This document shows positions 1-64,000 of a DNA stretch of 64,000 nt, in pieces (position 1 is the first letter of the stretch; every line of letters starts with the position of its first letter). Origin of the DNA: Stentor roeselii (Eukaryota > Ciliophora > Heterotrichea > Heterotrichida > Stentoridae); assembly GCA_006503475.1 (NCBI GenBank), contig RSEH01000070.1, forward strand, positions 62,001-126,000. The letters run 5' to 3'. The notes under the pieces are model-generated. The model saw nothing but the letters and a program-made list of their open reading frames with translations, was not told where the DNA came from and did not search any database. Both the position numbers and the translations under genes were made by a program.

Positions 1-516
1 ACAACATCAAACCTCATGAAAATTCAGCTCTGGGACCGAGACGTGTTATCAGGAAACGATTTTATCTCAGAAGGCGTAGTAGATTTCAATGACATCGCTA
101 AAAAAGCCTGGGAAGAAAACAGTTCATCCTTCAAAACAGGTCCAAGCGACGACCTAAAAGAAAGAATGATGGGAAAAGAAAGCCACATCTTCTGGGTTCA
201 ATGCAAAGCAATAAACGACAACAGAGAAGAATACAACAGAGGTCGAGTCCTGATAAGTCTAGAGCTAGTCCCTAGATCAAAAGCCGAAAGCGTTCCAGTA
301 GGAGAAGGAAGAAGCGAGCCAAACGTTCATCCTTTTTTGCCTCCTCCGACAGGAAGGTTCCAGCTGAGTCTAAACCCTTGCAAGATGTACTTTCAACTAG
401 TAGGTCCTGAGTTCCGCACCAAATGTTGTCTTATTTTTTGCTGTTTACTCATGGTTCTCATCATGTTCTTAATTGTGCCCATTTTGATCAGTGATGAAAT
501 CAGTCGAATTCTTTAA
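1..516 (+). CDS. Ferlin-like C2-domain protein, C-terminal part (5' end outside window)
   Basis: This is the 3' end of a ferlin, a tail-anchored multi-C2 protein of Ca2+-regulated membrane fusion and repair. The frame is open to the first base, so the gene starts upstream. Visible parts are the end of the last C2 domain (QLWDRDVLSGNDFI), a conserved juxtamembrane block (PVGEGRSEPN, then PTGRF...NP) and a C-terminal transmembrane helix (about residues 140-160 from the first base) with a short tail. The same blocks occur in the same order at the end of the complete ferlin at 9560-13507, so the two are paralogues. Membrane anchoring is seen directly; the fusion role is family knowledge. It ends in TAA, 20 nt before the next start codon. 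Confidence 0.87.
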   Translation, partial: TTSNLMKIQLWDRDVLSGNDFISEGVVDFNDIAKKAWEENSSSFKTGPSDDLKERMMGKESHIFWVQCKAINDNREEYNRGRVLISLELVPRSKAESVPVGEGRSEPNVHPFLPPPTGRFQLSLNPCKMYFQLVGPEFRTKCCLIFCCLLMVLIMFLIVPILISDEISRIL

Positions 517-536
517 GATGATAATAACTAACCTGC

Positions 537-2438
537 ATGTCAGCCTTTAATAAAGCTTTTTCATCCTCGCAGCTCAGCAGTAGACTTGTGTTGGCCAAAG
601 GAATTAAAAAGAACCGTTCTTTTCAAAATATCAGCAGCCCGGACAGTCTTCCTAAAATCACTAATTTTTCGACTAGTCCTTCTGTGACTTCTACCCTTTT
701 GAACAGGGTGCAAAGAAGAAGGTCAGGGAATTCTGTTAATATCGACCCTAAACTCGCAGCAGAGGTCATCAAAAAGTACCTGCTGCCCATGTTTGAAAAT
801 TCTAGGATTTTCAGTGAAGATCTTCAAAGAAAACATCAGATGGGACTGGGTTTTCACTGTAAGGATTCTGGGAAAATTATGAAGGAAACGAATGTTTATT
901 GTGAACTTAAACTTAGTGAGAAACTTTCGAATGAACTTGAAAAAACGAACTGTTTACTTCAAACTGCTCAGCAAAGGGTTGATTTTTTTGAACAAGAAAA
1001 GTTTGAAATGCAGTCTGAAATCAGGTACTTGAAAGAAATAAATGAAACTTTAAATATCAACTATAACAGCTTCAGAGTTCAGTTAAACTCTTACTGTCAG
1101 AAGCTCCAGTCTTATGAAATGAAAATGTACATGATCCAGAAACAACTCGAGCATTATAAAGCACTTGATAAAGTAAATCAAGAAAAAATATCGAGTCTAT
1201 CACAGAACCTTCACAACGAGCGAAATCTTAACGATATCCGATTCAACCTTTGATTTTCTTTAACTTTTTCAAATAAAATTCGGTCAGAACTGGTTGCTTT
1301 CAGCCATTTGAACACCCTGAACATAATCGAGAACCAGATAATAAAAGACAAACTCGCCGCTTTAAACGACACTTTTTCCAATTTGATAGGAAAAAAAAGT
1401 GATTCTGAACAATCAGCTTATTTTTTTCATCTTTTTTGTGTTGCTGGAAAAACCCTTGAAAATGAGCTGAAAACAACTGAAAAAAATTACATTTCCACTG
1501 TTCTGATCAACGAAGAACTCAACAATCGGCTTGAAAATTTAACCAGTTCTAACACCCTGGTCATGAAAAACCAGGAAAAACTTCTAACACTTGCCCGGGA
1601 AAAAGTCCTGAACTACAAAAAAACCGTTGAAAGTCTCACACAAGACAGGGATAAATTCAAAACTCGCCTTGAAAGTCTTGAAAGTATTCACAAAAACATC
1701 AGTGAAGACTACGATAAACTTCGACTTAAGTTAAAACAAGCGAAATTTCGCGTTTTTAGTCAAGATTTAGAACAAATCTGCATCAACTGTCGCGAAATCT
1801 TTAAAGAAGATGAAAATTTTAACTGGTCTTGTAAAGTTCACACTTCGCAGTACTCGGAATTCTGGTGGTGTTGTGGAAAGGCTGAAAAAGAAGCTGTTGG
1901 GTGTAAAGTCTGCAAACATCAGTCAAGAGAAGGGGAAAAAGACAGAGAAAAAGAAGAAAAGACTGAAAAAAAACCTTTTTGTTCTGTATTTTTCATCTAG
2001 AGCTGTAAAAAAACAGGACATCATCCTGCTGACTGCCCAAAAGACCCTAACGGCAGGTCAAGTATTGAATATCTTGAAGAAATTCAAAGACTTGAAAGGA
2101 TTTCAAAGCAGAAACCTTGGAAGTTGCTGAGAAAGGACAAAACGTTAGACTTTGAAAAAAGCCATGCAAGTTTACATCAGAAGGTTAAGGATATTGTTAG
2201 TGACTCTGACTCTGCTGACTTTTTTGATGACTTTGAAGATCAGACAAATGAAAGATTTTTTGGTGATTTAATGGTACTCAAAGGAAATACGGTCTTTGAT
2301 GTGGAGGGGGTAAAATTTAGTCAGACTAGGCATAAAGTTGACCAGGAGGCATATTTTAGTCCAACTAATATGCATCAGATTAGAAAAACTCGGATTAAAA
2401 GGGCAAAGTCTAGAATTCAAACCAACCATAAATCATAA
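537..2438 (+). CDS. Coiled-coil protein with zinc-binding modules; one in-frame TGA and one 15-nt intron
   Basis: Not recognised as a named family. The first 715 nt encode a basic N-terminus and a long coiled coil, ending at an in-frame TGA (1251-1253). The same frame continues without stop for another 740 nt as coiled coil, then a zinc-binding-like block (CINC...C..H...WWCCGK...GC..C..H, about 1779-1925). A 15-nt intron at 1986-2000 removes a TAG; splicing creates a knuckle-like CSSCKKTGHHPADC. The tail is acidic then basic. No GT-AG intron of about 15 nt covers the TGA, so it may be readthrough, a base error, or a true stop. If it is a true stop, a second gene would have to begin at the first in-frame ATG, at 1563. 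I prefer one gene because frame, composition and coil continue. Confidence 0.55.
1986..2000 (+). other. 15-nt intron
   Basis: GTATTTTTCATCTAG, phase 0. It ends in the TAG that would otherwise stop the frame. Removal joins Cys-Ser to Ser-Cys and completes a C-x2-C...H...C zinc-knuckle-like motif. It has an A six bases from the 3' end, like most other introns in the window. Confidence 0.85.
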
Positions 2439-2536
2439 TCCTTACCTAGTATGTCTTATCTTAAAGCAGCCAACGCGTAATACCTCACATCTTTATCACT
2501 ATCCTTGCTCAACTCTTGCAAAACACTGCCTAATCC

Positions 2537-4194
2537 TTACTTTTTAAGCATAGAAATATCAGACTTCTTCGCTATTTCCTTCATAACTTTGCATAAAACA
2601 AGTCTAACATTAGCCACATTATCTTTCGCTGCAAAATAAATCATAGTAGACAACTGATCAACAGTTAAGTTGATCTTAGCCAAGCACTGAAGAATATTGA
2701 TTCGAATAATAGAGTTCTTTTGATGATAAACATCTTGAAGTTTCGGTAAAAGTTCAGCAGTAACCCATTCATCGCCTAAAACTTTAACAACTTCAGGCAA
2801 GGTATCAACTCCAGAAGTTCTAACTTCACTAATAGGGTCAAGCAAGAAGTTAAAGTAAATATCTTGCAAAGACCGAGTAAAAATCTCATCTCCAAGTACT
2901 TTGCAGATCTCAACACAAGCTCTTATCGCCGCTTCTCGCAGTCGCCATTGAGGAGAGTCCTTCGAAATGCTACTAAGAAGACTGACGACATTAGGAGAAA
3001 CCATATCAACGCCTATCGCAGTTACAAGTTTTCCAAGTCCTTGAATCATGCTGAGCTTCACTTCAACGTGTTCATCTGAAAGAAGCTGAAGGACTATTGG
3101 GACGAGTTTCGTACTTGCAAAGTCTTTTCCTAGAGAATTGCTCAGGTCGGGTAAGGCCATTGCGCAGTTTTTTTTCACTTTGGGAGGAAGAGAGTTGTCT
3201 GAAACAACTGACTCGATTGTCGGGAAGACCAGGGCTTGGACGCGGTCTCGTGAAATGAAGTGAAGAGTTGATTTTAATGAGTCTAAAGCTACTGTTTTCA
3301 CGTCGGCTTCGTTGTCACGAAGTAACTGGACAAAGGTTTGGATTAGGGAACTCTCGGTTATGTCTCGGCCTAAAGCTTCTGCTACTGATGGGAACTTTTG
3401 GGCGAAGTGGTAACGGACTTTCCAGCTCTTGTCGTCTCCAACTAGGAGGATCAGGGGAAGGGTGTGAAGCTTGTTTTCTTCTTTGCTTAGAAGCTTGGCT
3501 ACGTCGATTAAACTGTCGATGCATAGAGTACGCACTTGGTCTTGCTCGTCTTGAACTAGGTTTCTGAGGTCGTGGTTGAAATCAGAGACAAGATAAGGTT
3601 TTTCCAGTACCTTCGCAAATCTTCTCATTTCAATAACAGCAGCACGTCGAACCATCGGAGTTTCTTCATGACTGAGTTCAAGAAACCTACTTCTAAGTTT
3701 TTCTTTATTCCCTCCAGACCGTGGATAAGCCGAAGCAAACAAGGAACAAGCAGAGACCCTAGCAGAGAAGTTTTCAGCTGATGCAAGTTTCAGCACGATG
3801 GGTACAAAAAGCCCTGTGATTTCGCTGTCAGAAAGCGACTTCGATATCTCATTCAGCGTCTTTGTTGCTTGATCACGGACGACTGTCTCGTCCAAGCCCG
3901 CCAGAGTCTCTAATAATGAAAGCAAAGGTCCTGGAGAACTTTGAACGAAATGGTAAAGGTCGCCTAAAGACTCTGCCAGGGCAAATAAAACTTCTTCGCC
4001 TTCGGAAAGAATCAGGTCTAATTAGATTTACTTGAGAGGAAGGGCAAGAGATGGGATTTTACGTTGTCGCTTCCTAGAACTGTTGCTATTATACGAAGAC
4101 GGTGAATGCTGTTCACTTTTATGTAGGTCTCGTCGCTTGATAACTCTTCCTTTAGTAAGTCTAAGGCACTTAGGTCTGTGTGTGGATTACCCAT
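2537..4194 (-). CDS. PPP2R1A: Protein phosphatase 2A scaffold (A) subunit, HEAT repeats
   Basis: This is the PP2A structural subunit, the HEAT-repeat scaffold that carries the catalytic C and regulatory B subunits. It is 547 aa after splicing, close to the usual 580-590. Family landmarks are seen in order: HLLPFLS near residue 50, EEVLFALAESLG, ETVVRDQA, PMVRRAA, DKSWKVRYHFAQKF and VANVRLVLCKV near the C-terminus. The start ATG (4194-4192) and first 54 codons lie beyond a tiny intron at 4018-4031. Without splicing the conserved first HEAT repeat would be lost. It converges on the coiled-coil gene at 537-2438, with 98 nt between stops. The intron is 14 nt as written. Confidence 0.94.
4018..4031 (-). 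other. 14-nt intron (shorter than the usual 15)
   Basis: On the minus strand GTAAATCTAATTAG lies between codon 54 plus one base and the rest of the PP2A-A frame. Only removal of 14 nt keeps both sides in the conserved HEAT frame. TA followed by five bases at the 3' end matches the 15-nt introns, so the missing base lies between donor and branch region. A one-base deletion in the assembly is the main alternative. Confidence 0.75.
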
Positions 4195-4497
4195 TATGGA
4201 ATATTATTAGAGTATGGCTGTTCAGGATGAAAAGGATATTTAAAATACTAACTAGTAGAAAACAAGAAATAGTATCATCAATACAATTCAATAAAATTAC
4301 TATGAATTTCGTTATTTGAAAGATAAGGTTACATAGTCTAATCTGAATTTATTTGAATCATGTAAAGTATTCTTAAATTTTCAATTAAACAAAAAATCAA
4401 TATTTACCTATTCACTGTTCAACCTAAACCGAAAATTCCAAAAAACCATCTCTCAATCTTTAACTAGTTATTCTAAATGGCGGAAATATAAACTAAA
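4195..4497. other. AT-rich intergenic stretch
   Basis: About 300 nt lie between the divergent starts of PP2A-A and the small gene at 4498. I see no conserved coding frame or RNA gene. It probably carries the upstream regions of both genes. Confidence 0.5.
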
Positions 4498-4998
4498 ATG
4501 CAAAGATTTTCAGAAGAGGATACGAACACCTCATCACATAAAAAGATCTACAAAGCAATTCGAACCCGAAAATCAACAACCCAAGGATCTTCCCCAACTC
4601 CAAAAAGACAATATTTGCAAAGTCCATCTAAAGCTCAAGCCAACCCTTCTCCATCAGCAGCAACTCAAGTATTACATCCAAAAGAAGACTTCCAGTCCTC
4701 AGGGAAGCGTGGGCAGTTGCCAGAAGGTGTAAAAGTTCTGAAATATCTAAAAAAATCAGAAAAACAAAGAAAAACCCAAAAATCAATAATTTTCTTCGAT
4801 GGGGAAAAAACAAGTGAAAAATTCTCAGTTTTCGATGAAAATCTTTATTTAAGCAACGCGAGTGTCCTTCAGTCAGACCACGACCTAGACGACTACAGCA
4901 CATCAGTGACACAAATGAAGATGTGCAAAGCGATGTTAGAGCAAGAACTAGAAGCAGCTTTTTCAGACCTGGTATTAATTAAAACAACTGAAAATTAG
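4498..4998 (+). CDS. Hypothetical 166-aa basic protein
   Basis: Not recognised. The frame encodes a Ser/Thr/Lys/Gln-rich, probably disordered N-terminal half (about residues 1-85) and a more acidic end with a short helical stretch (MKMCKAMLEQELEAAFSDL). The start has an A-rich context (aactaaaATG), as in the neighbours. It ends in TAG, 11 nt from the POC1 stop on the other strand. That tight convergent spacing is typical of real genes here, but no domain supports a function. Confidence 0.5.
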   Translation: MQRFSEEDTNTSSHKKIYKAIRTRKSTTQGSSPTPKRQYLQSPSKAQANPSPSAATQVLHPKEDFQSSGKRGQLPEGVKVLKYLKKSEKQRKTQKSIIFFDGEKTSEKFSVFDENLYLSNASVLQSDHDLDDYSTSVTQMKMCKAMLEQELEAAFSDLVLIKTTEN

Positions 4999-5009
4999 AG
5001 TAAGGTTAA

Positions 5010-6389
5010 TTACTTATTCAGAGACTTTTTAGCTAAGGTCTCCGAAAGCATCATTACATGGTCTTCGAATCTAGTGAACCGTTGCTCAAGTATCATTAAA
5101 GTTTTCGTCACCAAATCTAGTTGCCCGACGATTTTATCAATGGTCAAGTTGACCTCTTCAGGTACCTCTGAACTCCGACCTTTCTGCACTTTTTCAATAT
5201 TTTCCCTGATTTCTTCCACTACAACTTTCTGACTATTAACACTTTCCTTGAAAGGCTCAAGAACTTCAGACACTTCAATCATTTTTTTTCCTTCAGCAAG
5301 ATTTCGACTAACATTTTTTTTTTCAATTTCCTGATTTTTTTTGACAGGTTTTTCAAATTTCTCTACTTTTTCATTTTTTTCGAAGGATTTTTCAGTTCTT
5401 TCATTTTTTTTCCCTTTTTTCGGCATTTCGATTACGTTTTCTTCAGTTTTTTCCATGTTGCTTTTCCAGACCATGATACGTGAGTCAATCCCTCCGCTGA
5501 CGAAGAAGTCTCCAGTGCTTGAGAATTGAACAGCGGTGGCATTTCGCTCATGGCCGTAAAGAGTGTAAAGGATTTGCCCTTGTCTTAAGTCCCAGATCTT
5601 TAAAGTCGCATCTGCTGAGGCGCTGAGCAAAAACATTCCGCTTGGGTGGAAGCTGATTGAATTCACGCTGTCTGCGTGGGCGTCGTAGTGCTGAAGTAAT
5701 CTTGAACTACGCACGTCCCAGATCTTCACCTTCTGGTCTGTGCTTGCACCTGCTACGCAGGTGCCGTCTGGGTGGAACCTCACGCAATTCACACTTGCTC
5801 GGTGATCGGTAAATGTTGATATACAGTCTTTTTGACCTAGGTCCCAAAGTTTTACCATTTTGTCGTCACTTCCTGAAACCACCATTCTTCCGTCGGGACT
5901 GAACCTAGAAGACTTGATCCAATTAGTATGTCCAATCATCGAGAACTGAAACTTCCTATCAACAACAGTCCAAACCTTAAGACACTTATCATCCGAGCTA
6001 GTCAACAAAAGACTTCCATCACAAGAAAAATTGACACTTCTAACAGCAGCAGAGTGTCCCTTCAAGATATTATTTTTCCCTTCAGCTCCATTTTTCCAAA
6101 GTCTGACAGTATGATCCTTCGAAGCAGTGGCGATGAGGTCTCCACCAGGATTATAACACGCTTCAGTGATGCCTCCTTTATGTCCAGCGAACGTGTAAGG
6201 TCTTTTTTCCGGCTTAAAGTGCCAGACATGCACAGTGGAATCATCAGACGAAGACAAGACTTGCTTATGCTCCGGGTGAAAGTCGACAGAGGTAATAACT
6301 GCCCGATGTCCCTGGAAGGTTCTTTGCAGTTGAGGATCCGAAACACTGCACTTGAGTCTACCCGCTTCAAACTAACTAGGGCTTACCAT
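5010..6389 (-). CDS. POC1: POC1 centriolar WD40 protein
   Basis: Proteome-of-centriole protein 1, needed for centriole and basal-body stability. After splicing it is 454 aa. Seven WD40 repeats fill about residues 18-305, each ending in a W-D/W-K-like motif (VHVWH, VRLWK, LKVWT, VKLWD, VKIWD, LKIWD, IMVWK). A Lys/Glu-rich linker follows, then the C-terminal POC1 coil (QLDLVTKTLMILEQRF). The first coding exon is only the ATG (6389-6387). A 15-nt intron follows and exon 2 then reads F-E-A-G...DPQLQRTFQGHRAV, which restores the family's first repeat (compare the ...F-K-G-H-R-D start of animal POC1). The ATG is 9 nt after the stop of the DHHC gene on the same strand. Confidence 0.94.
6372..6386 (-). 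other. 15-nt intron directly after the start codon
   Basis: On the minus strand ATG is followed at once by GTAAGCCCTAGTTAG, then TTTGAAGCG in the POC1 frame. The intron contains an in-frame TAG, so the N-terminal extension is only reachable by splicing. Confidence 0.87.
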
Positions 6390-6398
6390 TTAAATTAT

Positions 6399-6941
6399 TT
6401 ACCTTTTAATCTCGATCGTGAAAACGAAGAACAGGGAAAAGATGAAGAATCCGAAGATTGATGAAAGAAATAAGTAAAAACAAAGAAGGTTGTTTTTTGC
6501 AATGCACTTACCGGTGAATATGCAGTGATGGTCTAAGTTCTTCATGCAGAGATCGCATTCTTCGCAGTGATCGATGGACTTGTCTCGGATTATTAGGCAC
6601 TTGGAACAGAATGTTGATGAACCTGTTGTGTCTTCTTCGAGGTCTGATAAGTTGTCACGGAGGACGATTCCTGGGTCTTTTAATGCGGTTATCGTGTAGG
6701 ATAGTAAACATGTGATTATTAGGATTGTTCCTGCTATTGATGAGTATAACTTCATTTTTGGAACTATGTAGATTAAGTAACCGGTTAGGATCATTACTAT
6801 TATTGGAATCACGCAGAGGTTGAAAACCCAGTGAGGGCCGATTACAATAAATAGTGAATCGTTTAGGAAAATGCAGTAGCAGTTTCCAAGAGATGTAAAA
6901 GTTGATCTTTTGATATGGCTGATCCTTCCCTCAGAGTCCAT
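6399..6941 (-). CDS. DHHC-type protein S-acyltransferase, short form
   Basis: Zinc-dependent palmitoyltransferase of internal membranes or the plasma membrane. It is 180 aa. Two hydrophobic segments (about residues 33-60 and 68-92) precede the cysteine-rich domain, about 111-157: FCSKC...HCEECDLC...LDHHCIFTGKC. The catalytic DHHC is intact, but the usual P-W after it is I-F. One more membrane segment (about 153-176) follows and the protein stops at E-I-K-R. Most family members have four segments and a cytosolic tail, so this one appears to lack the last segment. The stop is 9 nt upstream of the POC1 ATG and no 15-nt intron can extend it. Confidence 0.83.
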   Translation of the reverse strand: MDSEGRISHIKRSTFTSLGNCYCIFLNDSLFIVIGPHWVFNLCVIPIIVMILTGYLIYIVPKMKLYSSIAGTILIITCLLSYTITALKDPGIVLRDNLSDLEEDTTGSSTFCSKCLIIRDKSIDHCEECDLCMKNLDHHCIFTGKCIAKNNLLCFYLFLSSIFGFFIFSLFFVFTIEIKR

Positions 6942-7303
6942 TTATAAGGTGGTAGTAAATTAATAAGGTTAATTATTTTTACAAATTTTTATTATTTTCC
7001 TGAGTTCTCAAATGACCAATTTTCATAAATGACAATTTCCAAAATGATTATTGAACCTTTTCAGAAGAATGATTAACTAATCCCTCAGGTTTATGGCTTA
7101 TATTATTAAATCCAATTTTTCATAAATGACAATTTCCAAACAATTATTGAACCTTTTCATAAGAATGATTATCTGATTCTATCATGTTTTTAACTAATCT
7201 AATTAAAGTATTATTTCAACTTCCGATCATGAAAAAACAGTCAAATCTATGATTTTTCCTATCAAACTTTAATATCCACTAAATTTTGATGCTCAGTGTA
7301 TAA
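6942..7303. other. Intergenic region with an imperfect direct repeat
   Basis: Between divergent starts. A block of about 62 nt starting at 7017 (ccaatttTCATAAATGACAA...) recurs at 7112 with few changes. No coding frame is supported. Confidence 0.5.
7017..7174. repeat. Two-copy direct repeat, about 62 nt, spaced 95 nt
   Basis: Both copies contain TCATAAATGACAATTTCC, then ATTATTGAACCTTTTCA and AAGAATGATTA. They lie in the region between the DHHC gene and the coiled-coil gene at 7304. Function unknown. Confidence 0.75.
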
Positions 7304-8113
7304 ATGAGACGTCAGGTCTTACTAACATCAGTAAAACCTCTTACAGAGGACTTTGCATCTAAAGTCCTTGAACTTGAAGCTGAACTAGTTCAAGCCTGGT
7401 CCCTCGACTCCCTGCGTTCTCTACTTGAGCTCTACTCAGTAATGACTACTTAGCAAGCCATAGAATTCTACGAGTCGAAAGGAGACACGAAGTATCATTT
7501 CTACCAAGAAAAAATGAGGTCTTTGTTAGAAAAGCAGAATTTCTATATTCCCAAAGCCTCAAGCACCCCAAACAGTCCCAAAAACAGAGACCTAAGCCAG
7601 CATCGCGAAGCAGACCAACGAATAAAACAACACGAATTCAATTGCAACCGTCTTTCTCAAGAAGTTTCCTCCAACCTCTTCAACCAAGACTCCCTTCTCT
7701 CACTAAAGCTAAAAAACCGTCAATCAAAGTTAACTTCTCCAAAGATAAAATCAACTAAAAACCATTTCAGAAAAAGCAAGACCTTCAGATTTGAAGCAGC
7801 AAGTTCCGAAAGCGAAAGCGAAAAGTCAGGAGGATTAGGCATCAGCAAGAACAACGAAGCCTTTGAAAGCAAATTGGAAGACGTCATAGAAAGATTCATC
7901 TTCGAAAAGATGCAGAAAAGCAAGGAGATCAGAAAAAAGTACAAAGAAGAAATCGGACAAGTTCTTAAAATGCAAGGAGGCTGTTTGATTGAGAAAATCG
8001 TCGAACAAATGCGAAGCGACATGAAAGAAGAGATAAGAAAAGCTGAAAAGCACCTGGAAAACGAGAGAAAAGCAGAAATCGTAAAAATCAAGCAATCTTT
8101 AAAGAAGTTTTAA
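7304..8113 (+). CDS. Hypothetical coiled-coil protein with a 15-nt intron
   Basis: Not recognised. Spliced product 264 aa. Exon 1 (7304-7438, 45 codons) encodes a helical start (VKPLTEDFASKVLELEAELV). A 15-nt intron follows at 7439-7453, and exon 2 continues the same helical domain (QAIEFYESKGDTKYHFYQEK). The middle is Ser/Lys-rich and probably disordered. The last 80 residues form a charged coiled coil. The start is supported by the A-rich context and by continuity across the intron. It is followed after 14 nt by the next gene on the same strand, also a coiled-coil protein, but a shared job is only a guess. Confidence 0.78.
7439..7453 (+). other. 15-nt intron
   Basis: GTAATGACTACTTAG, phase 0, between TCA and CAA. 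It contains the only in-frame stop between the ATG at 7304 and the end of the gene. Confidence 0.85.
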
Positions 8114-8127
8114 TGTTTTTATTATAA

Positions 8128-9504
8128 ATGGTCGAACAGAAACTGTCTAGAGACTCGAAACAAAGAGAAAGAATCACTCTGGACACTGTCATACCTCCTT
8201 TACCTGACAAGTCTGAAAGACTTCTTCCTCCTGATGAAGACCGATACGAAAAAGACCTAAAAGCATTCGACGCGACTCTTGCAAAACTTCGCGAAAACAA
8301 AAAAAACATCAAAGAACAGATCAAAGAAAAAAAAGAAGGCGGAAAAATCAACAACTCCTCAGTTTCCGCGAGAGTCTTCATCGACGAAAACTTCAAAATC
8401 AGGAAGGAAAAGGTAGAGACTATCAAAAAACTTAAAAATGAGGTTGAACTACTCAAAAGAGAGTTTTTTGTCATGGTTGACGACCAGAAAAAACTTCGAC
8501 TTCGTTTAAAAATCTTCGACAGGGCAAAAACTGAAGAAAAAATCGCTTTGATCCAAAATAAAATCGAAACCACGACACTGACTTTGCAAGAAGAGAAAAA
8601 AATGATAACAGAGCTGAGTTCTTTACAGGCTTCTCTTCCGTTGATCAGTCAACATACAAGTCGATCGAAAAAAATCGATGAAAATAAAACGAGACAAGAA
8701 ACTTTAAAGGCTCAGATAACGGTTTTAAATGAAGAAATAGAAAAAATCACTGAAAATATCGAGATTGCGAAAAGTCAGAAAGCAAGTTCTAAAGAAGAGA
8801 GGAATAATGAGATACCTCTGCTGATTAAAGAGGAAAAAGACCTGGAAAATGAGATAAAAGCGCTTAAGGCTGATAAGAAGAAGATGATTGAAGAGTTGAA
8901 AGAAAAAAGATACGCTTTTAATAAACAAGTTAATGAAATCAAGCAGATTGAGTGGATGATTAAAATTAAAAATAGACTCATTGAACAGGATAAACGAAAA
9001 GTATTACTTAAAGATGAAAAGAAAATGAAAATCGACCAGGAAATAAAAAAATGTGATGTTTTTATCTCGTATCTCTTGAAATTCATTACAAAAGAAGCTC
9101 AAGAGCAGGAAAAACAAGAAAATCCCTGCCAAAAAACTGAAATGATGATAAAAGAAAGTAAAGAATTTTTCGGGAAAGTTGAAAAGAAGCACAAAAAAAA
9201 GGGGAAGTTCAAAAACTTCAAAAAAAATGAATTTTTTAGTGATCAGCCTATTGACCTGCTGAACTTCTTTTCACTTCATGACATTAAACTACCGATTTCG
9301 ACTGAAGAGTTGAAAGAATCAATAAACCAGCTTCAAATGAAGAAGCAGGACTTGATGACTTGCAAGTCAAAACAAACCGAGTCGGACACTGAAACTTTTG
9401 AAACATTTTCGGAAAGGAAAATATCTGAAGACTTATTGAATCCAATAAACTCACCAAGGGAAAAAGATTTAAAGGGAAGTGGGAAGATCTTATCGGAATT
9501 TTAA
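8128..9504 (+). CDS. Long coiled-coil protein, BFR1 / proton-pump-interactor-like
   Basis: 458 aa, mostly coiled coil (about residues 40-320). The block I-N-K-I-E-T-T-T-L-T-L-Q-E-E-K-K-M near residues 145-165, followed by a repeat of basic and acidic heptads, resembles the core of BFR1 (ribosome/mRNP-associated in fungi) and plant proton-pump interactors. That assignment rests on pattern, not a search. A Lys-rich linker and an acidic Ser-rich tail complete it. The start at 8128 is 14 nt after the previous stop. Generic coiled coil is the alternative. Confidence 0.75.
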   Translation: MVEQKLSRDSKQRERITLDTVIPPLPDKSERLLPPDEDRYEKDLKAFDATLAKLRENKKNIKEQIKEKKEGGKINNSSVSARVFIDENFKIRKEKVETIKKLKNEVELLKREFFVMVDDQKKLRLRLKIFDRAKTEEKIALIQNKIETTTLTLQEEKKMITELSSLQASLPLISQHTSRSKKIDENKTRQETLKAQITVLNEEIEKITENIEIAKSQKASSKEERNNEIPLLIKEEKDLENEIKALKADKKKMIEELKEKRYAFNKQVNEIKQIEWMIKIKNRLIEQDKRKVLLKDEKKMKIDQEIKKCDVFISYLLKFITKEAQEQEKQENPCQKTEMMIKESKEFFGKVEKKHKKKGKFKNFKKNEFFSDQPIDLLNFFSLHDIKLPISTEELKESINQLQMKKQDLMTCKSKQTESDTETFETFSERKISEDLLNPINSPREKDLKGSGKILSEF

Positions 9505-9559
9505 AACTTGAAAGTAGTTGATTTAAATCTTTTAATGGCTATTTTAAGATTTTATTATA

Positions 9560-12500
9560 ATGGACAATTTTAATGAAGCTGGAAATATTGGCAAGGCAGT
9601 TAAGATGAAGAAGGGTGATTATCGAGTGCATATTTACTTTGAGCAAGCAAGGTATATTGTTCCGTTCAAGGATCAAGAAGTTAGTGACCCTGTTTTTATG
9701 GCTACCTGCTTTGATTCAACCAAGTCAACGAAGTCATTTCCCAAGAAATCAATCAACTCAATCATCCCAATCGGTGAGCATTTATTTATCGACGGCCTGC
9801 AAAAGCTTCCAGAAGAGGTAAACAGCGAAAGAGTCCACATCGAAGTTCGAGACCACAACAAATTCCTAAAAGACCAACCTTTGGGAATCTTCGATTTCGA
9901 CATAGGTTTCATTTACTCCAGCCCATCTCACAGCGTGCGTCACAAGTGGGTGGTATTAAACCTTCCAACAGACGAGAAGTTTTTCGAGCCAAAGGGTTAT
10001 CTAAAGCTAAGCATATCAGTTACACACGAGGAAGACCAGCCAATAGACTTATGCGAAGAAACCAGTGAAAGTTTAGACGAAAGTGCAATTTTACCAACTT
10101 TTATCAAACCAAAACTAGAACAAGTCGTCGTCCAGCTGATAAAAGCTGAAAGTTTACCAATAATGGACGTGGGAGGAACTCTTGACATTTACTGCAAGGC
10201 AAGTTTATCAGGCTACGAATGCCGCAGCTCAACGATCACTGCGGACAAAGGAACTTTGTCCGCTTCTTGGTTCGAAGAACTTCTTATGCCCTGTCTTGTG
10301 CCAAGTGTTTCTAATGAAGTCAAACTGACCTTCATGGACTTCGACTCTGTCAACAAAGACGACTTTATCGGAAGTGTCGATTTAAACCTGGAAGATCTTC
10401 GTAAAGGCCTTTACAAGGACTTCTTTTGGAAAAACATCTACGGCGCTGGTCCTTTGGCAGACTCGCAACCCGCTGAACTGATGAACAAAGTCCCTGAACT
10501 CGCCTCGCATTGGAGGGGAAGGGTCCTGATGCGTGCCTGGTTCGATGAAAATGTGAAAGAAGTGCAGAAAAAACTTCAGCCTATTAAAGAAAAAGGCTTC
10601 GCTGAGAAAATCCAGAAGGACTTCGAAACAGGTCAAATGTTTCAAATTCGTGCTCAGCTCATTGCCGCTACTGAACTGCCCTTTCGAGATGATTCTTTTA
10701 AAGTTAAGGTGGAATGGTCAGGTGTTGAGACTACCAGCTCGGAAAAGAAAGCGGAAAATGGAGTTATTGAATGGTATGAAGATATTAAAAGGAAAGTTGC
10801 ACAGATTCCTCAAGGATCTCAAAGTATTATGCCGGATGTTATTGTTTATCTTTTAAAGGGTCAGGAAAAAATATGTTATGTTAGGATTCCTGCTGATCAG
10901 TGCTTTGAGATTAATACGGAACCTGTTTGGAGGAACTTTAAACCTGAAATTCATGCTGGGGTTGTTAAGGATGCTTGGCAGGCAGGGTTTGTTAAGGTTA
11001 AGGTTTTTATTGGGGTTTATGAGGAAGGGAAAAAGGAGGCAAAGTGGGAATTGATTAAAGCGCCTGAAACTCAGCCTTGGATTTTGTATGCTCATGTTTT
11101 TCAATGTAGGAATTTACTTGCTGCGGATAAAAATGGACTTGCTGATCCTTATATCAAGATTAACTTCTCTGGATCTGAGATTACGACCAAAAACTCTCCT
11201 TGTGATATGACACTGAATCCTAAGTGGTATGAAACTTATAATACTGTTGTTAATATTGGGTCTCCTAAAGATGTGCCTCCTTTAATCTTGTCAATTTACG
11301 ACTACGACCACTTCGGACAAGACGATTTCATGGGTGCCTGCCAAGTGGAAGAAATCGAGGTAGAGCCCGAAGGAGCTCCGAAGCCAAAATGGTTAAAGTT
11401 AACCTTCGGAGACAAGCAAACAAAATGCGGAGAAATCCTTGCAAGTTTTTCCCTAAGCTACGAAGTGAAAATAAAAAGAAAATTTAAAATAATGCCAAAA
11501 TTCAGCGAAAAGATAATCGACATAAACGTCTTAGGCCTTCGAGACCTAAAGCCATCAATCGGTTGGCTTCCAGTAAACAAGGCCTTCTTACGATTCGACT
11601 TGAACTCTTTAGAACTTCCAGGAAACGCGATTAACTCAAAGTCAGTTGAAACCCAGCCCTTCGAAGAAGGCAGTGACCCAAACATCCTTACAACGATTTC
11701 CTCATCATGCAAGATGCCCCTTGACCCTTTATACGCTTCGAACTTCACAGTGACTGTTCACGATAACATCTTAAATGGCGCCTCTCAGCCCCTAATCGGA
11801 AGTTTTTCGATAAACCTTTCCAAGTACTTCTTCCCCAAGTCAGCCTACAAGACCTTCATCGAAAGTCTCACACGTCAAAGAAGAGTCATCCGGTTTCGAA
11901 GACTTCTTAAAAAGTGCCTCAACGGCGATCTTAAAATTCCTGACTTCAAACCACCTAAGACTGAAAAATTTAACTTCTTTGAAATCTGCGCTGAACCGAA
12001 TAGACTTCTGGTAATGCCGACGTTTAAAGCGAATGAAAAAGGGGTTCTTAAGGAAATCAATGTTCCTGACCATGAAGCTTACATGGCTCTTGGGTATAAC
12101 AGGGATCCTGAAGATGGGAAAAAACATTATCGGTTTAAATTAAATGCAGGACTTGAAGAAACTCATGTTTTTTCAGCACTGCCTTTTGATGAGTTCCCTA
12201 TTTCAAGAGCTGTCTTTCAAGATCTAAGGGCTGCTGGGTCGGAATCTCCAGCGACTATCTTGGAAGTCGGAAAGTTTAAAGCAAATATTCGCATTAGAAG
12301 TCCTGACTCAGAAGTGACTAATGATCAGTTCGATGACGTGAGAAAAATGTTGATGAATAAGCAGAAGTGCGTTGTTAGGGTCTATGTTTTAGATGCTTTT
12401 GAATTGGAACAGAAAGATAGTTCTAGTCTTTCAGACCCTTATGTTCGGATTAAGCTGGGAAAAGAAATTGTTTCAGATAGAGATAATCACCAAACTGATG

Positions 12501-13507
12501 TGACTGACCCGAAGATATTTAAGGTTTTTGATATTCATACCACACTTCCTGGAAAGTCGATTTTGAAAGTCCAGTTTTGGGATTATAATCAGTTTGCTTC
12601 GGATAGTAAAATCGGCACGACCAGGATTGACTTAGAAAATCGATTTTTTAACAAGGAATGGCAAAATTTGCAGCATAAGCCTGTGGAAACTCGTGGGTTG
12701 ATGCTCAGGTCGAGTAGAAGGGCGCAAGGGTTTGTAAGGCTTTGGGTTGAGATATGGAATGAAGGCTCTGTACCACCTGCTTTTGATGTTAGTTTGAAAC
12801 CTGCTATGAACTATGAAATGAGATTAGTTGTTTGGAAGGCTGAGGGGATGCCTAGCGACGACCCACGAGACCCAGGAGACCTTTACGTGAAAGCCAAGGT
12901 AAACAATCTACCCGAGAAGCGTACTGACACTCACTACAAGATCCAAAACGGTCAAGCAGTATGGAACTGGAGAATGAAATTTCAAGTAAACTTACCCAAT
13001 AAGCTCGAAAATGTCATAAATTTACAAATTTGGGATAAAGACTTCTTAAGTGGAAACGACTTCATCGCTGAATCTTCTTTCAGCTTTCAAAGAGAAGCCT
13101 TACAAGTATACGAAGATAATCTCACAGTTAAAGCCAACATCCGTAGTGCAAAGCCAGTCGATGAAAATCAATCAAGTCTCGGTGCATTTTGGCTTGAATG
13201 CAAGAATAAAACCGGAGCTCCAGCAGGTTTTTTAATGGTTTCAATGGACCTGCTCCCTGAGCAGGTCGCGAAGAGAAGTCCTGTCGGCGATGAGCGAAAT
13301 GAGCCGAATCATAGTCCTGCACTTTTGAAGCCGACAGGAAGGTTTAAGTTCAGTTACAACCCGATCACTTTACTTGCTCAGGTTGTTGGGCCTGAAATGA
13401 ACAAAAAGGTTTGCTGCTTGATTTGTTTGGCTGTTTTGGTCTTGATTCTTATCTTTTGCATTCCTATTTTCCTCTTGAATGGAGCGTCGGCTATCGCTTT
13501 TACGTAG
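9560..13507 (+). CDS. Ferlin, multi-C2 tail-anchored membrane protein
   Basis: 1315 aa, complete. Ferlins act in Ca2+-dependent vesicle fusion and membrane repair. At least four C2 domains are visible: about 190-285 (VQLIKAESLP...FMDFDSVNKDDFIG), 500-605 (AHVFQCRNLL...ADPYIKINF...YDYDHFGQDDFMG), 930-1035 (VRVYVLDAFEL...SDPYVRIKL...FWDYNQFASDSKIG) and 1085-1180 (LVVWKAEGMP...IWDKDFLSGNDFI). The second and third keep the paired Asp residues typical of Ca2+-binding loops; the first has fewer. A P-T-G-R-F...NP block precedes a C-terminal transmembrane helix (about 1288-1311). It is a paralogue of the partial gene at 1-516 and converges on the FHA gene with 4 nt between stop codons. Confidence 0.95.
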   Translation: MDNFNEAGNIGKAVKMKKGDYRVHIYFEQARYIVPFKDQEVSDPVFMATCFDSTKSTKSFPKKSINSIIPIGEHLFIDGLQKLPEEVNSERVHIEVRDHNKFLKDQPLGIFDFDIGFIYSSPSHSVRHKWVVLNLPTDEKFFEPKGYLKLSISVTHEEDQPIDLCEETSESLDESAILPTFIKPKLEQVVVQLIKAESLPIMDVGGTLDIYCKASLSGYECRSSTITADKGTLSASWFEELLMPCLVPSVSNEVKLTFMDFDSVNKDDFIGSVDLNLEDLRKGLYKDFFWKNIYGAGPLADSQPAELMNKVPELASHWRGRVLMRAWFDENVKEVQKKLQPIKEKGFAEKIQKDFETGQMFQIRAQLIAATELPFRDDSFKVKVEWSGVETTSSEKKAENGVIEWYEDIKRKVAQIPQGSQSIMPDVIVYLLKGQEKICYVRIPADQCFEINTEPVWRNFKPEIHAGVVKDAWQAGFVKVKVFIGVYEEGKKEAKWELIKAPETQPWILYAHVFQCRNLLAADKNGLADPYIKINFSGSEITTKNSPCDMTLNPKWYETYNTVVNIGSPKDVPPLILSIYDYDHFGQDDFMGACQVEEIEVEPEGAPKPKWLKLTFGDKQTKCGEILASFSLSYEVKIKRKFKIMPKFSEKIIDINVLGLRDLKPSIGWLPVNKAFLRFDLNSLELPGNAINSKSVETQPFEEGSDPNILTTISSSCKMPLDPLYASNFTVTVHDNILNGASQPLIGSFSINLSKYFFPKSAYKTFIESLTRQRRVIRFRRLLKKCLNGDLKIPDFKPPKTEKFNFFEICAEPNRLLVMPTFKANEKGVLKEINVPDHEAYMALGYNRDPEDGKKHYRFKLNAGLEETHVFSALPFDEFPISRAVFQDLRAAGSESPATILEVGKFKANIRIRSPDSEVTNDQFDDVRKMLMNKQKCVVRVYVLDAFELEQKDSSSLSDPYVRIKLGKEIVSDRDNHQTDVTDPKIFKVFDIHTTLPGKSILKVQFWDYNQFASDSKIGTTRIDLENRFFNKEWQNLQHKPVETRGLMLRSSRRAQGFVRLWVEIWNEGSVPPAFDVSLKPAMNYEMRLVVWKAEGMPSDDPRDPGDLYVKAKVNNLPEKRTDTHYKIQNGQAVWNWRMKFQVNLPNKLENVINLQIWDKDFLSGNDFIAESSFSFQREALQVYEDNLTVKANIRSAKPVDENQSSLGAFWLECKNKTGAPAGFLMVSMDLLPEQVAKRSPVGDERNEPNHSPALLKPTGRFKFSYNPITLLAQVVGPEMNKKVCCLICLAVLVLILIFCIPIFLLNGASAIAFT

Positions 13508-13511
13508 GACA

Positions 13512-14522
13512 TTAGATTAGATAATCTATTTGCAGAATCGCTTCTGATAAACGGATCTTAGTACCTGGCTTTAAGGGGAATGGCTCGGAATGCTCTCGCA
13601 TTCTTTGGTTTTCTCTTGAAATGCAATGCCAGGTACCGTTTGATGTCCCGGAATACTCCAAACCGTCAACTAACACCCAGCAGTCGTCTTTTAGAAGGAT
13701 TCGGCATTGTACTCGGGATATTGTCATTTCTTTTAATTGGATGTCGCAACTTTTGGACCTACCGATTAGGATTTCTTTGAAGGAGTCTTCAGCAATAAAC
13801 TTATACATCTCCTGCTCATCTCCAGCAGAATCAACCAACGCAACAGTAATACTCGGCAAGTCCATAATTCCGAAACTCTGTTCATCAGTAGAGCTTTCCG
13901 AAACTAAAACTTTCCCCCTTCGAGTATTTTGTATTGATTTAATTTTGATTAATTGACTGAATCCTAACAAAAACCTCATATCAGCCTTTAAAAGTACAGG
14001 GTCTCTCTGCCCAACACTAACAAAAGTTCCAAAAACGCTTCCAAGATCAATAAGCTTGGGCTGAGAGGCTTTTCCAAAAAAATCAAGAATATATCTAAGC
14101 AAGTCAGAAGGAAGAAGGCGAATCAAAGAATTCTGCCCGAGCCTTTTGTGGCTTCCCATTAAAAAAGATAACTTACTCGACCGCGAAATGCCTTTTAAGT
14201 AGTCTTTGTAATCGATCATGCAGTGAAACCTGGAAACTGACGTGTCACTAGGAGAAAGGATCAAATCGTTTACCCAGAATCCTGATTCGTTTGTCTGTTG
14301 ACGGCCTATTTTAAATAAACCGTCGGGTGGAGTGCGAAGACTGAAAAAAACGCCTTTGGAAGAAATTGTGAAGGTTTTAGGCTGGAATATCACTTCTTTC
14401 ATTTTGATTATCTTTTTGGAGATTACTGAAACTGTTAGGTGTAAGTCGGCTTTTGGAGATGATGATTCTGGAAAGAGAGAATTGGCTTGGGGGTAATCTT
14501 CTGATTCTTCTGAGGATAGCAT
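13512..14522 (-). CDS. Protein with two FHA domains
   Basis: 336 aa. FHA domains bind phosphothreonine peptides. The first spans about residues 55-210: FKIGRQ, SVSRFHCMI, then after an insert of about 50 residues, LIDLGSVFGTFV. The second is at about 240-336: ILIGRSKSCDIQL, ISRVQCRI, then SGTSNGTW. Both keep the G-R and S-R phosphopeptide-binding signatures; the usual H after S-x-x is Q in the second. No catalytic domain is attached, so an adaptor role is likely. The N-terminus is acidic and Ser-rich. Confidence 0.86.
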   Translation of the reverse strand: MLSSEESEDYPQANSLFPESSSPKADLHLTVSVISKKIIKMKEVIFQPKTFTISSKGVFFSLRTPPDGLFKIGRQQTNESGFWVNDLILSPSDTSVSRFHCMIDYKDYLKGISRSSKLSFLMGSHKRLGQNSLIRLLPSDLLRYILDFFGKASQPKLIDLGSVFGTFVSVGQRDPVLLKADMRFLLGFSQLIKIKSIQNTRRGKVLVSESSTDEQSFGIMDLPSITVALVDSAGDEQEMYKFIAEDSFKEILIGRSKSCDIQLKEMTISRVQCRILLKDDCWVLVDGLEYSGTSNGTWHCISRENQRMREHSEPFPLKPGTKIRLSEAILQIDYLI

Positions 14523-14675
14523 TTTTACTATTTATTTTGGCTTAAAATTTTTTTCAGTTTGGAGGGTTTAGAACTGTCGGAAGTTTAGGTTTTGTGGGTG
14601 ATTGGGTATAAATTCTATTATGAGATTAAACAACTACGTTTTAAATCTATTATCTAATTACTATTGTTTAGACAA

Positions 14676-15866
14676 TCAAATTCCTAATATTTTCAAACAG
14701 AAATTAGGAAATTTAATGTTCCATATCTCGTCACATTCTTGTTTGCACTCGCGACCCTTTATTGCAAAATCATTACAGCACTGGTATTTAATTTGTTTCA
14801 CTAATTCTACCTTGTTTGACGTAAAAAGATAGCTGATGAACTCTTTCATAAATTCTCGAAATATACTATTTTGGAAGAGTTCCCTAAGGCACTCTTTTGA
14901 ATAACTTGTAAAGTCTTTAGATTGTTCATTAATCAGATTTTCTGTTGAAGTGCAGGTGATATGCTCACCGAAGGATTCTGAAACTTTATTATCCAGTTTG
15001 TTTGCAAAGTTACTCACATAAGTTCTTTCAGTTGGATTCTTACATGAAATTTTTAGCTTCTGCTCAGCTCGCTCCCCTGCGCTTCCAAGCCCGAAGTTAG
15101 TTTTTCCGAATTCACTGAGTGACTCTTGATTTTTTAAAAATTTATTCATCATTTCCTTGAAATGCTTAAAATTGTTCGTAAAAAGCGTTGGTTTGAAATT
15201 TTCCATTTTCTTGTTGAAATATTCATAGTCTTCTTTTTCTAGTCTTGTCTTAATTTCATGAAGATCATTTGAGGATACTACTCGTGTGAATAGTCTTAGA
15301 ATCTTCTTACACTTTCTCATTAAAAAAAAAATAAGTTTTTCAGATTTGCGATACTCTTTTTTAGGTTTTGATGATACACTTTGCTTCCTTCGCTGGCTAT
15401 TGAGCTTCTTAGTTGATGCATTGCACTTTCCTTGCCGCTCATTAAGTTCCTTTTTTAGAGGTACCAAAACATTTAACAGATTTTCTTTACAAGGTAATTT
15501 ATAGCGTGTTTGAGTTGTCTGTTTTTTTAAAAGTTTGGAACATTGAGCTTTATTTAAAATGTCTTCATTCATATCATCGGCCATCAAAAATTTGCTCTTT
15601 AATTTTTTTTGCTTCTTATTAGGTACTTCGTCTATGTAGTTGCCCTTTCTTTTTGCAGGTATATTATTTTCATCCTCATTATCTTCTTCCTTACTCATGT
15701 TCAGAACTAAGCTCATGTCCATTAGGGGTGAGCTACTTTTAGATGAATTTGAATCATCTACGTCACATGTATTCTGGCCTCCTGTAGTAATTATTGGAGG
15801 CAAATTCAGATCCTCTTCTTTCATCTCAAAAATATTAATTATAAGTAGTATACTAGATGATTCCAT
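14676..15866 (-). CDS. Hypothetical protein with cysteine-rich C-terminal tail (paralogue of 16665-17789)
   Basis: Not recognised. 396 aa, ending in TGA. The N-terminal half is Lys/Ser/Asn-rich with nuclear-signal-like clusters (AKRKGN, NKKQKKLKSK). A helical block (KLIFFLMRKCKKILRLF, about 172-188) and a C-terminal domain follow (FREFMKEFISYLF ... IKYQCC...CKQECD.IW ... FCLKIL). The last domain and the helical block match the next gene on the same strand, so the two form a local family. The ATG at 15866 would put a hydrophobic stretch at the N-terminus. An ATG at 15824 (MKEEDL) is an equally plausible start and resembles the paralogue's MKD start. Confidence 0.68.
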   Translation of the reverse strand: MESSSILLIINIFEMKEEDLNLPPIITTGGQNTCDVDDSNSSKSSSPLMDMSLVLNMSKEEDNEDENNIPAKRKGNYIDEVPNKKQKKLKSKFLMADDMNEDILNKAQCSKLLKKQTTQTRYKLPCKENLLNVLVPLKKELNERQGKCNASTKKLNSQRRKQSVSSKPKKEYRKSEKLIFFLMRKCKKILRLFTRVVSSNDLHEIKTRLEKEDYEYFNKKMENFKPTLFTNNFKHFKEMMNKFLKNQESLSEFGKTNFGLGSAGERAEQKLKISCKNPTERTYVSNFANKLDNKVSESFGEHITCTSTENLINEQSKDFTSYSKECLRELFQNSIFREFMKEFISYLFTSNKVELVKQIKYQCCNDFAIKGRECKQECDEIWNIKFPNFCLKILGI

Positions 15867-16664
15867 ATTTTCAATGATTATCTACAGTTCAGTTTTTCGA
15901 TTTTTTCAGAGTCCTTTACTTATTCATTTGATCTAAAAAATTCAAGGATGCTTAGAGTGATGAGCCTCTTTATAAATATTATAGTAATACCTTCTAAGAC
16001 CAAGTCTGATCTGATCTGATATTTATGAAAAATTCATCGTGATTAACTTAAAGAAAGGATGCAGAAACTAGACTCAGATAACAACTTATTAACTCAGAAC
16101 ATACTAATACTACAAAAGAAATCATCCATGAATAAAAATGATTAAGAAATATTTAAAGGTATTTTAACTTCTAAAATTTATTTACTTACATATAATATTT
16201 TCAGCTGGTATTAAAAAGATAAATGAATCTTGAAATACAAAATTTATTTCCATACTCAATCATCATAATTTGGTTAAATTTTCTTGAATTCGTTAAATTA
16301 TTCAAATGAATCAAGATCGAGAACTAGGGAATCAAAGGCTCTCAAAAAATATGAATATTTACCTCTCTACAACAAATAACTACCTTGATTTGTTAGATGA
16401 GCTTGATATTCTCAGAATTATAAAAAAATTGAAAATTATCAAAAAAAGTGCAAGCCTATCAAATTGTAAATGATCTAAAATATCTCAAATACTGAAGAAG
16501 CAAAAAAACTAAGAATATCATACCAGCGATTTAAAAATGTAAGTTTTTTTCGAATTAGGATGTTTAAAATAAAGTCTGACTGGAAAATAAAAAAAACTCC
16601 TTCCTCATTTTTTGGATTTTACTATTCCTACTAAATTTTACTTATTTTAAAACAATTAACTTTA
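15867..16664. other. AT-rich intergenic stretch
   Basis: About 800 nt between two genes on the same strand. Very AT-rich, with stops in all frames. No gene, tRNA or clear repeat seen. Confidence 0.5.
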
Positions 16665-17789
16665 TTAATAATCCAAATCAACTCTCAGCTTGCAGTTAAC
16701 AAGAGTCGTCATACAAAACTCCTTCAAATTTTCCCATTTACTTGTGCAATCACATTCTTGTTCAAAGCAACATTTAATATTTAAAATGTTCCTTAATTCT
16801 TCAATGCTTCTCTCAAATACAAAGTCAATAAATGCTTTGTAAAACCCTCTGATGCATTCGTCTTCAAGCAAAGTTTTCATGCAATTGAAGTTATATGTTT
16901 TGTGATTCCTCAGAGATGTAGTTGAAGTGGCTGAGTCAGTTTTTTGGATCTCTGCTGATGAGGTGGCTCGAACAACACTTTTAGATGAACTTCTTTTTTT
17001 CTTTGTCTGCTGAGTTGAGGTGAAATTAGTTGATTGCTTTTTTCCTACTTTTCCTTCACTCTGAGGTCCAGACTTGGTATCAGAGATTATATCGAACTGA
17101 GTTGGGTTGATTCTGTAAATTTCTTTCATTATATTAAAGGATTTGACTTGCTGTTTGTTACTTTCATTCAGTTCCAGGCTTAGTAGCTGCTTATTATCCT
17201 TAAAAAACAATTTAATCATTCTTCGCATCAGCCTCATCAAACACAACTTCAAATCTTCGATTTTCGGGTAAGGTTTTGTGTCATGATGAAAATTTCGAAG
17301 CTGATTATCATTCTTTTTTATCTTGTGCCTTTTATCAAGACTTGATGTTTGTACCTCCAAACGGCATAATGCTTTAGGGTCAGAAGGCACTAAATCACAT
17401 TGTTTAACATCTTCATAATATCGAGAAGATGATTCAGCTTTATATGGAGGATCTAAAGACATGAAATGATCATTGCTTTCGTTAGCAACTGCTTCAAAAG
17501 TAGAGATTTCCATGTCTTGTACTCCTGGTTCGATGTTATCTAGAGATTGCCCTGTGTATGAAGTTGAAAAACTATAATATTTTTCAACAATGTGATCATC
17601 ATTTTTGCAAAAGGACTGATCTTCTGACAATGAATCATTTTCTTCACCATATGTTTCGATGTAGTTTGAAGATCGGAACACTTGCCTTTCTTTTGCTTTA
17701 TTGAAGTCCTGGTAATCATCTTCAATCATATTCGGGTAGATTTCTTCAGAGAGATCGGGTCTTGAGTTGAACATGTTGTAATCTTTCAT
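16665..17789 (-). CDS. Hypothetical protein with cysteine-rich C-terminal tail (paralogue of 14676-15866)
   Basis: Not recognised. 374 aa. The N-terminal 150 residues are acidic and Ser/Asp/Tyr-rich; the middle has a basic Ser/Thr/Lys region (KKKRSSSKSVVRATSS). The helical block KLCLMRLMRRMIKLFF (about 187-202) and the end (FYKAFIDFVFERSIEELRNI, KCCFEQECDC.SKWENLKEFC) align with the paralogue downstream. The shared C-C...E-C-D...W-x-N/I...F-C pattern suggests a small metal-binding or disulfide-stabilised domain. A regulatory nuclear role is only a guess from the basic clusters. Confidence 0.68.
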   Translation of the reverse strand: MKDYNMFNSRPDLSEEIYPNMIEDDYQDFNKAKERQVFRSSNYIETYGEENDSLSEDQSFCKNDDHIVEKYYSFSTSYTGQSLDNIEPGVQDMEISTFEAVANESNDHFMSLDPPYKAESSSRYYEDVKQCDLVPSDPKALCRLEVQTSSLDKRHKIKKNDNQLRNFHHDTKPYPKIEDLKLCLMRLMRRMIKLFFKDNKQLLSLELNESNKQQVKSFNIMKEIYRINPTQFDIISDTKSGPQSEGKVGKKQSTNFTSTQQTKKKRSSSKSVVRATSSAEIQKTDSATSTTSLRNHKTYNFNCMKTLLEDECIRGFYKAFIDFVFERSIEELRNILNIKCCFEQECDCTSKWENLKEFCMTTLVNCKLRVDLDY

Positions 17790-20700
17790 TTATATTTCTA
17801 TTTGATTTAATGGGTGATTTTTTTTTTTTTGTAAGTAGTATTTATTAACATTTTTATTTTTCTATTTTGATCTGATATATAAAATAAAATGCCATATTAG
17901 TTGTTTATTAGTATCATATTGATAATTAGAAGTATAGTTTTTTCATGGGATGATTTAAGTAGTTTAATAGTTTCAAGAAGGTTTATATCTGCTTAACCAT
18001 ACAAAATTCTTTTAAAACTTCTATGTATTAAAATTTTTATTAAAGGAAAATTTAATCATCATTTGATGAGAAAATTTGCATCCAAACATCAACTCTACTT
18101 CATAATCTTTAATATTTAAATTAAAATATTCAGATACTTTGAAATAATTCCTGAAGCGATATTGCTTTTACATTAGTTTATGAAACTTAATAAAATCAAA
18201 ATTTTAATTTATTAAATAATTAGAGTGATCAAAGTATTTCATTATCTTTAGCTAATCATAAAACTATTAATTAAATTGATGTTATGTACATTAGAATGAA
18301 AATAACAATGATTAATATAGCAGAATTACAAAAAGCAATAATATTTGCCTTGATATCCCTCATATCAATCTAAGAAAATTCAAATAATTCTCAAATTACA
18401 AATGCTTTATTACGATCTTATTCCACAAGTTTCCCTCTTCAATATTATTTAAAGCATAATAATTTTCCCAAAATTTTTGATTCCGTAGGCAAACTAAAAT
18501 GATTCAAAACTTCTGCCTTAACAGAACTTAAACAAATTCATCGCATTTTATTCATAAACAAGTTACTCTTATTCCAATTAAAGCATCTAACAATCAGCAC
18601 AATAACAGTAGCTCAGCAAGTATTTCAAAATCTGATTAGAATCAAACGAGACTATAAAAAAAACCAAAAATGATCAAATTCCAGCACAAGTTCCCACGAT
18701 CATATTCAAAACTTGTTTCGCCATCAAAATCTCGACAAAAAGTCAGAAAATAATGATAAAAATATCCTTCCATTAATAAGCTTTTAATCATCGTTTATAT
18801 CTTCCCAGAAAAATGACGAAGATATTTTGAATATATTGGAGACTGAGCTAGTCCTGATAAAATCTCTTGATTTTCCTTCTTTCAGGTAGTCCTGCAAAAG
18901 TCAGAAAGCGAGATATAAATAAATATTACCAAAAAAGCTAATCTGCATAAATGGCCTTCTTATCAGTAGTAAAATCATATTTCAGATATTAATCACTCTG
19001 GTCATCACTTGCTGCCTTATCACACACAAAATAATAATAAAATACACTATTTTGGTTAAAAGAAGTTCGACATCACAGCGAGCCAAGCTTTAATATTTCA
19101 ACCCTTTTAAAAAAGTTAGGCAAGCTCTTAAAACGCTAAAAAACTCATAAAGCAGGAAAACTTTATGATAAGACAAAAAAGTATCGCATAAAAATTACAA
19201 AAGGTGAATTTCCGACTTGATCACTTCGAGAATTTCAGAAAAAAGATTCCTTAAACATTATTAAAAGTTTTTAAATGAAAAGAAGAAGGACGATGAACAA
19301 ATCAATGAGAATAACCAGAACACCAGATATTCCTTAAAGACTGTGAAAAACTGAGTCTTAATCATTCGGATTTCAGCATATTGATATTAATCAGAGAAGA
19401 GATGATTAGACTGATTCAAATGAACAGCAAGGTGGCTGAAGCACTGATTTTTATTTGGGTGATGAAGCAGAGTCTGATCTTCTGTGAAAGGAAGTTGAGA
19501 AGTTTCTTTCATAGACTTAGGAAGTTAACATTTGACGGAAAGATTTTTTCAAAAAAGGGCGATTGACTGTCCCCGACTGGTGAAAATTGTGCTGAAAACT
19601 CGTGATGCAGGGTTCCTTACCGTCTTTGTAGAAGTATAACACGTTAAGTAAATGCTGGTTAGAACTCTGGATAAATTTTAAGAATTTTGTTTTGCCTGAA
19701 AATTTTATTAATCTTCACCCTTGCAAGAAAATGTTTAACTCTTAGAATGGTTTTCTGAGTGATGAAAAGTATAAAATATCGGCAGCATAATTAGTACATG
19801 TATTCAACTTCGGGTAACAGGTATTGCTTCGTTATTTCAACTCGCTCTTTGACTTTTTACTATATTCACCAATATAAGGTCCCCTTTATATGATCAGCAT
19901 TCTTTCGAAAAAATGATTTATTAATTTTATTAAAGACTTTTTTAAGTTTATGAAGATTTAGATGAAATTATTGAAGAAGTGAATCAAAGGTTTTGTTTAA
20001 TAAGGATTTTAAAATATTTCTTTATTTATCATTTCTTGTTGATTTTAAAGTATATTGTAAACTGATGTTATAATCGTTCAATGAATTCACACTTTCTTCT
20101 TGTTCACATTCATTTTAATGATTGAAGCTATCAAGTCTAGTATGCGACAGAAATTAAAAGTGAAATTCCTTATCTGACTTCAAATCAAAAGAAGTGAATA
20201 GGGCCATCAGCAAGTTCGCCAAACAAATTCAATTCATAAGTAGGCGAAACAGTCTTACAAAATAAGAATGTGTAAACTTGGAATTAAGCCACCAGAATTT
20301 CTATCTCACCTATTAAACTACTTGAATATAAATTTATTAGTTAAACCTATTGAAAACCTGCAGTTGTTGTATACTTTTACTCAGTTTGACACGAATCTAG
20401 AATACTGACCTAGTGGCAATTAAACTAGTGATGATTATTGATATGAAAAAAACTTTGATGCCGGACAGTTTATTTATTCTGTATCAATTTAAACCGGAAT
20501 AATATTATTTTGATCTGCACCTTAATATTATCGATTATTCTTTAGAAATTTAGCTTTTATTCATTAATGAGCTATCAAATTAATTTGGGAATGTGGTAGC
20601 TGAAAATTTACTTACACTATATACAAAGTTTACCAAAAGTACTTTGAATTTACTATCAAATATCATTTTTAAATAAAATTAGATTTTAAACCTTCAAAAA

Positions 20701-20871
20701 CATATAAAATCCAAATTTATATAATTCTGCTTAAACAATCAAGAACTTCTATCATTTCTTATCCCAAAACCCATTGTTATATGAAAATAAACTCCATTTT
20801 GTTGTAAGTAGTATAAATATTCGAAAATAATAAAAAATGAATTCTGAATCCATTTCTTCAAGTACAAAAAT
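17790..20871. other. 3.1-kb gene-poor AT-rich region
   Basis: The largest gene-free stretch in the window. Most of it has frequent stops in all frames. An exception is a less AT-rich island at about 19240-19640. It holds one 84-codon open frame without a proper start (about 19315-19566) and a GC-richer patch (ctgtccccgactggtg) just after it. This could be a decayed gene or a structured RNA; I cannot support either. No tRNA or transposase seen. Confidence 0.5.
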
Positions 20872-22059
20872 ATGATAGAGGAACGTTGGATAGGAAACTA
20901 TAAAATGATAAAAAAAATCACCAAAGGTAGTCAAGGTTCGATTTGGGAAGTTGGCATAATGAATCAACTTAAAACTAGCGAAGAATCTATATCAACAAAT
21001 GAAGAAAGTTCATCACTATCAGAAAATCCAGAAATTTTAGTTCTAAAGCGAATAAATCTTAAAACCGATGAATCTAAAAAACTATTTCATCGTGAAGAAA
21101 GATTCAGAAACATCCTTAACCATGATTACCTTGTTGAGATAAAAGATATAATCAAAACAGAAGAAATTTCATATATATTCTATAAGCCTTATCCCATCGA
21201 CCTCCTTCACTACCTAAAAAACTCCCCAAATAACAGGATTCCTGAGAGGGTAGTAAAAAAATGGATAAAGCAGATAATAGTCGCCATGATTTACCTGAAT
21301 GAAAACAACATAATGCATCGAGACTTAAAACCAGATAACATTCTCCTCACTTCAAACTCAGAAGATGCAGACATTAAAATTTGTGACTTCGGACTTCTCA
21401 GAAGGTACATCAAAAGTGCGCCAGGTAATCATCCAACGGATTCACGAGAAAGTTTTCTTGATGAGCAGAAACTTACACATGTAGGGACCTTGGAATATGC
21501 AGCTCCTGAAGTAAGAAAATTAAAAAAATACTCATTTAATTGTGATGTCTGGAGTCTTGGAGTGATCACTCATGTGCTAATATATGGGAAATATCCAGAT
21601 ACCAAGAAAAAGAATAATGTTCGCTTTCCTGAGATTAAAGATGATCCGAATTTTCAAGTTAGTGAAGCTGCCAAAGAATTTATTGTATTGTGTCTTAAGG
21701 ATGACCCAAATGCTCGTCCTCAGTTTTCTGACCTTCAGGGTCATCGTTTTTTGCAAGAAAATTTGATGGAAAAAGAACAGAAAGTTACAAATTCTGATAA
21801 AAATGAAATATCTGAGATTTCCATTATTGAAGATAAAAAAGTTGAAGAAAGTAAAAGTAAATCAAATCAATTAATATCAAAGATAAATATTATACGAATA
21901 CCAACTAGCCCTGAAGATGGAAATTGCACTAAACTTAGAAAAGTTGAAATTCATACAGATAATGTTGATGAGGATGATAATTTGCAGTCAACTATCACGA
22001 CAGCAGTAGATAAATCGGATGAAGACTTTAGTTATAGTGATGAAGAAAAAATGAGGTAA
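20872..22059 (+). CDS. Ser/Thr protein kinase
   Basis: 395 aa; the kinase domain fills about residues 8-300. The glycine loop is K-G-S-Q-G-S-I-W (first Gly replaced by Lys). The ATP lysine is K59 in VLKRINL, the catalytic loop HRDLKPDN is at 149-156, DFG at 172-174, and the activation segment ends in AAPE. A W-S-L-G-V and a final R-P..SDL block complete the fold, so it should be active. The tail (about 300-395) is acidic and Ser/Lys-rich, probably disordered. General layout is CaMK/NEK-like, but I do not assign a subfamily. It stands alone after the gene-poor region. Confidence 0.93.
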   Translation: MIEERWIGNYKMIKKITKGSQGSIWEVGIMNQLKTSEESISTNEESSSLSENPEILVLKRINLKTDESKKLFHREERFRNILNHDYLVEIKDIIKTEEISYIFYKPYPIDLLHYLKNSPNNRIPERVVKKWIKQIIVAMIYLNENNIMHRDLKPDNILLTSNSEDADIKICDFGLLRRYIKSAPGNHPTDSRESFLDEQKLTHVGTLEYAAPEVRKLKKYSFNCDVWSLGVITHVLIYGKYPDTKKKNNVRFPEIKDDPNFQVSEAAKEFIVLCLKDDPNARPQFSDLQGHRFLQENLMEKEQKVTNSDKNEISEISIIEDKKVEESKSKSNQLISKINIIRIPTSPEDGNCTKLRKVEIHTDNVDEDDNLQSTITTAVDKSDEDFSYSDEEKMR

Positions 22060-22216
22060 ATTTTATTAGTTTTAGAATAATAGAGTTTATTAGAAGATAT
22101 CAGTAAATTTATAAGATAACTCTGTTAATGCCAGATATAAAAAATACCTAAACAAAATTTTCCTACTCAAGTTCCTTATGAATATAAATTAAATATCAAC
22201 AACCTAACAAGAATAA

Positions 22217-24727
22217 TTATTTTAAACTATTATTCTCATTATCTATCTGCTCTCCAATCAAATCGAATCCTGCGAATTTCACCTTCGATTCAATCCCTTC
22301 ACTTTCTTTCAAAATAGGAGGTATTTTCTTGATATTCTTAGAAGATTTAGTAGATTTACTTCTTTTCCTCTCCTTTTTATCACTACTGTCATACTTTTTC
22401 TTATTCACAGTTCTAGTTCTATCCTTCTTTTTCTTCTTCTTTTCTCCATCCTTCTCATCTTCATGTCGATTAGACCCACTTCCAGTTTCATCTTTAACGC
22501 GAGGATTTACTTCAAAATTAAAGCGTTCAAAATCATTTGCCTCCCTATTTTTACTTTCTTCGACAGGTTGAAAAGGAGCCATTTTATATTCATCCTTATC
22601 TTCAAAAGCTTCAGAATCAAGCCCAGCACTGGGCCTTTTAATAAGTTGATGCCCAGAAGACTCAGGAACAATGCTCAACTCTCTTTTTTTTCCTCCTTTC
22701 TTGATTTTCCTTTTGCAGCACTCATCAAATAAATACAAAAACCCTCCTAACACCCTGATAATGATGACACCAATCCCTGCAAGACTAATCCCTCCAAGAA
22801 AGTAAAAACTTTCAGTGCTTCTTGATTTATTAAACTGGTTAATCACATAAGCAAAGCCAGAATTACACAAAGCCCAAAGAATAGTCCACCTTGTTCGAAA
22901 CTCTTCAAATTCCTCAAGTCTTTCTTTCTCTTCAGCAGTAAGTGCGTCAGGTCTGTTGCCCCAGGTGCAGTCATGAACATTGCAAATTGAGTAGATGAAG
23001 AAGATGTTGACATAAGTGGGAATCAAAAAGATGTAATGAATGACTCCTTTTAGTATTGTGACTACTTCACAGTTGATCAGTACAATAAAAGCTAATAAGC
23101 CAAAAGTTGAACCAATTGTCACTGCCACTTGTTTTTTGTCATCACTGTCGGAGTCGAGAATTGCATTTTTGCAGAACATCAGGACAAGGTACAAGATGTA
23201 GACTTGGTAACACCCTAGGATAAAAGCAAGCGCCTTGTAAAAGTCTTCTACTCTTCGAGGCTTGACACCAAGAGAAGTGATGAAAATGACGATGATCACA
23301 CTGACGTAGATCAATAAAAGAATATCATTTACCCATTCATTATCACCTTTTTGAGTGTCACTCTTCAAGGCAATAGCTAAGGCAAGACAAAAGGCTCCAA
23401 CGATGAACCAAGTATAAATAACACTTAAAATATAATAAAGCATCTGAAGAGTAAAACAACATTTTCTGATAATATTATGCTTCGACCTGAAAATACTTCG
23501 AATTTTCCAAACAGCATCAACTAAAGCAAACCAAGATCCATTGATCCACCTTCTCCTCTGTGCTAAAAGTTCAGAAATACTTTCAGGAACATCAGTTTCC
23601 GCAACACTTTTCTTAACATACCTCAAAATATACTTATGATCCTTTTTCGTAACAAGTGATAAACAAAGAACTCTATCTTCAGCAAGGTAAATATTCGACT
23701 GAAAAGCATCCATAAGTTCAGGATGACAAATCGATTTAAAATAATCTTCCCACATAGGCTCTCCTTGCAGAGCTTCCCATCGATAAGCACTAAAAGCTCC
23801 AGGCAGTACAGTGATATACCCGATCAAGCTTTCAAGAGCCTTATCAAGAATATGTGAAAATTTATACTCAACAAGCTGAGCAGGAACAACAACTCTCCAC
23901 ATATTATAATTCATCGGCTTGATCTCACCACAGCATCCAGCGAGTTGCTTATCACAAACCATTGCCTCATACAAGAAAAACAAAGCACCTTCTAAAGGTT
24001 TCGTGCCGACATCAAGAAGCATCACATATTTCGGCTGAATCTCTTCACAAAAGCCTCCAAAGAACCAAAGATGAGAATTCAGTTTTCTCCTGTTAAATTG
24101 CTTGACACACATGATGAGCTTTAAAGGAAACTTCGCATTTCCTAAGATGATCTCTTGACTGAAGACATGTGCAAACTCGTCGTATTCCTGTTGACCTGGA
24201 AATTCACAGAACATTAAATCAGTTGTGTTGAATCTTCGCTTTACCTGGTCCTCGTCGAAGAACTGGGAAAAAAAAGGTTTTTGTTTGTTGTAGGTCTGTA
24301 AAAATGGACGCATTCCGTCGACTATCACGATGCACGCGATTTTATCAGGACTTATTCCGGCTTTGTAGAAGTACTCAAGGTTCTCAGCGACGGCGTTTAA
24401 AGTGTTGGTGAAGTGCTCGGATGACTCGTTGTACATCGCCACGACTATCAAAAATTCACATTTTGGGTCCTCGTTCTCGTCTGATGAGGGAAAAAGGTCG
24501 GAGAGGATTGATTTTTCAAAGGACATCTCTGGAGGCACGGGCTTTAAACCGTTTGTTTTCTTTAAGGCTAGGATTGAAGTGTCTTTGAACATACGCGGGC
24601 ACATTTCTTTGTCGAGCTTTAAGGCCTGGTAAGACAGGATTGATTTTCCTGATGAGTCATCTGGGATCGAGGATTGAAGGTCTTTCGTGGTACGGAGTCT
24701 ATTGATTCTTCTTGACGGGATACTCAT
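22217..24727 (-). CDS. Chitin synthase
   Basis: 836 aa, complete. A family-2 glycosyltransferase polymerising UDP-GlcNAc at the plasma membrane. Catalytic landmarks in order: VVAMYNE (about 91), IVDGMRP, LLDVGTKP, LAEDRVLCLS (about 353) and QRRRWINGSW (about 394). These are the donor-binding, base and product-binding motifs of chitin synthases. At least seven membrane segments follow (about 425-690). The C-terminal tail of about 140 residues is highly charged, with Lys-rich runs. In heterotrichs a likely use is cyst wall or lorica material; that is inference. Convergent with the kinase gene. Confidence 0.95.
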   Translation of the reverse strand: MSIPSRRINRLRTTKDLQSSIPDDSSGKSILSYQALKLDKEMCPRMFKDTSILALKKTNGLKPVPPEMSFEKSILSDLFPSSDENEDPKCEFLIVVAMYNESSEHFTNTLNAVAENLEYFYKAGISPDKIACIVIVDGMRPFLQTYNKQKPFFSQFFDEDQVKRRFNTTDLMFCEFPGQQEYDEFAHVFSQEIILGNAKFPLKLIMCVKQFNRRKLNSHLWFFGGFCEEIQPKYVMLLDVGTKPLEGALFFLYEAMVCDKQLAGCCGEIKPMNYNMWRVVVPAQLVEYKFSHILDKALESLIGYITVLPGAFSAYRWEALQGEPMWEDYFKSICHPELMDAFQSNIYLAEDRVLCLSLVTKKDHKYILRYVKKSVAETDVPESISELLAQRRRWINGSWFALVDAVWKIRSIFRSKHNIIRKCCFTLQMLYYILSVIYTWFIVGAFCLALAIALKSDTQKGDNEWVNDILLLIYVSVIIVIFITSLGVKPRRVEDFYKALAFILGCYQVYILYLVLMFCKNAILDSDSDDKKQVAVTIGSTFGLLAFIVLINCEVVTILKGVIHYIFLIPTYVNIFFIYSICNVHDCTWGNRPDALTAEEKERLEEFEEFRTRWTILWALCNSGFAYVINQFNKSRSTESFYFLGGISLAGIGVIIIRVLGGFLYLFDECCKRKIKKGGKKRELSIVPESSGHQLIKRPSAGLDSEAFEDKDEYKMAPFQPVEESKNREANDFERFNFEVNPRVKDETGSGSNRHEDEKDGEKKKKKKDRTRTVNKKKYDSSDKKERKRSKSTKSSKNIKKIPPILKESEGIESKVKFAGFDLIGEQIDNENNSLK

Positions 24728-25938
24728 TTTAATAGGGAAATTTTGTAGGAAAATTTATGGGTTTTTTCAGGGGTAGGTGAAAATCTTGGGTTTTTGGGGA
24801 GGGTTGATGTGAATTGTACCCAGTTGTTAAGTTTTTCCAAGGGTTTGCTATTATTGGTGATTTTGAAGAATTTTCCTTAAATTTCACCAGATTTATCTTG
24901 AAATAAGCACTTCTAAAATATCATCTTATTCGGTAAGAAACATCTCTTTAGCTCTTCCTGAATTGTCTCTGCTCAAAGCATTCTCAGGTTTCACTTCAGA
25001 AAAATCAAGAAAAGTGCTAATGTCAATCGAAATGAGATCAGGGTTTGAAGCAAGGATTCGTTTTTGCACTTCTCAAATTCCAGCTTTTAAGGAACTAGAA
25101 AAAAAGTATTTAGGTATTGCCAAGGTTTAAATACAATAAATTGTTAGGTTATGTTTTGAAGTAAAAGGATTTGTGAAGAGTTTAGTTTTTGTCGATTAGA
25201 AAAGTGTAAGATGAAGGGAATAAATTCAAAGGATTTAAATAGAATAGAAAAATTACTAAAGTTTAAATTTTTGTCATTTATGATTGGATTTTGTTTAAAT
25301 TTTATATGGTATTTAAAAAATGAAAAGATGAAGAAAATCAAATTAGCTAGAATCCTTTAACAAGTTTTTTAATTAAAACCCTTCTAATTTATATATAAAT
25401 AGTTAAGCATGAATAGCTTTAATAATTGTTCTCTGTATTAACATCTTTTGAAAAAACTAAGGCTTGTAAGCTATAATCAAAATAAACTAAGATGAATATG
25501 CCAAATTTATGGATAGTAGTATTGAATGTGACAGGATAAGCAAAATATAATAAATTGTGTAATAATTTATAAGTACACTGAATTATTAGATTAATTCTTG
25601 TAGATCTATGATAAAGTTAAATATTTTTGAAATCCAGTATTATAAATTTAAATTTTATGTTATAAGCACTATGTAGAGATTAATTTTAAATACTATAATA
25701 ATGAATTCTTCATTCACAAGTTCTCTGAGTTTATTCGATGCTTCTTGGAATCGATTCTTACTTAGATATAAAAATGACTGAAATTTATATTTTAATAAAC
25801 TACTAGGAGAAAAATTGAAAACTTACACAACCGATTAATAATTAAATTGATTACGACCTAATATAGTACTCTAAAGATTATAAAAATATTTAGATAATTT
25901 CTGCAATTCTAGGAAACTTTCCTTTCATTTATATATAA
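24728..25938. other. Intergenic region, AT-rich
   Basis: Starts as a G/T-rich stretch upstream of the chitin synthase start, then becomes strongly AT-rich. It holds one 87-codon open stretch (listed separately). From about 25571 it is the left flank of the first 5-kb duplicated unit. No RNA gene seen. Confidence 0.5.
24867..25130 (+). other. Possible orphan exon or gene remnant (87 open codons)
   Basis: An open frame with gene-like composition, reading ...LPELSLLKAFSGFTSEKSR... and ...MRSGFEARIRFCTSQIPA..., ends in TAA at 25128-25130. Its only in-frame ATG is at 25020, which would leave 36 residues. No 15-nt intron connects it to an upstream ATG. It may be the end of a lost gene or a very small gene. 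Confidence 0.22.
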
Positions 25939-28900
25939 ATGAAGATTTTACTCTACTCGCTTCATGTTTATTGCCTGATACTCGAATATCGATTTGGGTT
26001 GGATTACAGTGACAAGTTTTACGATTATTCTGGCAATAGAAACTTTGGAATCAATGGAGATTCACTATATAATCAGAATGTGATAAAGACAGACAGAGGA
26101 ATTTACATAAAATATGATTATTCCAAGTTGTATTCGCAAAATAGTTTTACTTCACTTAACACTTATAGTGTTTCAATCTGGTTTATGGCTACAAACGATA
26201 ATCCTAGAATTTTTTGTTTTTTCAAGGAATTGAGTCATCGTTTAATTATAGGCAGAGATCCAGGAAAAAATTTTTTGTATTTTTACATAAAACAAATTTG
26301 GTATCCAAATGTTCAAATAAATATGACTGATAACACTTTCATGTTAAACAATTGGTATTCAATAATTCTTTCCTATTCAGATTCAACATACAGCTTATAT
26401 TTGAATAAACTTGGAATAAGCCCTTACACAACAACGAATTTTAATGTTAATTTATGTAAAGCATTCATTGGATCTCCAGACACAAAAAATACAAAAGCTG
26501 TAAAAGGCTTTGCATGGAATCTGATAATAAATGACATTTTAATAGATCCTCAACTACTATTATCAAGTACTGGTAAATGCCTATCTGAGTCATGTGGGTT
26601 ATATGAATTCTGCTTCAACGATCCACAATTAGGAAGCATTTGTTTCTTAAACAATACCAACCCAGACATAAACTCTTTCGGTGATTCTTGCTCTTCATGC
26701 ACCAGGACAACTAATTTTGACTGCCAAAATCCAAAAGCCATATGTTCTCACAATCCTCTCACTAACATCTGCACATCCTTCAACACCGAGTCAAACATCA
26801 CCGAAACCATAGACTGTAATTGCAGAAATAATTTCATTCTAACAAATCATCAATGTTGTAACAGAGACTGCAAAACCTGCGACAATAAAGGCTTTTGCTT
26901 GACTTGTAGAGACTCAAACATGATCCTTTTAAATGGAATTTGCAGCTGCTCAAAAGGATTCTATCAAGAACTTTCTCAAAATTCAATTCCTTTTTGCTCA
27001 TTATGTCAAGAAGGATGTGCAGATTGCATTAACCAGATTTCATGTAATCAGTGCATTGAAGGTTTTTTTTTAAATCAAACTGATAAAACCTGTCAATCTT
27101 GCCATTCATCTTGCTTGAGCTGTAATGAAACATCATGTCTTCAATGTCGGTCTTATTTTGCTGAACCAGAGTCAAACTATTGTAAATGCATGGAAAAGTT
27201 TTATAAAACTCTTGATGATCTCTGTGAACCTTGCCTTGATAGTTGCCTGGAATGTGAAGATTCTCAAAAATGCTTGAAATGTGTAGCTGATAACTCTCGA
27301 ATAGAAAATAATTCATGCGTTTGTGATGAAGGCTTTTGGAACTCATCAGCTTTGAATAATAAAGACTCTTGTCAACCTTGTAATAATACTTGCAAAACTT
27401 GTAATCAAGCTGATACATGTTTGGATTGTAAAGATGAAAGAGCTAGTCTTACTCCTGAATCGAAATGCAAAATATTTTGCACAGATGAGATTATAGAGGG
27501 TTGTTTTAGTTGTGGTTTTCTTTGTAAAAAATGCTTTGAGAATCAAACTTGTTATGAATGTGCTAAAAACTCAATAGTTGATGATGAAAATTGTACTTGT
27601 TTGGAAGGATTTTATGAAGTTAATGAAACATGTATTCAAAAATGGTTTTATTGGAATGTTTCTGTCAATAAAGTGAATAAAGTCTTGATCGAATTCACTG
27701 AAAATGTCAATATAACTTTACTAAAGCATAAATTGAAGTTAAGATTAGGATCAATTCAAGATACTTTTGATTTGATTGGTAAAAGCAAGAAGACTTTTTA
27801 CCTCATTTCGAAAAATGCTAAAAATCTTTCAAAGACAAAATTTTTCAAGCTTTCATTAAATAATGAAGAAATTCTCAGTGAAAATGGATCAAAGTTATTC
27901 AATTCATCATTCGAAGGATATTTCTATAAAATTAATATAACAAGTGGGTTAAATCCTACCTTAATAAAAACTGGGATTCAAGTGATGACATCCACAACTA
28001 TTGCAATCTCCATATCTTCGAATCCAACAGCATTTTTTGCTTTTCTTAATACAATTCAGTTTATTTGCTATATGCCTTTAAATTCAGTGGCCTATCCTCA
28101 AAGATTAAAGCACATAACAAATAGTTTTATCGATTACAATATTTTACCGAACTTTTTTGTCCTTCTCTTTACTCCTAACTCAACTTCTGTTCCTTATCCT
28201 GAAGCTTTGAATTTTGGAATTGAAACTTCAGTATTTTTGATCAATGTAGGCAAAAATTTCAATATTTTAATTGTTTTTATTTTCGCTATGGCTGTTTTAA
28301 AAATTTTAACTAAGATTTTTAAAGGAAAGCAAAATATTGAAATGCTTTGGGAAAAGAATAAATTTAACTTACTATTGGGATTTTTTATTAATATGTATCT
28401 CGAGCTTGGGTTTTATGGAGTTATTCAACTAAAATCAGTAAGAACTATTTAGAAAATCATTAATTTTGTTCCTGGTCTAATTAACTCGTGTTTAGCTGCA
28501 ATTACATGTGTGAGGATTATATAGTTACTTGTCTTTTTTTTACCTTTTATCCTTTTTTACACTCTTAGTAACTCAATTTCGGAAATAAATGAATATCAAT
28601 TTTTAAGACAGTATCAAATTTTAATCGGGGAACTCAAAAAAGATAATGGAAAAATGAACATTTATTTTTATCCATTAATGATTTTAAGAAAATTGTTCTT
28701 TATAATTTCTCAAGTTTTTCTGAATCACTTTCAAGGACTTCAAGTTATAATAAATGCAGCTTTTTCCTTATTATTTTTTATTTATTTGTGTAAGAAGAGA
28801 CCTTTCCAAGATAAAATATCGAACTTGAATTTTATTATTGGGGAAATTTGCATCTTGGTGGTGTTTTCCTTCACTTGTCCATTAGCTTTTAGCCAAAAGG

Positions 28901-29091
28901 ATTCAATTGTCAAGATAATCGAAAATGTTTGTATTTATTCGATATACAGTTGTGTCAGTGCCCAAGTCTTTTTATCTTTTATTTATTTTTTACTTCGGGT
29001 CAAGTTCTTGTTGAAAAAAATTGCTGAAAAAAGAGCTAAAGGAATAATCAAAAGAGCTCAGAAACTAGAAATTATTGGAATAGAGAAATAA
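25939..29091 (+). CDS. Cysteine-rich multi-pass surface receptor, tandem copy 1
   Basis: Spliced product 1040 aa from three exons. A signal-like hydrophobic N-terminus is followed by a LamG/concanavalin-like domain (about 25-210). Next comes a long furin-like cysteine-rich region (about 213-570; repeated C-x2-C-x-x-x-C, such as CKTCDNKGFCLTC) and a beta-rich spacer. About eight hydrophobic segments fill residues 690-1010. This layout is common in ciliate surface proteins. The frame stops at 28450 unless two 15-nt introns (28438-28452, 28510-28524) are removed; splicing adds 207 residues with the last membrane segments. The start context is tatatataaATG. Ligand unknown; a sensory or recognition role is inference. 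Copy 2 is at 31227-34379. Confidence 0.92.
28438..28452 (+). other. 15-nt intron
   Basis: GTAAGAACTATTTAG, phase 0, after TCA. It contains the TAG that would end the first exon's frame. Confidence 0.92.
28510..28524 (+). other. 15-nt intron
   Basis: GTGAGGATTATATAG, phase 0, bounding a 57-nt exon (28453-28509). Splicing joins the exon to the open frame that continues to 29091. Confidence 0.92.
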
Positions 29092-29173
29092 GGATTATTT
29101 AGATTAGCTTTAGTTAAGAATTTAGAATATAGGAGCTTTTCAATTTATAATTTGTAATTTTAATAAGAAAACC

Positions 29174-29204
29174 AATCTAGATGATATTTAATATCATCTA
29201 GATT
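29174..29204. repeat. 15-bp perfect inverted repeat with 1-nt spacer
   Basis: AATCTAGATGATATT, one T, then its exact reverse complement, 83 nt after the receptor stop codon. The matching site in unit 2 (around 34459-34489) keeps the right arm but the left arm is damaged. Could form a hairpin in the 3' region of the transcript. Confidence 0.85.
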
Positions 29205-29511
29205 TCAATACTCTTAAAGTACTTCATACATGATTTTATTGATTTGTTATTAAACAATCACTGAAAGTTTCTCTTTCCGAATATTAAGATGCCTTGGTAA
29301 AATTTTGATGATTTTAATAGTTATCCATATCCTGCAATAATTTTAAATATTAAACTAATATTTTCGAATTTCAGTTTTATTCTCCTAGCAATCGAAAGAA
29401 ATATTACTGATGAAAAATCTTGAAATAAGGAATCACAAATCAAGATAATTAGATATATTGCTAAAATAACCTCAAAATCTTTCTGCCCCAATCTGAGCAA
29501 ATACTCATAAA

Positions 29512-30003
29512 ATGTACCAAGAAGGAGAAGAATGCATAATCTTTCATTCACCATTGATCACAGACCTATTAATACCCACCTGCGGCCACACATTCTATTC
29601 GAATTTCATAAAGACACGCAAAGATTTTCAAATAAACTGCCCCATTTGCCGTCAGCCTCTAAAATCAATCATTAACAGTACCAATCCACTATTTCTACAC
29701 ATGAATTCAAGAGTAGCAAACGAAATCAAAAGAGAATGCCTATCAAAGCGTATCAATAATCTTCAAGATTCCTACCTCATGCCTAAGAAAGAGTGCATGT
29801 TTGAAAAGCTGAAAAATCAAGATCTCACACATTCCAAAACAAATCCAAAGGCACTTTGAATTCAAAACTCGCTCAAATGCAAATAAAAATCTCATTTCTT
29901 TTGAAGTTTTCAAACAAGAACAAAAAGACCTCGAAAAAATTCAGCGAGACAATCAAAGACTTGAGATTACAAAATTTCATTTGAAGAAAAATCGAAATTC
30001 TTA
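29512..30003 (+). pseudogene. Decayed RING-finger/coiled-coil gene in unit 1
   Basis: Reads from an ATG through a damaged RING. The first Cys pair has lost one member (CIIF), the central CGHTFYSNF lacks the second His and following Cys, but the last pair CPICR remains. The frame stops at 29859. A +1 frame shift recovers a coiled-coil-like end (FKQEQKDLEKIQRDNQRL) up to about 30003. Intact relatives with full C3H2C3 rings lie at 36100 and 37295. I read this as a relic carried along in the duplicated unit; a short functional product is less likely. Confidence 0.6.
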
Positions 30004-31226
30004 AAAATTCTAATTTTTTATGAAGTTAACTGGAAAGAAAAAAATGATTATATATATGCTCAGATTTTGGAGGCTGAATTTGAAATAATTTAGAGACATT
30101 AAATTTAGAGATAATTGAATTTAAAGAAAGGGTATTTGATAATCTTGCAAGGGTGAAAGGCGGATTTGAAAGTAATACTTAGCAGGATATTAAGGTCAAC
30201 AAGAGGACTTTCGCTTAGGCTGGATTTCTGTGAAAAAAGTTAAAAAAATCTAAAACTTTTAAATCCTATTAGCTTATTTTTTCTTTTAATTCACGACCAA
30301 TTACTCAAATTAATTATTTTTTCTGTTAGGTTTATTGAGGACACTTAATCTGAGATTTGAAATTGATTTGAAATGATTTGGATCTTGCAATAAAAATTCT
30401 GTAATGAAGGAATAGATATAATAATGATCGGATAAATGAAATAAACTTTCTTTCAGCAATTCTTCTGATTAGATATATATAATTAATATGATATATATTT
30501 ATTTCATGAGACCTAATCTTTAGAAATTGCTTGGCTGTTCAAGATACAATTTAGAATTTTTTTCTAAGTCTATAAATAAAAACCTTATACTTGGTGTATT
30601 GAGTATCTGGACTCGATATTTTAACTACTTTAGAAAATTAGTTCAAAAAGAAAAAAATTGAAAACTTATAATTAATGAAGAAGCAAAGTCTCTATATATA
30701 AATTATATTTGATTATTAAACACATCTTGATTAATTGGCATATAGTAAATTTTTTAAAATTTGAATAAGATTCTCAGAGTTAATTTCAAGCTTGAAAATT
30801 TATATTAGATTATTTAAAGATTTAATTTATTATCAAGAAGTTAAACTAACCTCACTTGTAAGTACACTGAATCATTAGATTTATTCTAGCAGATCTATGA
30901 ATAATTTTAATTTTTTTGTATTCCAGTATTATATATTATATGTTATAAGCACTATGTAGCGATTAATTTAAAATATTCTATGATTATGAATTTAGTTATT
31001 TCATTCATAAGTTCTCTGAGTTTATTCGATGCTTTGGGATCGATTCTTATTTGATATAAAAATGACTGAAATTCATATTTTAATAAACTACTAAGAGAAA
31101 AATTGAAGACTTATACAACTGATTAAGAATTAAATTGATTACGACTAAATATACCACTCTAAAGATTACAAAAATATTTAGATAATTCTGCAATTCATGT
31201 AAAACTTTCTTTTCATTTATATATAA
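30004..31226. other. Intergenic, AT-rich; end of unit 1, spacer and start of unit 2
   Basis: Up to about 30240 there are fragments resembling coding sequence with many stops, shared with unit 2. 30581-30859 is the spacer between the duplicated units. From 30860 the upstream region of the second receptor starts. No intact gene seen. Confidence 0.5.
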
Positions 31227-34200
31227 ATGAAGATTTTACTCTATTCACTTCGTGTATATTGCCTGATACTCGAATATCGATTTGGACTGGATTATAATGA
31301 CAAATTTTACGATTATTCTGGCAACAGAAACTTTGGAATCAATGGAGATTCACTATATAATCAGAATGTGGTAAAAACAGACAGAGGAATTTATATAAAA
31401 CATGATCATTCCAAGTTGTATTCGCAAAATAGCTTTACTTCACTTAACACTTATAGTGTTTCACTCTGGTATATGCCTACAAACGATAATCTTAGAATTT
31501 TTTGTTTTTTCAGTGAATGGAGTCATCGTTTAGTTATAGGCAGAGATCCAACAAAACATAATTTGTATGTATACATGAAACAACTTGGGCATAACGATGT
31601 TAAAATAGAAATCAGTGATAACACTTTTATGCTAAACAATTGGTATTTAATAATTCTTTCCTATTCAGATTCAACATACAGCCTTTATTTGAATAAACTT
31701 GGAAAAAGTCTTTACACACCAAGTATTTTTGATGTTAATTTATGTAAAGCATATATTGGATCTCCAGACACAGGAACTGCAAATGCTTTGATAGGCTTTG
31801 CATGGAATCTGATAATAAGTGAGATTTTAATAGATCCTCAACTACTATTATCAAGTACTGGTAAATGTCTATCAGAGTCATGTGGATTATATGAATTCTG
31901 CTTCAACGATCCACAATTAGGAAGCATTTGTATCTTAAACAATACCAACCCAGACATAAACTCTTTCGGTGATTCTTGTTCATCATGCACCAGGACAACT
32001 AATTTTGACTGTCAAATTCCAAAAGCCATATGTTCATACAATCCTCTCACTAACATCTGCACAGCTTTCAACACTGACTCAAACATCACCGAAACCATAG
32101 ACTGTAATTGCAGAAATAATTTCATTCTTACAAATCACCAATGTTGTTACAGAGACTGCAAAACCTGCGACAATAAAGGCTTTTGCTTGACTTGTAGAGA
32201 CTCAAACATGATCCTTTTAAATGGAATTTGCAGCTGCTCTAAAGGATTTTATCAAGAAATTTCTCAAAATTCTATTCCTTTTTGCTCATTATGTCAACAA
32301 GGATGCGCAGATTGCATTAACCAGATTTCATGTAATCAGTGCATTGAAGGTTTTTTTTTAAATCAAACTGATAAAACCTGTCAATCTTGCCATTCATCTT
32401 GCTTGAGTTGTAATGAAACATCATGTCTTCAATGTCGGTCTTATTTTGCTGAACCAGAGTCAAACTATTGTAAATGTCTGGAAAAGTTTTATAAAACTTT
32501 TGATGATCTTTGTGAACCTTGCCTTGATAGTTGCCTGGAATGTGAAGATTCTCAAAAATGCTTGAAATGTGTAGCTGATAACTCTCGAATAGAAAATAAT
32601 TCATGCGTTTGTGATGAAGGCTTTTGGAACTCATCAGCTTTGAATAATAAAGACTCTTGTCAACCTTGTAATAATACTTGCAAAACTTGTAATCAAGCTG
32701 ATACATGTTTGGATTGTAAAGATGAAAGAGCTAGTCTTACTCCTGAATCGAAATGCAAAATATTTTGCACAGATGAGATTATAGAGGGTTGTTTTAGTTG
32801 TGGTTTTCTTTGTAAAAAATGCTTTGAGAATCAAACTTGTTATGAATGTGCTAAAAACTCAATAGTTGATGATGAAAATTGTACTTGTTTGGAAGGATTT
32901 TATGAAGTTAATGAAACATGTATTCAAAAATGGTTTTATTGGAATGTTTCTGTCAATAAAGTGAATAAAGTCTTGATCGAATTCACTGAAAATGTCAATA
33001 TAACTTTACTAAAGCATAAATTGAAGTTAAGATTAGGATCAATTCAAGATACTTTTGATTTGATTGGTAAAAGCAAGAAGACTTTTTACCTCATTTCGAA
33101 AAATGCTAAAAATCTTTCAAAGACAAAATTTTTCAAGCTTTCATTAAATAATGAAGAAATTCTCAGTGAAAATGGATCAAAGTTATTCAATTCATCATTC
33201 GAAGGATATTTCTATAAAATTAATATAACAAGTGGGTTAAATCCTACCTTAATAAAAACTGGGATTCAAGTGATGACATCCACAACTATTGCAATCTCCA
33301 TATCTTCGAATCCAACAGCATTTTTTGCTTTTCTTAATACAATTCAGTTTATTTGCTATATGCCTTTAAATTCAGTGGCCTATCCTCAAAGATTAAAGCA
33401 CATAACAAATAGTTTTATCGATTACAATATTTTACCGAACTTTTTTGTCCTTCTCTTTACTCCTAACTCAACTTCTGTTCCTTATCCTGAAGCTTTGAAT
33501 TTTGGAATTGAAACTTCAGTATTTTTGATCAATGTAGGCAAAAATTTCAATATTTTAATTGTTTTTATTTTCGCTATGGCTGTTTTAAAAATTTTAACTA
33601 AGATTTTTAAAGGAAAGCAAAATATTGAAATGCTTTGGGAAAAGAATAAATTTAACTTACTATTGGGATTTTTTATTAATATGTATCTCGAGCTTGGGTT
33701 TTATGGAGTTATTCAACTAAAATCAGTAAGAACTATTTAGAAAATCATTAATTTTGTTCCTGGTCTAATTAACTCGTGTTTAGCTGCAATTACATGTGTG
33801 AGGATTATATAGTTACTTGTCTTTTTTTTACCTTTTATCCTTTTTTACACTCTTAGTAACTCAATTTCGGAAATAAATGAATATCAATTTTTAAGACAGT
33901 ATCAAATTTTAATCGGGGAACTCAAAAAAGATAATGGAAAAATGAACATTTATTTTTATCCATTAATGATTTTAAGAAAATTGTTCTTTATAATTTCTCA
34001 AGTTTTTCTGAATCACTTTCAAGGACTTCAAGTTATAATAAATGCAGCTTTTTCCTTATTATTTTTTATTTATTTGTGTAAGAAGAGACCTTTCCAAGAT
34101 AAAATATCGAACTTGAATTTTATTATTGGGGAAATTTGCATCTTGGTGGTGTTTTCCTTCACTTGTCCATTAGCTTTTAGCCAAAAGGATTCAATTGTCA

Positions 34201-34379
34201 AGATAATTGAAAATGTTTGCATTTATTCGATATACAGTTGTGTCAGTGCCCAAGTCTTTTTATCCTTTATTTATTTTTTAATTAGAGTCAAGTTTTTGTT
34301 GAATAAACTTGCTGAAAAAAGAGCTAAAGAAATAATTGAAAGAGCTCAGAAACTAGGAATTATTGGAATAGAGAAATAA
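31227..34379 (+). CDS. Cysteine-rich multi-pass surface receptor, tandem copy 2
   Basis: Same architecture and length (1040 aa) as the copy at 25939-29091, with the same two 15-nt introns (33726-33740, 33798-33812). By eye there are roughly 45 amino-acid differences in the first 310 residues, mostly between residues 80 and 200 in the LamG-like domain. Only about a dozen occur in the other 730. The cysteine framework is preserved. Both copies appear intact, so both may be used. The start context is again tatatataaATG. The pattern suggests selection for different outer surfaces on a shared signalling body; that is inference. Confidence 0.92.
33726..33740 (+). other. 15-nt intron
   Basis: GTAAGAACTATTTAG, identical to the first intron of copy 1. 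Confidence 0.92.
33798..33812 (+). other. 15-nt intron
   Basis: GTGAGGATTATATAG, identical to the second intron of copy 1. Confidence 0.92.
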
Positions 34380-34800
34380 GGATTATTTAGATTAGCTTTA
34401 GTTTAGAATTTAGAATAGGAGCTTTTCAATATATAATTTTTAATTTTAATAAGAAAACGATTAGATAATATTTAATATCATCTAGATTTCAATACTCTTA
34501 AAGTACTTCATACATGATTTTATTGATTTGTTACTAAACAATCACTGAAATTTTCTCATTACGTATATTAAGATGCCTTCTTAAAATTTTGATTATTTTA
34601 ATTCATAGTTATCCATTTCGCTGCAATAATATTAAATATTAAACTCATATTTTGAATTTCAATTTTATTCTCCTAGCATTCGAAAGAAATATCACTGATG
34701 AAAAATCTTGAAATAAGGAATCTCAAATCAAGATTATTAGACATCTTCTGCTAAAATAAACTAAAAATCTTCTGCCCCAATCTGAGCAAATACTCATAAA
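34380..34800. other. Intergenic in unit 2
   Basis: Homologous to 29092-29511 with many substitutions and small indels. It includes the degraded copy of the palindrome. No gene seen. Confidence 0.5.
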
Positions 34801-35238
34801 ATGTACCAAGAAGTAGAAGAATGCATAATCTATCGTTCACCATTGATCACAAACCTGTCAATAACCCCCTGCGGCAACATTCTATTCGAATTTCATAAAG
34901 ACACACAAAGATTTTCAAATAAACTCTCCCATTTACCGTCAGCATCTAAACTCAATCATGAATTAAAAAGAAGCAAACGAAATCAAAAGAGAATGCCTAG
35001 CAAAGTGTAATAATCTTCAAATTCCCTACTCATGTCTAAGAAAAAGTTCATGTTTGAAAAGCTGAAAAATCAAGTTCTCACTCATTCAAAAACAAATCAA
35101 AGGCACTTTAGAGTCAAACTCTTTAAAGTGAAAATAGAAATCTCATCTCTTTCGAATTTTTCAAACAAGGCCAAAGAGGACCTCGAAAAAACTCAGCAAG
35201 ACAATCAAAGACTTAAAATTACTAAATTTCATTGTTAA
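34801..35238 (+). pseudogene. Decayed RING-finger gene in unit 2
   Basis: Homologous to 29512-30003 but further decayed. The start MYQEVEECIIY is kept, the central Cys-His block is damaged (PCGNILFEF), and a frame change destroys the last Cys pair. The frame stops at 35010. A second open piece (35032-35238) carries the remainder, MFEKLKNQ...EDLEKTQQDNQRL. Clearly non-functional as a RING protein. Confidence 0.7.
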
Positions 35239-36099
35239 GAAAAAATTAAACTCTTAAAAAATTCAAAACTTTTTATGAAAGTAACTGAAAAGAAAAAAAT
35301 GATTAAATATTTACTCAGATTTATGAGGCTGAAATTTATTTTAAATAACATAGAGACAAGTAAATTTGGAGAAAATAGAATTTAAAAGAAAGGTATCTGA
35401 TAATATTGGAAAGGTGTAAGGCACATTTGAAAGTAAGATTAAACAGAAAAGTAAGTTCAATAAGAGAACTTTCGCTCAGGCTGTGATTTCTGTGAACAAA
35501 GTTAAAAAAATCTAAAACCTTTAATTCTTTTTGATTATTTTTTCTTTTTATTTAGACCAATTACCAAAATTAATGATTGTTTCTGATAGGTCTATTGAGG
35601 ATACTTAATCTGAGATTTGAAATTGATTTGAAATACATTTGGGTCTTGTAATTAAAAATCCTGTAATGAAGGAATAAATATATTAAGGATCGGATAAATG
35701 AAATAAAATTTATTTCAGCAATTCTTCTGCTAAAATATATGGAATTCAATATGATATATAAATTTATGTAATGAGACCTAATCATTAGAAATTGTATGGC
35801 TGTTCAATATACAATTTAGATTTTTTTTCTAAGTCTATAAATTAAATCAAATTTAACTTTTTCAATTCGATAAAATTATTTAATATCGGTGATATTTAAT
35901 CTATTGAAATAATCAGAATAAATCAGCTTTATTTTATTAAATAGACTAAAAATTGAAAACTGAAAAGTTTTCGTGTTGTTATGGTTAATCTCTAAATTTA
36001 TAATAAAAGCAATATCATCACACAGAAAAACTTATAAAAACTCATCATATTTCTTCAAACTTAAAACAAAAATTTAGTATCTACTTTTCAATCAAATAA
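35239..36099. other. AT-rich intergenic stretch
   Basis: The end of duplicated unit 2 (to about 35845), then unrelated AT-rich sequence before the 3' end of the RING gene. Stops in all frames; no RNA gene seen. Confidence 0.5.
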
Positions 36100-36936
36100 T
36101 CAATTATTTTTATAAGGTCGAATCATTTTAAATATTTTCGCTTGATCACTCTCCTTTAACTTTCTCTTAAATCCAAAATCCTGACTTTTCCATTCATCTA
36201 TATCAGAAAATTTTTGACTCTTCTCAATCCTTCGACGTTCCTCTTCTTTGACTTTCCCTTCCAAAATAAGGAAATCTTTCAAATGATTCATTTTAATTTG
36301 ATCATTCTGATACTTTTCTTCCATCATCTCATCATCACAATCAAAGTTTTTCAATTCACTAAAAGGTAAAATCACTTCAACCTCCATAGTTTCCTTAACA
36401 TCAACATCAAAAAACACAGTCAATCCAGATTCATCTTTTTTTTCCAAATTTTTAATTATTTTCAAATTTTCCAGCGAATCTTCAAGTTGCTTTTGTTTAA
36501 TCTTCAGTTCAGACTTCAGCATTTTTTTAGAGTTTTTGCATAATCGAAGCTTAAAATTCGATTCATTTAATAAAGAATCTGAATATTTTAAGTGAGATTT
36601 TAGTTCATTACATTCAAGTTCAAGATGCGCTTTTGATAACTGAAGAGTTCTGCAAAACTTGTCAGTTTTGGACTTTGCTTCTTCTAGAAGTCTTTTTTCT
36701 TCAGATATTTTTTGCAGGTCTTGTTTCAGGGTTTCGGCTGAAATGTCTGATAGGAAGGAATGATATAAAATTGTTGATGAGTTGAATAAAGAGCGACAAT
36801 TTGGACAATGGAGTATGTTTGATGACCTCAGCTGATCGATGCAATTTGAATGGAATAAGTGACCGCAACTTGTCACTGAAATGTTCTCACAGAGGAAACT
36901 CATGCAAATAGAGCATTCTGGTACTTTAGATAACAT
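36100..36936 (-). CDS. RING-H2/coiled-coil protein (probable E3 ubiquitin ligase)
   Basis: 278 aa, ending in TGA. The RING is at about residues 7-50: ECSIC...SCGHLFHSNC...HCPNCR, a complete C3H2C3 set. A coiled coil runs from about 75 to 165, followed by an acidic then a basic tail. RING plus coiled coil resembles TRAIP-type E3 ligases in layout, but the coil is not diagnostic. It is a paralogue of the gene at 37295-38527 and of the decayed copies at 29512 and 34801. Confidence 0.86.
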   Translation of the reverse strand: MLSKVPECSICMSFLCENISVTSCGHLFHSNCIDQLRSSNILHCPNCRSLFNSSTILYHSFLSDISAETLKQDLQKISEEKRLLEEAKSKTDKFCRTLQLSKAHLELECNELKSHLKYSDSLLNESNFKLRLCKNSKKMLKSELKIKQKQLEDSLENLKIIKNLEKKDESGLTVFFDVDVKETMEVEVILPFSELKNFDCDDEMMEEKYQNDQIKMNHLKDFLILEGKVKEEERRRIEKSQKFSDIDEWKSQDFGFKRKLKESDQAKIFKMIRPYKNN

Positions 36937-37294
36937 TTTGGATTATTGCAGATTAAAATGTAGGGGGTGTTAAAATTATATATTTTAGAGAAATATGGTA
37001 AATAGATGTAAAAAGTGATTTAATTATTTAATTTTATAATCTGTTAATGTTTTAATCCTGAAGAGACACAAAGTACATTTTCTGGTAAAAAAATCAATTT
37101 TTATTCTAAATATTTCAATCATTTCATCAATTGATTCAAAATACAATCTTAAATATTTTAAGGATTTATTGTAATATATTTAAAGCTCTATTTTCGCTGA
37201 CCTACTTAAACTCTAGAAATATATGGTATAATTACTATAAATAACATAAAAGAAGAAATTAACAAAAATTCATTATAGAAATGTGATTTATCAT
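36937..37294. other. AT-rich intergenic stretch
   Basis: About 360 nt between two same-strand RING paralogues. No frame or repeat seen. Confidence 0.45.
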
Positions 37295-38527
37295 CTATTT
37301 TTTACAATCTCTCGCAATTTTTGGAATTCTTGTCGGTGGAAAACCTGCCTCCTCTAATGTCCTCTTTTTCTGTAAATCTTGTCTCCTATCTAGATCACGT
37401 CCACCGAACAAAGGAATATTTGAAATAGCAAATCTCTGAGATGAGTCTTTTTCAATTCTCTTCTTCCCAATTTCCTGATTATCTTTCTGCTGACTTTGTT
37501 TCAATACTATTTGCAAGTTCCTTGAACTATCTTTATCACACAGATTGTTAATGAAATTAACGCTTTTTTTAATCTCTTCCATTGACTCATTGATATTTTT
37601 TACATTTTTTTTGATATTTTCTTTTTCAACCTTTGCTTTTTCATGTTGAATTAAGTTTTCATGCTTAGTAACTTTGAGTAAGTTCTCATAAAGTGCTTGA
37701 GTAACTTGAGCTTCTTCTCTCATATCTGCCAACTGAATTTCTTTGTTCTTATAACTATGTCGAAGATCTTCCAGTTCATTTTTTATATATTCCAGTTCTT
37801 TTTGCTTTGCTTCCATTATCCTTTGTCTTAAATCCAGCTCATATTCGCATTTTTTCTTCGAATTTTGTAAGTTTTCAATTTCTTTCAGCTTAAAATCGAG
37901 TTCATTCTGCATAGAATTGAGTTCCTTTTGCTTTGATTCCAGGTCAACTTTACATTTTTTCTTTGAATTCATAAGGTCTTCAATTTTCTTTTCTTTGAAT
38001 ATGAGTTCATCTTTTTTTTTTTTTGAAGAATTTTCACAATTTCTTAATTTCAATTTAGATTTTTTTAATGAATCTTTTACTTGATTCAGTTCATTTTTTT
38101 TCTCATCAAGTTGAGTTGAGTAGTCATTATTGATTTTCTCACATTTTTCATATTCTTTTATCTTTTTAGAGAGAAGTTTATGGCAATTATCCAATTCTGA
38201 ATTAAGATGTTTTTGTTTGGACTCGAAGTCAATTTTAAGATCGCTGAGATTTTGTAGAAGTTTTAGTTTTGAATCTTCCAGTTCTTTTTTTTCTTCAACG
38301 ATATTCTTGATTTTCTTTTGGAGTAAAGCTGAATTTTCGTTTGTGAATGAATGGAAAAGGACTGTCAATGGGTCGAACTCGGATCGGCATATTGGGCATT
38401 CGGTTCTTTTGATTTTTCGGTAGTTTTCGATGCACTCTGTATGAAAAAGGTGACCGCAATGGGTCACTGAGAGGTGCTCATCGAGATGATTCAGGCATAA
38501 AGGACACTCGGATACGTCGGAAAGCAT
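37295..38527 (-). CDS. RING-H2/long coiled-coil protein (probable E3 ubiquitin ligase)
   Basis: 410 aa, ending in TAG. The N-terminal RING (ECPLC...HCGHLFHTEC...ECPICR, about residues 7-50) is complete. A continuous coiled coil of about 230 residues (80-310) has internal repeats of the type KKKC..DLE.KQKELN. The basic C-terminus ends RIPKIARDCKK. Same RING spacing and following motif (LFHSF) as the paralogue at 36100. Substrate unknown. Confidence 0.87.
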   Translation of the reverse strand: MLSDVSECPLCLNHLDEHLSVTHCGHLFHTECIENYRKIKRTECPICRSEFDPLTVLFHSFTNENSALLQKKIKNIVEEKKELEDSKLKLLQNLSDLKIDFESKQKHLNSELDNCHKLLSKKIKEYEKCEKINNDYSTQLDEKKNELNQVKDSLKKSKLKLRNCENSSKKKKDELIFKEKKIEDLMNSKKKCKVDLESKQKELNSMQNELDFKLKEIENLQNSKKKCEYELDLRQRIMEAKQKELEYIKNELEDLRHSYKNKEIQLADMREEAQVTQALYENLLKVTKHENLIQHEKAKVEKENIKKNVKNINESMEEIKKSVNFINNLCDKDSSRNLQIVLKQSQQKDNQEIGKKRIEKDSSQRFAISNIPLFGGRDLDRRQDLQKKRTLEEAGFPPTRIPKIARDCKK

Positions 38528-38836
38528 TTTTTTATTATAGTGGATAAAAAAATGGATGAGATTTTTAGAGGATTTTTAAGATTCACTGGATTTTTTTATG
38601 GAGAAAGATTAGCTTGTGAATTATTTCAGAGAAATTTGGTTGTTTTAGACTTCTTATGAGACTAATCTAGTTTATTAGTTGATTATGAGGAGATTTGTGT
38701 AATCACGAGAAATTAAGCCATTTCAAATAAATTATCAAACAAATTAAATATTGATAAAATTTCTATCAATCCTTCAGTTAAATCCAAACTCTAACTCAAC
38801 TATTGTAAATTCATAAAATCATTCCAAAATATAAAA
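38528..38836. other. AT-rich intergenic stretch
   Basis: About 310 nt between divergent starts. No coding frame or RNA recognised. Confidence 0.45.
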
Positions 38837-39487
38837 ATGGAAATATCATCAAAATCAATATCATCTTTATTTTCATCATCAGGTGCCAAAGCACGAGGAA
38901 GTTTGATATCAGGAGCACAGCTAATCGCTTCAGGAATAACAGAATCAGGAGAACTGATAAAATCAAACACATCAGAAACATCCGACCCTTCAAAATCTCT
39001 CGGAATGCTGAGTCACGTTCAAAAAGTAAGTTCAACAACCTCATCCATTCTCGGCACAACTCACTCTTTAATAGGTAAAGGAGCGTCTAAAGCTGTAGAA
39101 TTCGGCGAAAAACATTTAGAATCAAATTCCGAGTCAGAAACAATAAAAACTCTAAAATCCAACGAAGGTGTTCAAGCGAGCCTAACAGTAGGTAAAGCAG
39201 TAGCCTTTGCCGGACTAGACATAATAGAAGGAATATCCGAAGGTCTTTCAATAATAAAAGACTCAAGCATAGACACAACTTCCGGAGTAGTCCAACACAA
39301 GTTCGGCGACGAGGCAGGGCAAATAACTCGAGAAGGCTTTAAAATCGCAAGTGACGTTGGAGGTCTTTACTCTCTAACTTCACTCGGAGAGCTTGCAGGA
39401 GTATCAGCCACAGGCCTCTTACTCATAAAAGACGAGCAATTGAAGTTAAACCTAATCTTCACAATCCTAACGCGACCATGCCTCTAA
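38837..39487 (+). CDS. Senescence/spartin-domain protein
   Basis: 216 aa. The domain fills the protein: GAQLIASGITESGELIK, later GKAVAFAGLDIIEGISEGL, then TTSGVVQHKFGDEAGQITRE and GFKIASDV. These match the order of the C-terminal 'senescence' domain of spartin and plant ERD7 proteins, which bind lipids and lipid droplets. Glycine/alanine-rich amphipathic helices are seen. The N-terminal MIT domain of animal spartin is absent. It converges on the TTLL gene with 10 nt between stops. Confidence 0.8.
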   Translation: MEISSKSISSLFSSSGAKARGSLISGAQLIASGITESGELIKSNTSETSDPSKSLGMLSHVQKVSSTTSSILGTTHSLIGKGASKAVEFGEKHLESNSESETIKTLKSNEGVQASLTVGKAVAFAGLDIIEGISEGLSIIKDSSIDTTSGVVQHKFGDEAGQITREGFKIASDVGGLYSLTSLGELAGVSATGLLLIKDEQLKLNLIFTILTRPCL

Positions 39488-39497
39488 TAATCACTTA

Positions 39498-41537
39498 TTA
39501 ATCATCAGTAGAGCTTTCACTATAAACACTTTCATCATCACAATAGTTATCCTCACAAGGAACCACTAAAAATCCAGTTAAAATCTCGCCCTTTCCATCA
39601 AAAACTCTTGAATGAAACAAAAGTTCAAATTTATTCTCAACAAGTTCCAAATTATTCCTCAAATGTTTCAAGTAACAAACAGGTTCTTGAAAAAGTGGGT
39701 CAAGAACAATCCTTAAAGCATTTTCAATCATATTAGGAATAATTCTCGTCAAATGAGAAGAAGCGAGTTCAAGGCAAGGATTCGTGTTGACCTCCAAAAG
39801 CCAAGGCTTCAAGTCCTGGTCAAGAAGAAAGTCATATCCAAAGACTTCAAAAGAACTCAGTCGTTTATTCGGGTCAAGTTTATGAAAAGTTGCTTGAATT
39901 GTTTCAGAGACGATTTTTTTTATAGGCGATAAAATTTCTAATGAGAAATTCACTGGCTTTGAATGATTCAGCTGAAGATAACGTTCGAAGTCGGTGAATG
40001 AAAGTTTGTTGTTGGACTCGAACCTGCCGTATTCTTCTGATTGCTTTTGAACTGCGTCGTTTGTTAGGTGGATGAACTTGGAAGTCTTTTCTAAGGTGAA
40101 GGGTTTTGAAGATGTACGGATGTATCCTTCGGTGTAGAAGTAACCTTGAAGGATACCGTTGATACTTGTCATTAATGCGAAACATCTGATGTCGAATTTT
40201 CGCGATTTTATCAAAAAAGGCTTCTCGATGTACTTCTGGATTATAAAAGTTCGACTTGTGTAACTGGAAGCTACAACACTTTCAACTTCTTCTAAAGAAC
40301 TGCAAATTTCGATACCATTTCCACGATTTGAATTTTCTCCTGGTTTCACTATCCAGAAACTTTCATGGTCGAAGTTTTCCTTAAAAAACTTCACAAATTT
40401 CAAAAAATTTTCATCGTCCCTTCCAGAAACATGAAAAGTGACAGGGATGACATCAAAAGGATTTTTTCCTTTCTCTTCATAAAATGATTTCAAGTTATAA
40501 AACAGGTTTTTTTTATTGGAAATCTCGAAGTTGAACTCAAGTTTATTATAAATTTTCAGTCCTCGGCTTTCGAATGACGATTGTTTCAGCCTGACAAAAC
40601 TTTGAGCTTTTGTGATTCTGTTAAAGCCCAGACCTGACAAGTCAACTTGAAAAGGTTTTTCTCCATCTTTGAAAAGTTGAATATTTGTCGTGATTTCCAT
40701 TTTGTTTCTTGAGTCGACCTCTGCCTGACCTTGAAATTTTTCAATTTTTTCAAAGAATTTCTCAAGATTTTCAATGATTTCTTGAGATTTCCATTGAGTC
40801 CAGATGAAATTCGCTTCGTTTATATGATCTTGGTCGACTTTCACCCACCACCAGCGGGTATTTAAACATTTTTCTATTAGTTTTGAGTTATTTCCTTTTC
40901 CGATGAAGTACTTGTAAGTGAAATTCACCTCTTCTGGCAATGAAGGCGAAATTGCGTTGGTTTTGTTTAAAGCGTCGAAAAATGACTTGAAAATCTTTTC
41001 TTTTGCTTTTGAAGTCCATTCTTTGTTGCGAAGGGCTTCTTTTATTGAGATTTTTTTTAGTGGCTTTGAAAGTTTTTTCATTTGGTTTCGAGTTGATTGA
41101 ATTGAAGATGCTTGAGGGTGTTTTCGGATTTTTATTCGAGACATTGTCACGCTTGGAGTTGCTTTAGGAAGTTTTTTGAAGTAAGGAAGTTGAGGTGCGA
41201 TTTGGGCTAGATCGGCTGTCAGGTCTTTAACGATGACTTTGGGAAATGTTCTTTCTTGGTTCCTGGTTGCGTGAAGTCTTCTCACTTGAATAGCCTGACT
41301 CATTCTTTCCACCCCTCTATCCCTAACAGTAACCGGAGAAGAGCGATCCCTTTCAACTAAATTCCTATAAGCCGGGCCAATAAAAATTCCTTCACGACTT
41401 CTAGTGCTACAAGTTTTCGACCTCCTCTTTCCCTTCCCATTTTCCCCATCCCTATTCCTAGGATCTTCCCTGAAATCAAAACTGGTAGAAACAGTTTCCT
41501 GTTGTCTAGAATTAAGAAATGAAGTCCTGGTCCTCAT
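39498..41537 (-). CDS. Tubulin-tyrosine-ligase-like enzyme (TTLL)
   Basis: 679 aa. TTLL enzymes add glutamate, glycine or tyrosine to tubulin in axonemes and cortical microtubules. The ATP-grasp core is clear: FWIVKPGENSNRGNGIEI (about 395), FIIQKYIEKPFLI, KFDIRCFALM, FIHLTNDAVQ, then FEVFGYDFLLD (about 563) and WLLEVNTNPCLE (about 577). The last two supply the metal-binding Asp, Glu and Asn. The first 130 residues are basic and disordered. I cannot decide between glutamylase and glycylase. The start codon is only 9 nt from the divergent RICTOR start. Confidence 0.94.
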   Translation of the reverse strand: MRTRTSFLNSRQQETVSTSFDFREDPRNRDGENGKGKRRSKTCSTRSREGIFIGPAYRNLVERDRSSPVTVRDRGVERMSQAIQVRRLHATRNQERTFPKVIVKDLTADLAQIAPQLPYFKKLPKATPSVTMSRIKIRKHPQASSIQSTRNQMKKLSKPLKKISIKEALRNKEWTSKAKEKIFKSFFDALNKTNAISPSLPEEVNFTYKYFIGKGNNSKLIEKCLNTRWWWVKVDQDHINEANFIWTQWKSQEIIENLEKFFEKIEKFQGQAEVDSRNKMEITTNIQLFKDGEKPFQVDLSGLGFNRITKAQSFVRLKQSSFESRGLKIYNKLEFNFEISNKKNLFYNLKSFYEEKGKNPFDVIPVTFHVSGRDDENFLKFVKFFKENFDHESFWIVKPGENSNRGNGIEICSSLEEVESVVASSYTSRTFIIQKYIEKPFLIKSRKFDIRCFALMTSINGILQGYFYTEGYIRTSSKPFTLEKTSKFIHLTNDAVQKQSEEYGRFESNNKLSFTDFERYLQLNHSKPVNFSLEILSPIKKIVSETIQATFHKLDPNKRLSSFEVFGYDFLLDQDLKPWLLEVNTNPCLELASSHLTRIIPNMIENALRIVLDPLFQEPVCYLKHLRNNLELVENKFELLFHSRVFDGKGEILTGFLVVPCEDNYCDDESVYSESSTDD

Positions 41538-41546
41538 AACCTAATA
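41538..41546. promoter_or_regulatory. 9-nt gap between divergent start codons (TTLL / RICTOR)
   Basis: The two ATGs point away from each other with only 9 nt between them. Any shared promoter must overlap coding sequence, or both mRNAs have almost no leader. Confidence 0.4.
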
Positions 41547-44500
41547 ATGGAAAAAGCAGATGAGCTGAGTTTAATAGAAATAGATTCAATCCTATCAGAA
41601 GAACTGACACCAAACAGTCTAATCAAGCTCTTTTCCAAGATCAAAACAGTGATCGACAGCGGCAAACTTCAAAGTTCAGTTTATTCCAACAAAGACCTTT
41701 TAAAAGCTCTAAGGTTTTTCCTTTGTGACAAAGAAAGAGAGGTGCGAGTGGTGGCCTTAAGAGCAGTTCGTTATTTATCAGTCTCAGAAGCTGCACTGTT
41801 CGAAATCAAGACAGCAAAGTTGTTGCATTTTATAGTGAGGAGCTTTGAAACTGATGGAAAAAACAACGAAAGAATAGAAGCTTGTAAAATCATTAAAAAC
41901 TGGCTTGAAATGAGTCCATCGTCATTTCCTCAGCCTTTCATGTCTGCCTTGGTCAGTCTTGCAGAGACTGAAAATGAAGACGAGCTGAAGGACTTCGCAG
42001 TTGAAGCCATTCGAATCCTCAGCGTTTCGAATACTTCGCTCGTGGCATGGACAGGAGGTTTTAAAATCCTGATATCATCGATTTTAAACCCGAAAGTAGA
42101 AGAAGCCATCATAAAAAACACTGTTTTAACACTGTTGTACTTGTTAAACTCGAAAGAAACTCGACAATTTCTAAAAAAAGAAAAAGAACTTGCTAGGATT
42201 TTCTCGATTTTCACTGATATCGAGCAAGACTTGAAAGATTCTGAACTTGATGCGATGATCTTGTTGGCTAAAAAGGTTTTGATTATGATGTCTCGCAGTT
42301 GGGTGGGTCTTATCTTTCTAGCCTCTGGGGGACTGAAGCAGATTATTGATAACTTGTGCCTGCCGATTAAGCCGAAGCTTAAAGAAGCGATTTTAGAGGT
42401 TATTGAAGAAATTATTAATATTCGTGTGGACTCTTCACAGAAGTCAAGAGGTTTGCTTAAGAACTATTTGGCGATGTTGTTAAAAGCTTTGATTCATTGC
42501 AATCTTTATACTGCTCTTACAAACCTGGCTATTGAAAAATCGGATCCTAAAGCACAGAGAGCGAGAAAGCTCTTGAAACAAGTTATTACTACTGCAAGTG
42601 ACTTGCTACCTGATGCTCCTCAGTTCTCGCTTATGTTAGACTCGCAGAAATCGGTCATCACTGCGCAGCTTGTGGCGGAAATTGACTCTTCGACTCGTTT
42701 GAAGGGGAGCTCTGGATTGCTGGGAATGTTGAGCAGGTCTTGTGAATTATTAAGCAAAGAACCCAATTCCCATATCGAGTCGCAAAACACAGTCACAATC
42801 GGCATATATAAAAGTTACGGAATCAACAGTGTAGATGACTCTGTTTTTAATAATTTGATCAAAGAGAGCAAGGTGTTAAAAGATGCTAATGCCTGGGACT
42901 GGGACATAATATATCAACTGATGGCTGGACCCATATCAACTCCTCAAAGGTTCATGCAAGCCCATCGTCAGAGGTTTTTAAGATGTCTATTAACCTATTT
43001 CGTACCATCCCGGGCATTGTTCAGTACTTTAAGGTGGCATCCAAATGATTTTTTGAAGGCCCAGGTCGGTATGTTGCTAATCGGCCTTCTTATGACACAG
43101 ACAGAAGGAATTCAACTTCTAACAACAACAATTCATGAAGGTTTCTTTGTGATGCGAAAAAGTTTCATGGGTGAAATTGTTGACGCGATTGATGAAGAAA
43201 TTTCAGTTCTTGAGGGAAACAAGTCAAGTACTTCAAGACTTTTTACTCCAGAAAGAATGAAAGTTTCAATGGTGAGAGAGTATTTGAAGTGGATGGGAAT
43301 GTTGACTTATTATAAGTCCGGTCTGGCACTTTTGACTTCTACTGATTTAGGGAATAAATTGATGAAACTTTCAAAGGTAGAACATCTGTCGACTGTTATT
43401 ATTCCTTACTTGAACTATCAAGAAGGGTTTTCTAAAGATTATCTGTCGTTCGCGTTACAGTCTGATGACTTTTTAGTTAGGAAAAATGCGATGGAACATG
43501 TTCGACTTGTGTTTCGAGCAGGGATTTATGAGTTGAACTGGGCGGTCAGAGAAATTGTGAATCAACTTTACTCACCTGATGAGTCTACGGTTAAGTGCGC
43601 TTTAAGTGTGATTGAGGAGCTCTGCACTAATAATGCCAATCTGAAAGCTTTTATTGAAACTGGACCTCAAACCTTAACAGGTCTGGGCGAAGAAGGTGCA
43701 AAATGTTTAATCTCATTTTTAAGTTCCTCAACAGGTATCGGTTACCTATCCCAGTTAGACTTCATATCAAAAGAGTTACAAAAATGGAAAAAAACTGGTA
43801 ACCTAGACTACGTGATGAAAGTAGAGCAACAAAGCGAGATCGCCTTGACATCCCAAAGACAAGTATACGCTCTCGACATCCACACTCCATTCGCCAACAG
43901 TTACTCTGACCGCGTTGAGCCGATGTGGTTACGAAAGCTTCCATTCACCATCGTCGTATACGTCTCTGGACACAAAAAAACCCTTTCATTAAACACCTGG
44001 ATTGAGATTCTCGACGAAGTCTTCATCGTCAGTCGTATCCCTGATTTAGAAATATTCGAAAACGACACAATTTCCACATGTCTTCAACTAGGCATCTCTA
44101 ACATCGACTCGAAAGGACTGGAAACTCTTGACTCCAACTGGGTCAAATGCCTTCCTCAGGACCGGGAAGCCACTGAGGAGGACCATATGGAAAAATTCGG
44201 AGTAATTTTCAGGTTTTCCCGTAAGTCCAGTCATTTATTCCTCACAGAAGTCGCTTATCGCGTTCAGATCCTGCCGAAAGCAACACCTTCCATAAAGTTC
44301 CCAAAACATCTCTATGGAGAACTGGTCCAGACCAAGGCAGGACTGAAAAAATTGCAAGAGTCGAAACATGTGGAAGAATTAACTGAAATGCTTAAAGGTG
44401 AAGCTTCAGTCATTCAAAAAAGAGTCGCTTTGTGGGCTTTAGGACATGTCGGGACCAGTGACCGTGGAATTGCTTATTTACAGAAACTTGCTGTTGTCGC

Positions 44501-45020
44501 TTCTATTGTTGAAACTGCGGAAAAAAGCCCAGTTCTTAGCCTTCGGGGCACCGCTTTTCAAAGTTTGTGTCTTTTGGCTTCGACTAATGCTGGAAGAAAA
44601 GAATTGCTTAGGTTTGGGTGGGTCTGTTCACAGGCGAACATTGCCATGCCTGCTTCTAGTGAAAGGATCTTTTGGCTTGATAATGATGATAGTTTCGCAA
44701 ATTTTTCGAGTAAATGTCTTAATGCTGAAGAAATCATTGAAAGTATTCCACTTACTCATGATGAACAAGAAGTCTTGTTTAATATTGTTGGACTTGGAAA
44801 TGTTGTCAGGAGAGGAGAAGCTGAAGTTTATTTAAAGGCGAAAAGAGCGGCTATGCCTTCTGCTTTTGTAGGGATTAATTTGTTTCATGCTGTCATGAGC
44901 AACTTGAGCATGTTTACTTTTAAACTTGGGACTAGGAAAATTGTTCATAAGTTGATGGAAAGGATTTATAGTTTGCAGAAATCTGTGCATGAGTTAGATA
45001 ACTTTGCTCATATCACTTAA
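41547..45020 (+). CDS. RICTOR: RICTOR-like TORC2 subunit
   Basis: 1157 aa of HEAT/ARM repeats. RICTOR defines TOR complex 2, controlling AGC kinases and the cortex. Supporting blocks: the N-terminal domain with KEREVRVVALRAVRYLSV (about 70) and LLYLLNSKETRQFL (about 200); the middle block FLRCLLTYFVPSRALFSTL (about 475-520); and the C-terminal block RVALWALGHVGTSDRGIAYL (about 958) followed by LSLRGTAFQSLCLLA. These match Pianissimo/STE16/RICTOR in order and spacing. It is shorter than animal RICTOR (about 1700), lacking the long disordered C-terminal region, as in many protists. Confidence 0.9.
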   Translation: MEKADELSLIEIDSILSEELTPNSLIKLFSKIKTVIDSGKLQSSVYSNKDLLKALRFFLCDKEREVRVVALRAVRYLSVSEAALFEIKTAKLLHFIVRSFETDGKNNERIEACKIIKNWLEMSPSSFPQPFMSALVSLAETENEDELKDFAVEAIRILSVSNTSLVAWTGGFKILISSILNPKVEEAIIKNTVLTLLYLLNSKETRQFLKKEKELARIFSIFTDIEQDLKDSELDAMILLAKKVLIMMSRSWVGLIFLASGGLKQIIDNLCLPIKPKLKEAILEVIEEIINIRVDSSQKSRGLLKNYLAMLLKALIHCNLYTALTNLAIEKSDPKAQRARKLLKQVITTASDLLPDAPQFSLMLDSQKSVITAQLVAEIDSSTRLKGSSGLLGMLSRSCELLSKEPNSHIESQNTVTIGIYKSYGINSVDDSVFNNLIKESKVLKDANAWDWDIIYQLMAGPISTPQRFMQAHRQRFLRCLLTYFVPSRALFSTLRWHPNDFLKAQVGMLLIGLLMTQTEGIQLLTTTIHEGFFVMRKSFMGEIVDAIDEEISVLEGNKSSTSRLFTPERMKVSMVREYLKWMGMLTYYKSGLALLTSTDLGNKLMKLSKVEHLSTVIIPYLNYQEGFSKDYLSFALQSDDFLVRKNAMEHVRLVFRAGIYELNWAVREIVNQLYSPDESTVKCALSVIEELCTNNANLKAFIETGPQTLTGLGEEGAKCLISFLSSSTGIGYLSQLDFISKELQKWKKTGNLDYVMKVEQQSEIALTSQRQVYALDIHTPFANSYSDRVEPMWLRKLPFTIVVYVSGHKKTLSLNTWIEILDEVFIVSRIPDLEIFENDTISTCLQLGISNIDSKGLETLDSNWVKCLPQDREATEEDHMEKFGVIFRFSRKSSHLFLTEVAYRVQILPKATPSIKFPKHLYGELVQTKAGLKKLQESKHVEELTEMLKGEASVIQKRVALWALGHVGTSDRGIAYLQKLAVVASIVETAEKSPVLSLRGTAFQSLCLLASTNAGRKELLRFGWVCSQANIAMPASSERIFWLDNDDSFANFSSKCLNAEEIIESIPLTHDEQEVLFNIVGLGNVVRRGEAEVYLKAKRAAMPSAFVGINLFHAVMSNLSMFTFKLGTRKIVHKLMERIYSLQKSVHELDNFAHIT

Positions 45021-45041
45021 ATAAGTAATGCTATTAAAATA

Positions 45042-46208
45042 CTACTTCTTGCTGTAGAGCTTTAGAAGTTGTGGGTCGATTTTTAACATTTGGTTGAATT
45101 TCGTCTTGTATTTTGAGGTTGGGGCGGGTGGGTAGTCTTCTCTAACAGAATGAGCAGTCAACCTTGCACCTTGATCAACATCTCCAAACTCGGCCTTAAA
45201 CTGTTCATAAGGCGTTAAGCAGACACTTCTCCCTATTCCTCCATTGGTCCTTTCATAATAATCACACAAAAAGTGTTGTTGCGGTCCTAAAACCGATCCA
45301 CTTCTACACAATCGACACCAAGCAATAGCCTCAAGTCCAGTGAATCCAAACTCTTTAATAACAAAGCAGCCTACAAGAGTGGCAGTCCTTCCAAGTCCCG
45401 CCTGACAATGAACAGCGATAACCTCTTCCCTACTAGCGACCTGCAAGAACCTATTGACGACATCATTACTAGGAACAGATCCATCTTCAAAGAACATCTC
45501 ATAATGATTGAGACCATTCTTCTTAAACCTGCTGGCTTCATAAGTTGGATTATTAAGCCGAATAACTGCTTTTACCCCCAAAGACTTGAAAAGTTCAGAA
45601 TATTGCTCAGCGGTCAGTCCTCTTTGGTTATTTCTCGTTATTGGGTTGGAGAATGCCAGGAACTTGTTTGGGACAAGCCAGTTGAACCCGCCGTTGTCAG
45701 GATTTGAGTATTTTTCGTAGTCTTGTAAGTTGAAAGAGTCCAAATCGAACCAATTCAGACTTTTACCTCGGGAAAGAGCCTGAAGACAGTCGAAGATGTG
45801 CAACTCGAATGAACTTCCTTCAGTGCTTGCGTCTCGGAAGAATAGAAATCGCGGCAAACGATCGAATAGCGACCAGGCTTCTTCTGCTGTTCGGTTTAAA
45901 CGGAGAATTTGATAAGCGCATATCAAAAAGGCGGAATTCGCTCGTTTTGAGGGCTGCATGCAGGTGAAGTGAAGGATTGAGTGCTTTTGCAAGGATGGCC
46001 TTTGAAGAAGCTCGTCGAGTAATGAACAGTATTTGAATATCATTGATAGGTCTAAAGGACCGAAGTCTGTGTTGTATGGAAGGTATACTAAGGACTATGG
46101 AGAAATTACCTCGTCAATACAGAAAGCATGAGTTTTCGGTTTGTTAGGAATTTGACGGTCGCAGCACCATAATAGTCTCTTGTTGATTACCTCGACTGTT
46201 TGATTCAT
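45042..46208 (-). CDS. CDC14: CDC14-family dual-specificity phosphatase
   Basis: 383 aa after splicing; ends in TAG. CDC14 reverses CDK phosphorylation at mitotic exit and acts at centrosomes or basal bodies. The catalytic P-loop HCQAGLGRT is at about residues 261-269 (Cys near 262). The following IAWCRLCRSGSVLGPQQHFL is diagnostic of CDC14. The upstream regulatory half is present (KRANSAFLICAYQI, PRFLFFRDAS, FNWLVPNKFLAFSNP). The true start is at 46208; exon 1 has 33 codons (INKRLLWCCDRQIP) and a 15-nt intron (46095-46109) restores YNTDFGPLDLSMIFKYC. Confidence 0.95.
46095..46109 (-). other. 15-nt intron
   Basis: On the minus strand GTAATTTCTCCATAG, phase 0, between GAG and TCC of CDC14. 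It contains the in-frame TAG. This is the only intron here without A at the sixth base from the 3' end. Confidence 0.9.
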
Positions 46209-46540
46209 TTCACAATTATTTAAACAGTAATTAACATATGAAATAAAATTGTAATTATTTTTAATTTTCAGACATGCAACACTACCAGTCTAAAAAAATC
46301 TGAGATATAAGGAGAGATCCTTATTCTAATAAATAGCCATGAAAATTAAATATGGGAAATAATCACATTTCAATTAGTGACTTAATATTCTTACAATAAA
46401 TTTCACTCTGAAAGAAAAAGAATACAAAACCTCTCCTATTAAATAATTCATTCTCTCCTCATCACCTCCAAACTCATAAAAAAATCTAAAAATTCCCAAT
46501 CATCTAAAAATCCTGACAAACTAACAATCTTATAAACAAT
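46209..46540. other. AT-rich intergenic stretch
   Basis: About 330 nt upstream of CDC14. No gene, tRNA or clear repeat seen. Confidence 0.45.
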
Positions 46541-46810
46541 TTAAGTCTTTTTAAACAAAGATCTAATCTCTTCATATTTTCCTTGAATCTCATTATCCAA
46601 AAAGTTCGTTTTAGTCAAAGGAGGCAAAATCTTCGGACGCTTGATCAGAACTTTCTGAGGAGTTTTCCCTGACCTGATCGGCGACTTAGAAACACAAGGC
46701 TGAAGATGTTGAAGATAAGTCGCCTTGAACTGCAGTTTAGGGGACCTGCTTGGTGTGGTATTGCTTAATCGTTTCGAGTTGAATGATCTTGACGAAAGTA
46801 TATCAGTCAT
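46541..46810 (-). CDS. Hypothetical 89-aa basic protein
   Basis: Not recognised. Rich in Ser, Lys, Arg and Pro, with SP/TP sites (TPSRSP, SKSPIRSGKTP) that look like CDK-type phosphorylation sites. The C-terminus is more helical (NEIQGKYEEIRSLFK). It follows the gene at 46842 on the same strand after 31 nt, fitting local spacing. No homologue claimed. Confidence 0.5.
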   Translation of the reverse strand: MTDILSSRSFNSKRLSNTTPSRSPKLQFKATYLQHLQPCVSKSPIRSGKTPQKVLIKRPKILPPLTKTNFLDNEIQGKYEEIRSLFKKT

Positions 46811-46841
46811 TTTTATTGTTAAACATTCATACTAAAAACCC

Positions 46842-47486
46842 TTAACTCTTAGAACTACTTTTTCCACTATCTGAATCTGAACTTTTACTTTTTTCATGTT
46901 TTTCACTTTCTTCACTTTTTTGTGATTTTCGACTTTTCTCACTTTTTCGACTTTTGATAGACTTTCTCGAAACTTTAGACCTTTTAGAACTTGATGATTT
47001 TATAGAAAAGTTGTAATCACTATTTTTTCTTTGTAAGTTGATTGGGTGTTGGGGGTCGTTTTCTGGAAACTGGTTTTTTTCATTCAAATTCACGTCTTCT
47101 GTGCCCAGTTGAATTGTTTTTCCGTCGAAGATGTCGTTGAAAACGTAGCGAATCGGCTCGGTTTTGTAGTTTCCCATCAAGGGACGAGAACGCTCTTGAC
47201 GCTCGAAGACTTGAGGCGTGATCACTGGCGCTGAAGGGAAAACTCTTGATTTTGTTTCTAGGATGATTTTTTTTCTTTCTTTTTTTACTGGAGGTGAGTC
47301 TTCGACTATAAGATTTGGTTTTACTGAAGTCGATGGCTTGTATTTTTTGTCGTAGTTGGAGAAAAATTTTGAGGCTTCTTCTAGAGCTGACTCTTTTTTT
47401 GGAAGGTTGTTCATTAGTTGCTTTAGGAAATTTTGGTAGGCTTGAAGGAGACCTGTGTCTTTTAAGTAGTCTGAATGAAATGACAT
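46842..47486 (-). CDS. Hypothetical protein with Ser/Lys-rich tail
   Basis: Not recognised. 214 aa. Residues 1-50 form a predicted helical domain (LLQAYQNFLKQLMNNLPKK...). The middle is loosely folded, and the last 55 residues are a repetitive SRKS/EKS low-complexity tail resembling RS-type or heavily phosphorylated regions. The start is separated by one nucleotide from the stop codon of the next same-strand gene (47488). Confidence 0.65.
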   Translation of the reverse strand: MSFHSDYLKDTGLLQAYQNFLKQLMNNLPKKESALEEASKFFSNYDKKYKPSTSVKPNLIVEDSPPVKKERKKIILETKSRVFPSAPVITPQVFERQERSRPLMGNYKTEPIRYVFNDIFDGKTIQLGTEDVNLNEKNQFPENDPQHPINLQRKNSDYNFSIKSSSSKRSKVSRKSIKSRKSEKSRKSQKSEESEKHEKSKSSDSDSGKSSSKS

Positions 47487-47487
47487 A

Positions 47488-48774
47488 TTAATGTTTATCT
47501 ACTAATAAAGAAACCCTATAAGCAAGGTAATGATAGAATGCTTGAGGATATTCTTTGATTTTTCCTAAAGCTTCAACTATAATTTTCCAGAGTTCAATCA
47601 TTTCAAAATTATTTGGACTTGTATTCATGAGCTTGTTATTCAAAATATAATTCACAGCCTTGGAACTAACATTAATAATATCTTTTAAACAGTCAATCAA
47701 AATCTCAATACTAACTTGTTTTGGATCACATTCCTGTAAATTTTCAAAAAGATACTGAATGCTATCATTCACCATCTTTTGCTTGTTTGGGTCCTGTTCT
47801 TTTTCGACTTCTTCTGATTTGCTTTCAGATTCATACCGCTCTTGACGATAATTTTGAATTGATTTATTAAGTCTTCCCTGATTATCTCTTAATGCATTCT
47901 GATAAGGATTTGAACTCAATTTATTTAACTTGAAAGGATTGTATGAAATTTCAGGACCTTGTTCAAAAATATTCTCAAAGTCTTGATTTTTTAACCCAAT
48001 TCCTTGTTTTATGATTTTATTATAAAATTCTCTGAATCTGAAGACTTGTTTCGGTGAAAAGTTTTGTCTATAGCGCAAAAGATTGACAATCACTTTATTA
48101 AAATCAATGTTAATCTCTTTTTCAATACAAAATGTTAAAAATTCCAGAAGTTTATTGAAAACAACAATACTTAAAATGTCACTCCAATTAATTTTTTTTT
48201 CAAAGACTATTTGACAGCCTTTTAATAATAAATTCGTCAATCTGAAGTAGTCATCACTTTGAGGACTATATGAAATGGCTTCCAATTCTCTTAAATCTAA
48301 GTAGAATAATGAAGATTCCAAAGAAAGTATTTTTTTAAGAGGATATGCGTGGATCGCGACAGTGATTAATTGATCACTTACAATAAATTTCTTATGATAT
48401 AGGCTAAAAAGAGCTTTGTAGTTTTGGATCAGTTCATTTTTGTAATGTTGAACTTCATCTAGAATCTCAAAAAGGATTTGACTTGAATGATTCATTTCAG
48501 TGATTTTAAGTGCTTGAGATACCTTGTCTCTTTCATTTGTTATTGGTACTGTTTTTAGCAAATACTTTAGAATCTTTAATAGAAAAATTGCCCTGTATGA
48601 TGAGTCGAGATCCCTGTTTTCGCTGAGACTTTTGATGAAATTTGGAGAGATTTTGTTGATTTTCTCGAGACTTCCTATTATGATCCCAAGGCTGATTTCA
48701 TTGTAATCTGAAGTATTTAGTTCAAAGTCAGTCAGGTCTTCATTTAGTAAGAACGTGTCAATGAAATGAAGCAT
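47488..48774 (-). CDS. Hypothetical helical protein, tandem paralogue A
   Basis: Not recognised. 428 aa, predicted mostly alpha-helical. It shares order and motifs with the next gene: a D-Y-x-E-I-x-x-G-I-I-I-G-x-L-x-K-I block near residue 25 and A-Y-P-L-x-x-I near 148. Both also have LxSIVxxxxxxEyLxF near 205 and a C-terminal helical domain after a Gln/Arg/Glu-rich linker. The layout (two helical domains and a charged linker) could suit a HEAT-like scaffold, but no function is supported. Confidence 0.72.
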   Translation of the reverse strand: MLHFIDTFLLNEDLTDFELNTSDYNEISLGIIIGSLEKINKISPNFIKSLSENRDLDSSYRAIFLLKILKYLLKTVPITNERDKVSQALKITEMNHSSQILFEILDEVQHYKNELIQNYKALFSLYHKKFIVSDQLITVAIHAYPLKKILSLESSLFYLDLRELEAISYSPQSDDYFRLTNLLLKGCQIVFEKKINWSDILSIVVFNKLLEFLTFCIEKEINIDFNKVIVNLLRYRQNFSPKQVFRFREFYNKIIKQGIGLKNQDFENIFEQGPEISYNPFKLNKLSSNPYQNALRDNQGRLNKSIQNYRQERYESESKSEEVEKEQDPNKQKMVNDSIQYLFENLQECDPKQVSIEILIDCLKDIINVSSKAVNYILNNKLMNTSPNNFEMIELWKIIVEALGKIKEYPQAFYHYLAYRVSLLVDKH

Positions 48775-48880
48775 TTCAAGTATTATATTTATTAATCACT
48801 AGTTAATTAAATAGAGTTGGCTATTGAAATACTTAATTTTATCTGTTATTACTAATTACTCTATCCATTTAAAGTGTTTT

Positions 48881-50242
48881 CTAGTAATAATTTTGATTTT
48901 TCCTTATATAGCTCAGGTTATATTCAAGATGATCAAGATATTCTCTGTTAAAAATATCGATTTCCCTCAAAGCATTACAAACACTTGACCAAAGAATAAT
49001 ACTTTGAGTGGAATAATGCCTTTCATAATAAGATAATGATTCTAAAAATTCGTAAACAATAAACTGATCTTTTTCTACAAACGGAAACAAAAGATCACGT
49101 AAAACTGAAATATCAATATTTTCTCGAAATTTGTCCCTGATTCCAACAATGACATCTCTCAGTCCATTTTTAATATTTTCTTTTACTTGAAATTCCCTCC
49201 GATCACTAGATCTATAGTGTTGTCTACCCCGACCTCGTCTATTAAAAGAATTTTGTCTATAGTTTCTTTTGTCATTATTTTGATACTGTCTAAACTCATA
49301 CTGTCGTTCTCTTCCTTCACCTATTTCATGTTGAGAGTAGTCAAGTTCCGCTTCATAGCATCCTTCTCTTTGATACCCTTGGTTCCAATCATATTCTTCA
49401 GACTGGTAACTCTTCTGTTCGAAGTTTTTCCTCGGTCTTTCCTCATTTCCTTCATTTCTAAACTGAAACTTAACCGAGTAGTTAATTTCAAGATTTCTCA
49501 GCACTTCTTTAATTTTACTCGACTGGTTCATAGTGAAATGTCTGGAATAGCAGTCTAAAATCTTCTGAACATCAGAATACTCAAAATATTCCTTATTTCT
49601 AACTAAAAAACCTAAATATTCATAAAACTGTCGATAAGCTACAATACTTATAAGTTCCTTAGGTGTTAAGTTCATGTCAGAAATCACTGAAAACGCAGTT
49701 TGAATCAAATTCAGGTTTCGACTTGGTTCATCAAAATTTCCGTTCAAAATATACTCAAGTTCCTGAGGTTCATATATAAAAATATTATTCTTTAATCCCA
49801 TAATTTCAATCAAAGGATAGGCACTGATGATAACCTTTAAAATATTCGTATTTCCCAAGAACTTGTTTACAATTAAATCAAAAGCAGAGCAAAAATTCGA
49901 AGAAATATATTTTAAAAGTTGTCCAAACTCAGAAAAACTTGCTAAAAAATCAGTAGCTTCATCAAATTCATCTATTATAAAATTCTCAACATTTCTTTCC
50001 TTTTCACCAGATAAAGTTACTTTCTTTTCAATAATATTAAAAACTTTTCCAATTAGAATAATTTTAATATCTCTTCCAGCATCTTCATTATTTCTGAGAT
50101 TTCTTAAAAAGTTCTGAGAAAATTCTGTGATTTTGTCAAGATTTCCAATAATTATTCCAAAAGCGATTTCTGAATAGTCAGCATCATCAAGTACGAAGCC
50201 TTCGAATGACTCTTGTGCGATAAAGGAATCAACAAGGCTCAT
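48881..50242 (-). CDS. Hypothetical helical protein with Arg-rich linker, tandem paralogue B
   Basis: Not recognised. 453 aa from the ATG at 50242, chosen because MSLVDSFIAQE aligns with the start of paralogue A; an upstream ATG at 50281 would add 13 residues. N- and C-terminal helical domains match A. The linker (about 265-345) is rich in Arg, Tyr, Gln and Asn with RRGRGR, resembling RGG/RNA-binding regions; A has only a shorter acidic/basic linker there. An RNA-associated role is possible but only inferred. Ends in TAG. Confidence 0.72.
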   Translation of the reverse strand: MSLVDSFIAQESFEGFVLDDADYSEIAFGIIIGNLDKITEFSQNFLRNLRNNEDAGRDIKIILIGKVFNIIEKKVTLSGEKERNVENFIIDEFDEATDFLASFSEFGQLLKYISSNFCSAFDLIVNKFLGNTNILKVIISAYPLIEIMGLKNNIFIYEPQELEYILNGNFDEPSRNLNLIQTAFSVISDMNLTPKELISIVAYRQFYEYLGFLVRNKEYFEYSDVQKILDCYSRHFTMNQSSKIKEVLRNLEINYSVKFQFRNEGNEERPRKNFEQKSYQSEEYDWNQGYQREGCYEAELDYSQHEIGEGRERQYEFRQYQNNDKRNYRQNSFNRRGRGRQHYRSSDRREFQVKENIKNGLRDVIVGIRDKFRENIDISVLRDLLFPFVEKDQFIVYEFLESLSYYERHYSTQSIILWSSVCNALREIDIFNREYLDHLEYNLSYIRKNQNYY

Positions 50243-50300
50243 ATTAAATAATATCCGAACAAAATTTATCCTAATTCTCAAAAGTTCCTATTTTTTTATA

Positions 50301-51527
50301 ATGTCTGAGTACATCGTGAAAGACAACGACTCACTGATCGGAATATCTTTAAAGTGCAATATAAACCTTTACTCCCTTCTCCGAATGAACAGCTTAAGTG
50401 AAGATTCTCTGATTTTTCCCGGAATGAAACTAAAACTCGCGCCATCTGCTGTAGAAGAGAAAAAAAAAGACTACATCTTACAACAAACTGCTACTTTTTG
50501 CACAGTTGAAGGTCAAATCGAAGGAAGTTTGACACTTTTTAAGAACCACCTTAAGTTTCTCCCTTCTTCTTTGAATAACCAGTCAACTTTAAGGTTTTCA
50601 AACGAGTCTTTAAAAGTGAATCCAGAGGACTTTCAAGTGACTTTGAATTATTTAGACATATTTGACGTACAGCTGCTTGATAATCAAGGATATCGTTCAC
50701 GTGAACATGTTTACATCGTGCAGATCCTCATTCGCTCTACAGGCAAAGAGCCTCGAAGTGAAAGAGCCTTAGCCCGAGTGTACTTCAAGGTACTTTCCAT
50801 TCAGGTATCAAGTAAAATCTGCGACGTCAACAAGAAAAACCAAGAAGCTCTTGACAAGTCTCATGAAATAATTGACAAACTAGCAGAACTCATTCTTAAC
50901 ACCCAGGAAGTCTCTGAAAACGCAACAAAAGTCCCTTTTCCTGAGTACCTCGAACACCCTGCAATAGAACAAGAAACACCTTTACAAGTTTCCAACTCGC
51001 AAATACTTGAAATTCATTCTGAAATCTTGAACACTCAAGAAACAAGTCAAATTTATGAACTACTTCCAGATGTGCTTAAGTTCTCATCATGTAAAATCAT
51101 GTATTCTAGTCAACAACATGGATTTTCACTTAGAACTCTTTTCAATCGATGTGAAGAGTCAGGACCTTTCATTATCCTCGTTGTTGATGCAGATCGTTAC
51201 AAGTTTGGAGCTTTTATTCCAATGTCTTTGAAGTGTTGCAACGAGTTTTATGGAGATGGGACTGTTTTTGTGTTTACCTTTAAGGAGAAGGAGAAAATTA
51301 GGGTGTTTCGGTCTAAGTGGACGAGTGAAAAACTGGTATCGACGTATTATGAAGGGATTATTGTTGGAAAAGGGTGAGGAGTATTTAGGAATAACCCGGC
51401 TTTTTGTATTGAGGCGGATTTACTTGCAGGGTTTAGCAAGGAAAGCTTGAGTTTCAGGAATCAGGTTCTGAGTAAAAATGAAAATTTCACTGTTTTGAAC
51501 ATAGAAATTTGGGGATTTTTTAATTAA
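50301..51527 (+). CDS. OXR1/NCOA7-like protein (LysM, GRAM-like, TLDc)
   Basis: 403 aa after splicing. The N-terminal LysM (YIVKDNDSLIGIS...FPGMKLKL, residues 4-48) is followed by a GRAM-like segment (about 58-160) and a C-terminal TLDc domain (about 235-403). This is the animal OXR1/NCOA7 order; TLDc proteins protect against oxidative stress and bind V-ATPase. The TLDc end is only complete when the 15-nt intron at 51374-51388 is removed. This gives GKGNNPAFCIEADLL and the terminal IEIWGFF, both hallmarks of TLDc. Without splicing the frame ends at a TGA inside the intron. The next start codon is 6 nt after its TAA. Confidence 0.94.
51374..51388 (+). other. 15-nt intron
   Basis: GTGAGGAGTATTTAG, phase 2 (GG|G). 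It removes the in-frame TGA and joins G-K-G to N-N-P-A-F-C in the TLDc domain. Confidence 0.92.
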
Positions 51528-51533
51528 TATAAT

Positions 51534-51758
51534 ATGAGTGGAAAAGTTGAAGATGAAGTACAGAAGATGGTTCATAAGGAGATTAAGAAGTAAGAGATAT
51601 GAAGTATTGATAGGATTTGCAATAAAATGTGTAGACTTTTGAATAATAGTGAAAGTTTGAATCATGCTGAAGAGAACTGCTTGGATCGATGTGTGATGAA
51701 GTTTTATCACTCTAGGAATTTGATGAATCGAATGACACAAGAAGGGTTATTAAAATAA
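51534..51758 (+). CDS. Small Tim chaperone (Tim9/Tim10-type)
   Basis: 69 aa after splicing. Small Tims escort hydrophobic precursors across the mitochondrial intermembrane space. The twin CX3C signature is intact: ICNKMC, 15 residues, then CLDRC, the same spacing as Tim9. Exon 1 (51534-51589) encodes MSGKVEDEVQKMVHKEIK plus two bases of an Asn codon; a 15-nt intron at 51590-51604 follows. The frame then runs to TAA at 51756-51758. The four cysteines should form two disulfides. Which small Tim it is cannot be told by eye. Confidence 0.9.
51590..51604 (+). other. 15-nt intron
   Basis: GTAAGAGATATGAAG, phase 2 (AA|T). It ends in AAG rather than TAG. Removal joins the N-terminal helix to the twin-CX3C core. 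Confidence 0.85.
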
Positions 51759-51985
51759 GGGGTTATTTTGAATGTTTCATGAATCTTAATCATTTCCCTG
51801 ACTTCAAATCAAAACTCTTTTCTATAGATTTCTTATAAATCGTGTAGTTGGAAAAAAATTATTTATATCATCACTCTTTTAGCTAGACTTCCCATTAATT
51901 GTCTGAAATTGAAAAAAACAATTAATATAAATCATTTTCAATCCCTCAAAGTTCTTCAATACTCTTCAATTCAAAATAATAATTT

Positions 51986-53044
51986 ATGGGTATTCATTGT
52001 TCATGCATAAAATACTGCTCCTTGAATCCAGACCAGCCAGATCAAAACGAATTCTGCGAAAAATCCAGTTTAGCCCCAACACCTCGACCCCCAACAAACG
52101 TTTTAAACTTCGATTCAAAAATCGGAGAAATTCTATTTTTACAGAGATTTATTCGTTCTTACATCGTTTTACGTAAAATGAGAGAGCAGTCAACACACAG
52201 GTCCTACGGAACTGAAAACCATTCAATTAGCACCCGCGCTGCTTTCCAAGAAACTAAACCAAAGATGAAGTTCATTGAAATCAAGTTCAATTCAAGTCGA
52301 GGTGATTCAATTCTTTCAGCTTTAAACTCTGAAAGAGAAACAAGCAAAATAACAATTTTCGATCGCAAAGGGGAGTATTCAGGTGATGTTAATGAAGAAG
52401 GACTTTTTCATGGATTTGGGATTTTTAAGTACAAAGATGGATCGGCTTATGAAGGGAATTGGGTTAATGGAAAAGCATCTGGATGGGGAAGGCTGGTTAA
52501 TTCTGATCTTAGTGGATATGAAGGGGACTGGGTTGATGACAAAGCGACCGGTAAAGGCAAATACATCTTCAAAGATGGATCAGTTTACGAGGGTTCCTGG
52601 AAAAACGACAGAAAGCACGGTTTCGGAGTAGAAACCTGTCCAAAAGGTTCAAAATTCGAAGGATTCTACAAAAACGGATCAAAAACCGGTAAAGGCAATT
52701 TCTCATGGATCGACGGTGCATCCTACTCCGGAAGTTTTAAACAAGGAAAATTCGATGGACCTGGAAAATACGAGTGGCCCGACGGCAGCTACTACGACGG
52801 CGAATGGAAAAAAGGCCTGAAACACGGCTCCGGGGTCTTCGTGTGGCCTGATGAAAGGCATTACCAAGGCGCATTCAAAAAAGGACATCGCCACGGATTC
52901 GGAATTTTCACCTGGCCTGACGGGCGGAAGTTTGAAGGCTTTTGGAAAAACAACAAGCAGCATGGCGAAGGAACTTTTACATCAAATGATGGAAAAATCA
53001 CAGCAGGTTTCTGGAACAGTGGAAAGTTAATTAACCAAGTGTAA
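51986..53044 (+). CDS. MORN-repeat protein with acylated N-terminus
   Basis: 352 aa. About nine or ten MORN repeats fill residues 128-345 (for example YEGNWVNGKASGWG, YEGSWKNDRKHGFG, YDGEWKKGLKHGSG, FEGFWKNNKQHGEG). MORN proteins bind membranes and organise cortex, basal bodies or signalling enzymes. The N-terminus MGIHCSCIKYC has Gly2 for myristoylation and nearby cysteines for palmitoylation, so membrane attachment is likely. An IQ-like helix (LQRFIRSYIVLRKMREQ, about 50-66) could bind calmodulin. It is followed after 7 nt by the PFK start. Confidence 0.93.
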   Translation: MGIHCSCIKYCSLNPDQPDQNEFCEKSSLAPTPRPPTNVLNFDSKIGEILFLQRFIRSYIVLRKMREQSTHRSYGTENHSISTRAAFQETKPKMKFIEIKFNSSRGDSILSALNSERETSKITIFDRKGEYSGDVNEEGLFHGFGIFKYKDGSAYEGNWVNGKASGWGRLVNSDLSGYEGDWVDDKATGKGKYIFKDGSVYEGSWKNDRKHGFGVETCPKGSKFEGFYKNGSKTGKGNFSWIDGASYSGSFKQGKFDGPGKYEWPDGSYYDGEWKKGLKHGSGVFVWPDERHYQGAFKKGHRHGFGIFTWPDGRKFEGFWKNNKQHGEGTFTSNDGKITAGFWNSGKLINQV

Positions 53045-53051
53045 TTAATTA

Positions 53052-54539
53052 ATGAAACCAGGGAAAATTCTTCGAAATTTCACATCAAAAAGCTCAAAAT
53101 TCTCTCAAATCCTGAAACCCTTTCCATTCACCTCAAAAAACACCTTAACCCGTTTTTTTTCTACTCAAACTGACAGGTTTCTCCCTCCTCCGCTTCAAAA
53201 GCACCCAGAAGGAAAGACCTTTGAAAGTCCTCTTCTAGGAGAAGGTCTAAAGCAAGACATATCAAACGGTCAAGGTTTCATGCCAAGTTCTCAGTTATCC
53301 ACAAGTCCCGAGTACTTCAACGCGAGTTCATCCTTTTCCACAGATTTTCTAAAGTCCGGTTCCGTTCATTTCGTGAAATCTTGTCCACCCAGGGTGTTAG
53401 CGATGGACCCATCATCAGTAAAAGCGGCGATTGTGACTTGTGGAGGTTTATGTCCAGGTCTAAACGTAGTGATTCGAGAACTGGTGATGTCTCTTTACTA
53501 CAACTATGGAACAACGCAGATCTTCGGGATTTTAAACGGGTATAAAGGCTTTTACACTGAAAATAGCATCGTTTCGCTTAACCCGCAAAAGGTTTCTGAG
53601 ATCCATACCAAGGGAGGAACTATTCTCAAGTCCTCAAGGGGCGGGTGGGACTTGGACCGCATCGCCGGTACCATCGATTTGCATGGGTTTAACCAGATTT
53701 TTATCATTGGAGGAGATGGCACTCATCGTGGCGTCACTCTTTTAGTCAATGAAATGAAAAAAAGAGGAAAATTTGTTGCTGTTGTCGGAATTCCGAAGAC
53801 TATTGATAATGATATTCCGATTATTGATAAAAGCTTTGGATTTGATACTGCTGTTGAAGAAGCTCAGAGAGCTATTGAGTCGGCTAATGTTGAAGCTACT
53901 TCTGTTGATAATGGAGTTGGACTTGTCAAGTTAATGGGAAGGAATAGTGGGTTTATTGCCTTACATGCGGCCCTTGCTAGTAGAAATGTGAATTTGTGCT
54001 TGATTCCTGAAGCGCAGTATGAACTTTTAGGGAAATTTGGGGTTTATAGCTATGTCATTAGTCGGCTTAAGGTTAAGGGACATGCTGTTGTTGTCTTGGC
54101 GGAAGGCGCAGCATCAGGTTGTAAAGATGAGCACCTGACCACCTCCGGAAAAGACGCTTCGGGAAACTCGACTCTATTCGACATAGCGAATCACTTCAAA
54201 GAAGGTTTATCCCGTACAGCTAAATCAATCGGCGTTGATTTCACATTAAAATACTTAGACCCGACCTACATGATCCGTTCACTTCCAGCAAACAGTTCAG
54301 ACCGAGTACTATGCACAACTCTAGCTCAAAGTGCAGTTCACGGTGCATTCACAGGCTTCACCGGTTTTTCAGTCGGAACAGTTTCAGGCCAAGCAGTGTA
54401 CATCCCAGTGTCCCTGCTTACTTCGATTTGCGAAGGAAAATCAGCGATTCCAGGTCAAAGAAAAGTGGACACCGAACGAGACTTGAACTGGTGGCGACTG
54501 ATGGCTTCCACTGGTCAACCTAGTTTTAGAAGTTCTTAA
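53052..54539 (+). CDS. 6-phosphofructokinase, plant-type, with mitochondrial-like presequence
   Basis: 495 aa. The catalytic core starts near residue 118: CGGLCPGLNVVIRELV, IIGGDGTHRG (about 220), PKTIDNDIPII (about 248), LVKLMGRNSGFIAL and the sugar-binding PE. The combination GGDGT (Gly, ATP type) with PKTIDND (Lys) is that of plant/protist ATP-dependent PFKs, not the GGDD of PPi enzymes. The first 40 residues contain many Lys/Arg/Ser/Phe and no acidic residue before D42. RFFSTQ looks like a mitochondrial processing site, so import into mitochondria is suggested. The alternative is a cytosolic enzyme with an extension. Confidence 0.95.
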   Translation: MKPGKILRNFTSKSSKFSQILKPFPFTSKNTLTRFFSTQTDRFLPPPLQKHPEGKTFESPLLGEGLKQDISNGQGFMPSSQLSTSPEYFNASSSFSTDFLKSGSVHFVKSCPPRVLAMDPSSVKAAIVTCGGLCPGLNVVIRELVMSLYYNYGTTQIFGILNGYKGFYTENSIVSLNPQKVSEIHTKGGTILKSSRGGWDLDRIAGTIDLHGFNQIFIIGGDGTHRGVTLLVNEMKKRGKFVAVVGIPKTIDNDIPIIDKSFGFDTAVEEAQRAIESANVEATSVDNGVGLVKLMGRNSGFIALHAALASRNVNLCLIPEAQYELLGKFGVYSYVISRLKVKGHAVVVLAEGAASGCKDEHLTTSGKDASGNSTLFDIANHFKEGLSRTAKSIGVDFTLKYLDPTYMIRSLPANSSDRVLCTTLAQSAVHGAFTGFTGFSVGTVSGQAVYIPVSLLTSICEGKSAIPGQRKVDTERDLNWWRLMASTGQPSFRSS

Positions 54540-54544
54540 TAAAA

Positions 54545-55174
54545 ATGAAAGCTGAAAGAATCACCACACTCAAAGCTGACGATTTGAAAAATGTAGAAAA
54601 AAGCAAGTTTGAGAGATTTTTATCGGAGTATAGTGAAATCGCTTTTATTTATACTGCGGTTCCTGCTTTTTTACTTATGATGGTTGGACAGATCACTGGG
54701 ATTTTACTGTTTGTTCATAGAGATGAGTATTATAACTGTAAGAACACGGATGATATGTTGATGGGATTTTTAATTGGACAGATGATTTTTTACTATTCTT
54801 TTACTATTATTTATGCGAATCTTCTCTTTCAGCTAGTTCCTTATTTATATAGCTTGACTGCTTCTTTTATTTCTGTAAGCAGCTACTTTCTAGCTAATAC
54901 TGCTTGGAGCTTGTGGGGAATCGATGTCCTTGTAGAGACTGGATGTGATGAATCGGTTTATGCTGGAATTGCAAGTTTTACTATCGCCTTTTCATTGATG
55001 ATTGATCTTGTTTTAGCTGTTTCTTTTGTTGTCTTGGTTGTTTTAAAGAGAAGGAGTCAACCGGCTCAGCAGGAAAAAGAGGAAAATAAGATAAAAGAGC
55101 AGAAATCAGCACCGGGAGAAAAAGAAGTTCATGATAATTCTGGCTGGAATGAAGAAAATTTGGATGATTTTTAA
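54545..55174 (+). CDS. Hypothetical four-transmembrane protein
   Basis: Not recognised. 209 aa. Four hydrophobic helices lie at about residues 33-57, 70-98, 103-123 and 139-166. The loop between helices 1 and 2 has a Cys and the loop before helix 4 another (CKNTDD, ETGCDESV); these could pair as in tetraspanin-like folds. The C-terminal 45 residues are charged and probably cytosolic. The start lies 5 nt after the PFK stop codon. Function unknown. Confidence 0.82.
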   Translation: MKAERITTLKADDLKNVEKSKFERFLSEYSEIAFIYTAVPAFLLMMVGQITGILLFVHRDEYYNCKNTDDMLMGFLIGQMIFYYSFTIIYANLLFQLVPYLYSLTASFISVSSYFLANTAWSLWGIDVLVETGCDESVYAGIASFTIAFSLMIDLVLAVSFVVLVVLKRRSQPAQQEKEENKIKEQKSAPGEKEVHDNSGWNEENLDDF

Positions 55175-55181
55175 GTATTTT

Positions 55182-55186
55182 AAAAA
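55182..55186 (-). terminator. Pol III T5 terminator of tRNA-Leu
   Basis: Five T on the minus strand directly after the discriminator base; the typical RNA polymerase III stop. Confidence 0.8.
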
Positions 55187-55191
55187 TGGCT

Positions 55192-55222
<31 letters not shown>

Positions 55223-55266
55223 ATAGCGCCTTAAGCTACCGCCTTAGACCGCTCGGCCAAACAACC
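55187..55266 (-). tRNA. tRNA-Leu(AAG)
   Basis: 80 nt on the minus strand without CCA and without intron. The acceptor GGTTGTT pairs with AGCAGCC (two G-U pairs); discriminator A. The D arm GCCGAGC...GGC and B box GGGTTCAAATCCC are intact. The anticodon stem GTAGC/GCTAT holds loop TTAAGGC, giving anticodon AAG (55230-55232). A long variable arm is present, as in tRNA-Leu. Leucine identity is supported by the A discriminator and the close match to eukaryotic tRNA-Leu. Confidence 0.96.
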
Positions 55267-55840
55267 TGAATGGTTTTTAGCCGAGGTTTTTGCTTTAAGA
55301 GTTTAGGATTTTTTGGGTGGATTGATTTATCGGGGTTAATTTAGGACTTTTTGAGGTGAATGGGTTTTAGGTAAGTTTGGGTTTTAGGTTATTGATGAGT
55401 GATGATTTAGAGGTTTTGGTGGTGGTTGGAAGTTGGATTATGTTGTTTTAGGATATTGCAGTGATATTGAATATCTTTAAATTAACTTTAAATACTATTA
55501 TTAAACTTTATCACCATAAACTTAAAATCTCTTGACGTCACACAATCAGTAAAATAATTATTTAAATCCTATCCTCAATTCCCTTCAACTATTAAAATTT
55601 AATCAAACCATCCAAACATCAAAATATAAATCTTGTCCCAAATTCCAATCTAAATTTATTCCTTACTAAAATTTCCATTTTAAACCATGGCCTTGATTCC
55701 CCATCCAAAACTCTAAAAATCTCAACAATTCATCCTAAAAAAATCATATTTCTATTCAGTCTTCTTCCTTCAACCAAAAAAGACCTATTTCCTAAATTTT
55801 GTAAGATTCGCGAGATTTATATTTCCTCGGGTTGATATAA
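55267..55840. other. Intergenic region with strand-biased composition
   Basis: 55270-55460 is G/T-rich on the plus strand (upstream of the tRNA), with patches such as tttgggttttagg. The remainder is A/C/T-rich. No clean tandem telomere-like repeat and no coding frame. Confidence 0.5.
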
Positions 55841-56107
55841 ATGGCTATTAGAAATACAGACACTAGTGAATGCAAAAATAACTTTGGAACATTCTCTTCA
55901 GATTCGAAAAGTATTTTAACGATTGACATCCTGCTTGAAAATAAGAGAAGCACATGCTCATCTGAAGATCAGGACGATACTCCCATCACTAATAACTTTG
56001 ATTCGAGGTCCATGGTCACTATTTCGTCTTGGCATTCAAGAAGTATGAAAAGGAAGATTGAACACTTTCCAATTGAAGATAAAAAGTGTGAATGTGTGAT
56101 TTATTGA
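55841..56107 (+). CDS. Possible 88-aa protein ending in a CaaX-like box
   Basis: Not recognised. The start context is gatataaATG, and the frame ends in TGA. The protein is Ser/Asp-rich with a basic patch (SRSMKRKIEHF) and ends KKCECVIY. The last four residues fit a CaaX prenylation box only loosely (Tyr at X is unusual); the second Cys could be palmitoylated. Small size and isolation make it uncertain. Confidence 0.42.
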   Translation: MAIRNTDTSECKNNFGTFSSDSKSILTIDILLENKRSTCSSEDQDDTPITNNFDSRSMVTISSWHSRSMKRKIEHFPIEDKKCECVIY

Positions 56108-56360
56108 AACAAAGATATAGTAAACCTTTTTATTTAAAGTAACCAAACGCTTTTAAATTTTATCTTTTGTTGGATGGTTTATTAAATATCGCATTAAAAT
56201 TTGAATTTTTTACTGAATCAGTAAATAACTCCCATTTGAGTCATTTAAGAGTGATTAAGGTATTTTTTTATTTCAACCTGCAAACGTTTCAATCATAATT
56301 CAAAAACAATTTAACACTTAAAAACTTAACCTCACTCTCTCCTACCTAATCATTCACTTA

Positions 56361-57611
56361 TTACGAAAGACAAGCCCATTCAATTCCATGCTTTCTTATA
56401 CAAGTTTCACATTGTTTATGAGGAATCTGTTGACGAAGTCTTGAACTGGATCTGCCTGAAGGACTAGAAACTTCATTCCTTGTAGGCGATTTGCTACTAT
56501 TGGAACCTTTGCCTTTGCTTCGACTTAAACTTGATGGATTGGAATCTTTGAAGTTTCTTGCAGTACTTGTCGGGCTTTTTCCAGAGCGTGCGGAACTTCT
56601 ACCAGTGTCAAGTTTATAAGAGGGTGACCCAGTGAATGTTCTTAAAGTGCTGTAAGGAGACTGTCCCCTTGGACTTACATCCCTTCTTGGACTCCCCCCT
56701 CTAGAAGAAAGTCTCGGCACCCTTCGAGCCAAAGCCCTTTCATTATACTCCGACTGTTGGGCAAGTTTTCCTTGTAAAACATTAAGTCGCGCTTCAATTT
56801 CCCTGAGCCTAGCATCAGAAACCTCTTCAGTATTCCCAGGTATTTTTTTTTCCAATTCTCTAACTTTTTCCCGATAATCATTTTTGATATTCCTGATTTT
56901 TTCTTGCATGAGTCCAGCTTCTTCCAAATCAGAATTTTCAAATCGATGAAGAATTTGTTGAAGTCTTGCTTCAAGATGAACTTTTTCATTAAACAGTTCT
57001 TCGAAGCGGGTCTTTTGAGATGCGACGTCTTTTGCGTAGTTTTTTCTCAGCTCTTCGTAAGCGTCTTTGAATTCGCGCAGCTCGCGAAGGAGTTCTTGGG
57101 TGTTTCTTTCTTCTGTTTCAAGCTTTTCTTTTAGTCTTCTGGTATCGGAATGGTTTGAGAGGTGCTTTCGAAGCTCATCGTTTTCTTCTGTCAGGATTTT
57201 TAGTTTTGCTTTTAAGGAATCGATGTCTGGAGTGATGTAGGACTTTGGATTAGTTGATGAAAGCTTTTGGGAGTTTTGAAGGTCTTGAAGGTACTTTTTT
57301 AGACGATCGTTTTCGTCTTCTGCGAGTTTTCGAAGGTTTTTTTCGGATTCTAATTGGCTTAGAAGGTCGAGTTCTCTTGCTTTTGAGACTCTTTGTAAAG
57401 AATCCTCCTGTGAAGAAAGTTCAAAATTAGCATAAGGATAAGGCACAATATCCGGCTTTTTAAAAAATCTGCTAGACTTCAAAGGATCCTCAAAATTCTG
57501 TTCATTCCAAGCACCAGTTGCACTTCTCCATTCTTTCTGCCCCTTAAATCGATCAACCTCTTCCAACTTCTCCAATCGATTAGTCCTCAAATTATCATAA
57601 AGGTTTGCCAT
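56361..57611 (-). CDS. Coiled-coil protein with Ser/Arg-rich tail
   Basis: Not recognised. 416 aa from the ATG at 57611 (MANLYDNL). An upstream ATG at 57773 would overlap the first codons of the divergent channel gene and is rejected. A short conserved-looking head (DRFKGQKEWRSATGAWN) is followed by a coiled coil from about 75 to 300. The Ser/Arg/Pro-rich tail (about 305-395) has several SP sites, and the Cys-containing end reads CETCIRKHGIEW. The layout suggests a cytoskeletal or centrosomal protein, but that is inference. Confidence 0.8.
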   Translation of the reverse strand: MANLYDNLRTNRLEKLEEVDRFKGQKEWRSATGAWNEQNFEDPLKSSRFFKKPDIVPYPYANFELSSQEDSLQRVSKARELDLLSQLESEKNLRKLAEDENDRLKKYLQDLQNSQKLSSTNPKSYITPDIDSLKAKLKILTEENDELRKHLSNHSDTRRLKEKLETEERNTQELLRELREFKDAYEELRKNYAKDVASQKTRFEELFNEKVHLEARLQQILHRFENSDLEEAGLMQEKIRNIKNDYREKVRELEKKIPGNTEEVSDARLREIEARLNVLQGKLAQQSEYNERALARRVPRLSSRGGSPRRDVSPRGQSPYSTLRTFTGSPSYKLDTGRSSARSGKSPTSTARNFKDSNPSSLSRSKGKGSNSSKSPTRNEVSSPSGRSSSRLRQQIPHKQCETCIRKHGIEWACLS

Positions 57612-57642
57612 AATAATGAAAGTAAAAAATTCTAAATAATAA

Positions 57643-59475
57643 ATGAAATCCGAAGAAGACTTTGAAGTTGAATCAGAATTACTTCCGACTTCAGGACCTC
57701 GATCAGGCTCCGAGCTTTGGAGCATCGCAAAGCGCAAGTTCAAAGTATTAGGAGCGATGAGATTAAACATCATGCATCACGCGGACACCCTGGTGATAAA
57801 GAACGGGCTTAACCAGAGCATAAGCGAGTCACAAAAGATTGGAAGTCTTTTTCATCCACGAAAAGGTCTGAAGTCGCATTGGGACCTGTTCATATCTCTT
57901 GTTCTTCTTTATTCTTTAATCCTTAGTCCTCTTTTCTTGGCTTTAAACTACACGGAATTTGGATCTTTTTCGTATTTTTTAGACCTGATCAGTGATTTTT
58001 TTATGATTTTTGATATTCTTGTCAATTTTAACACTAGTTTTTATGATACTGAAAAAAATCTTACTAAATCAAGGATTTTTATTGTTAAGAAGTATGTCAG
58101 GGGAAGGTTTTTTTTTGATCTTGCTGCTAGTTTTCCTTATGAACTCTTAAGTTTTGGAAGAAAAAATCATGGACATCTTGCAAATGTGGTTATTAGGATA
58201 CTTGTCAGTCAAAGAGTTTGGATGATTACTAGAATTTTAAGGCTTTTTAAGTTATTGAAATTTATACCGAAATTGATGAAAAAAGTAGGAGTTTTTGGAT
58301 TTTCTCACTCTTTTCAGATGCTAGTTGAAACTGTTTCTAGGGTGTTAATTGCTATGCATTTGTTTGCGTGCTTTTTGCTTATTGCTGCAAGGATTGAGGA
58401 ATTCAGTCCGGATAGCTGGTTAAGTCGAGCAGGACTCTTAGACGACAGTGCTGAGCTTCAATATCTTCACTCATTTTACTTCATAATGACCACAATGAGC
58501 ACGGTAGGTTACGGAGACCTGACCCCTCGAACATCTTTCGAAATCTTCATCTCAATAACATGGATGTTCATCGCAATCTACTTCTTAAGTTTCAACATCA
58601 GCAGCATCAGTAACTTGGCGGCCGAAGCAGACTACAAGAAAAACTTATTAATCCAAAAAATGAACATAATCGAATCCTACTCAAAAAACGAAGGAATCAA
58701 CAAATCAACTCAAAGTAAAATGAAAGTCGAAGTAACTGAAAAATCAACTCGAGTGACTCACACAGCAGAAGACCGTCAAGAGCTTCTTTCTTATCTTCCA
58801 ATGGATTTAAAATTTGAAATCGCTTTTAACATGCAAAAAGGAGTCATAAGCGACTTTCGTTTTTTCCGAGATAAGCCAAAAGAGTTCATAAGTAACGTGT
58901 TTCCTCTTTTATACCAAAAATACTTAATTGAAAAAGAAATCGTTTACATGCAAAATCAAGATTCAAACGAGATTTACTTCATTTCTGAAGGAAAAGTCAG
59001 TCTTGTCTACAGTAGTTTTAATGTCCCTTTTCGCTACCTGGTCTTCGGGGAGTATTTCGGCGACTATGAAGTCACAAATGAAGCGAAAAGGGTCTTCGGG
59101 GCAATAAGCACAAGATATACAAAATTACTTGTGATGAGCAAAGACACTGTTGAAAAGTTCAAAAGAGACTTTCCATCACTTTGGAGTGAATTTCGGGAAA
59201 AGGCTAAATATCGACATGAGGTCAACATTCGTGCAATGTCTGAAATGATGGTCATTAAAAAGATCAACTCGGAAGGGGTTATCAAAAATATCACTTCTAA
59301 GAAAATTAAAGAAATGATTCAGGTACAAGCTGGAATTTTAACTCATAAAAGTCTTGACTTTAGTCTTGAAGAAATCAGGAAAAGAGAAGTAGTTGATTTA
59401 AGGAAAAATATCTTGGAACAGCGAAATGTGATTTTTAATATTTTGCATGGAACTAAGTATTTAAAGTTAAGTTGA
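57643..59475 (+). CDS. Voltage-gated K+ channel of the CNG/EAG (CNBD) superfamily
   Basis: 610 aa. Six membrane segments: S1 (LFISLVLLYSLILSPLFL, about 85-105); S2 and S3 (DLISDFFMIFDILVNFNTSF; FFFDLAASFPYELL); S4 with spaced basic residues (RILRLFKLLKFIPKL); then S5 and S6. The pore filter STVGYGDLTP (about 285-294) is K+-selective. A C-linker and a cyclic-nucleotide-binding-like domain (about 405-500) follow. The latter lacks the canonical F-G-E...R-x-A cassette (it reads YFGDYEVTNEAKRVFGA), so it may not bind cNMP, as in EAG channels. It ends TGA TGA, overlapping the convergent hydrolase gene by 23 nt. In ciliates such channels shape ciliary and contractile responses. Confidence 0.95.
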   Translation: MKSEEDFEVESELLPTSGPRSGSELWSIAKRKFKVLGAMRLNIMHHADTLVIKNGLNQSISESQKIGSLFHPRKGLKSHWDLFISLVLLYSLILSPLFLALNYTEFGSFSYFLDLISDFFMIFDILVNFNTSFYDTEKNLTKSRIFIVKKYVRGRFFFDLAASFPYELLSFGRKNHGHLANVVIRILVSQRVWMITRILRLFKLLKFIPKLMKKVGVFGFSHSFQMLVETVSRVLIAMHLFACFLLIAARIEEFSPDSWLSRAGLLDDSAELQYLHSFYFIMTTMSTVGYGDLTPRTSFEIFISITWMFIAIYFLSFNISSISNLAAEADYKKNLLIQKMNIIESYSKNEGINKSTQSKMKVEVTEKSTRVTHTAEDRQELLSYLPMDLKFEIAFNMQKGVISDFRFFRDKPKEFISNVFPLLYQKYLIEKEIVYMQNQDSNEIYFISEGKVSLVYSSFNVPFRYLVFGEYFGDYEVTNEAKRVFGAISTRYTKLLVMSKDTVEKFKRDFPSLWSEFREKAKYRHEVNIRAMSEMMVIKKINSEGVIKNITSKKIKEMIQVQAGILTHKSLDFSLEEIRKREVVDLRKNILEQRNVIFNILHGTKYLKLS

Positions 59476-60193
59476 TGAGAAATTCGTTAATTTTTTCTAG
59501 AAGCTCTGAAATTCTTTCTGTGAAAAAATGGTCTGCAGATGGAAGAAGGTGAAGAAATTTTGAATCGATTTCAAGATTTTCGAATATCGATTCGCTGTCT
59601 TTGAATGGAATTATTTTGTCGCATGTTCCGTGAATTAAGAGGATTTTTCCTGATACTTTTTTTATTATTGGGTCCATGTCGAGAGTTAGTCTTTCTCGGA
59701 CACCTTCTCGGTCGATTTTAAAGGTTTTTTCATTGAAGGTGTGAAAAGCTTCACCTTTTTCGATGGCTTGGTTGTAAATGTCTCTCATTGGGCCTGGCAC
59801 ACTGGTCATGTCGTATCGGGCAGCTAAGGAGATGATGGAAGGTACTCCAGGGTAAAGGGCTGAATGCATCAAAACGATGTTGCCTCCTTTTGAATGGCCA
59901 ATCAAGCTAACCACCTCAAATCCCATTTCTTGTGCCCATTTCACTGCTGCTTGAACAGCCATGACTTCTTTAGCATACCCAGCAATAGAAAAAGTTCCTT
60001 CACTCCTTCCATTCCCAGGCAAGTCAATCTTAAGACAATTAACAACCAAGTTCTTGCTAATCTGTTCATAAAGCCAATTTTCCTTAGTAACCATAGTTCC
60101 ATGCACAACAATTGCCAACTCCTTACCCAAAGGTCTTGAAATACTCAAGTCAAAAGAAAGATATTCTCCAGATTCAAGTCTAATCGGAATCAT
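59453..60193 (-). CDS. Alpha/beta hydrolase
   Basis: 246 aa. The nucleophile elbow GHSKG is at 99-103 (Ser101); oxyanion-side VVHGT at 29-33; probable catalytic Asp in HGTCDKIIP and His in SADHFF near the end, all in the right order. D-L-P-G-N-G-R-S is typical of the esterase/lipase and monoglyceride-lipase-like branch. Substrate unknown. No signal peptide. The 3' end overlaps the K+-channel gene by 23 nt, and the start is only 6 nt from the divergent gene at 60200. Confidence 0.92.
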   Translation of the reverse strand: MIPIRLESGEYLSFDLSISRPLGKELAIVVHGTMVTKENWLYEQISKNLVVNCLKIDLPGNGRSEGTFSIAGYAKEVMAVQAAVKWAQEMGFEVVSLIGHSKGGNIVLMHSALYPGVPSIISLAARYDMTSVPGPMRDIYNQAIEKGEAFHTFNEKTFKIDREGVRERLTLDMDPIIKKVSGKILLIHGTCDKIIPFKDSESIFENLEIDSKFLHLLPSADHFFTERISELLEKINEFLINLTLNT

Positions 60194-60199
60194 TTATAA
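60194..60199. promoter_or_regulatory. 6-nt gap between divergent start codons (hydrolase / C9orf85-like)
   Basis: The smallest start-to-start distance in the window. Transcription signals must lie inside the opposite gene's coding region. Confidence 0.4.
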
Positions 60200-60589
60200 A
60201 TGAAAAAAGGTAAAAAGCAAGCCCATCAGAATGTTTTCGCCTTTAAACACAACAAAAACTCTAAACTTACTAAAAAAATCGCTGAAGAACCTTTAGACGT
60301 TCTTTGTAGACGATGCATTGCAAAACTCAGCTGGAGGGTGAAGTATCGCAAGTTCAAACTTCGCACTGTTCCTGGAAGATGCAACGTTTGTCATGAAAAA
60401 AATATTCTGAAGGCTTATCGGACTTGGTGTGATCCTTGCGCCCTTGCAAGAGACTTGTGTGCTAAATGTGGAAAAGAACCGATTTGCAAGGATACTCAAG
60501 GAATTGATGTCGAGGATCAGAATTACTCGAGTGATGATGAGGAAAAGAAAGAGGATGATTTGAAGGGGGATGAGGAAAGTAAGGAATAA
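60200..60589 (+). CDS. C9orf85/DUF2039 family protein
   Basis: 129 aa. The family landmarks are present: basic start with HQNVFAFKHNKNSK, then four CxxC pairs (CRRC, CNVC, CDPC, CAKC) around WRVKYRKFK. This matches human C9orf85 in order and length, so two zinc-ribbon-like sites are likely. The tail is acidic (SSDDEEKKEDD). Molecular role unknown in the family. Confidence 0.91.
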   Translation: MKKGKKQAHQNVFAFKHNKNSKLTKKIAEEPLDVLCRRCIAKLSWRVKYRKFKLRTVPGRCNVCHEKNILKAYRTWCDPCALARDLCAKCGKEPICKDTQGIDVEDQNYSSDDEEKKEDDLKGDEESKE

Positions 60590-60936
60590 AAGAGTTAGAA
60601 GGATGTTGATTTAGTTTAGCAGATTTGGATTTATCGGGATTAATGGGTTGGTATTGGGTTGAGAAGAATTATGAATATTGTTGGAGGGATTATTGGTAGG
60701 AAAGTATAGGAGGATATAAAATTAGTAGTTTTTAGGAGAATTTTACAAGATCTTCAAATAAATCACAATAAAAATCATTTTTCATAAAACCATTCCCCTT
60801 ACAAGTGTTTTAAATAATTCATTATAAAAATATTTTTTCATAAAACCATTCCCCTTACAAGTGTTTTAAAACAAATCAAAAAATCATTTTTCATAAAACC
60901 ATTCCCTTACTAATACATCAAACACTCCTAATAATA
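60590..60936. other. Intergenic with a three-copy repeat
   Basis: G/T-rich up to about 60720, then AT-rich with three direct repeats just before the SAC3-like gene. No gene seen. Confidence 0.55.
60776..60912. repeat. Three direct repeats, about 35-nt core, period 53-56 nt
   Basis: Core TTCATAAAACCATTCCCCTT plus ACAAGTGTTTTAAA. Full copies at about 60780 and 60836, and a shortened third at about 60889, 25 nt before the start of the SAC3 gene. The position suggests a promoter-region expansion. Confidence 0.8.
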
Positions 60937-63849
60937 ATGGACGGCTTCAATCCTCCTTCCTTCACCCCATTCCGTCCATCCTTTACACCAACAACGCAAT
61001 CATCAACTTTCAAGCCAAATTTCACATCAAATCCCTTATCACAAAAGCCTTTCACACCACAACCATCATTCAACCAAAACCCTTCCGGAAAAAAATTCAC
61101 TCCAAACTTTTCTTCCTTTGATTCTTCCTCATCAAACCAAAACTTTCAAGTCAAATCAAATTTTCAGCCTTTTGGGTCAACTCACCCTTCAAACAAGTCC
61201 AATTCAGGAAATTTCCAATCTCAAGAAATTTCTTTTCGTCCAAACAAAAACAATTCAGGAAATTTCCAATCTCAAGAAAGTTCCTTTCGTCCAAACAAAA
61301 ACAATTCAGGAAATTTCCAATCTCAAGAAATTTCCTTTCGTCCAAACAAAAACAATTCAGGAAATTTCCAATCTCAAGAAAGTTCCTTTCGTCCAAACAA
61401 AAACAATTCAGGAAATTTCCAATCTCAAGAAAGTTCCTTTCGTTTAAACAAAAACAATTCAGGAATTTTTCAATCTCAAGAAATTTCCTTTCGTTTCTCT
61501 GGAAGGACTTCAAAAGGTTTCGAAAAAAACGAAGATGACTTTCAAAACTTTGACAAAAGAAGAAACCCAAAACCTGAAAACAATGACCGACCATCAAGAG
61601 GAGGAAAAACTTTCAATTCTTGGAATCGAGAAGGAAATCAAGTCTCTTCCACTTTCAACAACTTTAATTCCACTATTGAAAGAACTTCATCGAAACCCTT
61701 TGAAAATTCTAGAAATAGCGAAAAAAGCTTAGAAAAACTCAGAAATATTAATAAGGGTGAATTTCAGGAGGATTTCGATGAGACTGAAAAAAAACTCAGA
61801 CAAAAGGCTTTAGCGACTTTCAGAGCTATTCGAGCAAAAAGGGTACCTGAGTCAAAAGTCATCAGTTTAAACCAGAGAACTCCAAAATTGACTTCCGATG
61901 CAAGTTTCAACAAATCAGAATCAAATCTGAGACCAGAACCAAAAAACAAGTCTTCAGTTCAAATCATTTCATCTTCTTCAAACCATTCAAAGTCTCCAAA
62001 GAATCAATCATCAAAACCTTCTGAACTTCAAAAATTTAAGCCACAAAATGAAAGTCCTTTAAAAAAAACCTCACTTTACAAAATGTGTTCACAAGAAGAG
62101 TCTCTTTCACGTCAAGAGTCAAAACAACTGAATATTTTTGAAAGAATTCCAGGAACAGATCAATGTAACCCCAGCTGGACAATTAAAAAGTACCTCAGAA
62201 GCAGTGCTGATCGAGAAGAGGACCAAAGAACTGCGGAAGACTTGTCGAGTACTTTGAATTATATGATAAATGAAATTTTAGATGTGGATTCGAATGGTAA
62301 TCCGAGTAGCTATGACTTTCAACAGGACCATGAAAGTCATTCTTATCAAGATATTTACCCTTTTTTATTTGATAGGATGCGAGCTGTCGTCAAGGACTGG
62401 AAAATGCTGAAGTCTGGGGAAACTGATGATTATATCAAAGATCATGAAATTATTGCAAGGTTTCTTATTATGAGTTGTGTTGAAGGATTGGTTTGTGAAA
62501 GTTTCAACTTGAACTTGAACCTGAAGTTGACTGAAGATGTTCTAACTTGCCTTGTCAGAGCTTATGAAAAAAGAAGAAAACAAGGGCTCCCCTGCGCCAA
62601 TCAAGCTGAGTTCTTATGTTACTTCATAATCACCAAGCCTGACAATAAACTGCAAATTCTTTCAATGCTGAAAGCACTTCCCAGGACCTTATTACAATCA
62701 AAATACATTCAACTGGCTATTTATCTATTGACCTGTTATCACAACGATGACTATGAAGAGTTCTTTAACACTGTTTTTGATGCGCCTTACCTCGTCGCTT
62801 GTGCCGCTTATCCCTTGTTTCATAAAGTCAGGGTCCATGTCTTTGACCTGCTCGTTCATCAAGACGTCGAAAAAGTCCCTTTTGACCTTTTTATGCAACT
62901 TTTCGCGTTTTATGATCCTGGAGAAGCTGAGGACTATCTTCGTGAATTCGCATTCGAACTCATCAAACATCAAGACCCACAAAAGTCGATGGTTTCACTT
63001 CAAAAGGTCTCAGATAAAATCAGAAGTCAATCATTTTCAGTCATTCCTGCCGCCATTCAGGAAAAAAATGAAAAAAATACTCGACTTGAAGTTATCTTGT
63101 CCTCTGAACTGTTTGAAGATGAGGAAAACTGTGAGGATCTGATTCAGCCTTTTGATGAAGAAAAAGTGGAAGAAGGAAAAGTAGATGAAAAAAAAGTGGA
63201 TAAAGAAAAAATCGTTGAAAGTGAAAAAAATGAAAATTTTCTTGAAATTGTTGAGAAAAATGAAAAAATTGAAAAAATTCCTGAAAAAAAAGAGGTAGAA
63301 AAAGTGGAAGAAATTAAGAAATTACAAAATTTTCAAAAGCTGGAGCCTGCAAAAGTAACAATTTTTGAAAATAATCAGCTGAAAAGTCAAATTTTACCTA
63401 CTTCAAATCTGTTCGCAGTTAAACCTGAACCAATTCCAAAGCCTTTTAATGAAACTCGCCCTGTTGTCCAGCCCCAGGAGGTTAAGCCAGTTCCAGTGCC
63501 TTCAAAAGTCATCAAAAGGCTAAAATTCGAATTTCCTTTCGAAGACAAGCAAATTTTTTCAGTCTTCCGGGAAAAGTCGCAGAAAGAAAAGATTAAAGAA
63601 AACATCAGAAACTACAGATCTGAGAAAAAACTCAGAGAAAAGTCAAAAAAAAGACAGATTGAAAGTCTTATGAAATTAAAAGTCTTTAATGGGTGGAAAT
63701 CTTTGGCGTTGAAGACGAAAGTTGATAAGTTTTTTGAGAATCGAAAATTGAATGAAATGGAAATTTTTAAGGAACAGTTTTCTTGTCTTGTCATCTCGGA
63801 TAACTTGAATTTTCAGAGGTTTTTGATGTGTGCGGAAAATATGAGATAA
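60937..63849 (+). CDS. SAC3/GANP-like mRNA export factor (TREX-2)
   Basis: 970 aa. SAC3/GANP is the scaffold of TREX-2, which couples transcription to nuclear export. The N-terminal 200 residues are Phe/Pro/Asn/Ser-rich, nucleoporin-like, with six 17-residue repeats (NSGNFQSQE..FRPNKN). The SAC3 domain runs from about 405 to 690: RTAEDLSSTLNYMINEILD, IYPFLFDRMRAVVKDW, HEIIARFLIMSC, ending in a winged-helix-like segment (CAAYPLFHKVRVHVFDLLV). A long acidic/basic linker leads to a coiled, basic C-terminal region (about 870-970). GANP likewise has an FG-like N-terminus. The ATG at 60937 follows the repeats. Confidence 0.9.
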   Translation: MDGFNPPSFTPFRPSFTPTTQSSTFKPNFTSNPLSQKPFTPQPSFNQNPSGKKFTPNFSSFDSSSSNQNFQVKSNFQPFGSTHPSNKSNSGNFQSQEISFRPNKNNSGNFQSQESSFRPNKNNSGNFQSQEISFRPNKNNSGNFQSQESSFRPNKNNSGNFQSQESSFRLNKNNSGIFQSQEISFRFSGRTSKGFEKNEDDFQNFDKRRNPKPENNDRPSRGGKTFNSWNREGNQVSSTFNNFNSTIERTSSKPFENSRNSEKSLEKLRNINKGEFQEDFDETEKKLRQKALATFRAIRAKRVPESKVISLNQRTPKLTSDASFNKSESNLRPEPKNKSSVQIISSSSNHSKSPKNQSSKPSELQKFKPQNESPLKKTSLYKMCSQEESLSRQESKQLNIFERIPGTDQCNPSWTIKKYLRSSADREEDQRTAEDLSSTLNYMINEILDVDSNGNPSSYDFQQDHESHSYQDIYPFLFDRMRAVVKDWKMLKSGETDDYIKDHEIIARFLIMSCVEGLVCESFNLNLNLKLTEDVLTCLVRAYEKRRKQGLPCANQAEFLCYFIITKPDNKLQILSMLKALPRTLLQSKYIQLAIYLLTCYHNDDYEEFFNTVFDAPYLVACAAYPLFHKVRVHVFDLLVHQDVEKVPFDLFMQLFAFYDPGEAEDYLREFAFELIKHQDPQKSMVSLQKVSDKIRSQSFSVIPAAIQEKNEKNTRLEVILSSELFEDEENCEDLIQPFDEEKVEEGKVDEKKVDKEKIVESEKNENFLEIVEKNEKIEKIPEKKEVEKVEEIKKLQNFQKLEPAKVTIFENNQLKSQILPTSNLFAVKPEPIPKPFNETRPVVQPQEVKPVPVPSKVIKRLKFEFPFEDKQIFSVFREKSQKEKIKENIRNYRSEKKLREKSKKRQIESLMKLKVFNGWKSLALKTKVDKFFENRKLNEMEIFKEQFSCLVISDNLNFQRFLMCAENMR
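61201..61497 (+). repeat. Six in-frame 51-bp tandem repeats in SAC3-like gene
   Basis: Units start at 61201, 61252, 61303, 61354, 61405 and 61456 with aattcaggaaatttcc. The first five are nearly identical at DNA level; the last has diverged. Each encodes 17 residues (NSGNFQSQE-I/S-SFRPNKN). Confidence 0.95.
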
Positions 63850-64000
63850 TTAGATTAAGTTTATTGATTTTATTGAGTAGTTTTTTTGGAATGGTCTAAT
63901 GATTATCAGAGGGGTGCCTGGTAAGGTTTAATTCAGTGCAAGAAACAATTAATAATCAATGATTAGTAACTCTTTCACATTAACCAAATCAAAATCTACC
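63850..64000. other. Downstream flank of the SAC3-like gene
   Basis: About 150 nt of AT-rich sequence to the window edge; nothing recognised. Confidence 0.4.

Follow-up and report, generated by a model that had tools for sequence, protein, structure and literature searches.

The ten 15-nt sites of the window (the whole 64,000-nt stretch of DNA analysed in this study) are best read as U2-type introns of the heterotrich 15-nt class, lying in a macronuclear-type genome that uses UGA as a stop codon, and the probability of this reading is put at about 0.9. The window, the sampled stretches of the genome and the genome-wide motif counts all support that they are introns and that they carry a fixed branch-like A. 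To our knowledge, 15-nt introns are the shortest spliceosomal introns.

At all ten coordinates listed in the initial annotation, a 15-mer starting with GT and ending with AG was found on the coding strand, eight on the plus strand and two, at 6372 and 46095, on the minus strand. The reported A at position 10 (−6) is present in nine of the ten, with 46095 as the exception, and retention of any of the ten introduces an in-frame stop. The intron GTATTTTTCATCTAG (1986..2000, plus, phase 0) lies in gene 1563-2438, which encodes a 286-aa coiled-coil protein, and splits a CX2CX4HX4C knuckle; that splicing completes the knuckle was judged by eye, with no Pfam match at the knuckle. The intron GTAAGCCCTAGTTAG (6372..6386, minus, phase 0) stands immediately 3′ of the start codon of gene 5010-6389, encoding a 454-aa WD40 protein that is presumably POC1-like; the WD40 matches do not cross the junction, and splicing supplies only the start codon. 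The intron GTAATGACTACTTAG (7439..7453, plus, phase 0) belongs to gene 7304-8113, whose 264-aa product has no Pfam match at E 0.01. Two introns, GTAAGAACTATTTAG (28438..28452, plus, phase 0) and GTGAGGATTATATAG (28510..28524, plus, phase 0), are separated by a 57-nt exon in gene 25939-29091, which encodes a Cys-rich membrane protein of 1040 aa, and those at 33726..33740 and 33798..33812 (both plus) in gene 31227-34379 are their respective identical copies, produced by a tandem duplication (25567-29672 vs. 30856-34959, 94.7% identical, spacing about 5.3 kb). Therefore, the ten sites represent eight distinct introns, seven of them with the A at −6 (p = 0.0015 with 0.307 as the background frequency of A). 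The exception, GTAATTTCTCCATAG (46095..46109, minus, phase 0), carries C instead of A at −6 and interrupts gene 45042-46208, encoding a CDC14-like phosphatase of 383 aa. The last two are in phase 2 on the plus strand, namely GTGAGGAGTATTTAG (51374..51388) in gene 50301-51527, encoding a 403-aa LysM and TLDc protein, and GTAAGAGATATGAAG (51590..51604) in gene 51534-51758, encoding a small-TIM (Tim10/DDP) protein of 69 aa.

Further, a candidate absent from the earlier list, GTAAGGATTAGGCAG (2526..2540, minus, phase 2, A at −6), was found, whose removal would lengthen the protein of 2537-3655 by about 22 codons, a support that does not involve homology. A 16-nt candidate at 47499-47514 (minus) links two adjacent ORFs but lacks the motif, and was rejected.

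Domain restoration was borne out at three junctions (CDC14, TLDc and small-TIM), where a Pfam domain contains the junction, out of the eight distinct introns, with the scan of the gene holding the 28438 and 28510 introns covering exon 1 only. In detail, the DSPn/CDC14 domain (residues 6-142) crosses the 46095 junction at residues 33/34, and the joined protein aligns with human CDC14A (E 2.6e-86) without a gap at the junction. The TLDc domain (residues 239-402) crosses the 51374 junction near residue 358, and the Tim10_DDP domain (residues 10-64, E 4.7e-7) crosses that of 51590, the PDB matches of the joined 69-residue protein to TIM8/10/13 being weak (best E 0.0015). The other five distinct introns are supported by frame and motif, together with the knuckle at 1986 and the needed start codon at 6372. 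The statement that small genes or the ends of genes contain all introns but one proved loose, as the relative positions in the protein of the introns at 1986, 6372, 7439, 28438, 28510, 46095, 51374 and 51590 are 0.50, 0.00, 0.17, 0.80, 0.82, 0.09, 0.89 and 0.26, respectively, and a gene-end bias is not clear among these eight.

The initial annotation also held that snRNPs would find hardly any space for their normal contacts within 15 nt, which fairly states the problem, but the U1, U2 and U6 snRNAs here are canonical: all three matches exceed the Rfam cut-off, with the contact motifs GUAGUA in U2, ACUUACCUG in U1 and ACAGAGA in U6, and the intron GTAAG matches the U1 5′ end. Early recognition therefore looks ordinary, and the special problem looks to be one of geometry, namely a 10-nt loop and only 5 nt between the branch A and the 3′ splice site. 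Such a length, far under that of usual minimal introns, might suggest that the segments are too short for the spliceosome and are removed by a special non-spliceosomal route, and enzymatic proof of spliceosome action was not found in the literature passages available. However, the GT..AG ends, the fixed A, the canonical U1, U2 and U6 and the retention of Slu7, Prp18 and Cwc25 in the genome all argue against such a route, as does Stentor coeruleus, in which the available passages report all five major snRNAs and most spliceosome proteins (PMC9505925), so that this explanation is very unlikely.

To quantify the length preference, GT..AG gaps of 12-30 nt whose removal re-opens a reading frame flanked on either side by coding hexamers were counted in 245,447 bases of this genome (the window and L001-L021). 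With a hexamer coding model trained on the same 245 kb, 22 rescues were found at 15 nt, a few of them tandem copies, vs. 6 to 16 (mean 10.6) at the other lengths. The A at −6 was present in 19 of the 22, compared with 52 of 191 at other lengths (Fisher p 8.8e-8), and in 12 of the 14 rescues at 15 nt that lie outside the window. In the same test, no 15-nt peak was observed for the reverse complement CT..AC (8 vs. mean 9.8), for TA..TA (32 vs. mean 39.1) or for GC..AG, AT..AC, GT..GT, AG..AG, GT..AA and GA..AG. The lack of a peak for these eight other end pairs, CT..AC included, ties the signal to the RNA strand.

The rescue test recovers only introns that hold a stop, and is thus phase-biased and blind to open introns; for this reason it cannot be claimed that the splice signals double as stops in each phase. 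Among the rescued introns, the stop is the final TAG in phase 0 and GTAA or GTGA in phase 2, while phase 1 introns contain other stops, twice a TAA at the branch A. An earlier version of the test, run without coding filter on the window only, was too noisy to give a clear 15-nt peak and was replaced by the hexamer filter.

The A at −6, for which a genome-wide alignment had been proposed as a check, was then assessed with a stringent motif. GTAAG-N4-A-NN-TAG occurs 1051 times in 44.4 Mb, while the corresponding 16-nt and 17-nt motifs occur 162 and 174 times, giving an excess of about 880 at 15 nt. The same 15-nt motif with a non-A base at −6 was observed 447 times, where the local A share (123/401, or 0.307) predicts about 379, from which about 93% of the genome-wide excess carries the A. 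Backward-read patterns gave 612, 751, 788 and 1574 copies, the first three already above the 16- and 17-nt motif counts; being words of other composition, they were not relied on as a control, and the neighbouring lengths were used instead. For a 16-nt class, the stringent motif gave no genome-wide excess (162 copies, against 174 of the 17-nt form), where about 49 extra copies would be expected at the ratio of Stentor. One plausible local 16-mer was found (L007, 9046-9061).

These counts bear on the possibility that the sites are chance GT..AG strings at ORF ends, selected by a reader seeking them. ORF rescue is indeed noisy, and looser coding filters give similar counts at other lengths, but with the coding filter the peak appears only at 15 nt and only for GT..AG, the A recurs in the rescues outside the window and in the genome-wide excess, and three junctions lie within conserved domains. 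Chance is therefore refuted for the intron class and extremely unlikely as a general account, though single cases lacking homology (7439 and 2526) could still fail. It is equally hard to believe that the sites are elements of the DNA itself, either internal eliminated sequences that escaped excision or small insertions, and not introns of the RNA, since, although ciliates excise short DNA segments from genes and lengths below 30 bp are possible in Paramecium according to the passages available (PMC9942806), such elements have no tie to the coding strand, neither CT..AC nor TA..TA peaks at 15 nt, and the GTAAG fits the U1 5′ end.

In yeast, the shortest natural distance between branch point and 3′ splice site is 10 nt, Prp18 and Slu7 are dispensable when this distance is short, and, when Prp18 is absent, 3′ splice sites as close as 7 nt come into use. 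A conserved loop of yeast Prp18 sets the minimum distance, as described in the available part of one report (PMC10711555), and, in the available part of an Arabidopsis paper, this loop is ranked first in conservation within the protein (PMC5873924). Profile searches of this genome gave one match for Slu7 (E 1.5e-34) and one weak match for Prp18 (E 2.1e-4), so that a simple loss of both, suggested by the "not found" entries for Stentor, was rejected.

The Prp18 ORF (L023) encodes a PRP4-like domain (E 6.2e-9) and, after it, a Prp18 domain whose match is limited to positions 29-85 of the 143-position profile. When compared with a provisional human Prp18 sequence, its last 23 residues match the end of helix 5 (0 of 5000 shuffles as good), the pre-loop stretch matches the end of helix 4 (9/5000) and the whole tail matches as well (0/5000), while the segment between the two flanks has no similarity to the human loop region (2128/5000) and spans about 21 residues vs. 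about 38 in human. The matches of the same parts to yeast Prp18 were poor, with 243, 2105 and 1288 of 5000 shuffles as good for the helix-5 tail, the helix-4 end and the whole tail, respectively. None of the loop motifs searched for was found in any frame of L023, and profile searching of the assembly, which is of unstated completeness, recovered no second, loop-bearing Prp18. PDB searches with the L023 piece matched human PRPF18 solely in its N-terminal, PRP4-like part (E 0.016), and for the C-terminal domain no chain of Prp18 was returned. Judged from these alignments, Prp18 is retained on both sides of the conserved loop, and the loop itself seems to have been lost.

Changes were also found in the two other factors. 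The Slu7 ORF ends at about position 199 of the 253-position profile with two consecutive stops. A hidden intron at its 3′ end was considered by removing GT..AG segments of 13-20 nt near the stop, and the two longer frames obtained, with removals of 16 and 19 nt, contained neither the 15-nt motif nor, by eye, Slu7-like sequence. Human CWC25 has Gly2-Gly3-Gly4 at its N-terminus. The Cwc25 found here aligns with it from residue 6 onward (E 7.6e-23), starts with MGLAFLNKKSWH and has no such glycine plug.

Splicing of the 15-nt introns would yield a lariat whose loop is 10 nt and whose tail is 5 nt long, a geometry that the passages available propose for Stentor (PMC9505925). U6 would pair with the 5′ splice site and U2 with the U-rich stretch before A10, the two lying back to back in the catalytic core, and a trimmed second-step machinery would let the 5-nt spacing between branch point and 3′ splice site be tolerated. 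The trimming would comprise a Prp18 without the loop that sets the yeast minimum spacing, a shortened Slu7, and a Cwc25 without the glycine plug beside the branch helix; going by the predicted proteins, these three changes may be what explains the 5-nt spacing. More broadly, heterotrich spliceosomes could have shed the elements that crowd the branch helix and set the 3′ splice site distance, the Prp18 loop first, by which the active site would be opened, a 3′ splice site just 5 nt away from the branch A of a 10-nt lariat could dock, and intron length would be frozen at 15 nt because the stripped active site would accept little else. This proposal is a tentative one, with the odds somewhat against it. 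The Prp18 loop loss may be a cause, or it may merely reflect a relaxed constraint, which is conceivable because short distances make the loop dispensable. In literature searches that had most subscription journals outside their scope, no paper on the loss of the Prp18 loop or of branch-helix elements in heterotrichs was found, the available parts of PMC12862383, PMC10711555 and PMC5873924 included.

Meeting this architecture again in a second genome, this time seemingly without a 16-nt class, helps to separate general from Stentor-specific features. The new clue is a Prp18 seemingly lacking the loop that elsewhere keeps two splice signals apart. If this absence holds, both the minimum distance and the loop that sets it would be gone here, a relation that is directly testable (passages available of PMC10711555).

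Introns of 15 nt have already been published for heterotrichs (PMC9505925; PMC9942806; PMC11441545, each as available in part), and are thus not new in themselves. According to the available passages on S. coeruleus, 8806 introns are annotated, of which 92.81% are 15 nt and 7.19% are 16 nt long, and the branch A is at position 10 in 8005 introns (PMC9505925). Common to those introns and the ones described here are the 15-nt length, the GT..AG ends, the A at position 10 and the AT-richness, and the two genomes further share UGA as a stop, canonical U1, U2 and U6, genes that usually contain one or two introns, and a Cwc25 without Gly2-Gly3-Gly4 (same passages of PMC9505925). In contrast, S. coeruleus has 16-nt introns, whereas a 16-nt class with the same motif was not detected here; its commonest intron, GUAAUUUUUAUAUAG, has 127 copies among 8173 there but 4 in 44.4 Mb here; the AT fraction is 75.6% there vs. 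0.68 here (20 listed introns); and Slu7 and Prp18, recorded as "not found" by BLAST in S. coeruleus, are found here by profile (PMC9505925, available passages).

Blepharisma stoltei, as described in the passages available, has introns predominantly of 15 and 16 bp and, like the present genome, a compact macronuclear genome, the two being similar in size (41 Mb there, 44.4 Mb here), but reads UGA as tryptophan (PMC9942806). This code is not used here, since the long sense ORFs contain no TGA vs. 23, 12, 11, 8 and 8 TGG. Taken with the near absence of the commonest S. coeruleus intron, this makes a heterotrich other than S. coeruleus the probable source. For heterotrichs as a group, about 95% of introns are given as 15 bp and the rest as 16 bp in the available part of PMC11441545. 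By the same account, the karyorelict Loxodes magnus, of the sister group, also has very short spliceosomal introns, but with a mode of 17 bp, a mean of 19.3 and a negligible share below 16 bp, which sets them apart from the 15-nt introns described here (PMC11441545).

The gene for a Cys-rich multi-pass membrane protein is present in the window as a tandem duplication, in which the segment 25567-29672 is 94.7% identical to 30856-34959, and 29700-30581 is 84.9% identical to 34957-35846. The two 15-nt introns of this gene (28438 and 28510 in the first copy, 33726 and 33798 in the second) were each retained in both copies, unchanged in sequence.

Elsewhere in the window, a chitin-synthase-like ORF of 836 aa (22217-24727, minus strand) and a RICTOR-like ORF of 1157 aa (41547-45020), which carries four RICTOR domains, were found. 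The adjoining minus-strand ORFs 47488-48774 (428 aa) and 48881-50242 (453 aa) resemble each other at their N-termini, and a Pfam scan gave no match for them at E 1e-4. Further, a 51-bp tandem array (61200-61494; 5.8 copies, 96% matches) sits within the SAC3/GANP-like ORF 60937-63849, which is intact.

Outside the window, the orthologue of the second-step splicing protein Slu7 (stretch L022, genome contig C310) ends early, about 54 profile positions short, and its ORF is closed by two consecutive stops. In another stretch of the genome, GTTAGAAACTATTTAG (L007, 9046-9061, minus strand), with an A at -6, is a possible 16-nt intron, the length of a minor class known from Stentor coeruleus and Blepharisma.
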